Assembly: GCF_029590555.1 (NCBI RefSeq)
Contig: NZ_CP081001.1
Span: 1,860,001-1,924,000, forward strand
Direction: 5' to 3'
Origin: Sphingobium sp. V4
Lineage (GTDB): Bacteria > Pseudomonadota > Alphaproteobacteria > Sphingomonadales > Sphingomonadaceae
DNA length: 64,000 bases
Made by a program: the position numbers and the translations under genes. Numbering within the stretch: the first letter of the stretch is position 1; every line of letters begins with the position of its first letter. The notes under the pieces are model-generated. The model was not told the DNA's origin. It was given only the letters and a program-made list of their open reading frames with translations, and did not search any database. Of this stretch, positions 1 to 64,000 are shown in pieces.

Positions 1-57
1 CCAGACCCATGAATCGGACGAAGTGACTTATTACATGGCCCCTGCTAGGCAGATGGC

Positions 58-549
58 ATGGAAAATATGCCAAAATCCGTCGAACTGGATGATTTCGACC
101 GGCGGATCATCGCCGCGCTGGTCGATGACGGCCGCATGACCGTCACCGATCTGGCCGCCCAGGTCGGCCTGTCCAAGACGCCCTGCCAGGTCAGGCTGAA
201 ACGCTTGCAGGAGGCAGGCGTCATTCGCGGCTTTCGCGCGATCGTCGATCCGGCAAAACTGGGGATGGACCATATCGCCTTTACCGAGGTGAAGCTGTCC
301 GACACGCGGGAAGCGGCGCTGGGCGAGTTCAACGCGGCGGTGCGGCGCATCCCGGAGGTCGAAGAATGCCATATGCTGGCGAGCAATTTCGACTATCTGC
401 TGAAGGTTCGGACGGCGGACATCCGGCGATACCGCATCGTGCTGGGCGAAAAGATCAGCGCCCTGCCCCATGTCGCCAGCACATCCACCTTCGTCGCGAT
501 GGAGACGGTGCTGGAGGCGGGGCACAAGAGGGTCAGTCGAAAAGGCTGA
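58..549 (+). CDS. Lrp/AsnC family transcriptional regulator
   Basis: A DNA-binding regulator of the Lrp/AsnC (feast/famine) family, normally controlled by an amino acid. The 163-residue length is typical. Residues 8-60 form the winged helix-turn-helix, with recognition helix near VGLSKTPCQVRLKRLQ, and residues 75-155 form the RAM ligand-binding domain. In-frame ATGs at 58 and 67 are both possible starts; neither has a strong ribosome binding site. Such regulators are often divergent from their target (for example putA), but the 57 upstream bases hold no gene, so any partner lies outside the window. The 3' end overlaps the convergent SGNH hydrolase by 17 bp. The family is certain; the effector is unknown. 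Confidence 0.9.
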   Translation: MENMPKSVELDDFDRRIIAALVDDGRMTVTDLAAQVGLSKTPCQVRLKRLQEAGVIRGFRAIVDPAKLGMDHIAFTEVKLSDTREAALGEFNAAVRRIPEVEECHMLASNFDYLLKVRTADIRRYRIVLGEKISALPHVASTSTFVAMETVLEAGHKRVSRKG

Positions 550-1759
550 GCGGAATGGCATCCCCCATCGCCCGATAGCCCCCCGGCGAGGGATGGAGCG
601 CATCGCCGCCGTCAAAGGCGGGCAGCAACCGGTCGGGCCACGCCGGATCGCGGGTCACGCGGTCGAAATCCACTACCGCGTCGAAATGGCCCGGCGTCCT
701 GATCCACGCGTTCACCGCCTGCCGGTCCGCCTCATTGCGGGCATCAGCATGATAATAGTCGTTGCCGACGAAGGGCATGACGGTGGCGCCGATCACCTTC
801 ACGCCCCTGCCATGGGCGCGGGCGATGATCTGACGATAGGCGCCGATGATGCGGGCGACATGCGCCTTGTGCGCGCCCTCGCCAACCGGCGCGTCGCGGG
901 TCAGGGTGCCAAGGTCGTTGATCCCTTCCAGCAGGATCAGGTGGGTGACGCCCGGCTGGGCCAGCACGTCGCGGTCCAGCCGCGCCAGCGCATTGGGACC
1001 AAGCCCGTCGTCGAGCAGGCGGTTGCCGCCGATCCCTTGGTTGACGACGGCGATATCGCGGCGCTTGGGATCGGCCTGGAGCCGCTCCGCCAGCCGATCG
1101 GTCCAGCGATCATTGCCATTGGTGGTGGACCCCTTGCCATCGGTGATGGAATCGCCGAGCGCGACGATCAGCTTCGAGGGCAAGCAGCGTTCGACTTCCA
1201 GCCCGGCGAGATGGAACCAGTGATCGAAGCTGACGGCCCCAGCCATCGCCGGATCGGTCAGATGATCGCCCGGCAGATGCCAGGAGGTGGCGCGCGAGCC
1301 GGGATGCGCGGTCTGTTCCGGCTCGCCATCATAGCGGATCGAGACGGCGATATGATCGAGCGCCCTGGCCGGCAGCGCGACCGGATCGGACAGATAGTCC
1401 GCGCCGGGCGGGATAATGACCTCCGGCGCGCCGTCGAAGCGGAGCGAGATGAGCGTCGCGGGATCGACCGTGGGCGCGGCAGCGACCTTGGCGCGGGCGA
1501 TGCTGGCGCCGGCGATGCGGAGCGGCCTGGTGCCGGCCAGGTTGGAGAAGCGGACGCGGAGCCGGTCGCCCGACACGGAGGGACGGACGATCTGGCGCAA
1601 TGTCCTGTCGGCCAGCGTCCCGGCGGGCAGTTCCGCATCGCCGGTCGGGCGGAACTGCGACGAGGCCCAGCCCGCCACCCAGGCCGGCGTGCAGGTTCTG
1701 GCCTGAGACGGCGCGGCGAGGAGGACAAGCGGCAGACAGAAGAGAAAAGAGAGACGCAT
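533..1759 (-). CDS. Secreted SGNH/GDSL hydrolase, candidate carbohydrate esterase
   Basis: Predicted exported esterase of 408 residues. A signal peptide spans residues 1-20 and ends ...APSQA. The N-terminal half (about 25-190) is a beta-rich domain. The SGNH core follows: nucleophile Ser204 in VALGDSITDG (block I), Gly244 (QGIGGNR, block II), Asn281 (GINDLG, block III), and Asp386/His389 (DALHPS, block V). A longer reading frame runs back to a GTG at 1954, but the ATG at 1759 has a GGAAGG ribosome binding site and starts the signal peptide directly. Its position beside a xylan-type TonB receptor and glycosidases suggests an acetyl- or acyl-esterase acting on decorated xylan fragments; this is inferred from context only. 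The 3' end overlaps the Lrp gene. Confidence 0.85.
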   Translation of the reverse strand: MRLSFLFCLPLVLLAAPSQARTCTPAWVAGWASSQFRPTGDAELPAGTLADRTLRQIVRPSVSGDRLRVRFSNLAGTRPLRIAGASIARAKVAAAPTVDPATLISLRFDGAPEVIIPPGADYLSDPVALPARALDHIAVSIRYDGEPEQTAHPGSRATSWHLPGDHLTDPAMAGAVSFDHWFHLAGLEVERCLPSKLIVALGDSITDGKGSTTNGNDRWTDRLAERLQADPKRRDIAVVNQGIGGNRLLDDGLGPNALARLDRDVLAQPGVTHLILLEGINDLGTLTRDAPVGEGAHKAHVARIIGAYRQIIARAHGRGVKVIGATVMPFVGNDYYHADARNEADRQAVNAWIRTPGHFDAVVDFDRVTRDPAWPDRLLPAFDGGDALHPSPGGYRAMGDAIPLSLFD

Positions 1760-2095
1760 CGTCGCCTTCCTTTGCAGGGTCATCAGGGGGTCATGGCCAC
1801 GAAGTTCACACCGTCGCTGGCTTCGCATTTCCGGGCTTTTCCCTGGAAATGCGGCGGCGGCGCGGCGGCGACAGGCCAGGGACGTCACGGCCACGCGCCC
1901 CCGAGGCGCCTTGCGGGTCAGGGCGACGCGACAGCGACGCGCCCCCAGGGTCACGCCGACGCGCCGCCCAGGTCACGGGGCGGGTCGCCGCCGCGTCTAT
2001 CGGGCCAGCAGAGAGCCAGAATTTGATGGAGCCATGCCGGGTCATGGAACGGGACAGATCAGATAAAATCCAACATTGGAAGCACTGTCCTTTCA
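1760..2095. other. Non-coding gap of about 340 bp
   Basis: GC-rich gap between the hydrolase start and the terminator of the TonB receptor. Reading frames continue through it, but they have no ribosome binding site, signal sequence or family resemblance. I see no clear promoter or operator, and no copy of the LacI-type operator found elsewhere in the locus. It presumably holds the promoter of the hydrolase gene. Confidence 0.4.
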
Positions 2096-2125
2096 AGAAA
2101 AAGGGCCGGCGTTGCGGCCGGCCCT
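2096..2125 (-). terminator. Intrinsic terminator of the TonB receptor gene
   Basis: Perfect 9-bp stem (2102-2110 with 2117-2125, arm AGGGCCGGC) with a 6-nt loop. An A-run on the + strand precedes it, giving a U-tract on the minus-strand transcript. It lies just downstream of the receptor stop codon. Confidence 0.85.
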
Positions 2126-2147
2126 GTCAGGTGTCCCTGGGGGAGGA

Positions 2148-5018
2148 TCAGAAATTGGCCCGGATGCCGGCCATGATCGTGCGGCCGGGATAATAGACCG
2201 AATAAGCGGCATTATCATATTCGAAGGTGGTGCGGATCGGCTCGTCGGTGATGTTGAGCGCATCGAGCGTCAGGCGCACGCCATTGTTGAGGAAGGGCAG
2301 CTGATAGCCGGCCGACAGGTCGAGCTGGCCGCGGGCGTCGGACCGCAGCGACGCATTCTGGATGCCGTTCTGCGGCCGGTTGACCGCAATCGACTTGTCG
2401 TTCCAGACATAGTTCAGGCTGACCGACAGCCCGCCATTTTCATAGAAGCCCTGAAGATTGTAGGAATATTTCGACACGCCGGTCGCCACGAGGCCCGACG
2501 AGGAGGACTGGTCGAGATAGGTGCCGTTGGCCGAGAAGCCGAGCCCCTTGACCAGGAAGTCGAGCGGCTGGACCCAAGTCAGTTCCAGACCCTTGATCTT
2601 GAGATCGCTCAGGTTGACCGGCCGGTTGACGGTGATCGGCAAGTTGCTGACCGAAACCCCTGTCGCCGCCGCGCGATCGTTCAGGGCATTCTGCTGGGTC
2701 GACAACAGGCTGTCGAACGGAATGTTGAGCGAGCCGAACGACACTTCGTTCGAGGTGGTGACGGTGAAGCCCTGGATATTCTTCATGAATGCCGAAAGGC
2801 CGACATAGCCGATGCCGCCAGTGTAGATTTCACCACCCAGATCGTAATTGTCCGACGTGTAGGGCTTCAGGTCGGGGTTTCCGGCGGTCGCCATCAATGC
2901 CGAAGGATCGGAGAATGTGATGCCCGGCAGGATCTGGCCCGCGTCGGGACGGGTCATCGTCCGCGACGCCGAAGCGCGCAGCTTGACATTGTCGGCGACA
3001 TCATAGGTCAGGTTGATCGACGGCAGGAAATTCTCGTACTTGGACCGCGACGTGATATCGACGATGGTGGTGCCGACCTGGCTTGGCCCCACCACTTCCT
3101 GATCGGTGCGGGCGTAGCGCATACCGGTGTTGATGTGCAGATCGCGACCCGCGATGGTGGTGACGCCGTTCAGCTCGAAATAGGCCCCCCACACCTTTTC
3201 ATCCATGTCGCCCGTGGCGCCGCCAGTGACGGCCCCGCGCGTTTCCGGCGCACTGTCGCGATAGCTGGCATAGTTGGTCGCCTGCTTGATGGCATTGAAG
3301 TCAGGCACGATGAAGCCGGCTGTCGAAGAGCTTTTGAGATATTGGGGAATCTGGCTGGTAGTGATCGAGCCGGTGGCGCCGGTGCAGCCGGTGCCACAGA
3401 CGGACAGCTGATAGGGCGAACTGTTGTCATAGGCGCGGATCGAGCGGGTCGCCTGGTCAAAGGCCGCGCCGACCTTCACGTTGAACAGATCGTCGCCATA
3501 GGTGACGTCCAGATGCGCGCCCTTGGTTTCCGTCTTGCGCCGCACCAGCTGGATATTCTGGCGATACCATTGCCAGCTGCCGTTGTTCGGATCGTTCAGG
3601 TCGAGATTGGTGGTGATCGACGGGTAATCGCCGCCTGTATTGTCATAATAGACGTCCACGCCCGACTGCGGCGTCGTCTGGAACGCCCAGGTCGGCTGTT
3701 CGCGGAAGAAGCGGCTCTTCGAATAGTTGGCGGAAAGATCGACCTTCAGATCGTCGGTCGGCTGCCAGCTGAGGCTGGGGTTGATGTTCCAGAATTTCGT
3801 CGTCTGCTTGAACAGGCTGGCTTCGAGGAAGAAGGACGAATTGGCGAAGGTGCCGCTGGTCACGACTCCATTGTCATCGACGGTCAGGTCGATCGGGATC
3901 ATGCCGCCGGTCGACTGCGCGCTGGTGCCGGGGCCGGAATTGCGGACCTGCCAGTTCATGTTGACCTTGGTATAGTCGCGCTGCGACCTGGCCCAGATGC
4001 CGTCCAGGGCAAAGTGCAGTTCGTCACTGGGGCGCCATTCGAGCGACGCCAGGGCCGAGATGCGCGAGCGGGTGCCATCGGTCAGGCTGGGGCGGCCGAG
4101 GCGGGGGATGAGCGCGGTGCTCAGCTGGTCGCGGGTCAGGCCCGAGGTCGCGACCACATCGACCGGCTGGCCGGCGACGAGGCCATGGCCCGCGTTGCGC
4201 GGGACGACCGACGCCCAGGAGAAATTATTGCCGCCCGGATCGCCGGCACCGAGATTGCCGTCGGTCCAGCCGACCGATTCAAAGCCGTTGACGCGGGTCT
4301 TGGTCTTGACCCCGGCGACACCGAGCAGGATGCCGAACGTGTCGGTGGTGTGACTGGCGACGATCGCGCCGCGCGGGGAAATCTTGTCGTTATTGTCGGT
4401 ATACTGGCCCTGCGCCACAACGGTGACATGGGTGCCCGGCTTGTCGAAGGGACGCGCGTTGCGCAGGTTGACGGTGCCGGCGATGCCGCCTTCCAGCGTC
4501 GAAGGCGACGGGCTCTTGGCGAGGTCGAGACGGGTGAAGAGTTCGGACGGGAAGAAGTCGAGATCGACTTCGCGGTTGGCGCTGCCGCCGTTGGTGCCGC
4601 CGTCCGACGCGACCTGAAGCTGCGAGCCGTTGAGCAGGACGCGGGTGAAGCTGGGGCCGAGGCCGCGGATGGCGACCTGCGTGCCTTCGCCGTTGATGTC
4701 GCGGTTGAGGCGGACGCCCGGCATCCGGTTCAGCGTTTCGGCAAGGTTTGTGGCGGGCAGCTTGCCGATATCCTCGGCGAAGATGGAGTCGCCGAAGGCG
4801 ACCGCGTCCTTCTTGGCATTGGTCGCGCTCTGGAGCGATCCGCGGATGCCGGTCACGACGATGTCAGCGACGTCGCTATCCTGCGGGGCGGCGGCGACGG
4901 CATCGGCCTGCGGCGCGGCATCCTGCGCGACGACGGCCTGGGCCAGCGTCAGCGAACCGAGCGCCGAAGCGGCGAACAACGCAATACGAAAATGATGGTG
5001 GCGTGAAGACATGGTCAT
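2148..5018 (-). CDS. TonB-dependent outer-membrane receptor, likely for xylo-oligosaccharides
   Basis: Active-transport receptor of 956 residues with a signal peptide ending near AQAVVAQD. The TonB-box/plug region (DIVVTGIRGSLQSA, then EDIGKLPATNLAETLNRMPG and GLGPSFTRVLLNG) is typical of the Xanthomonas/Caulobacter TonB receptor subfamily. The C-terminal 22-strand barrel ends in a terminal Phe (GIRANF), the usual Bam signal. The ATG at 5018 is chosen because AGGGAG lies 5 nt upstream; a longer frame reaches 5084, and an ATG at 5012 is also possible. A promoter and LacI-type operator lie directly upstream, matching those of the GH3/GH67 and xylX genes, so import of xylan-derived oligosaccharides is the best-supported role. 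The substrate is inferred. Confidence 0.92.
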   Translation of the reverse strand: MTMSSRHHHFRIALFAASALGSLTLAQAVVAQDAAPQADAVAAAPQDSDVADIVVTGIRGSLQSATNAKKDAVAFGDSIFAEDIGKLPATNLAETLNRMPGVRLNRDINGEGTQVAIRGLGPSFTRVLLNGSQLQVASDGGTNGGSANREVDLDFFPSELFTRLDLAKSPSPSTLEGGIAGTVNLRNARPFDKPGTHVTVVAQGQYTDNNDKISPRGAIVASHTTDTFGILLGVAGVKTKTRVNGFESVGWTDGNLGAGDPGGNNFSWASVVPRNAGHGLVAGQPVDVVATSGLTRDQLSTALIPRLGRPSLTDGTRSRISALASLEWRPSDELHFALDGIWARSQRDYTKVNMNWQVRNSGPGTSAQSTGGMIPIDLTVDDNGVVTSGTFANSSFFLEASLFKQTTKFWNINPSLSWQPTDDLKVDLSANYSKSRFFREQPTWAFQTTPQSGVDVYYDNTGGDYPSITTNLDLNDPNNGSWQWYRQNIQLVRRKTETKGAHLDVTYGDDLFNVKVGAAFDQATRSIRAYDNSSPYQLSVCGTGCTGATGSITTSQIPQYLKSSSTAGFIVPDFNAIKQATNYASYRDSAPETRGAVTGGATGDMDEKVWGAYFELNGVTTIAGRDLHINTGMRYARTDQEVVGPSQVGTTIVDITSRSKYENFLPSINLTYDVADNVKLRASASRTMTRPDAGQILPGITFSDPSALMATAGNPDLKPYTSDNYDLGGEIYTGGIGYVGLSAFMKNIQGFTVTTSNEVSFGSLNIPFDSLLSTQQNALNDRAAATGVSVSNLPITVNRPVNLSDLKIKGLELTWVQPLDFLVKGLGFSANGTYLDQSSSSGLVATGVSKYSYNLQGFYENGGLSVSLNYVWNDKSIAVNRPQNGIQNASLRSDARGQLDLSAGYQLPFLNNGVRLTLDALNITDEPIRTTFEYDNAAYSVYYPGRTIMAGIRANF

Positions 5019-5063
5019 TCCCTCTCCCTGAGCGCCGCCCCCGACTCTCCGGTGGGCTCCAAC

Positions 5064-5077
5064 TGGTAGCGCTATCA
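5064..5077. promoter_or_regulatory. LacI-type operator upstream of the TonB receptor
   Basis: Near-palindrome TGGTAGCGCTATCA. The same 14-mer occurs upstream of xylX (24202-24215), and a one-base variant lies between the divergent GH3 and GH67 genes (18239-18252). It sits just downstream of a candidate promoter for the receptor, a classical repressor position. The likely ligand is the LacI-family protein encoded at 20538-21611. Confidence 0.75.
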
Positions 5078-5085
5078 ATTTCACT

Positions 5086-5113
5086 TCATTAAACGCCGCG
5101 TGCTTTTTGTCAA
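5086..5113 (-). promoter_or_regulatory. Candidate sigma70-type promoter of the TonB receptor
   Basis: On the minus strand, TTGACA (5113-5108) is followed after 16 nt by TAATGA (5091-5086). The operator at 5064-5077 begins about 9 nt further downstream. The -35 is a perfect match and the -10 is partial. Confidence 0.5.
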
Positions 5114-5132
5114 GATATGCGCATGGCGTTTA

Positions 5133-5146
5133 TGGTAACGGTATAG
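5133..5146. promoter_or_regulatory. Possible weak second LacI-type operator
   Basis: TGGTAACGGTATAG matches the operator found between GH3 and GH67 (TGGTAACGCTATCA) at 11 of 14 positions. It lies about 60 bp upstream of the main receptor operator and just 3' of the GH2 stop. It could be an auxiliary site for looping, or chance. Confidence 0.3.
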
Positions 5147-5151
5147 TCCGG

Positions 5152-7833
5152 TTATCGGCCCCGGCGTGCGGCGGCGATCTCGACCTGCGCGTCTGCCAGC
5201 CCGGCGCTGCGGGCGCGCACCACGATACGGCCGGATCGGGCGGGATCGCCCTTCACGATCACCAGGGCGAGTCCGTTGAACGCATCCCGCTGATGCGAGG
5301 GGAAGGCGGTCATGTCGGTCGGATCGCCATTGTCGGTGGCGACGATCTCCCCCGGCCCCTCGATCGAAAAGTCGATCTTCTGCTTGGCGGCGGGGACGAC
5401 ATGACCGTCCTTGTCCAGTATCTTGAGCGTCACGAAGCTGAGGTCGCGGCCGTCGCTGGCGATGGCGGACCGGTCGGCGGTCAGCGACAGCCTGGCCGCT
5501 GCGCCCACCGTGCGGACGGTCTCGGTCGCCCAGGGCTGACCCTTCTTCCAGGTGACGACCTTCACCTCGCCAGGTTCGTAGACGACATAGTCCCAGCGGA
5601 AGCGATATTCATAGTCGCGCTTCTTCACCCTGCCCTGCGACTTGCCGTTGACGAACAGTTCCGCCTCGTCCGCAGAGGAGAAGACATGGACGGGGGTGAT
5701 GTGGCCGACACGATCAGGCCACGTCCAGTGCGGCAGGATATGGGCGAATTTCAGGTCCGGCCGCCAGCGCGCCTGATAGAGCCAGAAACGGTCCTTGGGG
5801 AAACCGGCGAGATCGACGATGCCCGAATAGCTGCTGCGCGAGCTATAATAGGGCGTGGGTTCGCCGAGATAGTCGAACCCGGTCCAGACGAATTCGCCCG
5901 CGACGTAAGGGTTCTGGTCATCGGCCGCCCAGACACGATCGGGCGAGGAGCCGAAGTCGGCGGCGTGCATCTCGTAGGCGGACACCTGATGCGTGTCGGG
6001 ATTGCCGCCCGACCAGGGGCGCACCGGACCGCTGATCGCGCCTGCGACGGGAAACATATATTCGCCACGGCTGGAGAGAGCGGAGGCGCTTTCGGTGGAC
6101 AGGATGACCTTGTCCGGGAATTTCGCGCGGAAGGCCGGATATTGACCCACTATGCCGCGTATCCCGGCGCCCTGATAGTTGAGGCTGATGACGTCCATTT
6201 CGGCGGGCAGCGGCATGTCGGCCTTGGCGAAGTTCATTGCGCTGGTGGCGGGACGGGTCGGGTCTTCCTCATGGGCGATGGCGACCAGTTCGCGGCCGAT
6301 CTTCGCGCCGGCCTCCCCGTCATATTGTTCGCCGACCTCGTTGCCGATGCTCCACAGGATGATCGAGGGGTGGTTGCGGTCGCGACGCAGCATGGCGCGG
6401 GCGTCGGCCTCATGCCAGTCGGGGAAGATCAGGTGGAAATCGTGCGGCGTCTTCTTCTTTTCCCAGCTGTCGAACACTTCGTCCATCACCAGGAAGCCCA
6501 TCCGGTCGGTGAGTTCGAGCAGTTCGGGCGCCGGCGGATTGTGGCTCATACGCACGGCATTGGCACCCATGTCGCGCAGGATTTCGAGCTGGCGCTCGGC
6601 GGCGCGGGCGTTGAAGGCGGCGCCCAGCGCGCCGAGATCATGATGATTGTTGACGCCGCGCAGGGGGATATGCTCGCCATTGACGATCACGCCCTTGTCG
6701 GGATCGAACCGGATGTCGCGCACGCCGAAGCGGGTTTCATAGCTGTCGATGACCTTCCCGCCCTGGGTCACGGTGGAGATGGCGAGATAGCGGTTGGGCG
6801 CCTGCGTGGGTGGCGGTCCCCAAAGGCGCGGATTCGACAGGATGGTGGAGCCGTTCAGCACCGCCTTCGCCCCGGGGGCGATGGTGGCGGACTGGCGGGC
6901 GATGCTGGCGACAGGGCCGCCGATGCGCTTGCCCTTCGCGTCGAGCGCGTAAAGGGCGGTCGCGACCTCGACCTGCGCCTGGGTGTCGCCGTCATTGTCG
7001 AGGGTCAGGCTGAGGTCGACGGTCGCCTGCTCCTTGCTGACTCTGGGCGTGCGGACGATGCTGCCCCACTGGCCGACATGAACCTTGTTCGTGGTGGTCA
7101 GATAGATGTCGCGATAGAGGCCGCCGCCCGGATACCAGCGCGCCGAGGCGGCCGGATTGTCGAGGCGGATGGCGAGCTGGTTCCTGGCCCCCGGCAACGC
7201 ATAGGGCGTCAGGTCGAGGCGGAAGCTGTTATAGCCATAAGGCCAACCGCCGACGAGCTTTCCGTTGAGCCAGACGGTGGCGTAGGACATGGCGCCTTCG
7301 ACATCGAGGAAGATCGACTGGCCTTTCGCGCTGGCGGGAATGTCGAGCGTCTTGCGATACCAGCCGATGCCCCAGCTGGGCAGGCGGCCCATGCCGCCAT
7401 AGGGGCCTTCGGTGATGAAGGGGCCCGTGATCGCCCAGTCATGCGGCAGGTCGACAGGGGTCCATGCGCTATCGTCGAAATTCGCCTGCACATAGGACAC
7501 GTCGCCGCCGGGATTGCCTGCGGGGCGGACATGATGCTTGGCCGGATCGTTGATGAAGGGATTGGCGCTGGGAAGGATCCAGGGCTTCAGGACTTTCGCG
7601 CCGCTGTCGTCCACCTTCACGGCGGCGTCGGGGCGCGCGTCGGCCAGCTTGCCGTCGCCCGTATCCTCGATCGGTGGGCGCACGTCATAGCGCAGGTCGG
7701 TGGTGAGGCCCGCCGGGTCGCCTTTGGTGAAGCGCCAGTCCTTGCTGATGGACATGCTCTCGCGCGGCGACGTGGCGGAGGCGACCGGGGTCAGCAGGCA
7801 GGATGCCAGCAGGAGCGTGCGGATGGGCTTCAT
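5152..7833 (-). CDS. Secreted glycoside hydrolase family 2 enzyme
   Basis: Exported GH2 glycosidase of 893 residues with a signal peptide (MKPIRTLLLASCLLTPVASA). The order is an N-terminal sugar-binding domain (about 100-270), an immunoglobulin-like domain, the TIM barrel from about residue 370, and C-terminal beta domains. Catalytic glutamates are seen in WSIGNEVGEQ (acid/base) and STESAS (nucleophile). GH2 includes beta-galactosidases, beta-glucuronidases and beta-mannosidases, and the sequence alone does not decide. The start is the ATG at 7833, 16 bp after the uxuB stop, so it is the last gene of the exuT-uxaC-uxuB unit. That context suggests it removes a side-chain sugar from glucuronoxylan fragments. 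The frame runs further upstream inside uxuB but has no support there. Confidence 0.88.
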   Translation of the reverse strand: MKPIRTLLLASCLLTPVASATSPRESMSISKDWRFTKGDPAGLTTDLRYDVRPPIEDTGDGKLADARPDAAVKVDDSGAKVLKPWILPSANPFINDPAKHHVRPAGNPGGDVSYVQANFDDSAWTPVDLPHDWAITGPFITEGPYGGMGRLPSWGIGWYRKTLDIPASAKGQSIFLDVEGAMSYATVWLNGKLVGGWPYGYNSFRLDLTPYALPGARNQLAIRLDNPAASARWYPGGGLYRDIYLTTTNKVHVGQWGSIVRTPRVSKEQATVDLSLTLDNDGDTQAQVEVATALYALDAKGKRIGGPVASIARQSATIAPGAKAVLNGSTILSNPRLWGPPPTQAPNRYLAISTVTQGGKVIDSYETRFGVRDIRFDPDKGVIVNGEHIPLRGVNNHHDLGALGAAFNARAAERQLEILRDMGANAVRMSHNPPAPELLELTDRMGFLVMDEVFDSWEKKKTPHDFHLIFPDWHEADARAMLRRDRNHPSIILWSIGNEVGEQYDGEAGAKIGRELVAIAHEEDPTRPATSAMNFAKADMPLPAEMDVISLNYQGAGIRGIVGQYPAFRAKFPDKVILSTESASALSSRGEYMFPVAGAISGPVRPWSGGNPDTHQVSAYEMHAADFGSSPDRVWAADDQNPYVAGEFVWTGFDYLGEPTPYYSSRSSYSGIVDLAGFPKDRFWLYQARWRPDLKFAHILPHWTWPDRVGHITPVHVFSSADEAELFVNGKSQGRVKKRDYEYRFRWDYVVYEPGEVKVVTWKKGQPWATETVRTVGAAARLSLTADRSAIASDGRDLSFVTLKILDKDGHVVPAAKQKIDFSIEGPGEIVATDNGDPTDMTAFPSHQRDAFNGLALVIVKGDPARSGRIVVRARSAGLADAQVEIAAARRGR

Positions 7834-7849
7834 GGCGCGCCTTTCGCTT

Positions 7850-9310
7850 TCAGAGCCGGGCGAGCGCCGCGCGCGCGCCTTCGGTTTCGAGGATGGCGAG
7901 CCAGCGAACGAGTGCCGCACGGAACGGCGCGCTGGTCGCGAGGTCGGGCGGCACGACCGCGTCGAAGGCGAGGATTGCCGCAACGCGGTCCTCGGTCGAT
8001 GCGGCTCCGGCGAGTGCGGCGGCGATGGCATCGGCCAGCGGATCGTCTACCTTGTGCGCCGCGCCTTGATCGTCCACGCCCGCCTGCCAGCGGACCCAGG
8101 TGGCGACGGCGAGCGACAGGGCGTCGATCCCCTGCCCTGCCGCCAGCCGCGCGGCGATGCTGTGGAGCAGGCGCTGGGGCAGCTTCTGCGAGCCGTCCAT
8201 CGCGATCTGGCGCGTGCGGTGGCGCAGCGTCGGATTGTCGAAACGAGCCATCAGCTCGCGGCGATAGGCGGCGACGTCCAGCTCCGGCGGGGGCGACAGG
8301 GTGGTTTCCGCCTCGTCCCACAGCGCCTCCACGAACCGCCGCGCCTCGGGCAGGGCCAGCACTTCATGGACATGGTCGATGCCAGCGAGGCCGCCCAGAT
8401 AGGCGATGCCGCTGTGCGATCCGTTGAGGAGGCGCAGCTTGGCTTCCTCCCACGGGGCGACCGCCTGCGTCACCTGAACCCCGGCGCCGAATTCGGGGCG
8501 CGGGCCGCAGAAACGGTCCTCGATCACCCATTGCAGGAAGGGCTCGGTCTTGACCATCGCCTGATCCTCGACGCCGATGCGCGCGGTGAGCGTGGCGATG
8601 TCCTCCGCCGTGGTCGCCGGGACGATTCGGTCGACCATGGTCTGGGGGAACGCCCCCTCCCCCGCGATCCAGTCGGCCAGCCCGGCGTCATGGCGACGGG
8701 CGAGCGCGATCACCGCGTCGCGCAGCCGCGTGCCATTGTGCGGCAGGTTGTCGCAGCTGATCGCGGTGAAGGGCGGCAGGCCCGCCGCGCGGCGCATGGC
8801 CAGCGCCGCGACCAGATAGCCGGGCGCGGTCTGCGGGCTTTCCAGCGAGGCGATATCGGCAACGAGTTGCGGGTCGCTTTCTATCAGCGCGCCGGTCGCA
8901 GGGTCGAGCTTGTAGCCCTTCTCCGTGATGGTCAGCGTCACCATATGGGTGTCGGGCGACGTTAGCGCGGCGAGCAGCGCCTGCGGTTCTTCCGGCGCGA
9001 CGATGACGCGCTGGACCGCGCCGATCACCCGCGCCTGCTCGGCTGCCCCGTCGCGCACCAACATGGTGTAGAGGCCGTCCTGCGGCGCCATCTGGTCGCG
9101 CACGGCGGGCGAGCGCAGCGACGCGGCGGTGATGCCCCAGCGCAGGTCGCCCGCGTTCAGGGCATCGTCGAAGACGACCGCCTGATGCGCGCGATGGAAG
9201 GCACCGATGCCGATATGGACGACGCCGCATGTCACGGCGGCGCGGCCATAGGCCGGGCGGACGACATCGGCCGGCAGCCCGGCCAGTGTGGCGGAGGACA
9301 GGCGGGTCAC
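7850..9310 (-). CDS. uxuB: D-mannonate oxidoreductase / fructuronate reductase
   Basis: NAD-dependent reduction of D-fructuronate to D-mannonate, the second step of glucuronate catabolism after UxaC. The 486-residue protein belongs to the long-chain mannitol dehydrogenase family. The Rossmann segment is at residues 29-43 (VVHIGIGAFHRAHQ), and the catalytic K..NGSH motif lies in EEAKLRLLNGSHSG in the second half. It starts at a GTG (9310) that overlaps the uxaC stop as GTGA, a translational coupling arrangement. The GH2 gene follows after 16 bp. Family and role are well supported by sequence and by neighbours uxaC, exuT and manD. Confidence 0.92.
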   Translation of the reverse strand: MTRLSSATLAGLPADVVRPAYGRAAVTCGVVHIGIGAFHRAHQAVVFDDALNAGDLRWGITAASLRSPAVRDQMAPQDGLYTMLVRDGAAEQARVIGAVQRVIVAPEEPQALLAALTSPDTHMVTLTITEKGYKLDPATGALIESDPQLVADIASLESPQTAPGYLVAALAMRRAAGLPPFTAISCDNLPHNGTRLRDAVIALARRHDAGLADWIAGEGAFPQTMVDRIVPATTAEDIATLTARIGVEDQAMVKTEPFLQWVIEDRFCGPRPEFGAGVQVTQAVAPWEEAKLRLLNGSHSGIAYLGGLAGIDHVHEVLALPEARRFVEALWDEAETTLSPPPELDVAAYRRELMARFDNPTLRHRTRQIAMDGSQKLPQRLLHSIAARLAAGQGIDALSLAVATWVRWQAGVDDQGAAHKVDDPLADAIAAALAGAASTEDRVAAILAFDAVVPPDLATSAPFRAALVRWLAILETEGARAALARL

Positions 9311-10728
9311 AGCTTGTAGGCCGTTTTCACAAGGTCATAGGCCAGCGCGCGCGCGACATCGAACGCCTCATCCTCCTCCAGCCGATGTTCGGCGACAAGC
9401 TGGGCGAGCCAGCCGCAATCCATGCGGCGTGCGACGTCATGGCGCGCCGGAATGGAGAGGAAGGCGCGGGTGTCGTCGTTGAAGCCGACCGTATTGTAGA
9501 AGCCGGCCGTCTCCGTCGCGCGCTCGCGGAAACGGCGCATCCCTTCGGGACTGTCGTTGAACCACCAGGGCGGTCCCAGCTTGAGCGCGGGATAATGACC
9601 CGCCAGCGGCGCGAGCTCGCGCGAATAGACATCCTCGTCCAGGGTGAAGAGGATCAGGGTCAGGCGCGGATCATTGCCATAGAGATCGAGCAGCGGCTTC
9701 AATGCCTGCACAAACTCGCCGGCGGTCGGTATGTCCGCCCCCTTGTCCCTGCCAAAGCGCGCGCGCACCGCGTCATTATGGTTGCGGTGGACGCCGGGAT
9801 GCAGCTGCATCACCATGCCGTCGGCGATCGACATGCGCGCCATTTCGGTCAGCATATGGCCGCGAAACTGCTCCGCTTCCTCGCGCGTGGCCGGGCCGGT
9901 CGTCACCCTGGCATAGAGCGCCTCGATCTCCGCGCGCGGCAGGTTCGCCGTGAAGGCGGACGGGTGGCCATGGTCGGTCGAGGTCGCGCCCGCCGCGCGG
10001 AAATCGGCGCGGCGCTTTTCATGGGCGCGGAGGTATCCGGCATAGCTGCCTGCATCCTCGCCCGCCATGGCGCAGAAACGCTGCACATTGTCGATGAACT
10101 TGGGATCATCGGGGTCGAGCACCGGATCGGGGCGATAGGCGGTGACGACCTTGCCGCCCCAGCCGGATTGCCGGATCGCGCGATGATGGTCGAGCGGATC
10201 GAGCGGCCCTTCGGTCGTGGCGATGACCTCGATATTGTAACGCTCGAACAGCGCGCGCGGACGGAAGGCGTCGGTCTTCAGCGCGGCGTCGATGATGTCG
10301 TAATAATGATCGGCGGTTGCCGGCTCCAGCCGCACGTCTATGCCGAACGCCTCGGCAAAGACCCAGTCCAGCCACATGCGCGAGGGCGTGCCGCGGAACA
10401 GGTGATAGTTGGCCGCGAAGCGATGCCAGATGGCGCGCGGATCGCTTTCGGTCGCACTGCCGTCGATGGTGGGCACGCCCAGTTCGTCCAGCCTCACGCC
10501 CTGGCTGTAGAGCATACGGAACACATAATGGTCCGGCACGATCAGCAGGTCGGCGGGATTGGCGAAAGGCTCGTCATAGGCGAACCAGCGCGGATCGGTA
10601 TGGCCATGGGGGCTGACGATCGGCAGATCCTTGACCGTGGCATAGAGCCTGCGGGCGATGTCGCGCGTGGTCGGGTCCGACGGGAACAGGCGATCAGGGT
10701 GAAGGCGAAGCGGTTTGGTCAAGATCAT
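9307..10728 (-). CDS. uxaC: Uronate isomerase
   Basis: Converts D-glucuronate to D-fructuronate (and galacturonate to tagaturonate). The 473-residue protein is the usual size for this amidohydrolase-superfamily enzyme. The N-terminal metal motif is visible at SPHGHTDPRWF (about residues 39-49), followed by PDHYVFRMLYSQGV and, near the C-terminus, GPPWWFNDSPEGMRRF and GFYNTVGFNDDTRAF. Its ATG at 10728 overlaps the transporter stop codon as ATGA, and its own stop overlaps the uxuB GTG by 4 bp. The three genes are therefore tightly coupled. It would act on glucuronic acid freed by the GH67 enzyme in this locus. Confidence 0.95.
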   Translation of the reverse strand: MILTKPLRLHPDRLFPSDPTTRDIARRLYATVKDLPIVSPHGHTDPRWFAYDEPFANPADLLIVPDHYVFRMLYSQGVRLDELGVPTIDGSATESDPRAIWHRFAANYHLFRGTPSRMWLDWVFAEAFGIDVRLEPATADHYYDIIDAALKTDAFRPRALFERYNIEVIATTEGPLDPLDHHRAIRQSGWGGKVVTAYRPDPVLDPDDPKFIDNVQRFCAMAGEDAGSYAGYLRAHEKRRADFRAAGATSTDHGHPSAFTANLPRAEIEALYARVTTGPATREEAEQFRGHMLTEMARMSIADGMVMQLHPGVHRNHNDAVRARFGRDKGADIPTAGEFVQALKPLLDLYGNDPRLTLILFTLDEDVYSRELAPLAGHYPALKLGPPWWFNDSPEGMRRFRERATETAGFYNTVGFNDDTRAFLSIPARHDVARRMDCGWLAQLVAEHRLEEDEAFDVARALAYDLVKTAYKL

Positions 10729-12008
10729 GCTCCTAGGCCGGCTGTGCCACCGGTGGCAACGACCTGATAGCGCGGAATTATGAGATGAATAGTCAAAAGT
10801 GCGACGAGATAGGCGCAGGACGCCACCGCGAAGATCGGACCATAGCTGCCGACCGTTTCCAATATGGTGCCGGCGAATTTCGCCATCAGCATCCCGCCGA
10901 TCGCACCGGCCAGGCCGCCAAGCCCCACGACCGACCCGGCCATCCAGCGCGGGAATACGTCGCCGGGCAGCGCATAGAGATTGGCGGAAAAGCCCTGATG
11001 CCCGGCGCAGGCCAGGCCGATCAGGCCGACCGCCACCCACATGGACGGCGCATGGGTGGCGAAGGCGATCGGCACGGCACAGAGGGCCGCGAGCAACATC
11101 GCGCTCTTGCGCGCGCGATTGACGCTCCAGCCCCGGCCCATGAAGCGTGAGGAGGCCCAGCCGCCCGCCACCGAACCGACATCGGCCAGAAGATAGACGG
11201 CGATCAGCGGCGGACCGAAGTCCAGCATCTTCACGCCATATTGCTTGTTGAAGAAATCGGGCAGCCAGAAGAGGAAGGTCCACCAGACCGGATCGATCAG
11301 GAAGCGGCCGGCCATATAGGCCCAGGTCTGGCGATGGCGGAACAGTGTCGCCCATTTGACGGGGCGGCTTTCCTCGACCGGATCGGTTTCGATCCAGGCC
11401 AGTTCCTCGGCCGTCAGGCTCTTCTTTTCGCGCGGACGACGGTAGAAGGTCAGCCAGGCGGCGAGCCAGACCACGGTCAGCAGGCCGGTCAGGATGAAGG
11501 CCCAGCGCCAGCCCATGGTGACGGCGATGATGGGGACGACCAGAGGCGTCAGGATCGCGCCGACATTCGACCCGGCATTGAAGATGCCGATGGCGAACGC
11601 CCGTTCCTTCTTGGGGAACCATTCATTGGTCGCGGCGATGGCGGCGGGGAACGTCCCCGCCTCCCCGATCGCCAGCGGAATGCGCGCGAACAGCATCCCG
11701 GCGGTCGAGGTGAAGAAGATGTGCGCGACATGCCCGAGCGTCCACAAGGACACGGCGATGGCATAGCCCGCCCGCGCGCCGACCCGGTCGATCAGGCGAC
11801 CGAAAAACACATAGGCGATGCCATAGCCCGCCTGGAACCAGATGGCGAGGTCGGCATAGCCGCGCTCGCTCCAGCCATAGCGGGCCTGAAGATCGGGCTT
11901 CAGCGTGGGCAGGACGAGGCGGTCGATATAGCTGAGCACCACCGCCGCGAACAGCAGGCCGCAGACGATCCAGCGGACCTTTCCGGAGGGTTTTGAGATG
12001 GTGGTCAT
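10725..12008 (-). CDS. exuT: MFS hexuronate transporter, ExuT type
   Basis: Inner-membrane major facilitator of 427 residues with about 12 transmembrane segments and a central cytoplasmic loop (PREKKSLTAEELAWIETDP). The N-terminal pattern YIDRLVLPTLKPDLQARYGWSE and GEAGTFPAAIAATNEWFPKKER match the anion:cation symporter / hexuronate transporter group. It precedes uxaC with an ATGA overlap, consistent with uptake of glucuronate or aldouronic acid. The start at 12008 gives a short charged N-terminus before the first helix. Substrate is inferred from the operon and family. Confidence 0.88.
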   Translation of the reverse strand: MTTISKPSGKVRWIVCGLLFAAVVLSYIDRLVLPTLKPDLQARYGWSERGYADLAIWFQAGYGIAYVFFGRLIDRVGARAGYAIAVSLWTLGHVAHIFFTSTAGMLFARIPLAIGEAGTFPAAIAATNEWFPKKERAFAIGIFNAGSNVGAILTPLVVPIIAVTMGWRWAFILTGLLTVVWLAAWLTFYRRPREKKSLTAEELAWIETDPVEESRPVKWATLFRHRQTWAYMAGRFLIDPVWWTFLFWLPDFFNKQYGVKMLDFGPPLIAVYLLADVGSVAGGWASSRFMGRGWSVNRARKSAMLLAALCAVPIAFATHAPSMWVAVGLIGLACAGHQGFSANLYALPGDVFPRWMAGSVVGLGGLAGAIGGMLMAKFAGTILETVGSYGPIFAVASCAYLVALLTIHLIIPRYQVVATGGTAGLGA

Positions 12009-12009
12009 A

Positions 12010-12140
12010 GCCCGCTCCTCCCAGGAGAGGGAAGGGGCCCGCGGCCGCAGGCCGTGGGAAGGGTGGGGAGGAGGTGCAGATCGCCCTCACCCTCCCGCCG
12101 CTGCGCGGCTCCTTCCCTCTCCCGTTGGGAGAGGGACAGT
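12010..12140. repeat. GC-rich intergenic repeat with strong hairpin
   Basis: This gap between manD and exuT holds a perfect 9-bp hairpin, CCCTCTCCC-GTT-GGGAGAGGG (12115-12135), and further matching purine/pyrimidine blocks (AGGAGAGGGAAGG and CCTTCCCTCTCC) that could pair across about 100 bp. It resembles the REP-like intergenic elements common in sphingomonad and related genomes. It may attenuate or process the manD-exuT transcript. No second copy was seen in this window. Confidence 0.6.
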
Positions 12141-12156
12141 AGGCCCAACATATCCA

Positions 12157-13368
12157 TCACCAATTATACATGGTGCCGTCTTCGAGCCGGTTCACCGGCA
12201 GGAAGGCGCGCTTATATTCATATTGGGCGGCCAGTTCCTCATCGAGATCGACGCCCAGCCCCGGCTTGTCACCCGGATGCATCATGCCGTCGGCGAATGT
12301 ATAGGCATGGGGGAAGACCGCATCCGTCTCCTCGGTGTGGCGCATATATTCCTGGATGCCGAAGTTCGGCACGCTGAGGTCGAAATGCAGCGCGGCGGCC
12401 ATGCACACCGGCGACAGGTCGGTCGCGCCGTGGCAGCCGGTGCGGACCTGATACAGGTCGGCGAGGTTGGCGATCTTGCGCAGGTGGCTGATGCCGCCGG
12501 CATGGACCACAGTGGCGCGGATATAGTCGATCAGCTGGTTCTGGATCAGTTCGCGGCAGTCATGGATCGAGTTGAAAATCTCGCCCACGGCCAGCGGCGA
12601 CGTGGTGTGCTGGCGGATCAGCCTGAAGGCTTCCTGATTTTCCGCCGGGGTCGCATCCTCCAGCCAGAAGGGACGATAGGGTTCGAGATCCTTGCCGAGA
12701 CGCCCCGCCTCGATCGGGGTCAGGCGGTGGTGGATGTCGTGCAGCAGATGAACGTCCCAGCCCAGCGCCTCGCGCGCGGCCTTGAACAGTTCGGGGACGA
12801 CCCGCAGATATTTGCTGGTGTTCCAGACATTTTCGGTCGGCAGGTCGGCGTCGGCCGGCTCGTAGAAATATTTGTCCTTCGACACGCCATAGGTCGATGC
12901 CATGCCGGGGACGCCGCACTGGAGGCGGATCGCCTTGTAGCCCTGCCGCTGATATTCCAGGGCGACATTCACCGTATCCTCGATCGTCGTGCCGTTGGCA
13001 TGGCCATAGACCATGACGCCTTCACGACTCGCGCCGCCCAGAAGCTGATAGACCGGCAGGCCCGCGACCTTGCCCTTGATGTCCCAGAGCGCGGTGTCGA
13101 CGGCGGCGATCGCCGACATGGTGACGGGGCCGCGACGCCAATAGGCGCCCTTGTAGAGATATTGCCAGATATCCTCGATCCGGTGCGCGTCCCGGCCGAT
13201 CAGGCAGGGAATGACATGATCGGTCAGATAACTGGCGACGGACAGTTCGCGGCCGTTGAGCGTCGCGTCGCCCAGGCCGTAAACGCCTTCAGCCGTCTCG
13301 ATCTTCAAGGTCACGAAATTGCGGCCGGGCGACGTGACGATCACCTTGGCGCCGGTAATGATGGGCAT
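12157..13368 (-). CDS. manD: D-mannonate dehydratase, enolase superfamily
   Basis: Dehydrates D-mannonate to 2-keto-3-deoxy-D-gluconate, the third step of glucuronate breakdown. The 403 residues have the ManD pattern: Arg148 (KAIRLQ), Tyr160, metal ligands Asp211, Glu237 and Glu263, and His213 in HDIHHRLTP. These sit exactly one position after the residues I recall for the Novosphingobium aromaticivorans enzyme. The start at 13368 is set by GGAG about 7 nt upstream; a longer frame reaches 13407. The upstream gap carries two ATTGGT-type palindromes. KDG kinase and aldolase, needed next, are not in the window. Confidence 0.95.
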
Positions 13369-13382
13369 CGGACACTCCGTAA

Positions 13383-13397
13383 ATTGGTAAAGCCAAT
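13383..13397. promoter_or_regulatory. Palindromic operator candidate upstream of manD
   Basis: ATTGGTAAAGCCAAT, an imperfect palindrome 15 bp upstream of the manD start. An inverted relative lies 27 bp away at 13425-13439. The TGGT..CCA core resembles GntR/FadR-type sites. No GntR gene is present in the window. Confidence 0.45.
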
Positions 13398-13424
13398 ATC
13401 TATGCAATCTGCCTTTTCGTCAAT

Positions 13425-13439
13425 ACTGGCCTGACCAAT
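13425..13439. promoter_or_regulatory. Second palindromic operator candidate upstream of manD
   Basis: ACTGGCCTGACCAAT; read on the other strand it is ATTGGTCAGGCCAGT, sharing ATTGGT...GCCA.T with the site at 13383-13397. It abuts the stop codon of the upstream GH3 gene. Two like sites in a 70-bp gap suggest a dedicated glucuronate-responsive regulator. Confidence 0.4.
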
Positions 13440-15808
13440 CAGACGATTTCCAGCGTGACAGACTGGAGCGCGGCGCTGTCCGGCCCGACCATGATGTCGA
13501 ACAGGCCCGGTTCGACCGCCTCCTCCATGTCGAGATTCCATAAGCTGAAGGCGTCGGGGCCGAGCGCCAGACGCACGGTCCTGCTCTCGCCCGGCGCAAG
13601 CGTGATGCGTTCGAAGCCCTTCAATTCCTTGATCGGCCGGGTGACGCTGGCGGTCTGGTCGTGGACATAGAGCTGGACGACTTCGTCCCCTGCCCTTGTC
13701 CCCACATTGCGGACATCGACCTCCACCGTGACGGTCCCGCCCACGCCGATGCGCGGCGCGGAGAGACGTGGCTTTCCGATCTCGAACTTCGTGTAGCTAA
13801 GGCCATATCCGAAGGGGAAAAGCGGCGAGATATCCTCGAACACATAGCCGCGCCGGGCCGATGGCTTGCGGTTGTAGAAGATCGGGATCTGGCCTGCGTC
13901 GCGGGCGACAGTGACGGGCAGCTTGGCGCCGGGGTTGACGTCCCCGAACAGGATGTCGGCCATGGCGGTGCCGCCCTCCTGCCCCGGATACCAGCATTCC
14001 AGCAACGCGTTGGCGCCATCGACCACGGCGGGATAGCTGGGCGGCCGTCCGTTGATGGCGCATACGACGACGGGCTTGCCGGTCGCCTTCATCGCGGCGA
14101 ACAGGTCATTCTGTTCACCGACGAGGTCAAGGCTGGTGCGGTCGCCCAGATGGTTGACGGCGAAGCCTTCGCGGCTGGTCTGTTCGGTGTCGCCAATGGC
14201 GAGCAGGATGATGTCCGCGCCATTCGCCACCTCGACCGCCTCCGCGATCAGCTGGCGGTTCTTCGACGGGTCGGCCAGGAACACATCGTCCACCGATCGG
14301 TCCTCGCTCTGGGTGATGAATACGCCCTGTGCATGGACGACCTCCGCCTTGCCCTTGAGCTTCGCCTTGACGCCATCGAGCAGCGAGACGGCCTGGCGCG
14401 GGAAGGAGGAATAGCCGCCCAGCCGCGCGATGGCGGCGTTGGGACCGATCACCGCGACGCGCTTGTGCGCGCCGGCGCTGAGCGGCAGCGTGCCGTCATT
14501 CTTGAGCAGCGCGATCGATTTGTGCGCGGCTTTCAGGGCCAGCGCACGCGCCTCCGCATTGCCGGTCAGCGCGTCATAGTCACGACGCGGCCATGGATTT
14601 TCGAACAGGCCCGCGCGGAACTTGAGCGTCAACATGCGCGTGCAGGCGATGTCGACCGCTTCGAGGGGCACTTTTCCGCTGCGGACCTGTTCCACGAGCG
14701 TCCGATAGGTCATGCCATCGGGCAGCTCGCAATCGACCCCGGCGCGAAGGGCGGCGCGGGCCGATGCCTCCGGGTCGGGCTGGACATGGTGGATGGTGTC
14801 GAGTTCGTGGACCGCGCCATAATCGCTGACCACCGCGCCGTCGAAATGCCATTCGCCGCGCAATATGTCGCCAAGCAGCCATGTGTTCTGATGCGAAGGG
14901 ACGCCGTCGATTTCATTATAGCTGGGCATGACGGCGGCGATGCCTGTGCGCTGCACCACGGCGCGGAAGGGCGGGAAGAAATTTTCGCGCAATTCGCGCT
15001 CGCTGATCGGCGCGGGGGCGATATTCTCGCCGCTCTGGGGCTGGCCGTGGCCGGTCATATGCTTGAGCGTGGCCATGACCTTGTCCGGGCCGAGTTGCTT
15101 GCTCTCGCCCTGGAGGCCGAGCACGGCGGCGACGCCCATTTCGCCGCAGAGATAGGGGTCTTCGCCGAACGTTTCCTCGATCCGGCCCCAGCGCGGATCG
15201 CGGGCGATGTCCACCACCGGCGACAAAGCCAGATGGACGCCGCGCGCACGGACTTCGCGGGCGATGACCGACTGGACATCCCGCATCAATTGGCGGTCGA
15301 AACTGCCCGCCAGGCCGATCGCCATCGGGAACATCGTGGCGTCGGTCGCCATGTAACCGTGCAGCGATTCTTCGTGGAAGAGGACCGGGATGCCGAGGCG
15401 CGTTTCCTCGATCGCCCATTTCTGGACGGCGGTGACGAAAGCGACCGTGTCGGCAGGCGTGCGCCAGCGCGCGCCGACGCCGCCCGCCTGATTGGAGCCA
15501 TTGGGCGCGCCGCGTCGGTCGGACGGCCGCGTGATCTGGCCGAATCCGGCGGGATAGGCCCTGCTTGCCTTGCCCGGCGAGAAGGTGAGGTCGTCCATGA
15601 TGTCGGCCTTGGTCGCCCAGAGCGCGATGATCTGGCCGACCTTCTCCTCCAGCGTCATGCGCGCGAGCAGGTCGCGCACGCGCAGGTCGATGGGCGCGGA
15701 CGCATCCTTGTAGAGCGGACCGCCCTTCCCCTTTGCGACCGCCGGAGCCGCCGCGAAGAGCGACGTGGAGGCGAGCAGGCCGAGCGCCTGGCGGCGGGCA
15801 AGACTCAT
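13439..15808 (-). CDS. GH3 beta-glycosidase, likely beta-xylosidase (paralogue 1)
   Basis: Exported 789-residue glycoside hydrolase family 3 enzyme. The leader MSLARRQALGLLASTSLFAAAPAVA has a twin arginine and resembles a Tat signal. The GH3 N domain contains LSPVVDIARDPRWGRIEETFGEDPYL, KHMTGHGQPQSG and nucleophile Asp in GAVVSDYGAVHEL. The GH3 C domain follows (VAVIGPNAA...), then a fibronectin-III-like domain (VRNVGTRAGDEVVQLYV). The ATG at 15808 overlaps the stop of the upstream GH3 gene as ATGA. A frame extends to 15916 without support. It probably trims xylose from xylo-oligosaccharides; substrate is inferred from GH67, the xyl operon and the shared operator. Confidence 0.92.
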   Translation of the reverse strand: MSLARRQALGLLASTSLFAAAPAVAKGKGGPLYKDASAPIDLRVRDLLARMTLEEKVGQIIALWATKADIMDDLTFSPGKASRAYPAGFGQITRPSDRRGAPNGSNQAGGVGARWRTPADTVAFVTAVQKWAIEETRLGIPVLFHEESLHGYMATDATMFPMAIGLAGSFDRQLMRDVQSVIAREVRARGVHLALSPVVDIARDPRWGRIEETFGEDPYLCGEMGVAAVLGLQGESKQLGPDKVMATLKHMTGHGQPQSGENIAPAPISERELRENFFPPFRAVVQRTGIAAVMPSYNEIDGVPSHQNTWLLGDILRGEWHFDGAVVSDYGAVHELDTIHHVQPDPEASARAALRAGVDCELPDGMTYRTLVEQVRSGKVPLEAVDIACTRMLTLKFRAGLFENPWPRRDYDALTGNAEARALALKAAHKSIALLKNDGTLPLSAGAHKRVAVIGPNAAIARLGGYSSFPRQAVSLLDGVKAKLKGKAEVVHAQGVFITQSEDRSVDDVFLADPSKNRQLIAEAVEVANGADIILLAIGDTEQTSREGFAVNHLGDRTSLDLVGEQNDLFAAMKATGKPVVVCAINGRPPSYPAVVDGANALLECWYPGQEGGTAMADILFGDVNPGAKLPVTVARDAGQIPIFYNRKPSARRGYVFEDISPLFPFGYGLSYTKFEIGKPRLSAPRIGVGGTVTVEVDVRNVGTRAGDEVVQLYVHDQTASVTRPIKELKGFERITLAPGESRTVRLALGPDAFSLWNLDMEEAVEPGLFDIMVGPDSAALQSVTLEIV

Positions 15809-18183
15809 GGCGTCACCGTCAGCGTGGCGGACTTGAGCGCGACCGAGCTGTTGCCGGTCATGATCTCGAAATCGCCCGGCTCGACCACGCGCTGCATATG
15901 GTCGTTCCACATCCACAGGCTTTGCGGGCTGATCGTGAAGGTGACGGTGCGGGTTTCGCCGGGTTTCAGGGTGACGCGCTGGAAGCCTTTCAATTCCTTG
16001 ATCGGCCGGGTCACGGAGCTGACCTTGTCGCGGATATAGAGCTGGACGACCTCGTCGCCCTCGCGCTGGCCCGTGTTGCGGACATCGACCGAGACCGTCG
16101 TCTTGCCGCCCGTGCCGATGCGGGTCGCGGCCAGACGCGGGGCGGACAGGTCGAAGTTCGTGTAGCTGAGGCCGAAGCCGAATGGATAGAGCGGGTCGGT
16201 GGTGTCGAACAGATAGCCGCGCCGCGCCGAGGGCTTGGCATTGTAGAACATCGGCAGTTGCCCGACCGAGCGCGGCACGGTGACGGGCAGCTTGCCGCCG
16301 GGGTTAACATCCCCGAACAGCACATCCGCCACGGCATTGCCGCCCTGCTCGCCCAGATACCAGCCTTCGAGGATGGCGTTGGCCTGCTCGCTGACCTTCA
16401 CGGTCGAGGCCGGACGGCCGTTGATGAGGACGACCGTGATCGGCTTGCCCAGCGCCTTCAGCGCATCGAACAGTTCCTGCTGCTCGCCGACCAGATCCAG
16501 GCTGGGTCGGTCGCCCAGATGATTGTCGGCCCAGCCTTCGCGGCTCGACTGTTCGGTGTCACCCAAGGTCAGGACGATGCGGTCGACATTGCGCGCGGCC
16601 TCCACCGCCTGCGCGATCAGCTTGCGGTTTTCGGCGGGATCGGACTTGGTGACGCTGTCTTCCCACCAGTCGTCATTCTCGGTGATCTTCACGCCCTGCG
16701 CGAAGACGATGTTGGCTTTGCTACCGACCTTCGCCTTGATCCCGTCGAGGATCGACACCGTATGCGGCGGCTGGCCATAATAGCCGCCCAAACGCGCGAC
16801 GGCGGCGCTGGGGCCGATGACCGCGATCGTGCCTTCTGGCTTCAGCGGCAGCATCCCGTCATTCTTGAGCAGGGTGATGGAGCGCTGCGCCGCCTTCAGC
16901 GCCAGCGCGCGCGCCTCCGCATTGTTGGTGATCTTCTCCGACGCGGCGGCGTCGGCATAGGGATTCTCGAACAGCCCGGCCCGGAATTTCAGTTCCAGCA
17001 TCCGGCGCACGGCCAGATCGACCTTCGCCTCGCTGACCTTGCCCTCGCGCACCAATTTGCCCAGCGTCGCATAGGAGAGGCCATCGGGCAGGTCGGCGTC
17101 CACGCCCGCGTCGAGCGCACGGATCGCGGCCTCCTCCAGATTGGCGGCGATATGGTGGATGCTCATCAGCTGGTCGACCGCCGAATAATCGGACACGACC
17201 GCACCCTTGAAGCCCCATTCCTCGCGCAGCACGTCTTCGAGCAGCCAGCGATTGGCATGGCTGGGGACGCCGTCGATTTCATTGTAGCTGGCCATGACCG
17301 CTTCGATGCCGGTGCGCTTGACCACCTGTTCGAAAGGCGGGAAGAAATTCTCGCGCAGTTCGCGCTCCGACACCGGCGCGGGGCCGACATTGGTGCCGCT
17401 TTCCGGCTGGCCATGGCCGGTCAGATGCTTGAGCGTGGCGAACACCTTGCCATCGCGCAGGTCGCGACTGCGGCCGACGCCCTGCAAGCCTTCCACAGCC
17501 GCAACGCCCATCTCCCCGACCAGATAGGGATCTTCGCCATAGGTTTCCTCGATCCGGCCCCAGCGCGGATCGCGGGCGATGTCGACCACCGGGGACAGCA
17601 CCATCGGCACGCCACGGACACGTATTTCCCGCGCGATCACGCTGTTGACCTCGCGCAGCATGTCGGTGTCGAAGGAGGACGCCATGGCGATCGACTGGGG
17701 GAAGCTGGTCGCGCCGACGGCCGCATAACCGTGCAGCCCTTCCTCATGGAAGAGGATCGGGATGCCGAGCCGCGTCTGCGTCGTCGCCCATTTTTGCAGG
17801 GCGTTGACGAGTGCGACCGTCTGGCGCGGATTGCGTCCTGGTGCGACCCGAGGACTGACGGCACCCTTCGCGTCGGAAGGACGGGTGAAATGACCCATGC
17901 CGTTGGGATATTGCGCGGCGAGCTTCGCGGGATCGAGTTGCAGCCGGTCGTCGAAAATCTTGACCTTGTCGAGCCAGACGGTGGTGATCTGCGCGATTTT
18001 TTCGTCCAGCGTCATGCGCGAGAGCAGATCGTCCACACGCGCCTCCACCGGCGCATTGGCGTCCTTGTAGATCGCCCTGGCCGATGCGGCGGCAGTCGGC
18101 GCGGCCTGAACCGGCGCGCAGGGCAGCGCCACGCCAAGCGCCAGCGCCGATACGGCGCAGAGGATTTTGCTGCTATGGTTCAC
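15805..18183 (-). CDS. GH3 beta-glycosidase, likely beta-xylosidase (paralogue 2)
   Basis: GH3 enzyme of 792 residues with a Sec-type signal peptide (about 27 residues, ending CAPVQA). It is clearly paralogous to the downstream GH3 gene: LSPVVDIARDPRWGRIEETYGEDPYL, KHLTGHGQPESG, nucleophile Asp in GAVVSDYSAVDQ, and a C-terminal Fn3-like domain. Two starts are possible: the ATG at 18198, or the GTG at 18183 preceded by GGAGAGGGG. I prefer the GTG because of its ribosome binding site and a cleaner leader. It is the first gene of the GH3 pair and diverges from GH67 with an operator between them. Confidence 0.92.
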   Translation of the reverse strand: MNHSSKILCAVSALALGVALPCAPVQAAPTAAASARAIYKDANAPVEARVDDLLSRMTLDEKIAQITTVWLDKVKIFDDRLQLDPAKLAAQYPNGMGHFTRPSDAKGAVSPRVAPGRNPRQTVALVNALQKWATTQTRLGIPILFHEEGLHGYAAVGATSFPQSIAMASSFDTDMLREVNSVIAREIRVRGVPMVLSPVVDIARDPRWGRIEETYGEDPYLVGEMGVAAVEGLQGVGRSRDLRDGKVFATLKHLTGHGQPESGTNVGPAPVSERELRENFFPPFEQVVKRTGIEAVMASYNEIDGVPSHANRWLLEDVLREEWGFKGAVVSDYSAVDQLMSIHHIAANLEEAAIRALDAGVDADLPDGLSYATLGKLVREGKVSEAKVDLAVRRMLELKFRAGLFENPYADAAASEKITNNAEARALALKAAQRSITLLKNDGMLPLKPEGTIAVIGPSAAVARLGGYYGQPPHTVSILDGIKAKVGSKANIVFAQGVKITENDDWWEDSVTKSDPAENRKLIAQAVEAARNVDRIVLTLGDTEQSSREGWADNHLGDRPSLDLVGEQQELFDALKALGKPITVVLINGRPASTVKVSEQANAILEGWYLGEQGGNAVADVLFGDVNPGGKLPVTVPRSVGQLPMFYNAKPSARRGYLFDTTDPLYPFGFGLSYTNFDLSAPRLAATRIGTGGKTTVSVDVRNTGQREGDEVVQLYIRDKVSSVTRPIKELKGFQRVTLKPGETRTVTFTISPQSLWMWNDHMQRVVEPGDFEIMTGNSSVALKSATLTVTP

Positions 18184-18238
18184 GAAACCCCTCTCCATTT
18201 TTCCGGTGCGGCGATCTTTATGCTTGCCGCGACCAAAC

Positions 18239-18252
18239 TGATAGCGTTACCA
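18239..18252. promoter_or_regulatory. LacI-type operator between divergent GH3 and GH67 genes
   Basis: TGATAGCGTTACCA (reverse complement TGGTAACGCTATCA) differs by one base from the operators upstream of the TonB receptor and xylX. On the minus strand, TTGACA at 18277-18272 lies about 18 nt before the position where this site would overlap the -10. A repressor here could control both transcription directions. Confidence 0.75.
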
Positions 18253-18324
18253 TTGCTCGGACAAAGAGACTTGTCAATGCCCGTCGAACGGGCTTTTGAC
18301 ATCGAAGCCAAGGGAGAGGGTCGA

Positions 18325-20469
18325 GTGATAGCGCGCCTGTTTTGCTGGATGATTGCCGTGACCGGGGCGCTGCTGTCGCCCATGGCGCAGGCCGAGGACG
18401 GCTATGATCTGTGGCTGCGCTATGCGCGCGCGGATCAAGCCCGCAGCGCCGATCTGGCGGCCCATGCGACCGCCATCGTCGCCCCCGGCAACAGCCCGAC
18501 CCTGACCGCCGCCACCGCAGAATTGCAGCGCGGCGTCGCCGGTATGAGCGGCGCGGCGCCCACCCTGTCAGCAATAGTTCAGCAAGGTGCGCTCTGGCTG
18601 GCGACCCCCGCCTCCTCCCCTGCCCTGCCGATCCGGACCGAGGGGCTGGGCAACGAAGGCTATGCGATTCGCTCGACCCAGATGGAGGGCAAGGCCGTCA
18701 CCCTGATCGCTGCGAACAGCGACATCGGCCTGCTCCACGGCGCCTATCACTGGCTGCGGCTGGCGCAGACCGGCGCACGACTCGACGCGATCGACATCCG
18801 CAGCGCGCCCAGAATCGGGCTGCGCCTGCTCAACCATTGGGACAATCTGAATGGCACGGTCGAACGCGGCTATGCCGGCGCATCGATCTGGGACTGGTGG
18901 CGCCTGCCCGACTGGAAGGGGCCGCGCTATACCGACTATGCCCGCGCAAACGCCTCGATCGGCATCAACGGCACCGTCCTCAACAATGTGAATGCCAAGG
19001 CGGACAGCCTGACCGCGCCCTATATCGCCAAGGCGGCGGGGCTGGCCGATGTCTTTCGTCCCTATGGCATCAAGGTCTATCTGTCGGTCAAATGGACCGC
19101 GCCGATGGAACTGGATGGCCTGAAGACCGCCGATCCGCTCGATCCGGCGGTCGCCGCCTGGTGGCAGGCGAAGGCGGACGAAATCTACAGGGCGATCCCC
19201 GATTTCGGCGGCTTTCTGGTGAAGGCCAACAGCGAGGGCCAGCCGGGGCCGCAGGATTATAACCGCACCCATGCCGATGGCGCGAACATGCTGGCGGCGG
19301 CGGTTAAGCCGCATGGCGGCATCGTGATGTGGCGCGCCTTCGTCTATGCCCATGACAATCCCGACGACCGCGCGAAACAGGCATACACCGACTTCAAGCC
19401 GCTCGACGGCCGGTTCGCGGACAATGTGATCGTCCAGGTGAAGAATGGCGCGATCGACTTCCAGCCGCGCGAACCCTTCCATCCGCTGTTCGGCGCGATG
19501 CCGAAAACGCCGCTGATGATGGAGTTCCAGATCACCAAAGAATATCTGGGCCAGTCGACGCACCTCACCTATCTCGGCACCCTGTTCGAGGAGACGCTGG
19601 ACGCGGACACTTATGCCAAGGGCAAGGGATCGACGGTCGCCAAGGTCATCGACGGATCGCTGGATGGCCACGAACTGACCGGGATCGCCGGCGTCGCCAA
19701 TATCGGCGCGGATCGCGACTGGAGCGGGTCGATCTTCAACCAGGCGGACTGGTACGCGTTCGGACGCCTCGCATGGGATACCAGTCTGTCGGCGGAGAGC
19801 ATCGCGAAGGAATGGGCGGAGATGACCTTCTCCCCCGATCCGAAGGTCGTGCAGCCGGTCGTCACGATGATGATGGGATCGCGGGAGGCGGCGGTGGACT
19901 ATATGACCCCGCTCGGCCTCACCCATGTCATGGATACCGGCCATCATTATGGTCCCGGGCCCTGGGTGTCCGATCTGGCGCGGCCAGAATGGAACCCGGT
20001 CTATTATCACAAGGCGGATGCGAACGGCATCGGCTTTGACCGCACGAAGACGGGCAGCGATGCCGTAAGCCAATATGCGCCGCCGGTCGCGAAGATGTGG
20101 GGCAATGTGAAGACCACGCCGGAGCGCGACCTGCTCTGGTTCCACCATCTGTCCTGGGATCATCGCCTGCGATCGGGCGAGACGCTGTGGGATGGTCTCG
20201 TCCATCGCTATGACCGGGGCGTCGCCTATGTCGCCGACATGCAGACGCGATGGGCGGCGCTCAAGCCCCATGTCGATGCGGAGCGTTTCGCGCAGACGCA
20301 GACCTTCCTGACGATCCAGCATCGCGAGGCGCTATGGTGGCGCGACGCCAGCATCGCCTATTTCCAGTCGCTGTCGAAGCGCCCCCTGCCCACCGGATCG
20401 GCCGCGCCCGCCCATGACCTGAACTGGTACAAGGCGCAGCGCTTCCCCTATGCGCCGGGGCATAACTGA
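18325..20469 (+). CDS. GH67 alpha-glucuronidase
   Basis: Releases (4-O-methyl-)glucuronic acid from the non-reducing end of aldouronic acids derived from glucuronoxylan. The 714-residue protein has a leader ending MAQAEDG (about residue 23), so it is probably periplasmic. Catalytic residues expected for GH67 are visible: Glu304 in KANSEGQPGPQDY, Asp378 in GAIDFQPREP and Glu406 in FQITKEYLGQ. The conserved HWDNLNGTVERGYAG and IWDWWRLP segments are present. A frame runs far upstream, but the GTG at 18325 has GGGAGAGG 5 nt before it. It is divergent from the GH3 pair across a LacI-type operator, and lacI follows after 68 bp. Confidence 0.96.
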   Translation: MIARLFCWMIAVTGALLSPMAQAEDGYDLWLRYARADQARSADLAAHATAIVAPGNSPTLTAATAELQRGVAGMSGAAPTLSAIVQQGALWLATPASSPALPIRTEGLGNEGYAIRSTQMEGKAVTLIAANSDIGLLHGAYHWLRLAQTGARLDAIDIRSAPRIGLRLLNHWDNLNGTVERGYAGASIWDWWRLPDWKGPRYTDYARANASIGINGTVLNNVNAKADSLTAPYIAKAAGLADVFRPYGIKVYLSVKWTAPMELDGLKTADPLDPAVAAWWQAKADEIYRAIPDFGGFLVKANSEGQPGPQDYNRTHADGANMLAAAVKPHGGIVMWRAFVYAHDNPDDRAKQAYTDFKPLDGRFADNVIVQVKNGAIDFQPREPFHPLFGAMPKTPLMMEFQITKEYLGQSTHLTYLGTLFEETLDADTYAKGKGSTVAKVIDGSLDGHELTGIAGVANIGADRDWSGSIFNQADWYAFGRLAWDTSLSAESIAKEWAEMTFSPDPKVVQPVVTMMMGSREAAVDYMTPLGLTHVMDTGHHYGPGPWVSDLARPEWNPVYYHKADANGIGFDRTKTGSDAVSQYAPPVAKMWGNVKTTPERDLLWFHHLSWDHRLRSGETLWDGLVHRYDRGVAYVADMQTRWAALKPHVDAERFAQTQTFLTIQHREALWWRDASIAYFQSLSKRPLPTGSAAPAHDLNWYKAQRFPYAPGHN

Positions 20470-20487
20470 TATTTTGCTTCCATCGGC

Positions 20488-20515
20488 TGTTGTCGCTACC
20501 ATTTCGATAACGACA
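20488..20515. promoter_or_regulatory. Possible autoregulatory site upstream of lacI
   Basis: TGTTGTCGCTACCA (20488-20501) matches the locus operator at about 11 of 14 positions. It overlaps an inverted repeat TGTCGCTA-N8/9-TAACGACA. The pair lies 25-50 bp before the TTG start of the LacI-family gene. Weak evidence. Confidence 0.3.
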
Positions 20516-20537
20516 TCACCCCGCAGAAGGGCCGACA

Positions 20538-21611
20538 TTGACCGATACGCGAACCTCCCGCCGCCAGCGCAACGCCCCCACCATCAACGATGTCGCCCGC
20601 CATGCAGGCGTGTCCCCCATGACGGTGTCGCGCGTCATAAATGGCGAGCAGGTGGTGAAGGCCGAAACCCGCGCCAAGGTGGAGGAGGCGATCAAGGCGC
20701 TCAACTATGCGCCCAGCGCCGCCGCGCGCAGCCTGGCGGGGGGGGACGAAACGCGGATCGGCCTGCTCTACAGCAACCCGTCCTCGTCCTACCTCAGCGA
20801 GTTCCTGGTCGGCAGCCTGGACCAGGCGAGCCGCAGCGGCATCGACCTGGTGGTCGAGAAATGGGACGAGCAGACATCGGTCCAGTCGGTGGTCGACCAT
20901 CTGCTGCGTGGGCGGATCGACGGCGTCGTGCTGCCCCCGCCGCTCTGCGACCTGGAGGAGATGGTGGAAGCGCTGGCCGCCGCCGATATTCCCGCCGTGG
21001 CGGTAGCGACCGGCCGCCCACCATCGGATCTGTCCGCCGTCAGCATCGATGACCGCCAGGCCGCCTATGAAATGACCCGGCATCTGATCGCGCTCGGCCA
21101 TGCGCGCATCGGCTTCATCAGGGGCAATCCCAACCAGACCGCCAGCGCGCGCCGCTTCGAGGGCTATGTCGCGGCTTTGCAGGAAGCCGGGCTGGCCATA
21201 GAGGACGAACTGATCGCGCAGGGCTATTTCACCTACCGGTCAGGACTGGACGCGGCCGAGCATATTTTGTCGCTGATCGATCCGCCGACCGCGATCTTCG
21301 CCAGCAACGACGACATGGCCGCCGCGACCGTGGCGATCGCGCACCGCAACGGGCTGGACGTGCCGGGCGACCTCACCGTCTGCGGTTTCGACGACAGCTC
21401 GCTGGCCACGACGATCTGGCCGGAACTGACGACGATCCGCCAGCCGATCAGCGCCATGTCGCGCGCGGCGGTCGAACTGCTGGTGCGGCGGGTGAAGGGC
21501 CGCCGAGGTCAGAAGACTGGCGAGGCCGAGCATCTGGTGCTCGACCATGCGCTCATCCGCCGCCAGTCCGATGCCGCGCCGAGGGTGCGGCCGCGGATGG
21601 GCGGCAGGTAA
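20538..21611 (+). CDS. LacI-family transcriptional repressor, XylR-like
   Basis: Sugar-responsive repressor of 357 residues. The N-terminal LacI helix-turn-helix is at residues 15-36 (INDVARHAGVSPMTVSRVIN), with the hinge helix NYAPSAAARSLAGG. The periplasmic-binding-protein-like effector domain follows from about residue 70 (IGLLYSNPSSSYLSEFLVGSL ... ALGHARIGFIRG ... IFASNDDMAAA). The start is a TTG at 20538 with AGAAGGG about 6 nt upstream. Its place next to GH67, and the three TGGTA.CGCTATCA sites at the receptor, GH3/GH67 and xylX, make it the likely regulator of the whole xylan/xylose locus. The ligand is probably xylose or a xylo-oligosaccharide (inferred). Confidence 0.93.
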   Translation: MTDTRTSRRQRNAPTINDVARHAGVSPMTVSRVINGEQVVKAETRAKVEEAIKALNYAPSAAARSLAGGDETRIGLLYSNPSSSYLSEFLVGSLDQASRSGIDLVVEKWDEQTSVQSVVDHLLRGRIDGVVLPPPLCDLEEMVEALAAADIPAVAVATGRPPSDLSAVSIDDRQAAYEMTRHLIALGHARIGFIRGNPNQTASARRFEGYVAALQEAGLAIEDELIAQGYFTYRSGLDAAEHILSLIDPPTAIFASNDDMAAATVAIAHRNGLDVPGDLTVCGFDDSSLATTIWPELTTIRQPISAMSRAAVELLVRRVKGRRGQKTGEAEHLVLDHALIRRQSDAAPRVRPRMGGR

Positions 21612-21629
21612 TTCCGCCCGTCTTGCGGC

Positions 21630-22946
21630 TTACGCCTCGCCGAACACCCGCCGGAAGATCGTATCGACCTGCCGGAAATGATAATCGAGGTTGAACTTGT
21701 CCTCGATCTCCTGTGCGCTGAGCGCGGCGGCGACATCCTCGTCGGCCTTGAGCAATTCCATCAGCGACAGCTGGCCGTCCGACTCCCAGACCTTCATCGC
21801 GTTGCGCTGGACGTAGCGATAGCTGTCCTCCCGGCTGACGCCCGCCTGGGTCAGCGCCAGCAGCACGCGCTGCGAATGGACGAGGCCGCCCATCTTGTCC
21901 AAATTCTTCATCATCCGCTCAGGGTAGACTAGCAGCTTGTCGATCACGCCGGTCAGACGGCCGAGCGCGAAGTCGAGGGTGATGGTCGCATCGGGACCGA
22001 TGTAGCGCTCGACCGACGAGTGCGAGATATCGCGCTCATGCCACAGCGCCACATTCTCCATCGCGGGCATGGCATAGCTACGCACCATGCGGGCGAGGCC
22101 GGTCAAATTCTCGGTAAGCACCGGGTTGCGCTTGTGCGGCATGGCCGACGACCCCTTCTGGCCGGGCGAGAAATATTCCTCGGCTTCCAGAACCTCGGTG
22201 CGCTGGAGATGGCGGACCTCGACGGCGAGGCGCTCGATCGAGCTGGCGATCACGCCCAGCGTCGCGAAGAACATCGCATGGCGGTCACGCGGGATAACCT
22301 GCGTCGACACCGGCTCGATCGCGAGGCCCAGCTTTTCGGCGACATGTTCCTCGACGCGCGGGTCGATATTGGCGAAGGTGCCGACCGCGCCCGAAATGGC
22401 GCAGGTCGCGACTTCCTCGCGCGCCGCGATCAGGCGCGTCTTGCAGCGGCTGAATTCGGCATAGGCTTCCGCCATCTTGAGGCCGAAGGTGACCGGCTCG
22501 GCATGGATGCCGTGGCTGCGACCGATGGTCGGCGTCAGCTTGTGCTCGAAAGCCCGGCGCTTGATGACCTCCAGCAGCTTGTCGAGGTCGTCGATCAGGA
22601 TGTCGGCGGCGCGGGCCAGCTGCACGGCAAGGCAGGTGTCGAGCACGTCGGAACTGGTCATGCCCTGATGCATGAAGCGCGCTTCGTCGCCCACCTGTTC
22701 GGCCACCCAGGTGAGGAAGGCGATGACGTCGTGCTTGGTGACCGCCTCGATCGCGTCGATCGCGGGCACGTCGATGGCCGGGTTGGTCGCCCACCAGTCC
22801 CACAGCGCCTTGGCGGCGGACGGCGGCACCACGCCCAGTTCGCCCAGCTTCTCTGTGGCGTGCGCCTCGATTTCGAACCAGATTTTGAAGCGGGCTTCCG
22901 GTTCCCAGAGGGCGGTCATTTGCGGGCGGGCGTAACGGGGGACCAT
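21630..22946 (-). CDS. purB: Adenylosuccinate lyase
   Basis: Purine biosynthesis: cleaves adenylosuccinate to AMP and SAICAR to AICAR. The 438-residue protein carries the fumarase/aspartase superfamily signature GSSAMPHKRNP, the catalytic region TSSDVLDTCLAVQL, and GRSHGIHAEPVTFGLK. The ATG at 22946 is chosen for AGGA 7 nt upstream; the open frame reaches 23054. It is convergent with lacI (18 bp apart) and marks a housekeeping insertion inside the carbohydrate locus. Not expected to be part of the xylan regulon. Confidence 0.97.
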   Translation of the reverse strand: MVPRYARPQMTALWEPEARFKIWFEIEAHATEKLGELGVVPPSAAKALWDWWATNPAIDVPAIDAIEAVTKHDVIAFLTWVAEQVGDEARFMHQGMTSSDVLDTCLAVQLARAADILIDDLDKLLEVIKRRAFEHKLTPTIGRSHGIHAEPVTFGLKMAEAYAEFSRCKTRLIAAREEVATCAISGAVGTFANIDPRVEEHVAEKLGLAIEPVSTQVIPRDRHAMFFATLGVIASSIERLAVEVRHLQRTEVLEAEEYFSPGQKGSSAMPHKRNPVLTENLTGLARMVRSYAMPAMENVALWHERDISHSSVERYIGPDATITLDFALGRLTGVIDKLLVYPERMMKNLDKMGGLVHSQRVLLALTQAGVSREDSYRYVQRNAMKVWESDGQLSLMELLKADEDVAAALSAQEIEDKFNLDYHFRQVDTIFRRVFGEA

Positions 22947-23109
22947 GGGCGAATCCTGATTGGCTGGATGGGAGTCGCCGCGCCGACTAGCAGCACCTTC
23001 CGGCGCTAGCAAATCGCGCACGCCCTGCCGTGCGCCCGCACCGTTTCTTCGCAATTAGCCCAAGCAAAAAAGTCGAACCGAGCCATTTCGCAAGATGAAT
23101 GGCGCCAGA

Positions 23110-23123
23110 TGAACGAGCGTTCA
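23110..23123. promoter_or_regulatory. Perfect palindrome in the purB / EF-hand intergenic region
   Basis: TGAACG-AG-CGTTCA, 6-bp arms with a 2-nt centre. The form resembles TetR-type operators. It lies 164 bp upstream of purB and about 100 bp upstream of the EF-hand gene. Confidence 0.3.
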
Positions 23124-23221
23124 GGAACAATAGCAGGGACTCGACTATTATTCCGTAACGAATTCAGGAGTCGGGCATGAATGCTCTGCTTCGCAAGAAG
23201 GTCGCTCAACAGGAGGTCGCA

Positions 23222-23683
23222 ATGATCCGCACATTTTTGTTCACGACGGCTTTGGTCATCGCAGCTCCCGCCATGGCGCAGCAGACGCCGAGTGCCGATC
23301 AGGGCGCCACCCCCAACGCCCCGCAATCGGCGCAGCCGGCAGTGCCCGCAACGCCCGCGCAACCCCAGTCGTCCGCGCCGGCAACCCCAGCCACGCCCGC
23401 CCAGCCCGCGACACCCGCCAATCCGGCCGGCTCGGTCGCGTCGATAGTGGACAGCGAATTCCCGGCCTATGACGCGAACAGCGACGGCCAGCTCGACAAG
23501 TCCGAATTCTCGCGCTGGATGCTCGCGCTCAAGGACCAGGAAATGAAGGCTACGGGCAAGACGCTGCCGGCGGACCAAGTGACGGCCTGGGCCGACGGCG
23601 CCTTTACCAGCGCGGATTCGGACAAGAGCACGACCGTCAGCAAGCCGGAACTGATCAGCTATCTGAGCGGCGGCGCAGCCTGA
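23222..23683 (+). CDS. Secreted EF-hand protein with Pro/Ala-rich linker
   Basis: Protein of 153 residues with a signal peptide (MIRTFLFTTALVIAAPAMAQ). A low-complexity Ala/Pro/Gln/Thr linker spans about 22-75, followed by two EF-hand-like loops: DANSDGQLDKSEF (a good calcium-binding loop) and DSDKSTTVSKPEL (the second, weaker). It is probably a periplasmic calcium-binding protein of unknown role. The start at 23222 has a strong AGGAGG 5 nt upstream; an in-frame ATG at 23177 has none. A strong terminator follows. Confidence 0.85.
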   Translation: MIRTFLFTTALVIAAPAMAQQTPSADQGATPNAPQSAQPAVPATPAQPQSSAPATPATPAQPATPANPAGSVASIVDSEFPAYDANSDGQLDKSEFSRWMLALKDQEMKATGKTLPADQVTAWADGAFTSADSDKSTTVSKPELISYLSGGAA

Positions 23684-23748
23684 CGCACAATGGAATAAAC
23701 CCGCCTGTCACGAAGGGCGGATGAAGAGCCCGAAACGGGTCGCATCAT

Positions 23749-23788
23749 GGGATGGCATGGACCGGACAGGGCCATGCCATCCCTTTTT
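23749..23788 (+). terminator. Intrinsic terminator after the EF-hand gene
   Basis: A 12-bp perfect stem (GGGATGGCATGG, 23749-23760, with 23772-23783), 11-nt loop and T5 tail (23784-23788). Confidence 0.9.
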
Positions 23789-23885
23789 GTGTCGGGATGA
23801 CGCGAAAACCGCCATTCACCGCCCCCGGCACCGGGGCGCAGCGATCATGCGATATTCGCAGATCCCGCGGGTCGTCCGGCGGGAA

Positions 23886-24080
23886 TCAGCCCTTCTTGCG
23901 GGCGTAGAGCAAGGCAGCGACGATCGCGGCGGAACCGATACCGACCGCAGTACCCATCCATACGCCCTTGCCCGCGGACTTGCGTGCGGCGACGGCGAGA
24001 TCGGCCTTTTCATTGGCGGGCGTTGCGGGAGAAGCGGCGTCTGCGCCGGTTGCCGGCGCGCTGTCTTCGGTCTTGCTCAT
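23886..24080 (-). CDS. Small single-pass membrane protein
   Basis: A 64-residue protein with an Ala/Pro/Thr-rich, charged N-terminus and one C-terminal transmembrane segment (VWMGTAVGIGSAAIVAALLYA) ending in RKKG, so the C-terminus probably faces the cytoplasm. AAGGA precedes the ATG. No known function; the composition resembles small hypothetical proteins common in sphingomonads. It diverges from xylX with the xylX operator between them. Confidence 0.65.
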   Translation of the reverse strand: MSKTEDSAPATGADAASPATPANEKADLAVAARKSAGKGVWMGTAVGIGSAAIVAALLYARKKG

Positions 24081-24177
24081 GGTCCTTGTAGCTATGCCCC
24101 AAAGCGGCGCCCCGGAAAAGACCGAAGGCGCGCCGGGCCTACGACTTTCCGCTGACGCGCCTTTTACGCAACACCCC

Positions 24178-24206
24178 TTGACTCCGCGCCCGGTTCCATG
24201 TTGGTA
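24178..24206 (+). promoter_or_regulatory. Candidate promoter of the xyl operon
   Basis: TTGACT (24178-24183), a 17-nt spacer, then TTGGTA (24201-24206) as a poor -10 overlapping the operator at 24202-24215. This arrangement suggests direct occlusion of RNA polymerase by the repressor. Confidence 0.45.
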
Positions 24207-24215
24207 GCGCTATCA
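24202..24215. promoter_or_regulatory. LacI-type operator upstream of xylX
   Basis: TGGTAGCGCTATCA, identical over 14 bp (and into the following AATTT) to the site upstream of the TonB receptor at 5064-5077, 19 kb away. It lies about 30 bp before the xylX start. As I recall, the Caulobacter crescentus xylose operator has closely related half-sites (TAGCGCTACCA). Confidence 0.8.
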
Positions 24216-24245
24216 ATTTACAACCATTCGCTTTAGGAGTTGATG

Positions 24246-25379
24246 ATGCCGGGCGAAGTCTCCCTGCTCGATTGCCTGCCTGCCGACTGGCGCGGCGGCC
24301 TGTTCATCGGCCGCGTCCAGACCGCCGCCGGTCCCAGCCCGATCCTGGTGGCGGACGGAATCGCCCATGACATGAGCCGCGTCGCGCCCACCGTCGCGCA
24401 ACTGGTGGAGGCGCTGCCGCTTTCGCCGGACGCGGGCGAGGCGCTCGGTCCGCTCGAAACGCTGGGCCTGCCGCTGCTCAGCCCGGTCGACCTGCAATGC
24501 GTCAAGGCGTGCGGAGTGACCTTCGCCCTTTCGGCGCTGGAACGCGTGATCGAGGAACGCGCACGCGGTGACGCCAGCGCAGCCGCCGGGATTCGCACCC
24601 GACTGGAGGAACGCGTGGGCGGATCGATCCGCGCGGTCGTGCCGGGCACTCAGGAAGCCGCCGCATTGAAGGCCGCGCTGATCGAGGATGGCCTCTGGTC
24701 GCAATATCTGGAAGTGGCGATCGGTCCCGACGCGGAAGTGTTCACCAAGGCGCCGGTTCTTTCGACCGTGGGCCTGGGCGCGGAGATCGGCATCCGCTCC
24801 GATTCCACCTGGAACAACCCCGAACCCGAAGTGGTGCTGATCGTGAGCGCCAAGGGCGAAGCTGTGGGCGCGACGCTGGGCAATGACGTCAACCTGCGCG
24901 ACTTCGAGGGACGCTCCGCCCTGCTGCTCGGCAAGGCCAAGGACAATAACGCCTCCTGCTCGCTCGGCCCGCTCATCCGCCTGTTCGACGGTGATTTCAC
25001 CATCGACGATGTGCGCAACGCCGAAGTCGGGCTGACCATCGACGGGCCGGAAGGCTATCGCCTGGAAGGCACCAGCAGCATGAACCAGATCAGCCGCGAT
25101 CCGCTGGAACTTGTGCGCCAGACCCTGTCGGAGCATCAATATCCCGACGGCTTCACCCTGTTCCTGGGCACCCTTTTCGCGCCGGTGCAGGATCGGGACG
25201 AGCCGGGCCGCGGCTTCACCCACAAGGTCGGCGACGTGGTGGCGATCTCGACGCCGCGCCTCGGCAAGCTGATCAACACGGTGGTGACGTCGAAGGACGC
25301 CGCGCCATGGACCTGGGGGCTGTCCGCCCTGATGACCAACCTCGCAACGCGCGGCCTCCTGAAAGAGACTGCCGCATGA
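24246..25379 (+). CDS. xylX: 2-keto-3-deoxy-D-xylonate (pentonate) dehydratase, FAH family
   Basis: Predicted to dehydrate 2-keto-3-deoxy-D-xylonate to alpha-ketoglutarate semialdehyde in the Weimberg xylose pathway. The 377-residue protein has the fumarylacetoacetate-hydrolase-like fold with the pattern GLGAEIGIRSDSTWNNPEPEV and LGNDVNLRDFEGRSALLLGKAKDNNASCSLGP typical of the Caulobacter XylX group. AGGAG lies 6 nt before the ATG at 24246; an ATG at 24243 is also possible. It is first in the operon xylX-xylB-xylC-porter-epimerase and is preceded by the LacI-type operator. An arabinonate-pathway homologue is the main alternative. Confidence 0.88.
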   Translation: MPGEVSLLDCLPADWRGGLFIGRVQTAAGPSPILVADGIAHDMSRVAPTVAQLVEALPLSPDAGEALGPLETLGLPLLSPVDLQCVKACGVTFALSALERVIEERARGDASAAAGIRTRLEERVGGSIRAVVPGTQEAAALKAALIEDGLWSQYLEVAIGPDAEVFTKAPVLSTVGLGAEIGIRSDSTWNNPEPEVVLIVSAKGEAVGATLGNDVNLRDFEGRSALLLGKAKDNNASCSLGPLIRLFDGDFTIDDVRNAEVGLTIDGPEGYRLEGTSSMNQISRDPLELVRQTLSEHQYPDGFTLFLGTLFAPVQDRDEPGRGFTHKVGDVVAISTPRLGKLINTVVTSKDAAPWTWGLSALMTNLATRGLLKETAA

Positions 25380-26131
25380 CCGCCATATATCCGAGCCTGA
25401 AGGGCAAGCGCGTCTTCATCAGCGGCGGCGGCAGCGGCATCGGCGAAGGCCTGGTCGAGGCGTTCGTCGGCCAGGGCGCCCATGTCGCCTTCTGCGACAT
25501 CGCCGTGGAGCCGAGCGAGGCTCTGGTCGCGCGCCTTTCCGGCGCGGCCTTCACGCCGATCTTCCACGCGGTCGACCTGCGCGACATCGATGCGGTGCAG
25601 GCGATGATCGGCACGGTCGAACGGCAACTGGGCGGGATCGACATCCTGATCAACAACGCCGCCAATGACGATCGCCACACGATCGAAGACGTGACCCCCG
25701 CCTATTGGGACGAGCGGATGGCGGTCAATCTTCGGCACCTGTTCTTCGCGGCGCAATCCGCGGTTCCGGCGATGAAGCGCGCGGGCGGCGGCGTGATCCT
25801 GAACTTCGGTTCGATCAGCTGGCACCTCGCCCTGCCCGAACTGGCGCTCTACCAGACCGCCAAGGCGGCGATCGAAGGACTGACCCGCAGCCTTGCCCGC
25901 GACCTTGGCCGCGACAATATCCGCGTCAACACCATCATCCCCGGCAATGTGAAAACGCCGCGCCAGGAAAAATGGTACACGCCCGAAGGCGAGGCCGAGA
26001 TCGTCGCGGCGCAGTGCCTCGACGGTCGCATCCTGCCGCAGGATGTCGCCGCTCTGGCGATGTTCCTGGCGTCGGACGACGCCCGCTACTGCACCGCCCA
26101 TGATTATTTCATCGATGCCGGCTGGCGCTGA
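25376..26131 (+). CDS. xylB: SDR-family D-xylose (aldose) dehydrogenase
   Basis: Predicted to oxidise D-xylose to D-xylonolactone with NAD+. The 251-residue short-chain dehydrogenase shows the cofactor motif SGGGSGIGEG (16-25), NNAAN (93-97), active-site Ser near FGSIS (144-148), and Tyr159/Lys163 in YQTAK. The length is close to Caulobacter XylB (about 248). Its ATG overlaps the xylX stop (ATGA), showing translational coupling. Assignment to xylose rather than another sugar rests on the operon and on the operator shared with xylan genes. Confidence 0.87.
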   Translation: MTAIYPSLKGKRVFISGGGSGIGEGLVEAFVGQGAHVAFCDIAVEPSEALVARLSGAAFTPIFHAVDLRDIDAVQAMIGTVERQLGGIDILINNAANDDRHTIEDVTPAYWDERMAVNLRHLFFAAQSAVPAMKRAGGGVILNFGSISWHLALPELALYQTAKAAIEGLTRSLARDLGRDNIRVNTIIPGNVKTPRQEKWYTPEGEAEIVAAQCLDGRILPQDVAALAMFLASDDARYCTAHDYFIDAGWR

Positions 26132-26132
26132 C

Positions 26133-27023
26133 ATGCCGACCGCCGATCCGCAGAGCGTCCTGTCGGTCGGCGCGATGCTGGGCGAAGGGCCGGTCTGGGT
26201 GGCGCGCGACGCCGCCCTCTGGTTCGTCGACATCAAGGGGCACCGCATCCACCGCTACGACCCTGCACTGGACGTCGGGCGAAGCTGGGCGGGGCCGGAA
26301 CAGGTCGGATGGATCCTGCCCACCGCCGACGGACTGTTCGCGGTAGGGCTGCAATCGGGCGTGCATCGCTTCGATCCCGCCCTGGATTTGACGGAGGGGG
26401 GCAGCTTTGCGCTGATCCACGCCCCCGAAGCGCATCTGCCCGGCAATCGCCAGAATGATGCCACCGTCGCGCCGGACGGCGCGCTCTGGTTCGGGACGAT
26501 GGACGATGCGGAGAAGGCCGACAGCGGCTATTTCTACCGCTTCCATGACGGGCGCTGCATCGAAACCGGTCTGCCGGCGGTATCGATCACCAACGGCCCT
26601 GCCCTCTCCCCCGATGGCCGCATACTCTATCACACCGATACGTTGGGCAAGCGCATCTGGCGCACGCAGCTGGCACAGGACGGCACGGTCGGCAACACCA
26701 CCCTGTTCGCCAAGGTCGAGGAAGGCGCCGGCTATCCCGACGGGCCGACGGTCGATGCCGAAGGCTGCCTGTGGACGGGCCTGTTCGGCGGCTGGGCGGT
26801 GCGCCGCTACGATCCGGCGGGCAAGCTGATGCGGGAAATCCGCTTCCCGGTGGCCAATATCACCAAGATCGCCTTCGGCGGCGAAGACCTACGCACCGCC
26901 TATGCGACGACCGCGCGCAAGGGGCTGGACATGACAGCGTTGACAGAACAGCCCCTGGCAGGCGATCTGTTCGCCTTCGACCCCGGCGTCGCCGGGCTGC
27001 CGGGGCATGTCGCGACGATATAA
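26133..27023 (+). CDS. xylC: SMP-30/gluconolactonase family xylonolactonase
   Basis: Predicted to hydrolyse D-xylono-lactone to xylonate, the step after XylB. The 296-residue six-bladed propeller has metal ligands of the SMP-30 family: Glu18 in LGEGPVW, the Asn in NRQNDATVAPDG, and later Asn/Asp in ITNGPALSPDG and DGPTVDAEGCLW. The start at 26133 is 1 bp after the xylB stop. An in-frame ATG at 26118 would overlap xylB. Part of the xyl operon, cotranscribed with the downstream porter. Confidence 0.88.
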   Translation: MPTADPQSVLSVGAMLGEGPVWVARDAALWFVDIKGHRIHRYDPALDVGRSWAGPEQVGWILPTADGLFAVGLQSGVHRFDPALDLTEGGSFALIHAPEAHLPGNRQNDATVAPDGALWFGTMDDAEKADSGYFYRFHDGRCIETGLPAVSITNGPALSPDGRILYHTDTLGKRIWRTQLAQDGTVGNTTLFAKVEEGAGYPDGPTVDAEGCLWTGLFGGWAVRRYDPAGKLMREIRFPVANITKIAFGGEDLRTAYATTARKGLDMTALTEQPLAGDLFAFDPGVAGLPGHVATI

Positions 27024-27044
27024 GAAAGCAGGAAGGAACAGGAT

Positions 27045-28457
27045 ATGACAGAGGGGAGCGCCGAAAGGGTCAATATGGCCTTCATCGCCGCGATCGTGGC
27101 CGTGGCGACGATCGGCGGCTTCATGTTCGGCTATGATTCGGGCGTCATCAACGGCACGCAGAAGGGGCTGGAAAGCGCCTTCGACCTCGGCAAGCTGGGC
27201 ATCGGCGTCAATGTCGGCGCGATCCTGGTCGGCTCCTCGATCGGCGCGTTCGGCGCGGGCCGCATGGCCGACATCATCGGCCGGCGCGGCGTGATGATGC
27301 TGGCCGCCATCCTCTTCCTCGTCAGCGCGCTGTTGGCCGGCGCGGCCGGTTCCTCCGCCCTCTTCATCATCGCCCGCATCATCGGCGGCCTGGGCGTGGG
27401 CGCGGCGAGCGTCATCTCGCCGGTCTACATCTCCGAAGTCACGCCGGCCAATGTGCGCGGCCGACTGTCGAGCGTGCAACAGGTGATGATAATCTCCGGC
27501 CTCACCGGCGCGTTCGTCGCCAACTTCGTGCTGGCCCGCTATGCCGGCGGCTCGACCGCGCCGCTGTGGCTCGACTTCCCGGCCTGGCGCTGGATGTTCT
27601 GGTTGCAGGCGATCCCCGCCGCCATCTATTTCCTGGCGCTGCTCGTCATTCCCGAAAGCCCCCGCTACCTCGTCGCGCGGGGTCAGGAGGATCGCGCCCA
27701 TGCGGTGCTGACCCGCCTGTTCGGCGCCGACGCCGCGACGCGCAAGGTGGCCGAGATCCGCGCCAGCCTGGCCGCCGACCATCACCGCCCCAAGCTCTCC
27801 GACCTGATCGACAAGGCCAGCGGCAAGGTGCGCCCGATCGTCTGGACCGGCATTGGCCTCGCCGTCTTCCAACAGCTCGTCGGCATCAACGTCGTCTTCT
27901 ATTATGGCGCGACCCTGTGGGAAGCCGTCGGCTTTTCCGAGGACAACGCCCTCCAGATCAACATCCTCTCGGGCGTGCTGTCGATCGGCGCGTGCCTGGG
28001 CACGATCATGCTGGTCGACCGGATCGGCCGCAAGCCGCTGCTGCTGATCGGCTCGGCGGGCATGGCCGTGACGCTGGCGGTGGTCGCCTATGCCTTCTCC
28101 ACCGCCGTTACCGGTGCGGATGGCGGCGTCACCCTGCCCGGCCATAATGGCCTGATGGCGCTGATCGCGGCCAACCTGTACGTGATCTTCTTCAACCTCA
28201 GCTGGGGTCCGATCATGTGGGTCATGCTGGGCGAAATGTTCCCCAACCAGATTCGCGGCTCCGGCCTTGCGGTCGCGGGCTTCGCCCAGTGGATCGCCAA
28301 TGCCGCCATATCGGTCAGCTTCCCCGCGCTGGCCGTGTCGCCCGGCCTGGTGGTGACCTATACCGGCTATGCGCTGTTCGCGGCGATCAGCTTCTTCTTC
28401 GTCCGCGCCATGGTGCATGAGACCAAGGGGCGCGAGCTTGAGGACATGGTCGGCTGA
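27045..28457 (+). CDS. MFS sugar porter, probable D-xylose/H+ symporter
   Basis: Inner-membrane transporter of 470 residues and 12 helices, of the XylE/sugar porter family. Signatures are FGYDSGVINGTQ in helix 1, GRMADIIGRRG after helix 2, PESPRYLVARGQ at the end of helix 6, QQLVGINVVFYYG in helix 7 and DRIGRKPLLL after helix 8. The start has AAGGAACAGGAT upstream. It sits in the xyl operon and would bring in xylose released by the GH3 enzymes. The substrate could also be another pentose or hexose. Confidence 0.9.
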   Translation: MTEGSAERVNMAFIAAIVAVATIGGFMFGYDSGVINGTQKGLESAFDLGKLGIGVNVGAILVGSSIGAFGAGRMADIIGRRGVMMLAAILFLVSALLAGAAGSSALFIIARIIGGLGVGAASVISPVYISEVTPANVRGRLSSVQQVMIISGLTGAFVANFVLARYAGGSTAPLWLDFPAWRWMFWLQAIPAAIYFLALLVIPESPRYLVARGQEDRAHAVLTRLFGADAATRKVAEIRASLAADHHRPKLSDLIDKASGKVRPIVWTGIGLAVFQQLVGINVVFYYGATLWEAVGFSEDNALQINILSGVLSIGACLGTIMLVDRIGRKPLLLIGSAGMAVTLAVVAYAFSTAVTGADGGVTLPGHNGLMALIAANLYVIFFNLSWGPIMWVMLGEMFPNQIRGSGLAVAGFAQWIANAAISVSFPALAVSPGLVVTYTGYALFAAISFFFVRAMVHETKGRELEDMVG

Positions 28458-28474
28458 GCACAGACATCATCCTG

Positions 28475-29344
28475 TTGCGGGCGGGGGCGCTGGAAGCGGC
28501 GCTCTCCCCCGCTGTCGGCGGTTCGTTGCTGCGTCTGGCGCTGGACGGGGTCGACCTGCTGCGCCGCGCGCCGGACGGCGCGGGCGATCCGCTGGCGATG
28601 GCCAGCTTCCCGCTCGTCCCCTATGCCAATCGCATCGCGGACGGCCGGTTCGCCTTCGACGGGCAGGACTATCAGCTGCCGCGCAATTTCGGCGATCATC
28701 CGCACAGCATCCATGGCTTTGGCTGGCAGGCGACATGGACAGAGAAGGCGACAGCCCCCGCCTCCGCCCGACTGGTGCATGAGCATGGCGGCGACGCCGG
28801 CTGGCCCTGGCCCTACCGCGCTGAACAACAGGTCGCGCTCACCCCGTCACAACTGTCCATGTCGCTGTCCATGACCAATGTCGGCGACGGCCCCATGCCG
28901 GCGGGACTGGGTTTCCACCCCTATTTCCTGGCCGATGGGGCCACGACCTTGCGCTTCGATGCGCGCAGCCTGTGGCTCTCCACCACCGACATGCTGCCCG
29001 CGCGCCAAGTTCCCGCCGATGCGCTGGGCGACTGGTCGCGGCCCGCGCCGGTGCACGGCAACAGCCTGATCGACAATGTCTATGGCGGCTGGACCGGCAT
29101 CGCGACGGTCGAGCGCGGGGATGGCGTGCGCCTGACGCTGTCCGCCACCGGCGCGGACTGGCTGCATGTCTATCGACCGCCCGACAGCGCCGATTTCTGC
29201 CTGGAGCCGGTCAGCCACATGCCCGACGCGATCAACCGGGGCGGGATGGCGACGCTAGCGCCGGGCGACACCGCGCATCTTGCCATGACCATCGCCATCG
29301 ACAAAATCGACCAGACGCTTCCGAAATGGGACGGGATCGCCTAA
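28475..29344 (+). CDS. Aldose 1-epimerase family protein
   Basis: Predicted mutarotase interconverting the alpha and beta anomers of a sugar, which would supply the anomer used by XylB. The 289-residue protein has the galactose-mutarotase fold with catalytic-type histidines in HPHSIHGFGWQ and GLGFHPYF, and the Glu in CLEPVSHMPDAIN. The N-terminus is unsure: TTG at 28475 is the only start codon in frame after the transporter stop, and homology-like residues (DIILLRAGALEAALSPA) continue upstream to 28454. It ends the xyl operon. Confidence 0.85.
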   Translation: MRAGALEAALSPAVGGSLLRLALDGVDLLRRAPDGAGDPLAMASFPLVPYANRIADGRFAFDGQDYQLPRNFGDHPHSIHGFGWQATWTEKATAPASARLVHEHGGDAGWPWPYRAEQQVALTPSQLSMSLSMTNVGDGPMPAGLGFHPYFLADGATTLRFDARSLWLSTTDMLPARQVPADALGDWSRPAPVHGNSLIDNVYGGWTGIATVERGDGVRLTLSATGADWLHVYRPPDSADFCLEPVSHMPDAINRGGMATLAPGDTAHLAMTIAIDKIDQTLPKWDGIA

Positions 29345-29377
29345 GCTGCCTCAAACCAGCAGCAAAGGGTCTAGCCT

Positions 29378-29728
29378 ATGCAATTTCTGCGGACAGCCTT
29401 CTGGGTCGTCATCGCCGTGGCGCTCGCCTTCTTCTGCATGGCGAATTATGTCCCCGTGACCGTGCGTCTGTGGGGTGATCTGGTGATGGAAACCAAGCTG
29501 CCCGTCCTGCTGATCGGCGCCTTCCTGCTGGGCGCGCTGCCCTTCTGGGTCATGGCGCGGGCCACGCGCTGGCGGTTGAAGCGCCGGCTCGACAGCACCG
29601 AGCGAGCGCTGGTGGCGGCCACGGCCGCCTCCGCGCCGCCGCCCGCCCCCGCCCTTTCCGATCCGCCCGTGGTCACGACCGTTACGGACTCCCCCATCCC
29701 CTCTTCCAATGTTACAGGACCAGCATGA
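29378..29728 (+). CDS. lapA: LapA-family (DUF1049) inner-membrane protein
   Basis: Protein of 116 residues with two transmembrane segments (about 6-24 and 42-62) joined by a short loop (MANYVPVTVRLWGDLVMETKLP). A basic stretch (RATRWRLKRRLD) and a Pro/Ala/Thr-rich cytoplasmic tail follow. The layout matches LapA/YciS proteins, which in enterobacteria work with LapB in lipopolysaccharide control. Its stop overlaps the pyrF start (ATGA). The tail is unusually proline/threonine rich. Confidence 0.8.
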   Translation: MQFLRTAFWVVIAVALAFFCMANYVPVTVRLWGDLVMETKLPVLLIGAFLLGALPFWVMARATRWRLKRRLDSTERALVAATAASAPPPAPALSDPPVVTTVTDSPIPSSNVTGPA

Positions 29729-30399
29729 GCAGCCCCATCTATGTCGCCATCGACACGCCCGACCTTGCCAAGGCGCAGACGCTCGCCGGGCAGGTGCGGC
29801 ATCATGTCGGCGGGCTGAAGCTGGGCCTCGAATTTTTCTGCGCCAACGGCCATCATGGCGTGCATGAGATGATGAAGTTCGGCCTGCCGATCTTCCTCGA
29901 CCTCAAGCTGCACGACATTCCCAACACCGTGGCGAAGGCGGTGCAGGCGCTGCACCTGCTGGAGCCGGCGATCCTGACCGTCCATGCCGCCGGCGGCCGC
30001 GCCATGCTGGAGGATGCCAAGGCGGCGGCGGGCGTCAACACCAAGGTGGTCGCCGTCACCGTGCTGACCAGCCTCGACAATGGCGACCTCCTCGACATCG
30101 GCGTGGGTGGAAAGGCCGAAGATCAGGTCCGTCGCCTCGCCGACCTGGCGCAGAGCGCGGGCCTCGACGGCATCGTCTGTTCGGGCGAGGAAGTGGCGCT
30201 GGTCAAGCAGGGCTGGAATGACGGCTTCTTCGTCGTGCCGGGCGTCCGTCCTGCCGGCGGCGCGCTGGGCGACCAGAAGCGCGCGGTGACGCCGCGCCAG
30301 GCGCTGGACCGGGGGGCGTCGATCCTGGTGGTCGGCAGGCCGATCAGCCTGGCGGAAAATCCCGACCTGGCGGCACGGGAGATCGAGGCGACGCTTTAG
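29725..30399 (+). CDS. pyrF: Orotidine 5'-phosphate decarboxylase
   Basis: Final step of UMP synthesis. The 224-residue TIM-barrel protein shows the catalytic DLKLHDIPNTVAKAV motif (about 52-66), VHAAGG, and the phosphate-binding end VVPGVRPAGGALGDQKR and GASILVVGRPI. It is translationally coupled to lapA by a 4-bp ATGA overlap. Confidence 0.97.
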   Translation: MSSPIYVAIDTPDLAKAQTLAGQVRHHVGGLKLGLEFFCANGHHGVHEMMKFGLPIFLDLKLHDIPNTVAKAVQALHLLEPAILTVHAAGGRAMLEDAKAAAGVNTKVVAVTVLTSLDNGDLLDIGVGGKAEDQVRRLADLAQSAGLDGIVCSGEEVALVKQGWNDGFFVVPGVRPAGGALGDQKRAVTPRQALDRGASILVVGRPISLAENPDLAAREIEATL

Positions 30400-30446
30400 G
30401 AGGATTGCGAGCAGAGGCAGACAGTTGAGCGCGGTGCGACGCGGGC

Positions 30447-30866
30447 CTACCGTCCCTCTTCGACCTCATCCCCGGCAAAGAAATGCTGGATCACATCGCG
30501 CGCCAGTCGCGCGGGGCGCAGGGTGTCGGCGTCGATGCAGCACCAGCTGGACTTGACCTCCGCCAGGACTTCCTCCCCGCGGCGGATCACCGTTTCATAG
30601 AAGGCGCGCGCGCCCTGCACCTTTTCCAGCAGGACGGTGGCAATCACCTCGTCATCGAGGAAAGTGGGCTTGCGATAGGTGATCTCATGCTTGAGCGCGA
30701 CCCAGAGATGCTGGGCGACCGCCTCCGCCGGGGCCAGCGCACGCCAATGGTCCAGCACCGCATTCTGCACCCATTTCAGGTAGCTGGCATTGTTGACATG
30801 ACCCATGAAGTCGATGTCGTCCGGCTCGATGCCGACCGGGTAGAGATGGGGAATCGCGTTACTCAC
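30447..30866 (-). CDS. 4-hydroxybenzoyl-CoA thioesterase-like (hotdog) acyl-CoA thioesterase
   Basis: Hotdog-fold thioesterase of 139 residues. The active-site Asp lies in DDIDFMGHVNNASYLKWVQN, the usual 4HBT pattern, followed by VALKHEITYRKPTFLDDEV. The open frame extends to 30968, but that part overlaps the terminator at 30926-30961, so the GTG at 30866 is preferred despite a weak ribosome binding site. Likely hydrolyses a small or medium acyl-CoA; substrate not predictable. It is convergent with pyrF. Confidence 0.82.
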   Translation of the reverse strand: MSNAIPHLYPVGIEPDDIDFMGHVNNASYLKWVQNAVLDHWRALAPAEAVAQHLWVALKHEITYRKPTFLDDEVIATVLLEKVQGARAFYETVIRRGEEVLAEVKSSWCCIDADTLRPARLARDVIQHFFAGDEVEEGR

Positions 30867-30925
30867 AAGGATGTAAATAACACTGCCGCAAGCAGGCTGA
30901 TAGAGGGGATCGGCGCCTCGCGCGC

Positions 30926-30961
30926 AAAAAGGCGGCCGATCCGACGACCGGCCGCCTCTTT
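30926..30961 (-). terminator. Intrinsic terminator of the outer-membrane barrel gene
   Basis: Stem GGCGGCCG/CGGCCGCC (30931-30938 with 30949-30956), with A5 on the + strand side giving U5 on the minus transcript; the other flank (TCTTT) could also serve the + direction. Confidence 0.8.
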
Positions 30962-31036
30962 CCGTCACAGCCTCCGTTCGCTTCGTGCGAAGCCGGAAAG
31001 CGGCCAGGACAGTTCTACCTGCCTCGGCCGGGTAGA

Positions 31037-31690
31037 TCAGAAGCGCCAGCCTACGCTGCCGACCACCTGGTGGCGATCGGTATCGATGCCGAATTCATCG
31101 CTGGTCGCGCCATTGGCGAAGTCGATATGCGCGTCCTCATATTTGGAATAGCGATATTCGATCTTGGCGAAGGTGTTGGCGTTGATCGCCCGCTCCACGC
31201 CCGCACCGATGCGCCAGCCGTCGAGCTTGAAATTGGTGTCGGTTTCCTGGTTTGTGTCGCCGGCCAGCACGTCCAGCTTAGTGTTGGTGTAGCCGCCCTT
31301 CACATAGACCAGCGTCGCGGGGTTGGCGAGGATGCCGGCGCGCGCGCCAATATAAAGGTCGCGGCCCTGCTTCACGCGGCCGAAGCCGAACTGGTCGGAA
31401 AAGTCGGTTCGGCTGCTCTTGGCGGTCGAGTCGGTATATTCGCCCTCGACGCCGACGACGGCGCTGCCCAGATTAACGTCATAGCCCGCGCCCACGCCGT
31501 AGAGCAGGCCGTCGATATTCTGATCGTCATTGCCATTGTCATTGTCCACGTCGCTACCGGCCCCGGTGCGGTCATAGCCCAGGATCGCTTCGACGCGCGG
31601 GCCGGTGAAGGTCGGGCCGACATCCTGCGCGAAAACCGGGGTGGCGACAGTGGCGCCGGCCAGAAGGGTTGCGACCATCAACTTACGCAT
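31037..31690 (-). CDS. Outer-membrane beta-barrel protein (OmpA-like/Opacity type)
   Basis: A 217-residue small barrel. The signal peptide is MRKLMVATLLAGATVATPVFA. Alternating amphipathic strands include GPRVEAILGYDRTG, LYGVGAGYDVNLG, DLYIGARAGILANPATLVYVKGGYTN and FAKIEYRYSKYEDA, ending in SVGWRF with terminal Phe. An acidic repeat, DVDNDNGNDDQN, in the first loop could bind cations. Similar to the 8-stranded porin-like proteins abundant in sphingomonads. Role unknown. Confidence 0.85.
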   Translation of the reverse strand: MRKLMVATLLAGATVATPVFAQDVGPTFTGPRVEAILGYDRTGAGSDVDNDNGNDDQNIDGLLYGVGAGYDVNLGSAVVGVEGEYTDSTAKSSRTDFSDQFGFGRVKQGRDLYIGARAGILANPATLVYVKGGYTNTKLDVLAGDTNQETDTNFKLDGWRIGAGVERAINANTFAKIEYRYSKYEDAHIDFANGATSDEFGIDTDRHQVVGSVGWRF

Positions 31691-31789
31691 AGGGATTCTC
31701 CGTTCTCATTCTCTTCCCCCTCAGGGGGTGAGACGCTCAAGCCGGAAAAGCCGCGTTGGTTTCATGAACAGGAGATAAACATTTGATTA

Positions 31790-31807
31790 TGTGCCATTAA
31801 TGACACA
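31790..31807. promoter_or_regulatory. 18-bp near-palindrome upstream of the barrel gene
   Basis: TGTGCCATTAATGACACA, with 9-bp arms and one mismatch, 100 bp upstream of the barrel-protein start. The TGTG...CACA spacing is two longer than a CRP site. Likely an operator of unknown regulator. Confidence 0.35.
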
Positions 31808-31866
31808 AGACTGGCTCCGTTCGTCGCAACATTGTGGGGAACGGACGATGAACCGAAACGGCCTGC

Positions 31867-33261
<1,395 letters not shown>

Positions 33262-33263
33262 AG

Positions 33264-36200
33264 TTAATAATCCCTGGATATGCGGACGTTGGCGCTCTGG
33301 CGCCCCAGCGTGGAGATGGCGCCCAGCAGCGAGAGCCAGCGCGTGACCTGATATTCGATACGCGTCGCCGAATAGCCCTGCCCGTCGGTGATGAGTTCCA
33401 CATAGGTCTTGCGGGTCAGATATTTGCCCGCCGCGATCGACGTGCCCTGCCCCTGGGTCGGATCGGCGGCGATGATGCGCAGCCGGTCGAGGCCCGCCGC
33501 CTTGCGCACCGCGTTGATCGGGTCCAGCCCGCTTCCCCCCTGGAGAGAGCCGACCGCCGAAGCGAGCTGGAGCGCTTCGGGCGCGGACAGGTTGGTGATC
33601 GACGTGCCGAACAGGATGCGCGAGAGCAGTTCGTCCTGCGGCAGGGCCGGCGTGCTGGTGAAGCTGATGTCGGGGCGCAGCCCGGTGCCGCCGACATGGA
33701 TGGTGGCGGACAGGTCGCTGACATCGGCTTCGGCGCTGATGTCGAGCGTCGGGTTGACCGGGGTCCGGCCATCGAACTGGATATGGCCTTCGCGCAGTTC
33801 GAAGCGGCGCCCGGCAAATTCATAGCCGCCACGCACCAGTTCCGCCCGGCCCGCGATGGCCGGGCTGGTCACGGTTCCGCCGATCGTCAGGTCGGCCCGC
33901 CATTCGCTGTCGAGGCCAAGGCCCGTGACGGTCAGGCGATTGCGTGCACGCGCCTTCACCGCCAGCGCCCAGGGCACGGTGGCGCGCTGCTGTTCGATCT
34001 CCTCGCCGCGCCGGTTGATCTCGACCACGCGCAGTTCCGGAATCTGCGCCACGGCGGCGGCGCGCCCCATGGTGAAACGGCTGCGGTTGAGCGTCAGGTC
34101 GCCGCCGATCGTGCCGCCCACCCCGTCCGATCGCAGGGTGATCGGCCCGGTGACGGTCGCGGCGATATCGTCGCGCTCCAGCAGCGCGGCATTGTCGGCC
34201 TGGAGCGCCAGGTCCATGCCGACGCCCGCTATGCCGTTGAAGGTGAAGCGGCCCGTGCCGTTGACCGTGCCGCCATTCTGCGCCGTCGCGGCGAAGCTGG
34301 AAATGACGAGCTGGGCACCGGAGAAGCGGCCCCGCGCCCGGACATCGCGCAGCCGCATGCCGGTGACGGGGCTGTTGATCGCGGCCTTGTCGGTCGCTAG
34401 CTGCCCGGTGATCAGCGGATCGCCCAGCGTGCCGCGCATGTCGGCCGTCACGCTGACCGGACCGCTGATGTCGACAATCTCGACGCCGGTGAGGCGCCAG
34501 AGCGTGTCGGCCGTGCCGCCAAAGCGCAGCTGCGCGAACAGCGGCGCGGCATTCAGCCGCTGCACCAGCCCGCCCTCGCGGCCAAGCGGCGTCAGCAGCG
34601 CCTGCCCCCGGCCGATCGTCTTGCCGTCGGCGACGAAGATCATCCGGGTCGCCAGCCGATCCGACGTCAGCGCGGCATTGACGCCGACATCGACCGGCCG
34701 TGAACTCAACGACAGGCCGGAGCGGGACAGGCCGCGAATGCGCAGTTCCGCCTTGCCGGTGGGAAGGCCGCCGCGCGGCTGGGCGTAGCTGAGCGATCCG
34801 GTCGCCATGCCGCCAAGGCCCAGATTGTCATAGGCGATGTCGAGCAGCGACAGTGGGAGCTTTTCCATGCGCGCTTCGATATGGGTCGATGCGCTGCCCA
34901 GTTCGCCAGCCAGTTGCAGTGATCCGCCGGCATAGCTGACCGTCGTCGGCGACAGGCGCCAGCCATCCTCGGTCCGGGTCAGCAGCGCCGCGCGATTGAG
35001 GCGGATGGGGCGCTTGTCGATTGTGCCGCCGGCCGACAGGCGGATGCGGTCGGGTTCGACCTGCGCCTCGCCCTGAAGCTCGAAGAGGCGGCCGCGCTGG
35101 CCCGACAGGCTGCCGCGTATCTGCCCCTTGCCATCGACCAGTTCGGCGTTTGCCGCGAAGCGGCCGAGCAGCGCGCCGCCCACGCGCAGCCCACGCGCCT
35201 GCGCCGTGGCCGTGACCGTCGTGCCGTCGGGATCGAGCAGGATAGTGCCGTCCAGCGTGCCGCGCCGCACCGCGATGATGGTCGGCCCCTCGAAACTGGC
35301 GTCATTGGCGGTGAGCTTGAGCTGCACCTGCTGCGCATCGTTCACCGGCCTGAAATTGATATAGCCGGTAACGGGGCCGAGCACGCCGAGCTGTCCGGCC
35401 AGTCCGCCCGCGACCGGGCGAATGTCGCCGCTGGCGGTGACGCCGGAGACGGCAAGATTGGCGACCCGCACCACCGCCTGCCCGCCCGGGGGCAGCAGAA
35501 TCACGCCGCGCCCGGTGAACGGGCCGAGCGTCGATCCGCCATTGGCTGTGTAGCTGTAGCCGTTGGCGTCGGGGATCAGCTTCGCCCGCACGTCGCGCAG
35601 GCCCAGTGCGTCCATCGGCCGGGCCAGCAGCAGGTCGATGGTCGGGCGCTCGATCCGGCCGTCCAGCGTCAGGGTGACGGGGCCATAGCGGCCATGGCGC
35701 CCGCTGCCCTCCAGATGCAATGTCCCGTCGCGGTGGCGCAGACCCTGCCCCGCCAGCGTCAACAGCGGCGATTCGAGGCGCAGATTGCTGAGCGCCAATT
35801 GCCCGTCGGGCCGCAGTTCCAGTCCGCTGCGCGCGGTCGGCAGGCCGCCGCCCAGCGTGCGCAGGAAATCATTGTCGAGCCGCCGTACCCGCGCCAGCGC
35901 AGTGCCGCCAAGGCCGAAGCTGCCGTCGCGGCGCGGCACGGCCCGCAGCTTGGACGTCAGGTCGACAATGCCCAGCCCGCGAATGAACAGGTTGCTGATC
36001 TGCCCGTCCAGACCGAAATCATAACGGCCGGTCTTGAGGTCGGCGATCATCACCAGCTTGCCGCGCAGCTTGTCCGAACGGAACTGCATCGGATTGCTGA
36101 CGATCTGCTGCCCCTTCAGTTGCAGCACGCCATCGAGCTGAAAATTGCGGACTATGCCCTCGACCAGTTCGCCTTGCCCGTCCAGCCGGCGCGCGCGCAG

Positions 36201-37460
36201 CCGGAGCGGGACCATAGCGGAGCCGTTGGCGGCCTGCCTGCCCTTACCTTCGGCCCGCACGTCGCGGATCACGGTCCTGTCGAAGGCCAGTTCGCGCGCC
36301 GTCAGCAGATATTCATAGCCCGGCGTGCTGAACGGACCGTCGAGCCGGATCTTCGCGGCGATGTCACGGCCACGCATGGTCCGGAGCAACGCCTGCGGCC
36401 GCGACAGTTTCAGGTCGATCAACAGATTGTCGAGCGCATTGTTGCGCAGGTCGATGGCTCCGTCGGCATCCAGGTCGAAGGCGGCGGAGCGCAGAGCCAT
36501 CCTGCCGTCGATCACCCGGTCGACCATCGTGCCGCTGGCGCGTACCGACAGGCGCGGATCGGCCATGCGGCGCAACAGGCCATTGCCGGCGACAGCGGCC
36601 GTCTCGATCGTGCCGCGCGCCGAATAGGCACCGCTGCGCGCCGCCAGAACGAAGTCGGCGGCCGCATCCCCATCGACCATGGCTGCCAGCCGCCCGTCCC
36701 AGCGGCTCCAGCTGCCCTTGCCGCCGATGCGCAGATTGGCGTCCTGCTTCAGGCCCGCCATCGCCGCCAGCACACCGCCTTTCGGCGCATTGACGGTAAC
36801 GTCCAGCTTGAAACGGTCGTCGTCCGGCCGGCTGTCGAGCGCGATCGTGAGCGCATCGCTGCCGTCGAGCGTCCGCGCCGCCAGGTCGATGATCGCGCGG
36901 CCGCCGCGAATGTCGGCATCCCCCGTCATCGTCGCGGTCTGGATACGGCCGGTGACGGCAGGCGCGATCGTCAGCCGGCCAACCGAAAACTGCATCAGGC
37001 GAATGTCGAAGCCCGGCAGGATCGGGCCGCGCCGCTGGGTCGGATTAAGCCGGGGCAGCTTGTGCAGCGTCGCCTGCGGAATGGCGAGCCGGTCGATGTC
37101 CAGCCGGTTGGACAGCCAGGCGAAGGGCCACCAGTCCAGTTCGACGCGCGGCGCATCCAGGAAGCGCCCCCTGGGATCGGACAGGGTCAGGTTGCGCAGT
37201 ACCGCCTTGCGATAGATGCTGCCCTCGATCGCGCCGACATGGATGCGCAGGCCCGATGCCGACTTGATCGTGGCGATGCGGCCGGCAAGGTAGCGATGGC
37301 CGCCCGACGTGTCGAGCCAGGCCAGCGCGCCGACGACGACCAGCAACGCCGCCGCCAGCAGCCCCGCCACCCAGCGCTGCCAGCGCCCATCCCAGGCACG
37401 TCGATGGGTCACCAAAGGCGGCGGCGTGACGGTGGCGGGCGAAGGCGCGTCGTCGGCCAT
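33264..37460 (-). CDS. tamB: Translocation and assembly module subunit TamB
   Basis: Large AsmA-like protein (1398 residues) thought to span the periplasm as a lipid-conducting beta-taco and to work with TamA in outer-membrane homeostasis. One N-terminal membrane anchor ([20 protein letters not shown], about 30-49) precedes a long beta-rich region of degenerate repeats. The C-terminal DUF490 domain contains [21 protein letters not shown] and [15 protein letters not shown] and ends in a Tyr (SRDY). It starts at 37460 with a 1-bp overlap of the tamA stop. Confidence 0.95.
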
Positions 37461-39532
37461 CAGAAGGCCTGCCCCAGCGAGACATAGACGGCGACCTTCG
37501 GATCACCCGGCTGGGGGTTGAGCGGCGTGCCGACATCGACGCGGATCGGCCCGAAATTGCTGTAATAGCGCACGCCCATGCCCGCGCCGATGCGCAGGTC
37601 GCGGAAGCGCGGCAGGAAGCTGGTCGAGATATTGCCCGCATCGACAAAGGGCACCACGCCGAAATTGCCGAACCGGATGCGGCTTTCGAGCGAAAATTCA
37701 GCCAGGCTCTTGCCACCGACCGGATCATCATCCTCGCCATAACGCGGGCCGATCGCCTGATAGCCATAGCCGCGCACCGACGCGCCGCCACCGGCATAGA
37801 AGCGCCGCGACGGCGCGATCTGGTCGACGGTCGAGCCCAGGATGGTGCCGAAGCGCGCCCGCGCGGCGACGACCACCCGCTCGCCCACCGGCTGGTAGAC
37901 GCTGCCATCCACCTGTACCTTGGCATAGCCGAAGGTCTTGTCCTGGAAAGACAGTTCCGGGCTGATCCGGCCGCCCAGTCGAAAACCCTTGCTGGGATTG
38001 AGCAGGTCGTCGCTGCCGTCATAGGTCAGGCTGAGCGGCACAGCACCGATCAGGAAAGTCCGGCGCGCGCCCCCGGAAAAGGCGTCCGCTTCGTCCGAGG
38101 CGATCAGTTCCGCGCCGACGCGCCAGACCCAGTTCTTCTGGAACAGGATGTTGGTCTGCCGCTCCAGCCCGCCCGACAGGGTGATGGTGCGCGCATCATA
38201 GGCGTCGCGCTTGATGTTGCTGATCGACACCAGCCCGGTCAGCACATTGTCGCGGCGATGGAAATTGTTGCGGCGATAGGTGAAGGATGCGGTCTGCTCC
38301 TGCGTGCCGATCACCCCGCGCAGCGTCACCGCGCCTTCGGGCGGGAACAGGTTGCGATGCTGCCAGCTCACTTCCGCGCGATAGCCTTCGCCGGTGCCAT
38401 AGCCCAGTTCGCCCGCGATCGTGCGCAGCGGCGCGGGGCGCATGTCGACCGCCAGATCGACATGCTCGCCATCGCCGGCATCCGTCGGCGTCAGCGTGAC
38501 CGACGACACGAGGCCGGTGGCGACGATCGCGCGGCGCAGATCCTCGACGTCGGACGCCATATAGGTGTCGCCGGACTTGAAACGGGCGATTTCCTGCACA
38601 TGATGCGCGCTGAACAGCGCGTCATCGTCCATGCGGATCGCCCCGAACCGGCGGAAGCCGCCCGGCGTGACGATGATATCGAGGTCGCCCTTGCGCTCCT
38701 CATGGTCGATCCGCACGTCCGGCTCGTCTACCTTCGCGAAAGGAAAGCCGCTTTCGGACAGGACGGCGGCCAGATTGTCGCGCCCGGCCAGGATCGCATC
38801 GGCATCGACCGGATCGTCGACCTTGGGCGGGAAGGCGGCGCGGAGTTTCGGCTCCTGCTCGCCGGTTTCCGCAAGCCCCGGAAGATCGACCGACGACAGC
38901 AGATAGCGCGTGCCCGGATTGATGTCGAAGCTGACCGCCAGCCGGTCGCTGCCCGCCGCAGGAGGCGCCACGCTGCCGCGGATGCGCGCGGCATAATAGC
39001 CCTTGGCACGCAGCAGGCGATCAAGCAGATCCCGGTCTTCCTTTATGCGCCGGTTGATCTGGGCGAGGTTGGCGGGCTTGTCCTGCCCCAGGCGCAGGGC
39101 GGACAGCTCATCGAAACGCTGGGTGAACTGGGCGTCCGCGATCGCATCGACGCCGGCCAGGACGACCGTGTAACGGCGCTCCTCGCCAGCGTCAGCGAAG
39201 GTCGCCGCATCCTCCACCGGTTCGACGACGGTCGACGCCGCCTCCCCGGACGGGTCGGACGGCGCGGCGGCGTTCTGGTCCGCGGGGTCGGCGGGCAGCG
39301 GATCGATCCTGTCGGGCTGCCCCATGTCCGGCCAGTCCAGACCGATGTCCGGCATCGCGTCGAGCGGCGCGTTCACGTCAGGTGCGGCTTCGGGGGGTGT
39401 CACTTCGGACGCGGGCGCCTGCTGCGCCTGCGCCATGCAGGGGGCGAGCAGCACCAACGGCGCTAGACAGAGCCGGGTGGGATGCGGGCGGCGGCCGTTA
39501 GTGCGGCGTCGGGTCCGCAAACCATGGGTCAT
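37460..39532 (-). CDS. tamA: Omp85-family outer-membrane assembly protein TamA
   Basis: Partner of TamB. The 690-residue protein has a long basic leader (MTHGLRTRRRTNGRRPHPTR then LCLAPLVLLAPCMAQAQ), an acidic/proline linker (about 40-115), POTRA domains (about 115-385) and a 16-strand barrel with the Omp85 signature GASVRGYGYQAIGPRYG and terminal GQAF. The open frame starts at a TTG (39598) right after the rcdA stop, but the ATG at 39532 begins the signal peptide, so I use that. No strong ribosome binding site is present, so coupling to rcdA is possible. Confidence 0.93.
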   Translation of the reverse strand: MTHGLRTRRRTNGRRPHPTRLCLAPLVLLAPCMAQAQQAPASEVTPPEAAPDVNAPLDAMPDIGLDWPDMGQPDRIDPLPADPADQNAAAPSDPSGEAASTVVEPVEDAATFADAGEERRYTVVLAGVDAIADAQFTQRFDELSALRLGQDKPANLAQINRRIKEDRDLLDRLLRAKGYYAARIRGSVAPPAAGSDRLAVSFDINPGTRYLLSSVDLPGLAETGEQEPKLRAAFPPKVDDPVDADAILAGRDNLAAVLSESGFPFAKVDEPDVRIDHEERKGDLDIIVTPGGFRRFGAIRMDDDALFSAHHVQEIARFKSGDTYMASDVEDLRRAIVATGLVSSVTLTPTDAGDGEHVDLAVDMRPAPLRTIAGELGYGTGEGYRAEVSWQHRNLFPPEGAVTLRGVIGTQEQTASFTYRRNNFHRRDNVLTGLVSISNIKRDAYDARTITLSGGLERQTNILFQKNWVWRVGAELIASDEADAFSGGARRTFLIGAVPLSLTYDGSDDLLNPSKGFRLGGRISPELSFQDKTFGYAKVQVDGSVYQPVGERVVVAARARFGTILGSTVDQIAPSRRFYAGGGASVRGYGYQAIGPRYGEDDDPVGGKSLAEFSLESRIRFGNFGVVPFVDAGNISTSFLPRFRDLRIGAGMGVRYYSNFGPIRVDVGTPLNPQPGDPKVAVYVSLGQAF

Positions 39533-39598
39533 GGCGAACGGTCTAGACCAACTTCGACCGCCATGGCCAGTCCAGAAGCGCGATAATGCGCCGCGCAA

Positions 39599-40069
39599 TC
39601 AGAAAGCGGTGCTCAGACGATCGAGCAGCGCCCGCGCCGGGCCGGGACCTGATGGGCCGGACAAGCCGTCGAGTCTTTCCTGAAGCCGCATGACCCGATC
39701 GTAGAGATCCTGGCTCCCCTCGATCAGCGCGCGCGCAGCGAAGGGGAAATCGGCAGCCAGCGCCGGATCGGTGAGCGTGGCCCGCCCGAGCCGATATTTC
39801 TCGTCGCTGAGGTCGGCGGCGCCGATCTCTCCGCGCTGCCAGGCGCGCTGGCTGAGCAGCCAGGCGATGACATGCATCAGCCGGGTCGTCACCTTGAGCG
39901 ATTCGCAGGCGAAGGCGACGCGGCGCAGCGGATCCTGTATCTCCTGCTCGTCCGGCGTGCCGCGATCGAAATAGGCCCGCGCCTCATCCGCCATCACCAT
40001 GGCTTCCAGATAGAGGCCGTCGACGAGGCGCCGATGGAGGCCAGGATCAAGAAAGGCTGCGTTCTTCAT
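39599..40069 (-). CDS. rcdA: RcdA / DUF1465 family protein, regulator of CtrA degradation
   Basis: A 156-residue all-helical protein. The segment SLKVTTRLMHVIAWLLSQRAWQRGEI is characteristic of the DUF1465 family, which includes Caulobacter RcdA, the ClpXP adaptor that aids CtrA proteolysis with CpdR and PopA. The ATG at 40069 is chosen over the open frame end at 40129; the ribosome binding site is weak. It precedes tamA-tamB on the same strand. In sphingomonads, which have a rewired CtrA circuit, the function is inferred only. Confidence 0.8.
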   Translation of the reverse strand: MKNAAFLDPGLHRRLVDGLYLEAMVMADEARAYFDRGTPDEQEIQDPLRRVAFACESLKVTTRLMHVIAWLLSQRAWQRGEIGAADLSDEKYRLGRATLTDPALAADFPFAARALIEGSQDLYDRVMRLQERLDGLSGPSGPGPARALLDRLSTAF

Positions 40070-40174
40070 GGGCAATGACTGACATAATAGTGCAATTCTG
40101 TCAGGTCCGTTAATCGCGCCCTGTCCCATTCGGGGGCGACGGACGCGCCGCGGACGAAAATTCGGGCGGGCCGA

Positions 40175-40354
40175 TCAGGCGATGATGTCCGGAACCAGCT
40201 GGTCCTCCAGCAATGCGATCTCGTCGCGCAGGCGCAGCTTGCGCTTCTTGAGACGCGCGATCTGCATCTGGTCGCCGCCGCCCGCATCCACCAACGCCAT
40301 GATGGCGCCGTCGAGGTCGCGATGCTCGACTCGCAGCAGCTCCAGACGGCGCAT
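40175..40354 (-). CDS. DUF465 (YdcH-like) microprotein
   Basis: A 59-residue, helical, highly charged protein with the DUF465 pattern: LRVEHRDLDGAI, then DQMQIARLKKRKLRLRDEIALLE, probably a two-helix hairpin. GGGAAG lies 6 nt before the ATG at 40354. The open frame runs to 40459 but has no start signal there. Function unknown. It is divergent from a second DUF465 gene at 40541. Confidence 0.85.
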   Translation of the reverse strand: MRRLELLRVEHRDLDGAIMALVDAGGGDQMQIARLKKRKLRLRDEIALLEDQLVPDIIA

Positions 40355-40540
40355 GATATCTTCCCGGCTCACCGTCCTGCTCTGACCCCATTTGCACCGA
40401 ACGGCCCCTGATAGCGCCGGAGCGACAGACGGGCTACCGCAAATTCGCGGGCAGCCCATCGCAAAGGATCAAAGAGGGCGAGACAAGCCCCATGATTGGT
40501 GATTTACTTCGTCGTCCATCACCCTCGTAAGGAGATTGTC

Positions 40541-40699
40541 ATGGAAAATAGCCACGTTTCAGCTCTTTCAGCCAAGCATGCCGGCCTTGAGGCCCGAATC
40601 AAGGCGGAATCGAGTCGGCCGATGCCCGACGCGATCCTGGTGGCCTCGCTCAAGAAGCAGAAATTGCGGCTCAAGGAGGAAATGGCCGGGCAGCACTGA
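40541..40699 (+). CDS. DUF465 microprotein, second copy
   Basis: A 52-residue protein (MENSHVSALSAKHAGLEARI...) ending with ILVASLKKQKLRLKEEMAGQH, matching the C-terminal helix of the DUF465 family (compare RLKKRKLRLRDEI in the divergent neighbour). A strong TAAGGAG lies 8 nt before the ATG. Distant paralogue of the gene at 40175-40354; function unknown. Confidence 0.85.
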   Translation: MENSHVSALSAKHAGLEARIKAESSRPMPDAILVASLKKQKLRLKEEMAGQH

Positions 40700-40805
40700 A
40701 CAGGGCTGCCGCCCTTCCGGGAGGAGGTCAGGAACCGGCGGCGAAGACCGCCGGTCCGACCCCTCGACCAAAAGTATCAAAGAGCGGATCGACCGCACGA
40801 AAAGG

Positions 40806-40835
40806 CCCCGGAACCATCGGTTCGCGGGGTTTCTT
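40806..40835 (+). terminator. Intrinsic terminator after the DUF465 gene
   Basis: CCCCGGAACC...GGTTCGCGGGG hairpin with one bulge, followed by TTTCTT. It lies about 110 bp after the stop; an additional ACCGGCGG/CCGCCGGT hairpin lies before it at 40734-40755. Confidence 0.7.
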
Positions 40836-40868
40836 ATTGGCTGGCGCCGGATTTGCCGGCGACTGATA

Positions 40869-41240
40869 TCAGCGCCGCATGCGAGGCGGCTGATGCGTGC
40901 GCAGATAATCCGGCATCTGCGGGGTCGCGCCGGACGTCACCGACCTGCGCGCGAGTTGCGGATCGATCGGCGCATCGAACGCCACTCCGATCTTGTCCCC
41001 CCGCGACCAGGCCACGCTGCCGCAGACCCTGCCGACGCCGCGCAGGTCCAGTTCGATGCGGGCTCCGGCCGCCACGGGACGCTCGCAATCCGCCATCAGT
41101 CCGGTCGCGGACAGGTTGCGGATTCGGGCCTTGCCCAGATCCTCCCCCTCAGACGAAATGAGGCTGGTCAACAGGAACAGGCTGTCGCGCGGCGCGGATC
41201 GCGCCGGCCCTCGGTCGGAAATGCCCTGTTCGTCTTCCAT
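40869..41240 (-). CDS. PilZ-domain protein, candidate c-di-GMP receptor
   Basis: A 123-residue single-domain PilZ protein. The RxxxR motif is RSAPR (residues 15-19) and the second motif is RNLSATGLMADC, with Asn in place of the usual Asp (D/NxSxxG). The rest is a small barrel ending GSVAWSRGDKIGVAFDAPID and a basic tail (PPRMRR). The start must lie before the RxxxR motif, leaving the ATG at 41240. There is no Shine-Dalgarno; instead a strong hairpin and T-run end one base before the start codon. Sits downstream of dksA. Confidence 0.85.
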   Translation of the reverse strand: MEDEQGISDRGPARSAPRDSLFLLTSLISSEGEDLGKARIRNLSATGLMADCERPVAAGARIELDLRGVGRVCGSVAWSRGDKIGVAFDAPIDPQLARRSVTSGATPQMPDYLRTHQPPRMRR

Positions 41241-41241
41241 G

Positions 41242-41290
41242 AAAAACCCGCGAATAGCTATCGTTCAGTCGCTGCCAAGCTATTCGCGGG
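41242..41290 (-). terminator. Strong hairpin terminator between dksA and the PilZ gene
   Basis: Perfect 13-bp stem (CCCGCGAATAGCT, 41247-41259, with 41278-41290), 18-nt loop, then U5 on the minus transcript (A5 at 41242-41246). It starts 14 bp after the dksA stop and its U-run ends 1 nt before the pilZ ATG, so it probably ends dksA transcription and may also control pilZ translation. Confidence 0.85.
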
Positions 41291-41304
41291 AAATGGAAAA
41301 AAGG

Positions 41305-41769
41305 TTAATCGTCGCGAGAGACTTTTTCCTGCCGCTCGTGCCGCTCCTGCGCCTCGACGGTCATCGTCGCGATCGGTCGGGCTTCGAGCCGGCCCAGCGA
41401 AATGGGTTCGCCGGTCACTTCGCAATAGCCATATTCGCCATCGTCGATTCGGCGAAGCGCCGCGTCGATCTTCGAAATCAGCTTGCGCTGGCGATCACGG
41501 GTGCGCAGTTCGATCGACCAGTCCGTCTCGCTCGACGCCCGGTCGTTGAGGTCGGGTTCCCGCAGCGGTTCATTCTGCAGCACGGCCAGCGTGCCCTCCG
41601 CTTCGGCCAGGATCTGCTTCTTCCAGTCCCAGAGGCGCTGCCGGAAATATTCCAGCTGCAACGGATTCATGAACTCTTCGTCGGACGAAGGCCGATAGTC
41701 AGGGGGAAGCGTTACCGTCGATTTGGGCGGCTTACCGCCGTCTTTCTCGGAATTCAGGACCGATGCCAT
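41305..41769 (-). CDS. dksA: RNA polymerase-binding transcription factor DksA
   Basis: A 154-residue stringent-response cofactor that binds the RNA polymerase secondary channel with ppGpp. The coiled coil spans about 35-105, with the acidic tip near EPLREPDLNDRASSETDWSIELR, followed by the globular domain YGYCEVTGEPISLGRLEARPIAT. Only one of the four zinc-finger cysteines remains, which is usual for alphaproteobacterial DksA. An N-terminal extension rich in Lys/Pro precedes the fold. A strong hairpin terminator follows. Confidence 0.95.
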   Translation of the reverse strand: MASVLNSEKDGGKPPKSTVTLPPDYRPSSDEEFMNPLQLEYFRQRLWDWKKQILAEAEGTLAVLQNEPLREPDLNDRASSETDWSIELRTRDRQRKLISKIDAALRRIDDGEYGYCEVTGEPISLGRLEARPIATMTVEAQERHERQEKVSRDD

Positions 41770-42165
41770 CTAGCTCTCCGACTCTTTGGCCCCGGCGCTA
41801 GAAGTTCCGGGGCGCCCATGACTTTTCATTGAGCGCGCCTCATAACCATGGGTGCGGGGCGACACAAGCGGACATTCAAGGACTTGTATGCCTTGCGGCA
41901 CGATTCTGTCGCATCGGGACGGCGGACGGGCCGGAAGCCTCGACGGGCGACGCGCATGTTCATGGGCTGGCACGCGGGCGTTCCATAGTGGGACGTTAAC
42001 CATATCCCTTGAGAAGACAGGCGGATTTCCCTCGACTAGCACCCCGGATTCAGGGTTAACGACATTGCAGTTAACCCTTTCTTTTGCGTTCATGCGCTTA
42101 GAGAGTTCCCGTTCGCTCACCGCCAATATCGGATTGGCCAGGGGGCGGGGGACAACAGGACAAGA
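41770..42165. other. Non-coding 396-bp gap between dksA and the poly-serine gene
   Basis: No credible gene. It must hold the divergent promoters of dksA and the poly-serine protein. It contains TTAACCAT (41996-42003) and a perfect inverted repeat AGGGTTAAC-N9-GTTAACCCT (42052-42078), listed separately. Confidence 0.6.
41996..42078. promoter_or_regulatory. Cluster of CtrA-like TTAACC half-sites and inverted repeat
   Basis: TTAACCAT at 41996-42003, GGTTAA at 42054-42059 and TTAACC at 42071-42076. The last two are part of a perfect 9-bp inverted repeat (42052-42060 with 42070-42078) followed by TTTCTTTT. The Caulobacter CtrA box is TTAA-N7-TTAA; here the spacing is not canonical, so this is a candidate only. 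Confidence 0.35.
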
Positions 42166-43107
42166 GTGGACCCTATGTCGGTACGGATGGCATTGGCTAA
42201 ATTATGCGCCTGCACCTGCGGCGGAGCGATCATCGGCGGCGGCGCCGTGCATGTCGCCGAAAGCGCGCGCCCGGCCGTGGTCCACAGCAGCAAGAGCACC
42301 AAGGCCGCGCCCAAAAAACGCTACGCCGTGCGGACCGTGCAGCGCAAGGTCGTCAAGACCGTGACCGCCTGCGCGCCGCAGACGGTGACCGTGACCAGCC
42401 AAGCCGCGCCGGTGCCCCTGCCCGCACCCGTCCCGATGGCGGAAATGCCGATGATGTCGGGCGGCGGCGGTGCCGTGCCGGTCGTCATGGGCGGCGGTGG
42501 CGGCTTTGGCGGCGGCGGTTTCTTCGGCGGCTTCTTCGGTGGCGGCGGCAGCGGGGGCGGATCGGTGGTGATCTCCTCGACCAGCAGCTCGACCGGCGGC
42601 ATCAGCAGCTCGACCAGTTCCACGACGGGCGGGGTATCGACCTCCACGGGCGGCGTTTCGACGTCAACCGGGGGCGTGTCCACGTCGTCGGGCAATGTCT
42701 CGACCTCGTCGGGCGTCAGCAGCAGTTCGTCATCGTCCAGCTCCAGCTCGTCCTCTTCCTCCTCGTCCAGTTCCTCGTCGAGCAGTTCGAGCGGCGGCAA
42801 GCCGGACAAGCCCGATCATCCCGGCTCCACCGGCGGCAGCAGCGGCTCTTCCAGCAGTTCATCCTCGTCCAGCGGATCGTCCTCATCGGGTGGATCGTCG
42901 AGCTTCGGCAGCACCGGCAGCTCTTCATCCTCGTCGAGCAGCAGTTCCTCGTCCAGCTCGTCATCGAGCAGTTCGAGCGGCGGGTCGAGCAGCACCGGCG
43001 GTACCGACGTTCCGGCTCCACCGATGGTGCTGCTCTTCGGCGCGGCCGCGGTGGCGCTGGTCGCGCGCCGCCGTTTCGCCGAACGCAAGGCGAAGGCGAC
43101 GGCCTGA
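42166..43107 (+). CDS. Poly-serine/glycine surface protein with C-terminal membrane anchor
   Basis: A 313-residue protein of unknown function. A short N-terminal hydrophobic segment (ALAKLCACTCGGAIIGGGAVHVA) could be a signal. A basic region (KSTKAAPKKRYAVRTVQRKVVKTV) follows, then a Gly/Phe stretch (about 98-132). Residues from about 134 to 280 are mainly Ser with Gly/Thr, including VSTSTGG repeats and two serine runs longer than 18 residues. The C-terminus is DVPAPPMVLLFGAAAVALVARRRFAE: short motif, transmembrane helix, Arg cluster, as in PEP-CTERM-like sorting signals. The GTG at 42166 has AGGA 5 nt upstream; an ATG lies at 42175. Confidence 0.75.
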   Translation: MDPMSVRMALAKLCACTCGGAIIGGGAVHVAESARPAVVHSSKSTKAAPKKRYAVRTVQRKVVKTVTACAPQTVTVTSQAAPVPLPAPVPMAEMPMMSGGGGAVPVVMGGGGGFGGGGFFGGFFGGGGSGGGSVVISSTSSSTGGISSSTSSTTGGVSTSTGGVSTSTGGVSTSSGNVSTSSGVSSSSSSSSSSSSSSSSSSSSSSSSSGGKPDKPDHPGSTGGSSGSSSSSSSSSGSSSSGGSSSFGSTGSSSSSSSSSSSSSSSSSSSSGGSSSTGGTDVPAPPMVLLFGAAAVALVARRRFAERKAKATA

Positions 43108-43144
43108 AACACGATACCGGTTCCCTCTTCGCGAGGGGTCAAGG

Positions 43145-43172
43145 AGGGCGGTTCCGGGGGGCCGCCCTTTCT
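43145..43172 (+). terminator. Intrinsic terminator after the poly-serine gene
   Basis: AGGGCGG/CCGCCCT stem (43145-43151 with 43162-43168) followed by a T-rich tail (TTCTT). Confidence 0.7.
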
Positions 43173-43198
43173 TGCATCCGGCGACCGGTCAGCGGCGA

Positions 43199-43639
43199 TC
43201 AGATGGCGGCGATCAGCTTCTCGATCTCCGGCACCGGATGCCCGGTCAGATCCTTGGCGATCTCGCCCACCAGCCGATCCTGCACCACCTTGTGCAGATG
43301 CTTGCGCATCTCGCCCAGCGCGGCCGGCGGCGCGACGATGATCAGCTTCTCATAATCGTTGGCGAAGGCGCGGCGCTTGAGCAGGTCGGCCGCCTCGGCC
43401 GCAAAGCGCTGCTCCTCCAGATCGTGAAAATTCACCCGCTCCATGGCGCTGCGGTGGTTGCCGACCGAATTGAAGGAGCGCCCCGGCGCGTCGGAAGCCT
43501 GGTTCCGGTCGGGCGGATTGTCCTGCACCCGCACTTCTTCCGCCTCCAGCTGGGGGAAGGCGCGGTCGCCCTTGTTGCGGAAGAAGAGCAGCTTGCGCCC
43601 GTCCGCCACCAGTACCATCGCGTCATGATCGATCAGCAT
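43199..43639 (-). CDS. Host attachment protein family (baeRF/Host_attach-like)
   Basis: A 146-residue protein similar to the family annotated as required for attachment to host cells. It shows MVLVADGRKLLFFRNKG at the N-terminus, a DPPDRNQASDAPGRSFNSVGNHRS-like central loop, and FANDYEKLIIVAPPAALGEMRKHLHKVV near the C-terminus. The ATG at 43639 has AAGGAG 6 nt upstream. The longer frame to 44869 is antisense to serS and not real. Molecular function not established; possibly an RNA-associated fold. Confidence 0.8.
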   Translation of the reverse strand: MLIDHDAMVLVADGRKLLFFRNKGDRAFPQLEAEEVRVQDNPPDRNQASDAPGRSFNSVGNHRSAMERVNFHDLEEQRFAAEAADLLKRRAFANDYEKLIIVAPPAALGEMRKHLHKVVQDRLVGEIAKDLTGHPVPEIEKLIAAI

Positions 43640-43723
43640 CGCCTTCTCCTTCAGCTTTTCGGTGATGCCGTACCAACGGACGGTGGCGCGCAGGGTTGCG
43701 CGGCCCGTCGCACAGCGGCATAG

Positions 43724-45010
<1,287 letters not shown>

Positions 45011-45016
45011 CAGATT

Positions 45017-45035
45017 TCCGTTCGCAACGAACGGA
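45017..45035. repeat. Short hairpin repeat between serS and surE
   Basis: TCCGTTCG-CAA-CGAACGGA, a perfect 8-bp stem. The TCCGTTCG arm recurs at 56985 (long hairpin) and 58977, suggesting a dispersed sphingomonad intergenic element. Confidence 0.6.
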
Positions 45036-45051
45036 TAAGGAGTGTCCGTTC

Positions 45052-45813
45052 ATGCGTATCCTGCTCACCAATGACGACGGCGTTCACGCCCCCGGCCTCA
45101 AGGTGCTGGAGGAGATCGCGCGCCGCTTTTCCGACGATATCTGGATCGTCGCGCCCAGCGAGGAACAATCGGGCGCCGGCCATAGCCTGACCCTCACCCG
45201 CCCGCTGCGCATCCGCCAGCATGGCGAGCGGCATTACAGCGTCACCGGCACCCCGACCGACGCCGTGATGATGGCGGTCGGCCATCTCATGAAGGATGCC
45301 CGGCCTGACCTGATCCTGTCGGGCGTCAACCGCGGCGCCAACCTGGCCGAAGACGTAACCTATTCGGGCACGGTCGCAGCGGCGATGGAGGGGGCGATCT
45401 CCGGCATCAAGTCGATCGCATTGAGCCAGGTCTATGCGCGCGAGGGCATGGGCGACGCCGTGCCCTTCGCCGCCGCGACGGCCTGGGGCGAACAGGTGCT
45501 CCGCCCGCTGATCGCCATGCCCGCCAGCCCGCGACTGCTTTTCAACGTCAATTTCCCGGCGATCGATCCGGCAGCCGTGAAGGGCATCCGCGTCGTGCGG
45601 CAGGGTTTTCACGATGTCGACCGCACGCGCATCGTCGAAGGCACGGACCCGCGCGGCTATCGCTATTTCTGGTTCGGCCTGGGCACCAGCCAGTCGGTGC
45701 CGGAGGGGACCGATCTCGCCGCGATCGCGGAGGGTTATGTGACCGTGACGCCGCTGCACTATGACCTGACGCAGGACAGCGCGATGGCAGCGACGGCGGC
45801 ACTGTTCGATTGA
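45052..45813 (+). CDS. surE: 5'/3'-nucleotidase SurE
   Basis: Metal-dependent phosphatase of nucleoside monophosphates, linked to stationary-phase survival. The 253 residues begin with the metal site TNDDGVHAPGL (Asp8-Asp9 region), then VAPSEEQSGAGHSLTL, GTPTDAV and LSGVNRGANLAEDVTYSGTVAAAMEG. The start has AAGGAG 7 nt upstream. In many bacteria pcm lies between surE and nlpD; here it is absent. Confidence 0.97.
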   Translation: MRILLTNDDGVHAPGLKVLEEIARRFSDDIWIVAPSEEQSGAGHSLTLTRPLRIRQHGERHYSVTGTPTDAVMMAVGHLMKDARPDLILSGVNRGANLAEDVTYSGTVAAAMEGAISGIKSIALSQVYAREGMGDAVPFAAATAWGEQVLRPLIAMPASPRLLFNVNFPAIDPAAVKGIRVVRQGFHDVDRTRIVEGTDPRGYRYFWFGLGTSQSVPEGTDLAAIAEGYVTVTPLHYDLTQDSAMAATAALFD

Positions 45814-45870
45814 CGGCCGCGCTGCTGTAAAAGGCTGGCAAGTCCGGCACGATCGGGTAAATGAGGGGCG

Positions 45871-46929
45871 ATGCAGCGCCTGCCCTTGTCCCTCGCCATT
45901 CCCTGTGTTTCGCTGGCGCTGGCCGCCTGTATTCCCGCCGAAGCGGAGCATCCGGCCCCCGCCCCGGCCGGGACGCCCGCCCCGCCGCCGCACAAGCGCG
46001 TGGATGCGCCGGGCGTGACGCTGGCCGAACCCGAACCGGTCTGGACCGCGCAGCAGGTCGTGGCCAATGCCCGGACCGTCAGCGCCTCCACCTATGTCGT
46101 CCAGCCCGGCGACACGCTGCGCGGCGTCGGCAATCGCACCGGCGCGGGATCGGAAGCGATCGCGCGCGCCAACGGCATCGCCCCGCCCCATGTCCTGCGC
46201 GCGGGGCAGCGCCTCTCCATCCCAGGCGGCCGCTATCATCTGGTGGCGGAGGGCGAGACCGGCATCGCCATCGCGGCGACCTATGGCGTGCCCTGGCGGC
46301 AGATCGTCGCGGTGAACGGGCTGGAGCAACCCTATGTCCTGCGTCGCGGCCAGCGCCTGCTGCTGCCGGGCGGCACGCCGGCCACCCCGCCCAGCCTGGA
46401 GCAGCGCGCCGCCGCCTTCCGCATCGACATTGACGATGTGCTGACGGGAGGCCAGCCTGCGGTGAAGGACAATGCCCCGATCGCCGTCGCCTCTTCGCGG
46501 CCCGACCCCCTGCCCGCCAACAGGCCGATCGCCCAGCCTGCAGCCTTCGGCGGCAGCTTCGCCTGGCCTGTCAGGGGGCCAATACTCTCCCGTTTCGGCC
46601 CCGGCGCGAGCGGCGCCAGGAATAACGGCATCGACATCGCCGCGCCCACCGGCACGCCGATCCGCGCGGCCGCGGACGGCGTGGTCGCCTATGCCGGGGA
46701 CAAGATCGCAGTGTTCGGCGGCCTGGTCCTCATCAACCATGGCGGCAGCTGGGTCAGCGCCTATGGCCATGCCAGCCGGATCGACGTGGTGCGCGGGCAG
46801 AAGGTGCGACAAGGCCAGGTAATCGGCCTCACCGGTGACACCGGCTATGCCAGCAAACCCAAGCTGCATTTCGAACTGCGCAAGGACCGCACGCCGGTAA
46901 ACCCCATTGGACAGCTTCCCCCGGCATGA
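45871..46929 (+). CDS. nlpD: NlpD/LytM-type lipoprotein with two LysM domains
   Basis: Murein-associated lipoprotein of 352 residues, probably an activator of amidases in cell separation. The lipobox is LALAAC (Cys20). Two LysM repeats follow (YVVQPGDTLRGVGNRTGAGSEAIA.. and YHLVAEGETGIAIAATYGV..), then the M23 domain from about residue 235. The first zinc ligand is replaced (NNGIDIAAP rather than H.G.D), as in E. coli NlpD, so it is likely non-catalytic. Its stop overlaps the next ATG (ATGA), coupling it to a potassium channel gene. Confidence 0.93.
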   Translation: MQRLPLSLAIPCVSLALAACIPAEAEHPAPAPAGTPAPPPHKRVDAPGVTLAEPEPVWTAQQVVANARTVSASTYVVQPGDTLRGVGNRTGAGSEAIARANGIAPPHVLRAGQRLSIPGGRYHLVAEGETGIAIAATYGVPWRQIVAVNGLEQPYVLRRGQRLLLPGGTPATPPSLEQRAAAFRIDIDDVLTGGQPAVKDNAPIAVASSRPDPLPANRPIAQPAAFGGSFAWPVRGPILSRFGPGASGARNNGIDIAAPTGTPIRAAADGVVAYAGDKIAVFGGLVLINHGGSWVSAYGHASRIDVVRGQKVRQGQVIGLTGDTGYASKPKLHFELRKDRTPVNPIGQLPPA

Positions 46930-47984
46930 GGATCCACCGGCCGCCTGCCTCCTCCCCCACGGCCGGTTTCCTGCGGCGACGCTCCTCCATGCCGATGTGG
47001 CTCGACCTGACATGGCGCGTGGGGCTGGTGTTCGGGCTGATCGCGCTGGTGCTGCTGCTCCACTGGGTCGGGCGCGATGGCCTCAAGGATAATCATGACG
47101 ACCAGATCAGCTTCATCGACGTCCTCTACTTCACGACGGTGACCGTCACGACGGTCGGCTATGGCGACATCGTACCGGTCACGCCCGAAGCGCGGCTGTT
47201 CGAATCCCTGGTCGTGACGCCGATCCGCCTGTTCGTCTGGCTCATCTTCCTCGGCACCGCCTATAATCTCTTCTTCCGCAACATCATCTACAGGTGGCGC
47301 ATGGCACGCATCCAGGCCGATCTGCACAATCACATCATCGTCACCGGGTTCGGCACCAGCGGGCAGGAAGCCGTCCACGAACTGCTGGCCCGCGGCACCG
47401 ACCCGCGCGAAATCGTCGTCATCGACGGCAGCGAAAAGGCGCTGGCGCTGGCGGAGGAGCTGGGCTGCAACATATTGTGTGGCGATTCGACCCGCGACCG
47501 GACGTTGAAGGATGTCGCGATCCACCGGGCGCGCAGCATGATCGTGTCGGCGGGACGCGATGATACCTCCATCCTCATCACGCTGACCGCCCGGCATCTG
47601 GCCCCGCGCCTGCCGATCAGCATCGTCGTGCGCAACGAGGATAATGAACTGCCCGCGCGCCAGGCGGGCGCGACCACCGTCATCAACCCGGTCAGCTTCG
47701 CCGGGCTGCTGCTGGCGGGCAGCACCAGCGGCAGGCATGTCGCTGATTATATGGCCGACCTCGCAGCATCGGGCGGGCGGGTGAAGCTCAACGAACGGCT
47801 GGTCCTGGCGGAGGAGATCGGCCGCCCCCTGTCGGCGATCCGCACCGGCCTGGGCGTTCGCATCTATCGCGACGACCGCCCCATCGGTTTCTGGGAGGAG
47901 GAGGCAAAGCGGCTCCAGACCGGAGACGTCATCATCGAAATCGCGCAGGGCGACGATACCGGAACCAGCCGCCCGCCGAGCTGA
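46926..47984 (+). CDS. Ion channel with RCK/TrkA-N domain (potassium channel)
   Basis: A 352-residue two-transmembrane potassium channel. Helix 1 is VGLVFGLIALVLLLHWVG; the pore helix and selectivity filter TTVTVTTVGYGDIVPVTPEAR precede helix 2 (PIRLFVWLIFLGTAYNLFF). The RCK Rossmann domain starts at IIVTGFGTSGQEAVHELL and is followed by an RCK-C-like region. The N-terminal 20 residues are Pro/Arg-rich and lie at the nlpD overlap; an ATG 21 codons in (MPMWLDLTW) is an alternative start. Coupled to nlpD. Confidence 0.92.
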   Translation: MRIHRPPASSPTAGFLRRRSSMPMWLDLTWRVGLVFGLIALVLLLHWVGRDGLKDNHDDQISFIDVLYFTTVTVTTVGYGDIVPVTPEARLFESLVVTPIRLFVWLIFLGTAYNLFFRNIIYRWRMARIQADLHNHIIVTGFGTSGQEAVHELLARGTDPREIVVIDGSEKALALAEELGCNILCGDSTRDRTLKDVAIHRARSMIVSAGRDDTSILITLTARHLAPRLPISIVVRNEDNELPARQAGATTVINPVSFAGLLLAGSTSGRHVADYMADLAASGGRVKLNERLVLAEEIGRPLSAIRTGLGVRIYRDDRPIGFWEEEAKRLQTGDVIIEIAQGDDTGTSRPPS

Positions 47985-48035
47985 TTCCAGCACCCCGTGA
48001 CATTTGGCGCGAAAATCCCTATGTGCGCGCCAATC

Positions 48036-49415
48036 ATGGCAACCAAAATTCCCGAAGCGCCGAAAGTCGGCATGGTGTCGCTCGGCTGTCCCAAAAATCT
48101 GGTGGACAGCGAACGCATCCTCACCAAGCTGCGCTCCGACGGCTATCAGATGTCCGCCGACTATGCCGGCGCCGATGTCGTGCTGGTCAACACCTGCGGC
48201 TTCCTCGATTCCGCCAAGGAGGAGTCGCTGGAGGCGATCGGCGAGGCGATCGCGGAAAATGGCCGCGTGATCGTCACCGGCTGCATGGGCGATGAAGCCG
48301 CGTTGATCCGCGCCAAATTCCCGCAGGTGCTGGCCGTCACCGGGGCGCATCAATATGAGCAGGTGGTCAATGCGGTGCATGACGCATCGCCGCCCATCCC
48401 CAACGCCTTCGTCGACCTGGTGCCCGAAGGCGGGCTGAAACTGACCCCCCGCCACTACAGCTATCTGAAGATCAGCGAAGGCTGCAACCATCGCTGCTCC
48501 TTCTGCATCATCCCTTCGATCCGCGGCGACCTCGTCAGCCGCCGCGTCGACGCCGTGTTGCGCGAGGCGGAGAAGCTGGTCCATGCCGGCACGAAGGAAC
48601 TGCTGGTCATCAGCCAGGACACGTCGGCCTATGGCGTCGACACGCGCCACGAGACGCGCCAGTGGAAGGGCCATGAAGTCCGCGCCCACATGACCGACCT
48701 CGCCCGCGAACTGGGCCAGCTCCGCACGGCGGAGGGCCAGGCGCCCTGGGTTCGGCTGCACTATGTCTACCCCTATCCCCATGTCGATCAGGTCATTCCG
48801 CTGATGGCCGAAGGGCTGCTGACGCCCTATCTCGACATTCCCTTCCAGCATGCCGCGCCGAGCGTGCTCAAGGCGATGAAGCGCCCCGCCAATGAAGCCA
48901 AGGTGCTGGACCGCATCCGCAAGTGGCGTGACATCTGCCCCGACATCGCGATCCGCTCCAGCTTCGTCGTTGGCTTCCCCGGCGAGACCGAGGCGGACTT
49001 CCAATATCTGCTCGACTGGCTGGACGAGGCGCAGCTCGACCGCGTCGGCGCCTTCCGCTTCGAACCGGTCGAAGGCGCTGCCGCCAATGATCTGCCCGGC
49101 GCCGTGCCCGAAGAGGTCAAGGAAGAACGCTATCAGCGGATCATGGAAAAGACCGCCGCGATCAGCGCCGCCAAGTTGCAGGCGAAGGTGGGCCGCGTCC
49201 TGCCCGTCATCCTCGACGAGGTCGGCGAACCGGACGAAGACGATGGCAGCATCGGCGCGACCGCACGCAGCCAGGCCGACGCGCCGGAAATCGACGGCAA
49301 TGTCTTCCTGCGCGACGTGGGCGAAGGGCGGAAGCCCGGCGACATCTTCGACGTCATGATCGAGGATGCCGACGAGCATGACCTCTACGGCGTGCCGGTG
49401 GACAGCATCGCGTAA
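48036..49415 (+). CDS. rimO: Ribosomal protein S12 methylthiotransferase RimO
   Basis: Radical SAM enzyme that methylthiolates Asp88 of ribosomal protein S12. The 459 residues (from the ATG at 48036) contain the N-terminal cluster cysteines (SLGCPKN, NTCGF, TGCMGD), the radical SAM motif CNHRCSFC, and a C-terminal TRAM domain (about 395-455). GTG 47997 and ATG 48021 are upstream in-frame alternatives; 48036 begins closest to the conserved fold. Confidence 0.95.
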
Positions 49416-49505
49416 CGATTGGCAAGCGGAGCGTCGGCGGCATAGTCTGCGCGCAGCACAGGGCCGAGTCGCGTGCCGGCCCTGCATCGCTGTGGGAGAG
49501 ATGCC

Positions 49506-50111
49506 ATGCCCCGTCGTGCCGTCCTTGCGTCCTGCCTTGTCATCGCGTCCGGCCTTGCCGCGCCCGCCCCGGCGCAGGACAAGAGCGTGCCCGAAGCGAT
49601 CATCTACCGCGATCCGGGCTATCGCGGGCCTGCCGCGGCCCAGTCCCGCGCCGATCCCGACCTTCGCCTCGCCTGGCCGGTCCACAGCGTGCGCGTGCAA
49701 CGCGGGACGTGGGAACTGTGCAGCCTGCCCAATTTCCGCGGCACCTGCTTCGCTACCAGCCAGAGCCTTGCGATCATCGGCAACCGGCTGGGCTTCGGCA
49801 ATCGCCTCGGCTCGATCCGCCCGGCCCTGCCCGACGGCGGACCAGGTGGCGAATGGGGCGGCGGCAATCTGGCACCGGGGACCGGCCGGTCGCTGAGGGG
49901 GATGGCGGCGCAATTCTATCCGGATCCGACCTTGCGCGGGAAACGCGTCCTCGCCTGCCCACAGGGCGCGGCGACGAGCGCCTGCGCTGCACGGTCGGCC
50001 GACGAATTCTGCTCACGCTCGGGCTGGACCGCCGCCGCACGGGAAGCGATGGAGACGGTCAACCGCCGCGTGTACCTGGCCGACGTGCTGTGCAGCCGGA
50101 CGGGCCGATAG
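49506..50111 (+). CDS. Secreted beta/gamma-crystallin-like protein
   Basis: A 201-residue protein with a signal peptide (MPRRAVLASCLVIASGLAAPAPA). The first domain (about 30-110) fits a beta/gamma-crystallin fold: AIIYRDPGYRG, then VHSVRVQRGTWELCSLPNFRGTC and NRLGFGNRLGSIRP. A Gly-rich linker follows. A second repeat (AAQFYPDPTLRGKRVLACP) leads to a Cys-containing tail. No N/D-x-S/T-S calcium signature is obvious. GGGAGAG lies before the ATG at 49506. Function unknown; such proteins may bind calcium or inhibit proteases. Confidence 0.75.
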   Translation: MPRRAVLASCLVIASGLAAPAPAQDKSVPEAIIYRDPGYRGPAAAQSRADPDLRLAWPVHSVRVQRGTWELCSLPNFRGTCFATSQSLAIIGNRLGFGNRLGSIRPALPDGGPGGEWGGGNLAPGTGRSLRGMAAQFYPDPTLRGKRVLACPQGAATSACAARSADEFCSRSGWTAAAREAMETVNRRVYLADVLCSRTGR

Positions 50112-50134
50112 AGCCAAGCGCTTGATCCGCAGCG

Positions 50135-50956
50135 TCATCGTGCCGCGATGAAGCCGTCCTGATATTCGGTCTTGATCGCCCCGCGCATCGCCGCATCGAC
50201 CGGCAGCCGCACCTCATAGCTGCCCTCCGCATAGGGACCTGCGCTGTAGGGGCCGATCACCACCACCACGGCGTCGATCAGCTTGCCGTCCTTCGATGCG
50301 GGCACCAGCAGTTGCTCCATCGGATCGATGCACTGGGTGAAGTCGTCGTCCCCGCGCACCACCGGCGCACCGCGCTTTTCCGCGCGCTGATTGTCCAGTT
50401 CGGCGCAGAATCGATCCCTGATCGCGGCGGCAAAGGCGGCCGGGGTGGTCATCACCGCCTTGATACTGGTTTCCCGCTTGCGCGCCTTGTCCCACAGCAG
50501 CCCGTCATAACCGGTCATGCCATGCGCGCCGCCGGTATAGACATAGGTCTGCGACTGGAGCGACAGAAAGCGCGGCGTATCGGCCGCGACGGTCCATCGT
50601 GTTTCCAGGCTGTGCGGACGGAAGGGGTAGCCCGATCGTTTCGCCGACGCGCTGTCCTCCCGCGCCATTTTCAGCGCATCCGCCTTGGACGACGCCGCTT
50701 CCTTGCCGAATTTATCGACCAGGAAAGGGATCGCCGCCGCCTGCGCCGGATAGGCGTAGGCAAATTCGAGAAAGTCGGTCTTTTCCTCCTCCTCGAAGGG
50801 TTCGGCAGGCGGCGCCGGGGGTGGCGCGCCCGCCATGCGGTCGGCAAAGCGGGTGGCCGCGACATTGGCTGCTGCATTGTCCGCCGCGACGTCCTGCGCG
50901 GGGGAACAGGCGCCAAGCGCCAGCACCGCCGCCGATAGCAGCCCCCCGCCCCGCAT
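50135..50956 (-). CDS. DUF3298/DUF4163 lipoprotein (RsiV-like domain)
   Basis: Lipoprotein of 273 residues; lipobox LALGAC with Cys17. A low-complexity Ala/Pro/Glu linker (about 40-60) precedes the domain with FLSLQSQTYVYTGGAHGMTGYDGLLWD, typical of the lysozyme-binding RsiV/DUF3298 group, and VVVVIGPYSAGPYAEGSYEVRLP. The ATG overlaps the stop of the upstream small gene by one base. Likely periplasmic; possibly lysozyme- or peptidoglycan-related, by analogy only. Confidence 0.82.
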   Translation of the reverse strand: MRGGGLLSAAVLALGACSPAQDVAADNAAANVAATRFADRMAGAPPPAPPAEPFEEEEKTDFLEFAYAYPAQAAAIPFLVDKFGKEAASSKADALKMAREDSASAKRSGYPFRPHSLETRWTVAADTPRFLSLQSQTYVYTGGAHGMTGYDGLLWDKARKRETSIKAVMTTPAAFAAAIRDRFCAELDNQRAEKRGAPVVRGDDDFTQCIDPMEQLLVPASKDGKLIDAVVVVIGPYSAGPYAEGSYEVRLPVDAAMRGAIKTEYQDGFIAAR

Positions 50957-51156
50957 CAATGCGCCTTGGCCGCGCGGCAGCGTTCGCCGATCGCCTTGCG
51001 CGCATAGTCGCTGTCGAGCGCACGGCCGGCATTGGACCAGCCCTCCGCGATCAGCGCGGCCTGGACCGCATTGCTATTGTCGAAACGGCCCGTGTCGGCC
51101 AGCGCATAGGCCCGCGCCCGCGCAGCCTGAAGACTGCGGTCGTCACCGTGAATCAT
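50956..51156 (-). CDS. Small conserved-looking hypothetical protein
   Basis: A 66-residue, charged, soluble helical protein (MIHGDDRSLQAARARAYALAD...). It has no signal peptide or membrane segment and ends RAAKAH. AAGGAG precedes the ATG at 51156 by 7 nt, and its stop overlaps the lipoprotein start (TGATG), so the two are coupled. I do not recognise a family. Confidence 0.65.
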   Translation of the reverse strand: MIHGDDRSLQAARARAYALADTGRFDNSNAVQAALIAEGWSNAGRALDSDYARKAIGERCRAAKAH

Positions 51157-51297
51157 GATCCTTCTCCTTCTCATTTTCTGCCCGCAAATCTAGGCTTCTC
51201 CGGCCCGCAGCGCAAAGGAAGAAAGGGCCGGTCGTGCGCTGCGGACGATGAAAATTTTGGCTTTCCATGGCCGATCTCTTTCCCCTACATCCGGCCC

Positions 51298-52692
51298 ATG
51301 ACCGAATTTTCCGACCTGCTCAAAGCGGACAACCAGCAGCCCGCCCGTTCGATCCACCTGGTCGAAACCAAAGGCGTCGAGGCGTGGCTTTCGACCCAGC
51401 CCGACCGGGTGCGTGCGCTCGTCGCGGCGCAGCGGTTCAAGGGCAAGGCCGGCGAGCAGGCGATCCTGCCGGGCGATGGGGACGAGTGGTCCGTGGTGGC
51501 GGGCGTCGCCAGCAAGGACGCGCTGGGCCCCTGGTGCCTCGCCCGCCTGGCCGAAACATTGCCCGAAGGCTGCTACAGGCTGGCGGAAGGTACGCCGGGC
51601 GCCGCGGCGCTGGGCTGGCTGACGGCGCAATATCGCTTCGACCGTTATCGCAAGGATGAGGCATCCACCGGCCCGCGCATATTGCTGACCGGCGGCGTCG
51701 CGCAGATCGACCCGGTCGTGCAACTGGCGACGGCGGTGGCGCTGGTCCGCGACCTCGTCAACACGCCCGCCGCCGACATGGGGCCGCCCGACCTGGAAGC
51801 CGCGGTGGAAAAGGTCGCCAGATCCTTCGGCGCGGCTGTCAGCGTGACGCGCGGCGATGCGCTGGAACAGGGCTATCCGATGATCCATGCCGTCGGCAAG
51901 GCGGCGGACAAGGGCTTTGCCCCGCGCCTGATCGAACTCACATGGGGCGATCCCGCCCATCCCCGCGTCGCGCTGGTCGGCAAGGGCATCTGCTTCGACA
52001 GCGGCGGGCTCGATATCAAGCCGTCGTCGGGAATGCGGCTGATGAAGAAGGATATGGGCGGCGCGGCCCATGCGCTGGGCCTGGCGCAACTCGTCATGGC
52101 CGCGCGCCTGCCGGTGCGGCTGCACCTGCTGATCGCGGCGGCGGAAAACGCCATATCGGGCAACGCCTTCCGCCCCGGCGACATATTGCGCACGCGCAAG
52201 GGGCTGACCGTGGAGATCGGCAATACCGACGCCGAAGGGCGGCTGGTGCTGGGCGACGCTCTGACCCGCGCCGGCGAGGAGAAGCCCGAACTGCTGATCG
52301 ACTTCGCCACCCTGACCGGCGCGGCGCGCGTCGCGGTCGGCCCGGACCTGCCCGCGCTCTTCGCCAATGATGACGGGGTGGCGGCGGAGATGGCGGCGCT
52401 GGGCGCCGAGATCGACGACCCGACCTGGCGCCTGCCCTTGTGGGACGGCTATGCCGACATGCTGAAATCAGACGTGGCCGACATCAACAATGCCGGCGAA
52501 GGCGGTTTTGCCGGAGCGATCACCGCCGCGCTGTTCCTCAAGCGCTTCGTTCCCGAGGATACGCCCTGGCTGCACCTCGACACCTTCGCCTGGCGCCCGT
52601 CAGGCAAGCCGGGGCGGCCCAAGGGAGGCGAGGCGCTGGGGATGCGCGCGGCCTTCCGCCTGCTGCAAAGGCGATACGGCAGGGACGGTTAG
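51298..52692 (+). CDS. pepA: Leucyl aminopeptidase family protein (M17)
   Basis: Two-metal aminopeptidase of 464 residues. The C-terminal catalytic domain contains VGKGICFDSGGLDIKPSSGM, the metal-ligand motif NTDAEGRLVLGD (about 320-331), DFATLTGAARVAVG and DINNAGEGGFAGAITAALFL. The N-terminal domain is divergent, as in the alphaproteobacterial M17 subgroup. The frame extends far upstream but the ATG at 51298 is the natural start. Divergent from the small gene at 51156. Confidence 0.93.
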   Translation: MTEFSDLLKADNQQPARSIHLVETKGVEAWLSTQPDRVRALVAAQRFKGKAGEQAILPGDGDEWSVVAGVASKDALGPWCLARLAETLPEGCYRLAEGTPGAAALGWLTAQYRFDRYRKDEASTGPRILLTGGVAQIDPVVQLATAVALVRDLVNTPAADMGPPDLEAAVEKVARSFGAAVSVTRGDALEQGYPMIHAVGKAADKGFAPRLIELTWGDPAHPRVALVGKGICFDSGGLDIKPSSGMRLMKKDMGGAAHALGLAQLVMAARLPVRLHLLIAAAENAISGNAFRPGDILRTRKGLTVEIGNTDAEGRLVLGDALTRAGEEKPELLIDFATLTGAARVAVGPDLPALFANDDGVAAEMAALGAEIDDPTWRLPLWDGYADMLKSDVADINNAGEGGFAGAITAALFLKRFVPEDTPWLHLDTFAWRPSGKPGRPKGGEALGMRAAFRLLQRRYGRDG

Positions 52693-52753
52693 GCGCTGCG
52701 ACAAAGCGCCGATCCGTTACGCAACCGGATTGGCCATTGCGCGTTACGTCCAC

Positions 52754-53161
52754 ATGACCGCGCAGATCGCCAAAGAATCGCTTGCCGAAACCGACCGTCC
52801 GGGACTGCAACCGCTGCGTCAGTGGATGCGAACTCTGGTCGACTATGTCCGCTCCGGCAAGCCTGACCTCACCAACCGTCAGATGGCCCTCATGATGACG
52901 GTCTATATCGGCAACGGACCGCATACGGTGCGTGGCCTGGCGGAGGCGTTGCACGTCTCCAAGCCGGTCATCACCCGCGCGCTGAACAAGCTTTCGGCGC
53001 TCGGTTATCTGCGCCGCGAACGCGATGTGGCCGATCGTCGCAATATTTTCATCACCCGGACCCCAAAAGGGGCGGAATTTCTTGACGCCTTTCACCATTT
53101 CATCGCAGGAACCGCGCGCGATGAACGGCTCCAACACCCCTCAGCGGAACGCACCGCCTGA
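52754..53161 (+). CDS. MarR-type winged-helix regulator
   Basis: A 135-residue winged-helix protein with HTH around TVRGLAEALHVSKPVITRALNKLSALGYLRRERDVADRRNIFITRT and a helical N-terminus. The start at 52754 has no strong ribosome binding site, but upstream frame belongs to pepA antisense/other phase. Its last 41 bp overlap the start of the NlpC/P60 gene, an unusually deep overlap suggesting coupled expression. Target unknown; possibly its own operon with nlpC/P60 and argC. Confidence 0.82.
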   Translation: MTAQIAKESLAETDRPGLQPLRQWMRTLVDYVRSGKPDLTNRQMALMMTVYIGNGPHTVRGLAEALHVSKPVITRALNKLSALGYLRRERDVADRRNIFITRTPKGAEFLDAFHHFIAGTARDERLQHPSAERTA

Positions 53162-54029
53162 AAGAACCCGGTTCAAGCTCGACGGCCGCTCCGTCGCGCT
53201 CGACCGTCGTGTCCACGCGGCGCGCGGCGACCTCGCCGACCTGGCGCTCGCCGGTACGCTCTTTTCCGCCCATTATGCCCGCGCCGTCCCGTTGACATGC
53301 GTCGCGCCGGGGACGCCGATCCTGTCCGCCGCCTCGCCCACGTCCGAAGCGGTAAGCGAGTTGCTGCGCGGCGAGGTCTTCCACGCGCTCGACGTGATGA
53401 CCGACTGGGCCTGGGGCTTTTGCGGTCATGACGGCTATGTCGGCTATGTCCGCCGCGACGCGCTGGATGTCGAGGAAAAGCCGACCCATCGCATCATCGC
53501 GGGCGCGGCGCCGCTGTTCGCCGCCGCCGACATCAAGTCGCCCATCGCCGACTACTGGCCGCGCGGAAGCCGCTTCTCGGGCGAGGCGCAGGGCGACTTC
53601 ATCGCCTGCGCCGAAGGCTTCATCCATGCGCGCCACGCGGTCGCCATCGACGAACGTCCACAGGACTGGGTGGCCGTAGCCGAGGCCTATCTGGGCCAGC
53701 CCTATGTGTGGGGCGGGCGCGGCCATCGCGGCATCGACTGTTCGGGGCTGGTGCAGGTGGCGCTCGGCGCGGCAGGCATGGCCGTCCCGCGCGACACCGA
53801 CCTGCAATGCGAAGGCATCGGCGCGCCGATCGGCAGTGATGCCGCCCTCCAGCGCGGCGACATCATCTTCTTCCCCGGCCATGTCGGCATCATGACGGAC
53901 GGCAGGACGCTGCTCCACGCCAATGCCCACTGGATGGCAGTGGTGCGCGAGCCGCTGGCGGACGTGGTGGCGCGCCTTGTCGACACGCATGTCCAACCCA
54001 TCATCGCGCGGCGGAGGATCGGCGCATGA
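53121..54029 (+). CDS. NlpC/P60 cysteine peptidase with SH3-like N-terminus
   Basis: Cell-wall endopeptidase-type protein, 302 residues. The N-terminal half (about 35-175) holds bacterial SH3-like segments (LSAASPTSEAVSELLRGEVFHALD..WAWGFCGHDGYVGYVRRDAL). The NlpC/P60 domain follows with GQPYVWGGRGHRGIDCSGLVQ (catalytic Cys), a His in FPGHVGIM and a further HANAHW. No signal peptide is visible, as is common in this alphaproteobacterial subgroup. It overlaps marR by 41 bp, and argC by 4 bp (ATGA). Confidence 0.88.
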   Translation: MNGSNTPQRNAPPERTRFKLDGRSVALDRRVHAARGDLADLALAGTLFSAHYARAVPLTCVAPGTPILSAASPTSEAVSELLRGEVFHALDVMTDWAWGFCGHDGYVGYVRRDALDVEEKPTHRIIAGAAPLFAAADIKSPIADYWPRGSRFSGEAQGDFIACAEGFIHARHAVAIDERPQDWVAVAEAYLGQPYVWGGRGHRGIDCSGLVQVALGAAGMAVPRDTDLQCEGIGAPIGSDAALQRGDIIFFPGHVGIMTDGRTLLHANAHWMAVVREPLADVVARLVDTHVQPIIARRRIGA

Positions 54030-54970
54030 CCACCAGCATTTTCATCGACGGCGGGCATGGCACCACCGGCATCGAGATTGGCGACCGGCTGGCCGGCCGT
54101 CCCGAACTCTCGCTCATCACCGTTCCGGAAGAAAAGCGCAGGGATGCCGGCGCGCGCCGCGACGCGCTGAACGCCGCCGACATCGTCATCCTCTGCCTGC
54201 CCGACGACGCCGCGCGCGAAGCCGTGTCGTTGATCGACAATGGCCGCACCCGCGTCATCGATGCATCGACCGCGCACCGCGTCGCGGACGGGTGGACCTA
54301 CGGCTTCCCCGAGCTGGAACCGGGCCACCGCGGTCGGCTGGCGGACAGCCGCTTCGTCGCCAATCCGGGCTGCTGGCCGACCGGCTTCCTGGCGCTGGTC
54401 CGTCCGCTCGTGCTGGCCGGGCTGCTGCCGGCCGACTGGCCGGTGACGGTGTCTGGCGCGTCCGGCTATTCGGGCGGCGGCAAGTCGATGATCGCCGAAT
54501 ATGAAGGCGACGCCGGCGCGCCGACCGCCTTCCGCCCCTATGGGCTCAACCTGGCGCACAAGCATGTGCCGGAAATGACCCGCTATTCGGGCCTCGCCCA
54601 TCCGCCGTTGTTCGCACCGGCGGTGGCGGACGCCTATCGCGGCATGATCGTCGAAGTGCCGCTGCAACTGCGGGCGATGCCAGGCGCGCCTTCGGTCGTC
54701 GCCATCCACGACGCGCTGGCCGCCGCCTATGCGGAATCGCCGATCGTCAGCGTCGCCACGCTGGAAGACAGCGCCGCCATGGGACAGGTGCATCTGGAGC
54801 ATGTCGGCGCGACCGACCGGCTCGCCCTGTTCGTGTTCGGCAATGAAGAGCGCGGCCAGGCCCGACTGGTCGCCGCGCTCGACAATCTGGGCAAGGGCGC
54901 GGCGGGCGCCGCCGTCCAGAATCTCAACATCCTGGCCGGCCTGCCGGAAATAGCGGGCCTGCGCCTCTGA
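54026..54970 (+). CDS. argC: N-acetyl-gamma-glutamyl-phosphate reductase, type 2
   Basis: Arginine biosynthesis, third step. The 314-residue protein is the short (type 2) ArgC: NADP-binding FIDGGHGTTGIEIGDRL at the N-terminus, catalytic Cys in VANPGCWPTGF, and SGASGYSGGGKSMIAEYE. Its ATG overlaps the nlpC/P60 stop. The co-occurrence with a peptidoglycan peptidase is odd but may be only an operon of convenience. Confidence 0.95.
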   Translation: MTTSIFIDGGHGTTGIEIGDRLAGRPELSLITVPEEKRRDAGARRDALNAADIVILCLPDDAAREAVSLIDNGRTRVIDASTAHRVADGWTYGFPELEPGHRGRLADSRFVANPGCWPTGFLALVRPLVLAGLLPADWPVTVSGASGYSGGGKSMIAEYEGDAGAPTAFRPYGLNLAHKHVPEMTRYSGLAHPPLFAPAVADAYRGMIVEVPLQLRAMPGAPSVVAIHDALAAAYAESPIVSVATLEDSAAMGQVHLEHVGATDRLALFVFGNEERGQARLVAALDNLGKGAAGAAVQNLNILAGLPEIAGLRL

Positions 54971-54989
54971 ATCTCAGGGTCGATCGACC

Positions 54990-55199
54990 CTAGTGGATAG
55001 TACCCAGCGGCTGGTCATGGGCGAGCACCACGATCAGCCGCTCGATCTGTCGCCAGTGGCAGAAGTGGACATGATTGCCCTGGTCCAGGCTGTGGTCCGC
55101 CCGCGCCGCGGCTTCGTAGCCGGCATGGTCGCCGAACCGGCTGATCAGCTCGGCAGCATCCTCATAGCTCTTGCGGTTCGCAAGATATGGCATCTGCAT
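54990..55199 (-). CDS. Small hypothetical protein
   Basis: A 69-residue soluble protein (MQMPYLANRKSYEDAAELISRFGDHAGYEAAARADHS...NHVHFCHWRQIERLIVVL). It has the regular helical pattern of short sphingomonad proteins whose function is unknown. Start 55199 or 55193; an open frame extends to 55250. Convergent with argC. I do not recognise a named domain. Confidence 0.6.
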   Translation of the reverse strand: MQMPYLANRKSYEDAAELISRFGDHAGYEAAARADHSLDQGNHVHFCHWRQIERLIVVLAHDQPLGTIH

Positions 55200-55270
55200 G
55201 ATAACCCCCGACTTGTGCGCCCCTGATTGGAACCACGGTTCAATCACCATGCCAGTTGCCGCCTTTGGCC

Positions 55271-55362
55271 GTCCGCGCCGGACACGAGGGTGAATGGCCG
55301 GTTAGGCAAGTCCCACAGTCGGACATATGTCCCATAGCAGGACAGGCTGTCCCGAAACGGAC
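55271..55362. repeat. Array of GTCC..GGAC inverted repeats
   Basis: Four GTCC..GGAC palindromes: GTCC-GCGCC-GGAC (55271-55283), GTCC-CACAGTC-GGAC (55310-55324), GTCC-CATAGCA-GGAC (55329-55343) and GTCC-CGAAAC-GGAC (55349-55362). The last three recur every 19-20 bp, about two helical turns, and the junctions form GGACATATGTCC and GGACAGGCTGTCC. The array lies 50 bp upstream of the small membrane protein gene. It looks like a multi-site operator. Confidence 0.6.
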
Positions 55363-55413
55363 CGGCATCCAATGACGCTGGCTTTACCGTCCGTGCCATG
55401 GCAAGGACGGCCC

Positions 55414-55587
55414 ATGAGCAAGGGCAGGCATCATCCCACCGGCGCGGGCGCGATCATCGCGCTGCTGATCCTGGGCGGCGCGATCGGCGGCGGCATGTTG
55501 GGGCAGCCGAGCATCGGCCTGCTGGCGGGCGCGGCTGCGGGCGTGCTGATCGCGCTCCTCCTCTACCTGCGCGAACGCGGCAAATAA
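55414..55587 (+). CDS. Small two-helix membrane protein
   Basis: A 57-residue protein: MSKGRHHPTGAG, then two Gly/Ala/Leu-rich transmembrane segments (IIALLILGGAIGGGMLG and IGLLAGAAAGVLIALLLYL) and a basic end RERGK. AAGGA lies 7 nt before the ATG at 55414. The open frame extends to 55327, but that part covers the inverted-repeat array. Function unknown. Confidence 0.7.
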   Translation: MSKGRHHPTGAGAIIALLILGGAIGGGMLGQPSIGLLAGAAAGVLIALLLYLRERGK

Positions 55588-55647
55588 GCGCGAAGCGAGG
55601 CGCCATCCGCCTTGCCCGTCGAACGGCGCCCGCATAGATATGGGCGC

Positions 55648-56973
55648 ATGAACAAGCACATCATCGTCCTGCCGCTCATTGCCCTGGCCCTGGCCGGAGG
55701 CGCCTTCCTCTACCTTGCGCAGGGCGACACCGCGCGCCTGCCCGCTGGCGCCGATACCGGCCGGGAACCGGCATTCACCAGCCCGCGCAGCGAGATGCTG
55801 CCCACGATCAACATCGCCGAGGTGAAGCCGTGGCAGGGCGAGGCCAGGCCGGTGGCGGCCAAGGGGCTGGCCGTTGCGCGCTTCGCCGATGGCCTTGCGC
55901 ATCCGCGCTCGCTGCTGCGGCTGCCCAATGGCGACATTCTGGTCGCCGAAACCAACAGTCCGCCCCGCCCCAAGGACGGCATCGTCCAGCGGGTGATGAA
56001 CTACCTCATGAACAAGGCGGGCGCGGGCGTGCCCTCGGCCAATCGCATCACCCTGCTGCGCGACGTCGATGGCGATGGCCATGCGGAAACCAGGACGGCC
56101 TTCCTTACCGGCCTCCATTCGCCCTATGGCATGGCGCTGCTGGGCGACACCCTCTACGTCGCCAACACCGATGCGGTGATGGCTTTCCCCTACAAGGAAG
56201 GCGACACGAAGATCACGGCCAAGGGCCGCAAGATCATCGACCTGCCCGCGCAGGCGCCCAACCAGCACTGGACAAAGAGCCTGGTGGCCGGTCGCAACGG
56301 CCTGCTCTATGTCGGCATCGGCTCCAACAGCAATATCGGCGAGAATGGCCTGGAAACGGAGCGGAACCGCGCCCTGGTGATGGAGGTCAATCCCAGGACC
56401 GGGTACAAGCGCACCTTCGCTTCGGGCCTGCGCAATCCGGTCGGCCTGGCGTTCGAGCCCAAGAGCGGCGCGCTGTGGGGCGTGGTCAATGAACGTGACA
56501 TGCTGGGTAGCGATCTGGTCCCCGATTATCTCACCCGCATCGAATTCGGCGCCTTCTATGGCTGGCCCTGGAATTACTGGGGCGGCTATGAGGATCGCCG
56601 CGTCCAGCCGCAGCGCCCGGAAATCCGCGAATATACCAAGCGTCCCGATTATGCGCTGGGCAACCATGTCGCGCCGCTGGGCCTGACCTTCGCCGACAAG
56701 GTGCAACTGGGCGCGCCCTATACCGATGGCGCCTTCGTCGGCCTGCACGGCAGCTGGAACCGCAAGCCCGCCGCCGGTTACAAGGTCGTGTTCGTTGGCT
56801 TTGCCGATGGCGAGGCAGGCAAGGCCAAGCCGGTGGACGTGCTGACCGGCTTCCTCGACAAGGATGGCGCGGCCCAGGGACGCCCGGTCGACGTCACCGC
56901 CGACGCGAAGGGCGCGCTGCTGGTCAGCGACGACGTCGGCGGCGTGATCTGGCGCGTGACGAAGGCGAAGTAA
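55648..56973 (+). CDS. PQQ-dependent sugar (sorbosone-type) dehydrogenase, membrane-anchored
   Basis: A 441-residue glucose/sorbosone dehydrogenase-family beta-propeller. A signal anchor (IIVLPLIALALAGGAFLYLA) is followed by FADGLAHPRSLLRLPNGDILVAETN, TGLHSPYGMALLGDTLYVANTDAV, LYVGIGSNSNIGENGLETERNRA, ASGLRNPVGLAFEP and FVGLHGSWNRKPAAGYKVVFV. Predicted periplasmic oxidation of an aldose using PQQ. No PQQ biosynthesis genes are present in the window. Substrate unknown. Confidence 0.88.
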   Translation: MNKHIIVLPLIALALAGGAFLYLAQGDTARLPAGADTGREPAFTSPRSEMLPTINIAEVKPWQGEARPVAAKGLAVARFADGLAHPRSLLRLPNGDILVAETNSPPRPKDGIVQRVMNYLMNKAGAGVPSANRITLLRDVDGDGHAETRTAFLTGLHSPYGMALLGDTLYVANTDAVMAFPYKEGDTKITAKGRKIIDLPAQAPNQHWTKSLVAGRNGLLYVGIGSNSNIGENGLETERNRALVMEVNPRTGYKRTFASGLRNPVGLAFEPKSGALWGVVNERDMLGSDLVPDYLTRIEFGAFYGWPWNYWGGYEDRRVQPQRPEIREYTKRPDYALGNHVAPLGLTFADKVQLGAPYTDGAFVGLHGSWNRKPAAGYKVVFVGFADGEAGKAKPVDVLTGFLDKDGAAQGRPVDVTADAKGALLVSDDVGGVIWRVTKAK

Positions 56974-56984
56974 GGTCGATCGCA

Positions 56985-57040
56985 TCCGTTCGTTCGAGCG
57001 CGTCGGGCCGCATTTCCCGGCTTCGCTCGACACGAACGGA
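56985..57040. repeat. Long inverted repeat / bidirectional terminator
   Basis: Left arm TCCGTTCGTTCGAGCG (56985-57000) pairs with the right arm at 57024-57040 with one mismatch and one bulge, around a 23-nt loop that itself contains short GC pairs. It fills the gap between two convergent genes. The arm TCCGTTCG recurs at 45017 and 58977. Confidence 0.65.
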
Positions 57041-57044
57041 AATG

Positions 57045-57863
57045 TCAGATCGTCACCCCATTCCGTCCGGCCAGCTCGACCACATATTGCCAGGCGACAC
57101 GGCCCGACCGGCTGCCGCGCTGGGTCGCCCACTGGATCGCCTCCAGCCGGTCGAAATCGAGGCCCAGCCTGCCCGCATAGCCGCTGACGATCGCAACATA
57201 GGCATCCTGGTCGATCGCATGGAAGCCGAGGCTGAGGCCGAACCGGTCCGACAGCGCCATCTTGTCATCCACCACGTCGCGCGGATTGACCGGGTCGTCC
57301 TGCTCCGACAGGTGGCGCGGTACGATATGGCGCCGGTTCGAGGTCACATAGAGCCGCACATTGGCCGGCCGCGCCGCCGTCCCGCCCTGCAACAGCGATC
57401 GCAATGCCCGCGCATCGCCCACCCCCTGCTCGTCAAAGCCCAGATCGTCGAGGAACAGAATGAACGGCCGCGTCGTGCCGCGCAGCAGCGAGAAAAGCCG
57501 CGGCAGGCTGGCCAGCTCGTCGATCGCGCATTGCAGCAGCGCGACATCCTGCCCATCCGCCTGCAACCGGCCGACAACCGCCGCCACCACCGCCGACTTG
57601 CCGGTCCCCCGCGCGCCCCACAGCAGCACATCATGCGCGGCATGGCCGGCGGCGTGGCGGCGGGTATTTTCCAGCAGCGACCCCTTCTGCGCATCGATCC
57701 CGCTCAGCAGGTCGAATTCCACCGGCGCGAACGCTTCCACCGCATGGATCGCATGGCCGTCCCAGACATAGGCGGGCGCTGTCGCGAGATCGGCGGAAAG
57801 AGGCGGCGGCGGCGCGAGCCGTTCCAGCGCCTCGGCAATGCGGGTCAGAAGTGCGTCGGTCAT
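57045..57863 (-). CDS. DUF815-family P-loop ATPase
   Basis: AAA-type ATPase of 272 residues. Walker A is GARGTGKS (about 83-90) and Walker B is FILFLDDLGFDEQG. It also shows NVRLYVTSNRRHIVPR (sensor 1) and a characteristic SGRVAWQYVVELAGR C-terminus. The DUF815 family is widespread with no settled function. It is divergent from tsaC/Sua5 with about 107 bp between starts. Confidence 0.9.
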   Translation of the reverse strand: MTDALLTRIAEALERLAPPPPLSADLATAPAYVWDGHAIHAVEAFAPVEFDLLSGIDAQKGSLLENTRRHAAGHAAHDVLLWGARGTGKSAVVAAVVGRLQADGQDVALLQCAIDELASLPRLFSLLRGTTRPFILFLDDLGFDEQGVGDARALRSLLQGGTAARPANVRLYVTSNRRHIVPRHLSEQDDPVNPRDVVDDKMALSDRFGLSLGFHAIDQDAYVAIVSGYAGRLGLDFDRLEAIQWATQRGSRSGRVAWQYVVELAGRNGVTI

Positions 57864-57970
57864 GACGCGGGCTTAATCGGCGATCCCCGCAGCGGCAAGC
57901 GGCGGCTATGTCATTCTCCTGTCGCAATGGCCTTTTACTCGCCTGAATCGGGGACTATATCGCGGGGACC

Positions 57971-58927
57971 GTGACCATCGCCAATCCAGCCTATTCCACC
58001 CGATCCTGCCGCTATGGCGCAGAATCGCTGCGCGAAGCGGCGCTGCTCATCCGCGCCGGCGAGCCTGTCGCCGTGCCAACCGAAACCGTCTATGGCCTCG
58101 CCGCCGATGCGACCGACAGCCATGCGGTCGCCGCGATCTACAGCGCCAAGGGGCGGCCCAGCTTCAATCCGCTGATCGTTCATGTCGCCGATATCGCCAT
58201 GGCACGCGCGCTGGCGGACTTCTCCCCCGTGGCGGAGCGGCTGGCCGAGCGTTTCTGGCCCGGCCCGCTCACCCTGGTGCTGCCCGTCCGCGCCGACACC
58301 GGCCTGTCGCCGCTCGTCACCGCCGGCCTGCCCACGGTCGCGCTGCGCCTGCCCGCCCATCCGGCGATGCGCGCGCTGATCCGCGAGAGCGGCCGCCCGC
58401 TGGCAGCGCCTTCGGCCAACCGCAGCGGGTCGATCAGTCCGACGCGCGCCGAGCATGTGCTCGCCAGCCTCAACGGCAAGGTGCGGATGATCCTGGATGA
58501 GGGGCCGACGAGCGAGGGACTGGAATCGACCATCGCCGCGCCGGAAACCGAGCGTGTCCGGCTGCTGCGCCCCGGCCCTATCACCGCCGCCATGCTGGAG
58601 GAGGCGACCGGCCTGCCCGTAACGAGCGCCAAGGGCGACGCCAAGATCGAGGCACCCGGCCAGCTCGAAAGCCATTATGCGCCATCCAAGCCGGTACGGC
58701 TGGACGCGCTGCGGGCCGAGGCCGACGAATATCTGATCGGTTTCGGCCTGATGCCCTGCAACATCAACCTCAGCCCCGAAGCGGACCTGCGCGAAGCGGG
58801 CGCGGCCCTGTTCGCCGCCCTCCACATCGCCGACGCCAGCGCGGCGGCCCGCATCGCCGTCGCGCCTATCCCGAGCGAGGGCATCGGGGCGGCCATCAAC
58901 GACCGATTGAAGCGCGCAGCGGCCTGA
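57971..58927 (+). CDS. sua5: L-threonylcarbamoyladenylate synthase, Sua5 type
   Basis: Makes threonylcarbamoyl-AMP for the t6A37 tRNA modification. The 318 residues comprise a YrdC domain (RAGEPVAVPTETVYGLAADAT, KGRPSFNPLIVHV, FWPGPLTLVLP, PLAAPSANRSGSISPT, DEGPTSEGLESTI, RPGPIT) and a C-terminal Sua5 domain after the linker APGQLESHYAPSKPV. GTG start at 57971 with a GGGGA upstream. Confidence 0.95.
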   Translation: MTIANPAYSTRSCRYGAESLREAALLIRAGEPVAVPTETVYGLAADATDSHAVAAIYSAKGRPSFNPLIVHVADIAMARALADFSPVAERLAERFWPGPLTLVLPVRADTGLSPLVTAGLPTVALRLPAHPAMRALIRESGRPLAAPSANRSGSISPTRAEHVLASLNGKVRMILDEGPTSEGLESTIAAPETERVRLLRPGPITAAMLEEATGLPVTSAKGDAKIEAPGQLESHYAPSKPVRLDALRAEADEYLIGFGLMPCNINLSPEADLREAGAALFAALHIADASAAARIAVAPIPSEGIGAAINDRLKRAAA

Positions 58928-59018
58928 ACGCCCGCGACCGTTTCTCCTACCCGCGCGGGACGGACGGCGTTGGCCATCCGTTCGTTTCGCGCGGGGGGAA
59001 GGCGGTCAGAACAACTGG

Positions 59019-59282
59019 TCAGTCACAATTGTCATACCCCGCCTCGCGGCACTGCCTGCGCCGCTCCTTGTCGGCCTTTTTGCGCTCGCGGCCCTCGCGC
59101 GCTTCCTGCTCGCGCATCTTGCGACCATAATTGCGGTCCGCTTCGTCCTGGCTGGTGGTGGTCCAGTCGACCACCTGCGCACCCGCGCGCACCGGCGCGG
59201 TCACGACGCTCGCCACCGTCCGCACGCAGCCAGGTAACGCCAGCAGGATCAGCGGCGTGGCCAGCAATAACGACTTCCTCAT
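59019..59282 (-). CDS. Small lipoprotein
   Basis: An 87-residue lipoprotein: MRKSLLLATPLILLALPGC with lipobox LPGC (Cys19). A short VASVVTAPVRAGAQVVDW segment follows, then a strongly charged helix (KMREQEAREGRERKKADKERRRQC) and a terminal Cys pair region. It resembles the small DUF-type lipoproteins seen in sphingomonads. Function unknown. Confidence 0.7.
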   Translation of the reverse strand: MRKSLLLATPLILLALPGCVRTVASVVTAPVRAGAQVVDWTTTSQDEADRNYGRKMREQEAREGRERKKADKERRRQCREAGYDNCD

Positions 59283-59483
59283 TTTCGTCCCCGACTAGTT
59301 GTTCCGGGCGTCCCTAACATGGTTCGGATGAACCGCCGACTAAGAACGCCGCAAAACTCGACTGCCCGTCCACATCGGACAGGAAGCCGACAACGCCCGT
59401 CAGTCTGGCGCGTCGTTGCCGGTGACGCCAGCCTCCACCGGCATGACGGAACATGGTCGTCAACGGAGCGTCGTCGCGGCGCC

Positions 59484-60017
59484 CTACCCCTCGATCCGTT
59501 GCGCGAAACCCTTGCGCAGCTTGGCCAGCTTGGGCGGGATCACGGCCATGCAGTAGGGGTTCTGGTCCCCGACCCGGTCCCAATATTTCTGGTGATAATC
59601 CTCGGCCGGATACCAGGGCGCGTCCGGCTCGATCGCGGTGACTATCGGGTCGGACTGATCCGCCTGCGCCCGCTCGATTCCCGCACGGGCCTCGGCCTCC
59701 TGCGTGGCCGAATGGGGGAAGATGGCCGACCGATACTGGGTGCCGATGTCGTTGCCCTGCCGGTTCAGCGTCGTCGGATTATGCGTCGCGAAGAAGATGT
59801 CGAGCAGGTCGGCATAACTGATAACCGAAGGATCATAGGTGATGCGGATCGCCTCTGCATGGCCGGTCGCGCCCGAACAGACCTGTTCATAGGTGGGGTC
59901 GGGCAATGTGCCACCGATATATCCGCTCTCCACCGCCTTCACGCCCCTGAGATTCTGATACACCGCTTCGGTGCACCAGAAGCATCCCCCGGCAAGTGTC
60001 GCGATTTCTTCGGCCAT
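59484..60017 (-). CDS. msrA: Peptide methionine sulfoxide reductase A
   Basis: Reduces methionine-S-sulfoxide. The 177 residues carry the catalytic [12 protein letters not shown] (Cys12), [23 protein letters not shown] and the C-terminal QKYWDR. AAGGA precedes the ATG by about 8 nt. Acts in the cytoplasm (no signal peptide). Confidence 0.97.
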
Positions 60018-60059
60018 TGGTCCATTCCTTGTCTGCGTGAGGCGCCCAGATAGGAAGGA

Positions 60060-61766
60060 TCAGGCCGCGGTTCCAGCCTCCTTCGCAGCCGCGTCCGCCT
60101 TGGCGCGCTCCTCTGCCACCAGTTCCTTGCGCGAAAGCTTGCCGACCAGCGTCTTGGGCAGGTTCAGCCGCACCTCCACCTCGCACACACGCTCATGCTT
60201 GCCGAGTTGGGGATTGAGCCATTCCTTGAGGCCCGGCCCGTCGATTTCCGCCGCCTCGTTCAGCGTTACGAAGGCCTTGGGCTGCTCGCCGCGATAGCGA
60301 TCGGGCACGCCGATCACCAGCGCCTCCTTGACCGCCGGATGATGGTAGAGAACCTGCTCCACCTGGCTGGGGAAGACCTTGAAGCCACCGACCGCGATCA
60401 TGTCCTTCAATCGGTCGACGATCTTCACATAGCCGTCCTCGTCGATGATGCCGACGTCGCCGGTGCGGATATAGTCGCCGATGAACACTTCGGCGTCGGC
60501 GTCGGGCCGGTTCCAATAGCCTTTCATGATCTGCGGCCCGGCGAAGAGCAGTTCGCCCGGCTCGCCTTCCGGCGGCGGCCTGGTCGGATCCTCGCGGTCG
60601 ACCAGCTTGACCCGCGTGCCCGGCACCGGCTGGCCCACCGTGCCGCTCTTGTTCAGCCCCTCATAGGGATTGGTGCAGACGATCGGACTGGTTTCGGTGA
60701 GGCCATAGCCTTCGATCAGCCGCGCACCGGTCGCCGTCTCGAACTTCTGCTTCAATTCCAGCGGCAGGGGGGCGCCGCCCGAAATACAGGCCCGCAGTGA
60801 CGAAAAATCGATGTTGCGGATCGCGGGATGGTCCAGCAGCGCCTGGAACATGGTCGGCACGCCGGGCAGCGAGGTCGCCTTGACCCGCTGCACCGCCGCC
60901 AGCACCTGCGCCGCGTCAAAGCGCGGCAGCATCACCATCTCGCCACCATTCACCACCGTGCGGTTGAGGGTGCAGGTATTGGCGAAGACATGGAAGAAGG
61001 GCAGCACCGCGATGATCCGGTCAGCCTCATGCTGGTGCGGGTCGATCGCCTGCGCCTGGCGGGCGTTGGCGGTCAGGTTCTGGTGGGTCAGCATCGCGCC
61101 CTTGGGCGTCCCGGTGGTGCCGCCAGTATATTGCAGCAGCGCGACGTCGTTCACCGGGTCGATCTCCGCCACGGCGCAGTCGCCCTTGTTGCCCATGAAC
61201 CGGTCGTAGCGGATCACCCGCGGATCATCCGGCAGGGGCGTGCATTCGCTCGCCTTGAACCAGCGGAACAGCAGCGACTTGACGGGGGAGAGCATCTCCG
61301 CGACCGTCCCGACGATCAGCGTTTCGAGCGTGCTGTGTTCCAGCACCTGCAGCGCGGTCGGCAGCAGCGCCGTGGCCGACAGGGTGAAGAGGATCCTGGT
61401 GCCGCTATCCTCGACCTGATGCTCCAGTTCGGCGGCGGTGTAGAGGGGCGAGAAATTGACGACGATCGCGCCGGCCATCAGCGCGCCATAATAAGCCGCG
61501 ACATAATGGGGGGTGTTGGGCAGGTAGAGACCGACCCGATCGCCCTTCTTCACGCCCATCGCCTGCAATCCGCAGGCCACGCGCCTGATCTGGTCGAACA
61601 TCTCGCCATAGCTGAACTTGCGGCCCATGAAATCGATCATATGGGCCTGCGGATGCGCCATGGCGCTGTCCGTCACCATCTGCCCCATCGACAGCGGGGG
61701 GAAGGTCTGGTCCCAGCGGGTGGGATGACGATATCGGTCCTTCAGGATCTGTTCTAGGCTCTCCAT
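60060..61766 (-). CDS. Long-chain fatty-acid-CoA ligase
   Basis: AMP-forming acyl-CoA synthetase of 568 residues. The AMP-binding motif is LLQYTGGTTGTPKGAMLTHQN (about 220-240), followed by LIEGYGLTETSPIV, GDYIRTGDVGIIDEDGYVKIVDRLKDMI and the C-terminal Lys in LPKTLVGKLSRKEL. The ATG at 61766 is chosen over a longer frame to 61802. FadD-like; the preferred chain length is not known. Confidence 0.93.
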   Translation of the reverse strand: MESLEQILKDRYRHPTRWDQTFPPLSMGQMVTDSAMAHPQAHMIDFMGRKFSYGEMFDQIRRVACGLQAMGVKKGDRVGLYLPNTPHYVAAYYGALMAGAIVVNFSPLYTAAELEHQVEDSGTRILFTLSATALLPTALQVLEHSTLETLIVGTVAEMLSPVKSLLFRWFKASECTPLPDDPRVIRYDRFMGNKGDCAVAEIDPVNDVALLQYTGGTTGTPKGAMLTHQNLTANARQAQAIDPHQHEADRIIAVLPFFHVFANTCTLNRTVVNGGEMVMLPRFDAAQVLAAVQRVKATSLPGVPTMFQALLDHPAIRNIDFSSLRACISGGAPLPLELKQKFETATGARLIEGYGLTETSPIVCTNPYEGLNKSGTVGQPVPGTRVKLVDREDPTRPPPEGEPGELLFAGPQIMKGYWNRPDADAEVFIGDYIRTGDVGIIDEDGYVKIVDRLKDMIAVGGFKVFPSQVEQVLYHHPAVKEALVIGVPDRYRGEQPKAFVTLNEAAEIDGPGLKEWLNPQLGKHERVCEVEVRLNLPKTLVGKLSRKELVAEERAKADAAAKEAGTAA

Positions 61767-61816
61767 GGCCCGAAGTGTATGGCGATCATTTACTTTACGC
61801 AAGCGTCAACCAAACG

Positions 61817-61852
61817 AAAAAGGGCCGCACCGAAAGCCGGCGCAGCCCCTGG
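61817..61852 (-). terminator. Terminator after trcR
   Basis: Imperfect GC hairpin (GGGCCGCACC...GGCGCAGCCCC) preceded on the + strand by A5, giving U5 on the minus transcript. Confidence 0.6.
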
Positions 61853-61904
61853 AATTTCGCGTGTCGCCGGCGGCTGCGATGCCGCCGCCGGTGACGCTAC
61901 GGCT

Positions 61905-62603
61905 TCACGCCGCGCCCTTGCTGCCGCTGAACGGATCGAGGATCGCGGCCGCGCCGGAAATCAGCTCGGACTCGCTCCTGAGCGCTTCCTCGGCGCGGCG
62001 GGCGGCGTCCTGGCGTTCGCGGCGCAGTTCCTCGATCAGCGCCTCGCGGTCGCCGTCCAGGCGCGAATCGGTGGGGGCCTCGATGCCCGCCTTCTTCGCG
62101 GCCTTGGTCACGAGCGAGTCCAGTTCGCGCTGCGAACACAGGCCCAGCGTCACCGGATCCTTGGGCACGATGTTGCTGATGTTCCAGTGGGTCCGGTCGC
62201 GGATCGCCGCGATGGTCGTGCGGGTGGTGCCGATCAGCTTGCCGATCGCGCCGTCCGAAATCTCCGGATGGTTGCGCAGGATCCAGGCGATGCCGTCCGG
62301 CTTGTCCTGGCGCTTGCTGACCGGGGTGTAGCGCGGCCCCTTGGTGCGGCGGACCGGCTCCGGCCCCTTCAGCATCTTGAGCTTGTAGTCGGGGTTGCTT
62401 TCGCCCTTGTGGATCTCCTCCATGGTGATCTCATGGGCGCGCACCGGATCACGGCCGGTATATTTGATGCTGGCGGTATCGTCGGCGATCGCTTGCACTT
62501 CGAGGATATGAAGCCCGCAGAATTCGGCGATCTGGTCGAAGCTCAGAGCGCTGTTGTCGACCAGCCAGCTGGCGGTCGCATGGGGCATGAGAGGCTGGGA
62601 CAC
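61905..62603 (-). CDS. trcR: TrcR / DUF1013 cell-cycle transcriptional regulator
   Basis: A 232-residue protein of the alphaproteobacteria-specific DUF1013 family, which includes TrcR. It shows MPHATASWLVDNSALSFDQIAEFCGLHILEVQAIAD at the N-terminus, PRYTPVSKRQDKPDGIAWILRNHPEISDGAIGKLIGTTRTTIAAIRDRTHW (a helix-turn-helix), and a charged C-terminal coiled coil. GTG start at 62603 with GGAG upstream; an ATG at 62588 is an alternative. A likely DNA-binding protein; its targets are not known here. Confidence 0.92.
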   Translation of the reverse strand: MSQPLMPHATASWLVDNSALSFDQIAEFCGLHILEVQAIADDTASIKYTGRDPVRAHEITMEEIHKGESNPDYKLKMLKGPEPVRRTKGPRYTPVSKRQDKPDGIAWILRNHPEISDGAIGKLIGTTRTTIAAIRDRTHWNISNIVPKDPVTLGLCSQRELDSLVTKAAKKAGIEAPTDSRLDGDREALIEELRRERQDAARRAEEALRSESELISGAAAILDPFSGSKGAA

Positions 62604-62622
62604 GGGGTCATCTCCGGCACGT

Positions 62623-62655
62623 AAAAACGATAAGGGCCGCCCAATCAGGGCGGCC
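62623..62655 (-). terminator. Terminator of the glycosyltransferase gene
   Basis: 7-bp perfect stem GGCCGCC/GGCGGCC (62635-62641 with 62649-62655) with a 7-nt loop; the minus transcript continues into a U-rich stretch (TTATCGTTTTTAC). Confidence 0.75.
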
Positions 62656-62717
62656 GCGACGGGTCAGAGATAGTCCATCCCGGCCCCTGCGGCAAGGAAA
62701 TCCGGCAGGGAAAAGCG

Positions 62718-63746
62718 TCAGGCGGCGCTTTCTATGGCCTCCGGGTCGATTTCATGCAGGCCGGACAGGAATTCCCGCGCGCTGCGCTCCCAGCTGAAGC
62801 TGCGGCCATAGGCGGCGCATGTCCGCCGGTCGCGCGTCAGCGCCCCGGCGATGGCCTGCCCCAGATTCTCCGACAGCGACCCGGTTTCCGGCGTGACGAT
62901 GTCTATCGGCCCGGTCACCGGATAGGCCGCGACCGGCGTGCCGCAGGCCAGCGCCTCAATCATCACCAGCCCGAACGTATCGGTGCGGCTGGGAAAGACG
63001 AAGACGTCCGCTCCGGCATAGGCGCCCGCCAGATCCCGGCCGAACATCGCCCCCAGGAAGCGCGCCTGCAGCCAGGCCCGCTCCAGCGCCACGCGCGCCG
63101 GACCGTCGCCCACCACCACCTTGGTGCCCTCATGGTCGGTCGCCAGGAAGGCCTCCAGATTCTTCTCCACCGCGACGCGCCCGACATAGAGCATGATCGG
63201 GCGCGGCAGGCCGGCGAACAGGTCCGGCGGGGGCGCATCGGGGGTGAAGGCGGCCAGGTCCACGCCCCGGCCCCAAGGGCGCACATTGGCGACGCCATGA
63301 GCGCGAAGCTGCTCGCGCACCGATCGGGTCGATACCAGCACCGCCTGCGCCGGCCCGTGGAACCAGCGGATATAGCGCCAGAACCAGGCGGCGGGCAGGC
63401 CGGTGCGCTGCGCCACATAATCGGGGAAATGGGTGTGATAGGCAGTGGTGAACGGCAATCCGCCGCGCAGGCACCAGCGTCGTGCCGCCAGGCACAGCGG
63501 CCCTTCCGTCGCCAGATGCACCGCGTCCGGCCGGAAGGCGGCGATCGCCTGCCCCACCACGCCGGAGCGGACCAGAGCCAGCCTGATCTCGGGATAGGTC
63601 GGGCAGGGAATGGAGCCATAGAGATCGGGCGAGATCACCTTGACCACATGGCCCATCCGCTCCAACTCGGCCTGGATCGTCTGCAAGGTCCGCACCACGC
63701 CGTTGACCTGCGGGCTCCAGGCATCTGTGACGATCGCTATACGCAT
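62718..63746 (-). CDS. Glycosyltransferase family 4 protein, mannosyltransferase-like
   Basis: A 342-residue GT-B fold enzyme. N-terminal TDAWSPQVNGVVRTLQTI and AYHTHFPDYVAQRTGLP, GRGVDLAAFTP, VGRVAVEKNLEAFL and the C-terminal nucleotide-sugar motif FPSRTDTFGLVMIEALACGTPVAAYPVTGP are typical of MgtA/alpha-mannosyltransferase-like GT4 proteins that make glycolipids. Next upstream on the same strand is a metallophosphoesterase, a common pairing in alphaproteobacteria. Confidence 0.9.
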   Translation of the reverse strand: MRIAIVTDAWSPQVNGVVRTLQTIQAELERMGHVVKVISPDLYGSIPCPTYPEIRLALVRSGVVGQAIAAFRPDAVHLATEGPLCLAARRWCLRGGLPFTTAYHTHFPDYVAQRTGLPAAWFWRYIRWFHGPAQAVLVSTRSVREQLRAHGVANVRPWGRGVDLAAFTPDAPPPDLFAGLPRPIMLYVGRVAVEKNLEAFLATDHEGTKVVVGDGPARVALERAWLQARFLGAMFGRDLAGAYAGADVFVFPSRTDTFGLVMIEALACGTPVAAYPVTGPIDIVTPETGSLSENLGQAIAGALTRDRRTCAAYGRSFSWERSAREFLSGLHEIDPEAIESAA

Positions 63747-63783
63747 GGGAATTGCCCTTCACTCATGGCTTGGTGCCGCTGCG

Positions 63784-64000
63784 TCAAGCCGCCATACGCG
63801 CCTGCGCGCTGCGCTCGGCCCGTTCGCGCGCGGCGATCTCGTCGGCCCAGTGCAGCACTTCCATCCGCCCGTCGCCATGTTCGACCAGCGCGGTGCAGCC
63901 CTCCACCCAGTCGCCGTCATTATAATAGTCGATGCCCGCAATCTCGCGCATCTCGGCATTGTGGATATGGCCGCACACCACGCCGTCGACGCCGCGCGCG
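63784..64000 (-). CDS. Metallophosphoesterase, LpxH-like (3' part only)
   Basis: Only the C-terminal about 72 residues lie in the window; the gene continues past the right edge. The visible metal motif VVCGHIHNAEMREI and YYNDGDWVEGCTALVEHGDGRMEVLHW match UDP-2,3-diacylglucosamine diphosphatase-like phosphoesterases. A charged tail ends QARMAA. About 37 bp separate it from the glycosyltransferase start, so the two probably form an operon. Confidence 0.82.
   Translation of the reverse strand, partial: ARGVDGVVCGHIHNAEMREIAGIDYYNDGDWVEGCTALVEHGDGRMEVLHWADEIAARERAERSAQARMAA

Follow-up and report, generated by a model that had tools for sequence, protein, structure and literature searches.

A 14-bp LacI-type operator candidate shared by xylan and xylose genes in Sphingobium sp. 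V4

A near-palindromic 14-mer lies before genes for xylan and xylose use in Sphingobium sp. V4, and is very probably the operator of a XylR-type LacI repressor encoded at position 20538, which would jointly switch the uptake, GH67, GH3, xylX and GH43 units. The window (the whole stretch of 64,000 nucleotides analysed, to which all positions refer unless a contig is named) was scanned for the 14-mer. Exact copies of TGGTAGCGCTATCA were found on the plus strand at 5064-5077 (O1), about 50 bp before the start of a TonB-dependent receptor gene, and at 24202-24215 (O3), before xylX. A one-mismatch copy (O2) was found at 18239-18252, reading TGGTAACGCTATCA on the minus strand and TGATAGCGTTACCA on the plus strand. 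Since the neighbouring GH67 gene is on the plus strand and the GH3 gene on the minus strand, O2 is placed in the divergent intergenic region between their starts. Both exact copies and the one-base variant had been predicted at these places, and all three were confirmed. Allowing two mismatches, the window contained 5 strand-wise matches against 0.18 expected, and 0 of 100 shuffles reached 5.

In the whole genome (4.54 Mb) only four places lay within one mismatch: the three window sites and C1:2022712, a perfect palindrome 138 kb away and 45 bp before a GH43 gene. Each of the four stands immediately before xylan or xylose genes. The original prediction had been staked on the motif not occurring at random frequency across the genome, and it held, the sole extra place being the one before GH43. 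Its claim that uptake, hydrolysis and oxidation share one operator within 20 kb was borne out as to the shared sites, but the set extends beyond that distance, to GH43. The 14-mer is symmetric at 12, 10 and 12 of 14 positions at O1, O2 and O3 and at 14 of 14 at GH43; as near-palindromes with a central CG, the sites are candidate operators of the LacI/GalR family by sequence. At two mismatches the genome held 9 forward and 7 reverse matches to the real pattern, against 29 and 31 for the reversed pattern. The nine two-mismatch places (L005-L013) were rejected as regulon members, the count being at background and the named neighbours at three of the nine (L006, L012 and L013: a histidine phosphotransferase, an AcrB-type pump with a LysR gene, and GSTs) not being xylan genes. 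Four others (L005, L007, L009, L010) lie inside predicted coding frames and L008 between the ends of two convergent genes; at L011 no frame passed the filter. A relaxed pattern, TGNTANCGNTANCA, had 10 matches in the genome and its reversed control 14, so it is no commoner than the control; only the clustering of its matches is informative, not their number.

The TonB-dependent receptor gene (2148-5012, minus strand) scores above the cut-off of TIGR01782 (TonB-Xanth-Caul). Also on the minus strand are genes for a GH2 glycosidase (5152-7833; NCBIfam beta-galactosidase GalB, 1474 bits, cut-off 900), a member of the mannitol-dehydrogenase family that is likely a fructuronate reductase (7850-9310; best NCBIfam model, below cut-off), the glucuronate isomerase UxaC (9307-10728; Pfam UxaC), an MFS transporter whose neighbours suggest hexuronates or aldouronates as substrates (10725-12008), the D-mannonate dehydratase ManD (12157-13407; 749 bits, cut-off 550), and a pair of GH3 enzymes, of which the second (13439-15916) follows the first gene of the minus-strand unit (15805-18198). 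The plus strand carries the GH67 alpha-glucuronidase gene (18325-20469, with a GTG start at 18325) and the gene for the XylR-like LacI-family protein (20538-21611). This protein has an N-terminal LacI HTH followed by a periplasmic-binding-protein-like domain, as expected of the LacI/GalR family, with 69.6 bits to PF00356 (cut-off 27) and 120 bits to PF13377 (cut-off 26.5), and its recognition helix reads S-PM-TVSR. Eighteen NCBIfam models matched it; none reached its cut-off and none was a XylR model.

O3 precedes the plus-strand xylX-xylB-xylC-xylE unit. XylX (24240-25379) has the FAA-hydrolase fold, its solved relatives including 2-keto-3-deoxy-D-arabinonate dehydratase (2q18, E 1e-18); XylB (25307-26131) matches the D-xylose 1-dehydrogenase model NF053674 with 448 bits (cut-off 400). 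Among solved structures, the XylC-type lactonase (26043-27023; SMP-30/gluconolactonase fold) comes closest to 7plb (E 2e-71), the C. crescentus xylonolactonase. The XylE-type sugar porter (27045-28457) is above the TIGR00879 cut-off, and its best model, the D-xylose transporter XylE, matches below cut-off. An aldose 1-epimerase gene (28475-29344) follows on the same strand. Oxidative xylose catabolism had been predicted to fall under the operator; this stands for xylX, xylB, xylC and xylE but not for a xylonate-dehydratase-like gene at C1:2091 kb, the only IlvD/EDD-type dehydratase of the genome besides IlvD and Edd, which has no site within three mismatches before it. The operator may thus cover the pathway only in part, although this dehydratase may instead be a galactonate dehydratase.

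O1 lies 30 bp past a TTGACA box in the minus-strand TonB promoter, just beyond the expected -10. O2 lies 19 bp behind the TTGACA of the GH3 promoter, and so over its expected -10, as O3 does at xylX, 18 bp behind TTGACT. Sites that overlap or adjoin the predicted core promoter behind TTGAC boxes fit simple repression. From this arrangement we infer binding, repression, promoters, inducer and operon extents as follows. A LacI dimer would sit on the near-palindrome TGRTARCGYTAYCA, covering the expected -10 at xylX and GH3 (18-19 bp behind the TTGAC box) and lying near the transcription start at the TonB promoter, and in these positions would block RNA polymerase. A small sugar from xylan breakdown would release it, most likely D-xylose, as is reported from Caulobacter, or possibly xylobiose. 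The units induced together would be the outer-membrane receptor, GH67, GH3-GH3, xylX-xylB-xylC-xylE-epimerase and the distant GH43 gene; the GH3-GH3 unit perhaps extends through ManD, the MFS gene, UxaC, the reductase and GH2.

Conservation of the sites was followed at 80 related LacI loci, with promoter counts taken over all 80 and gene order compared for 51. Among usable promoters, 22 of 33 at xylX and 22 of 32 at GH67 had a site within one mismatch. At the same promoters a control set of 300 permuted palindromes, each required to differ from the real motif in at least 8 columns, gave maxima of 1 and 0. An earlier xylX control without that limit had reached 22/33, presumably because one permutation was too near the real motif. 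Among the 11 xylX and 10 GH67 promoters that lacked a site at this threshold, the relaxed TGNTANCGNTANCA was present in 5 and 1, and 6 and 9 had neither. The site was kept before xylX where the operon is inverted (L027, L028), and TTGAC occurred within 45 bases upstream of it in all 22 xylX promoters compared. TonB homologues at least 35% identical, not necessarily the same receptor, had a site in one of six cases near the 80 LacI genes. In a genome of the same genus (G224) the site precedes not only TonB, GH3/GH67, xylX and GH43 but also a relocated GH2 that no longer lies beside TonB; these genes account for 5 of the 7 relaxed sites of that genome.

Across 296 Sphingomonadales genomes, with the LacI counted at E up to 1e-90 and the motif in its strict form, 44 had both motif and LacI, 19 the LacI only, 7 the motif only and 226 neither, so that the strict motif is absent from 19 of the 63 genomes holding the LacI. 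The odds ratio was 75, against 2.4 for the reversed motif (Fisher test, related genomes taken as independent). A homologue of the window gene set reads away within 500 bp of 22/30 motif sites, against 0/30 reversed-motif sites. Together with the conservation in relatives, this upheld the central proposal that one LacI-type operator marks a xylan/xylose regulon. In Oxalobacteraceae 0/17 loci had an exact site and 6/17 a one-mismatch site. Outside the family, LacI proteins of only 25-30% identity adjoin the same motif in 7/20 loci, and the window LacI was found at 1e-50 in 2 of the 15 genomes of these loci that were searched; the motif is therefore not private to the clade.

These data bear on other readings of the sites. 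That the 14-mer is a chance or functionless repeat could be argued from its short length and from a two-mismatch genome count at or below chance, but this is contradicted by its conservation and position and is ruled out, as nearly as such data allow, by the window shuffles, the order-wide co-occurrence and the reversed and permuted controls. That the regulator activates some of these promoters, or plays a dual part there, is quite improbable. It would suit GH67, where the Sphingobium sequences show a weak -35-like box (TTGCC) and the gap between the end of the site and the start is 14-117 bp (70-92 bp in 14 of 22 relatives), enough to allow for another role. But the sites at xylX, GH3 and TonB are in repressor positions, and published accounts of Caulobacter have XylR as a repressor that xylose releases (PMC8625115, PMC10380989).

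A somewhat stronger rival, though still an unlikely one, is that the sites are real LacI operators bound mainly by another LacI protein of the genome or by several together. The genome encodes nine LacI proteins, and two of them, L015 (C2:1245045) and L020 (C1:2979219), have 48-49% identity to the window LacI and the same recognition helix, x-M-T-[VA]-S-R. In some relatives with P-M recognition residues, moreover, xylX is preceded by T/A-type sites. Against this reading, the presence of the motif follows the window LacI across the order, and the two kinds of site are separated in the genome. Of the six relaxed sites that fall outside the xyl set, five are of the TATCGATA type. These are found at the two ends of contig C2, and so close together only on a circular C2; one precedes L015 by about 100 bp, and three stand immediately before TonB genes. 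The window genes and GH43 have the xyl-type sites. The T/A site of the L015 type reads TGATATCGATATCA. With T/A-variant sites near its own genes, L015 would leave the other set to the window LacI. Specificity is not strict, however: L041, L042 and L044 have P-M recognition residues, yet their sole site before xylX is TGGTATCGATATCA, farther upstream than usual, and cross-talk with L015 is possible.

The proposed control by a XylR-type repressor at 20538 also agrees with known systems, from which the core layout is already familiar. In Caulobacter crescentus a LacI-type XylR acts at a 14-bp operator in PxylX (PMC7198004, where the letters appear only in a figure); xylose releases the repressor and co-induces the xyl operon, a transporter, polysaccharide enzymes and receptors (PMC8625115). 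A palindrome is also described upstream of xylose-induced TonB receptors, and the Caulobacter palindrome recurs at two Xanthomonas TonB-receptor promoters (PMC1790865). The Xanthomonas xyl-box, TGGTAGCGCTAACA, controls xylan-degradation and xylose-use genes (PMC7748154, PMC10380989) and is one base from the window 14-mer, which points to the XylR regulon, already known, in a sphingomonad form and supports the predicted resemblance to the Caulobacter operator. As in those systems, an operator precedes both the xyl operon and a TonB receptor. Here, unlike Caulobacter, GH67, the GH3 pair and the glucuronate branch lie within 20 kb of the regulator, and the operon is xylX-B-C-E-epimerase instead of xylXABCD (PMC8625115), the dehydratase and aldehyde-dehydrogenase candidates lying elsewhere in the genome. 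In Xanthomonas the box governs a xylose isomerase (xylA2); here it stands before oxidative-route genes. The comparison covers operators and gene content. The locus number of C. crescentus XylR is CC3065; in the best 120 of either LacI homologue search, neither Caulobacter vibrioides nor crescentus appeared among the named entries, which were the minority. Three relatives from Caulobacterales (L040, L046, L051; 62-65% identical) are encoded near xylX; two of these loci have the box and one has TGATACCGGTAACA.

The alpha-proteobacterial LacI regulons GluR, PckR, GapR and BglR were inferred in silico in the same way for the same family, but concern central metabolism or beta-glucosides (PMC4052901); XylR, xylan, TonB and sphingomonads are absent from the main text of that paper. 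No sphingomonad xylan LacI regulon was found among the titles and openings of abstracts listed, and exact TGGTAGCGCTATCA was not found in the papers listed, two of which give TGGTAGCGCTAACA; in both cases subscription papers were mostly outside the scope. The fresh details are the fourth site at GH43, a sister LacI with T/A-variant sites, the site before the relocated GH2 and the xylonate-dehydratase-like gene without a site. As a whole, the results give a testable map of xylan control for Sphingobium-type bacteria, in which one likely repressor and four sites connect the outer membrane with sugar oxidation and with the glucuronic-acid branch.

The ATCGAT-type locus of the 48%-identical sister contains heparinase-, GH97-, GH2- and GH88-type genes and TonB receptors. 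We suggest tentatively, giving it rather less than an even chance, that one LacI subfamily of sphingomonads (recognition helix x-M..R) has given rise to sister repressors, each in charge of its own polysaccharide-use regulon, with AGCGCT-type operators for glucuronoxylan and ATCGAT-type operators for another polysaccharide, insulated by about one symmetric base pair (6/9), and with operators gained or kept as genes move (GH2 in G224). Because one genome offers a second operator set, that of a sister repressor, LacI-family specificity and the rewiring of regulons can be tested directly; such a split, if real, would be a natural test of how paralogous repressors are insulated during rewiring.

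The lacI promoter itself has only a degenerate operator-like stretch, TGTTGTCGCTACCA at 20488-20501 (plus strand, three mismatches), through which weak autoregulation is possible. The stretch is identical in L026 and L033 and degenerate in the other Sphingobium sequences compared; a site within one mismatch precedes lacI in 9 of 79 relatives. The LacI tree was built from 79 of the 80 sequences, the one with an in-frame stop being left out. A perfect palindrome, TGCCACCGGTGGCA, at 10745, 16 bp before uxaC and within the 3'-terminal part of the transporter gene, was considered and dropped. LacI-like palindromes of other sequence precede uxaC in two of the ten UxaC homologues examined (L029, L030).

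A search of the window located exact copies of the 14-mer TGGTAGCGCTATCA at 5064 and 24202 and, on the minus strand at 18239, a copy with one mismatch, all three as originally noted. With up to two mismatches allowed, window shuffles lead one to expect 0.18 matches; the window gave five, counted strand-wise. When the entire genome was searched (4.54 Mb, four contigs, the window being C1:1860001–1924000), four places were found within one mismatch of the 14-mer, only one of them additional to the three in the window. This fourth place, TGATAGCGCTATCA at C1:2022712, is outside the window, 45 bp upstream of the point where a GH43 gene encoding a β-xylosidase C-terminal domain is predicted to begin, and the set of sites therefore extends beyond the 20 kb originally given for it. 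At two mismatches the real pattern was rarer genome-wide than the reversed pattern, and such places were therefore given no weight.

The 18239 site lies in the intergenic stretch separating the divergent GH3 and GH67 starts. On the minus strand, the GH3 gene pair (downward from 18198) is followed by ManD, an MFS transporter, UxaC, a fructuronate-reductase-like gene, GH2 (GalB) and the TonB receptor, which has its own site (5064). On the plus strand, GH67 is followed by lacI (20538–21611). An adenylosuccinate-lyase-type gene, on the strand opposite to lacI, and an EF-hand gene separate lacI from xylX, which is followed, again on the plus strand, by xylB (D-xylose 1-dehydrogenase, over its NCBIfam cut-off), an XylC-type lactonase, an XylE-type porter and an epimerase. 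Given this layout, with operon extents predicted from gene spacing, and the 18239 site between divergent starts, the three window sites could control the receptor, the enzymes that cut the backbone and its side chains, the breakdown of glucuronate and some of the steps of oxidative xylose use. A perfect LacI-like palindrome, TGCCACCGGTGGCA, was also seen at 10745–10758, 16 bp upstream of uxaC and within the 3′-terminal part of the transporter gene; at this position 2 of 10 UxaC homologues show a LacI-like palindrome that differs in sequence.

The placement of sites fits the predicted link from uptake through hydrolysis to xylose oxidation, the last perhaps only in part, as the dehydratase candidate has no site. 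Besides IlvD and Edd, the genome encodes a third dehydratase of the IlvD/EDD type, at C1:2091 kb (locus C1:2083000–2100000). It is nearer to the galactonate dehydratase 7m3k (1075 bits) than to the C. crescentus xylonate dehydratase 5oyn (811 bits). The next gene is aldehyde-dehydrogenase-like, but stays under the cut-off of every NCBIfam model that it matches. No site within three mismatches was found upstream of the dehydratase gene. It is the only xylonate-dehydratase-like gene of the genome and has no operator match, whereas xylX-B-C-E have an operator.

At xylX and GH3 the site stands 18 and 19 bp, respectively, behind a TTGAC box and so covers the expected −10 element; at the TonB promoter a TTGACA box is 30 bp ahead, which puts the site just beyond the expected −10. 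As judged from promoter sequence, these positions are the usual ones for a repressor. TTGAC was present within 45 bases ahead of the site in all 22 xylX promoters compared; at the locus L033 it is farther away.

Conservation was examined in the surroundings of 80 LacI genes from named records, which gave 33 usable xylX and 32 usable GH67 promoters. A site with at most one mismatch was present in 22 of each, compared with maxima of one (xylX) and none (GH67) for 300 permuted palindromes. The site is also retained at two loci with an inverted xyl operon (L027 and L028). In draft assemblies of two genomes, sites recur at the same genes: G263 has four in total, ahead of GH43, xylX, GH67/GH3 and TonB, and G224, of the same genus, has them before TonB, GH3/GH67, xylX and GH43 homologues (67–90% identical). 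The GH2 gene of G224 is on another contig, not between TonB and the reductase, and has its own site, TGATAACGTTACCA; with two more sites in this genome, five of its seven relaxed sites are accounted for.

Among 296 Sphingomonadales genomes, TGRTAGCGCTAYCA was present in 51 and the window LacI (E up to 1e-90) in 63; both occurred in 44 and neither in 226, an odds ratio of 75 with kinship of genomes ignored, as against 2.4 for the reversed motif. Neighbouring genes were checked at one site per genome, in 30 of the 51 motif genomes and 30 of the 36 with the reversed motif. Homologues of the window's gene set plus GH43, some matching at down to 32% identity, read away within 500 bp of 22/30 motif sites and 0/30 reversed-motif sites.

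Which LacI protein owns which site was considered among the nine in the genome. Three share an x-M-T-[VA]-S-R helix: the window LacI (P-M) and two proteins 48–49% identical to it, L015 (S-M; C2:1245045, 48%) and L020 (V-M). The relaxed pattern TGNTANCGNTANCA occurs at ten places in the genome, compared with 14 for the reversed control, and is thus not in excess. The ten comprise the four xylan/xylose sites, one isolated place and five places of the TATCGATA type. These five lie at both ends of contig C2 and form a single cluster only if C2 is circular. L015 is located there, with one TATCGATA-type site about 100 bp before it, one before a TonB gene and two before another TonB gene. The sequences suggest that the relaxed sites are split between two sister proteins, the window LacI and L015, the latter seemingly owning the five TATCGATA-type sites. 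The split is not strict, as T/A sites precede xylX in some P-M relatives, and outside the family the 14-mer motif is adjoined by other LacI proteins. In the tree, the window LacI falls within a supported, mainly Sphingobium clade (100/96). The clade of 79 relatives plus the window LacI leaves out L015 and L020, with modest support (86/83); both are on long branches. Near the five TATCGATA-type sites there are, besides the two TonB genes, GH97, GH2, GH88-like, heparinase-II/III-like and KduI genes; the second large contig may thus carry another polysaccharide regulon. L020, the third sister, lies amid GH43-like, GH35, GH88 and MFS_2 genes (C1:2970000–2989000), and no TGNNANCGNTNNCA site was found in the 19 kb scanned.

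In published work, a LacI-type XylR works through a 14-bp operator in PxylX (PMC7198004), xylose lifts repression, with polysaccharide genes and receptors co-induced (PMC8625115), and Caulobacter and Xanthomonas share a palindrome at TonB receptors that xylose induces (PMC1790865). The box TGGTAGCGCTAACA is likewise in the literature (PMC7748154, PMC10380989). The window system is of the same kind as these XylR regulons; the fourth site, the glucuronate branch and the putative sister regulon are new relative to them.

LacI proteins 59–61% identical to the window LacI were found at 17 Oxalobacteraceae loci (Massilia, Duganella, Rugamonas and others). They form a clade within the sphingomonad tree, and this nesting of betaproteobacterial proteins suggests exchange. 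TGRTTGCGCTANCA, with a different half-site change, occurs near lacI at 5 of the 17 loci, all five with an A-M helix.
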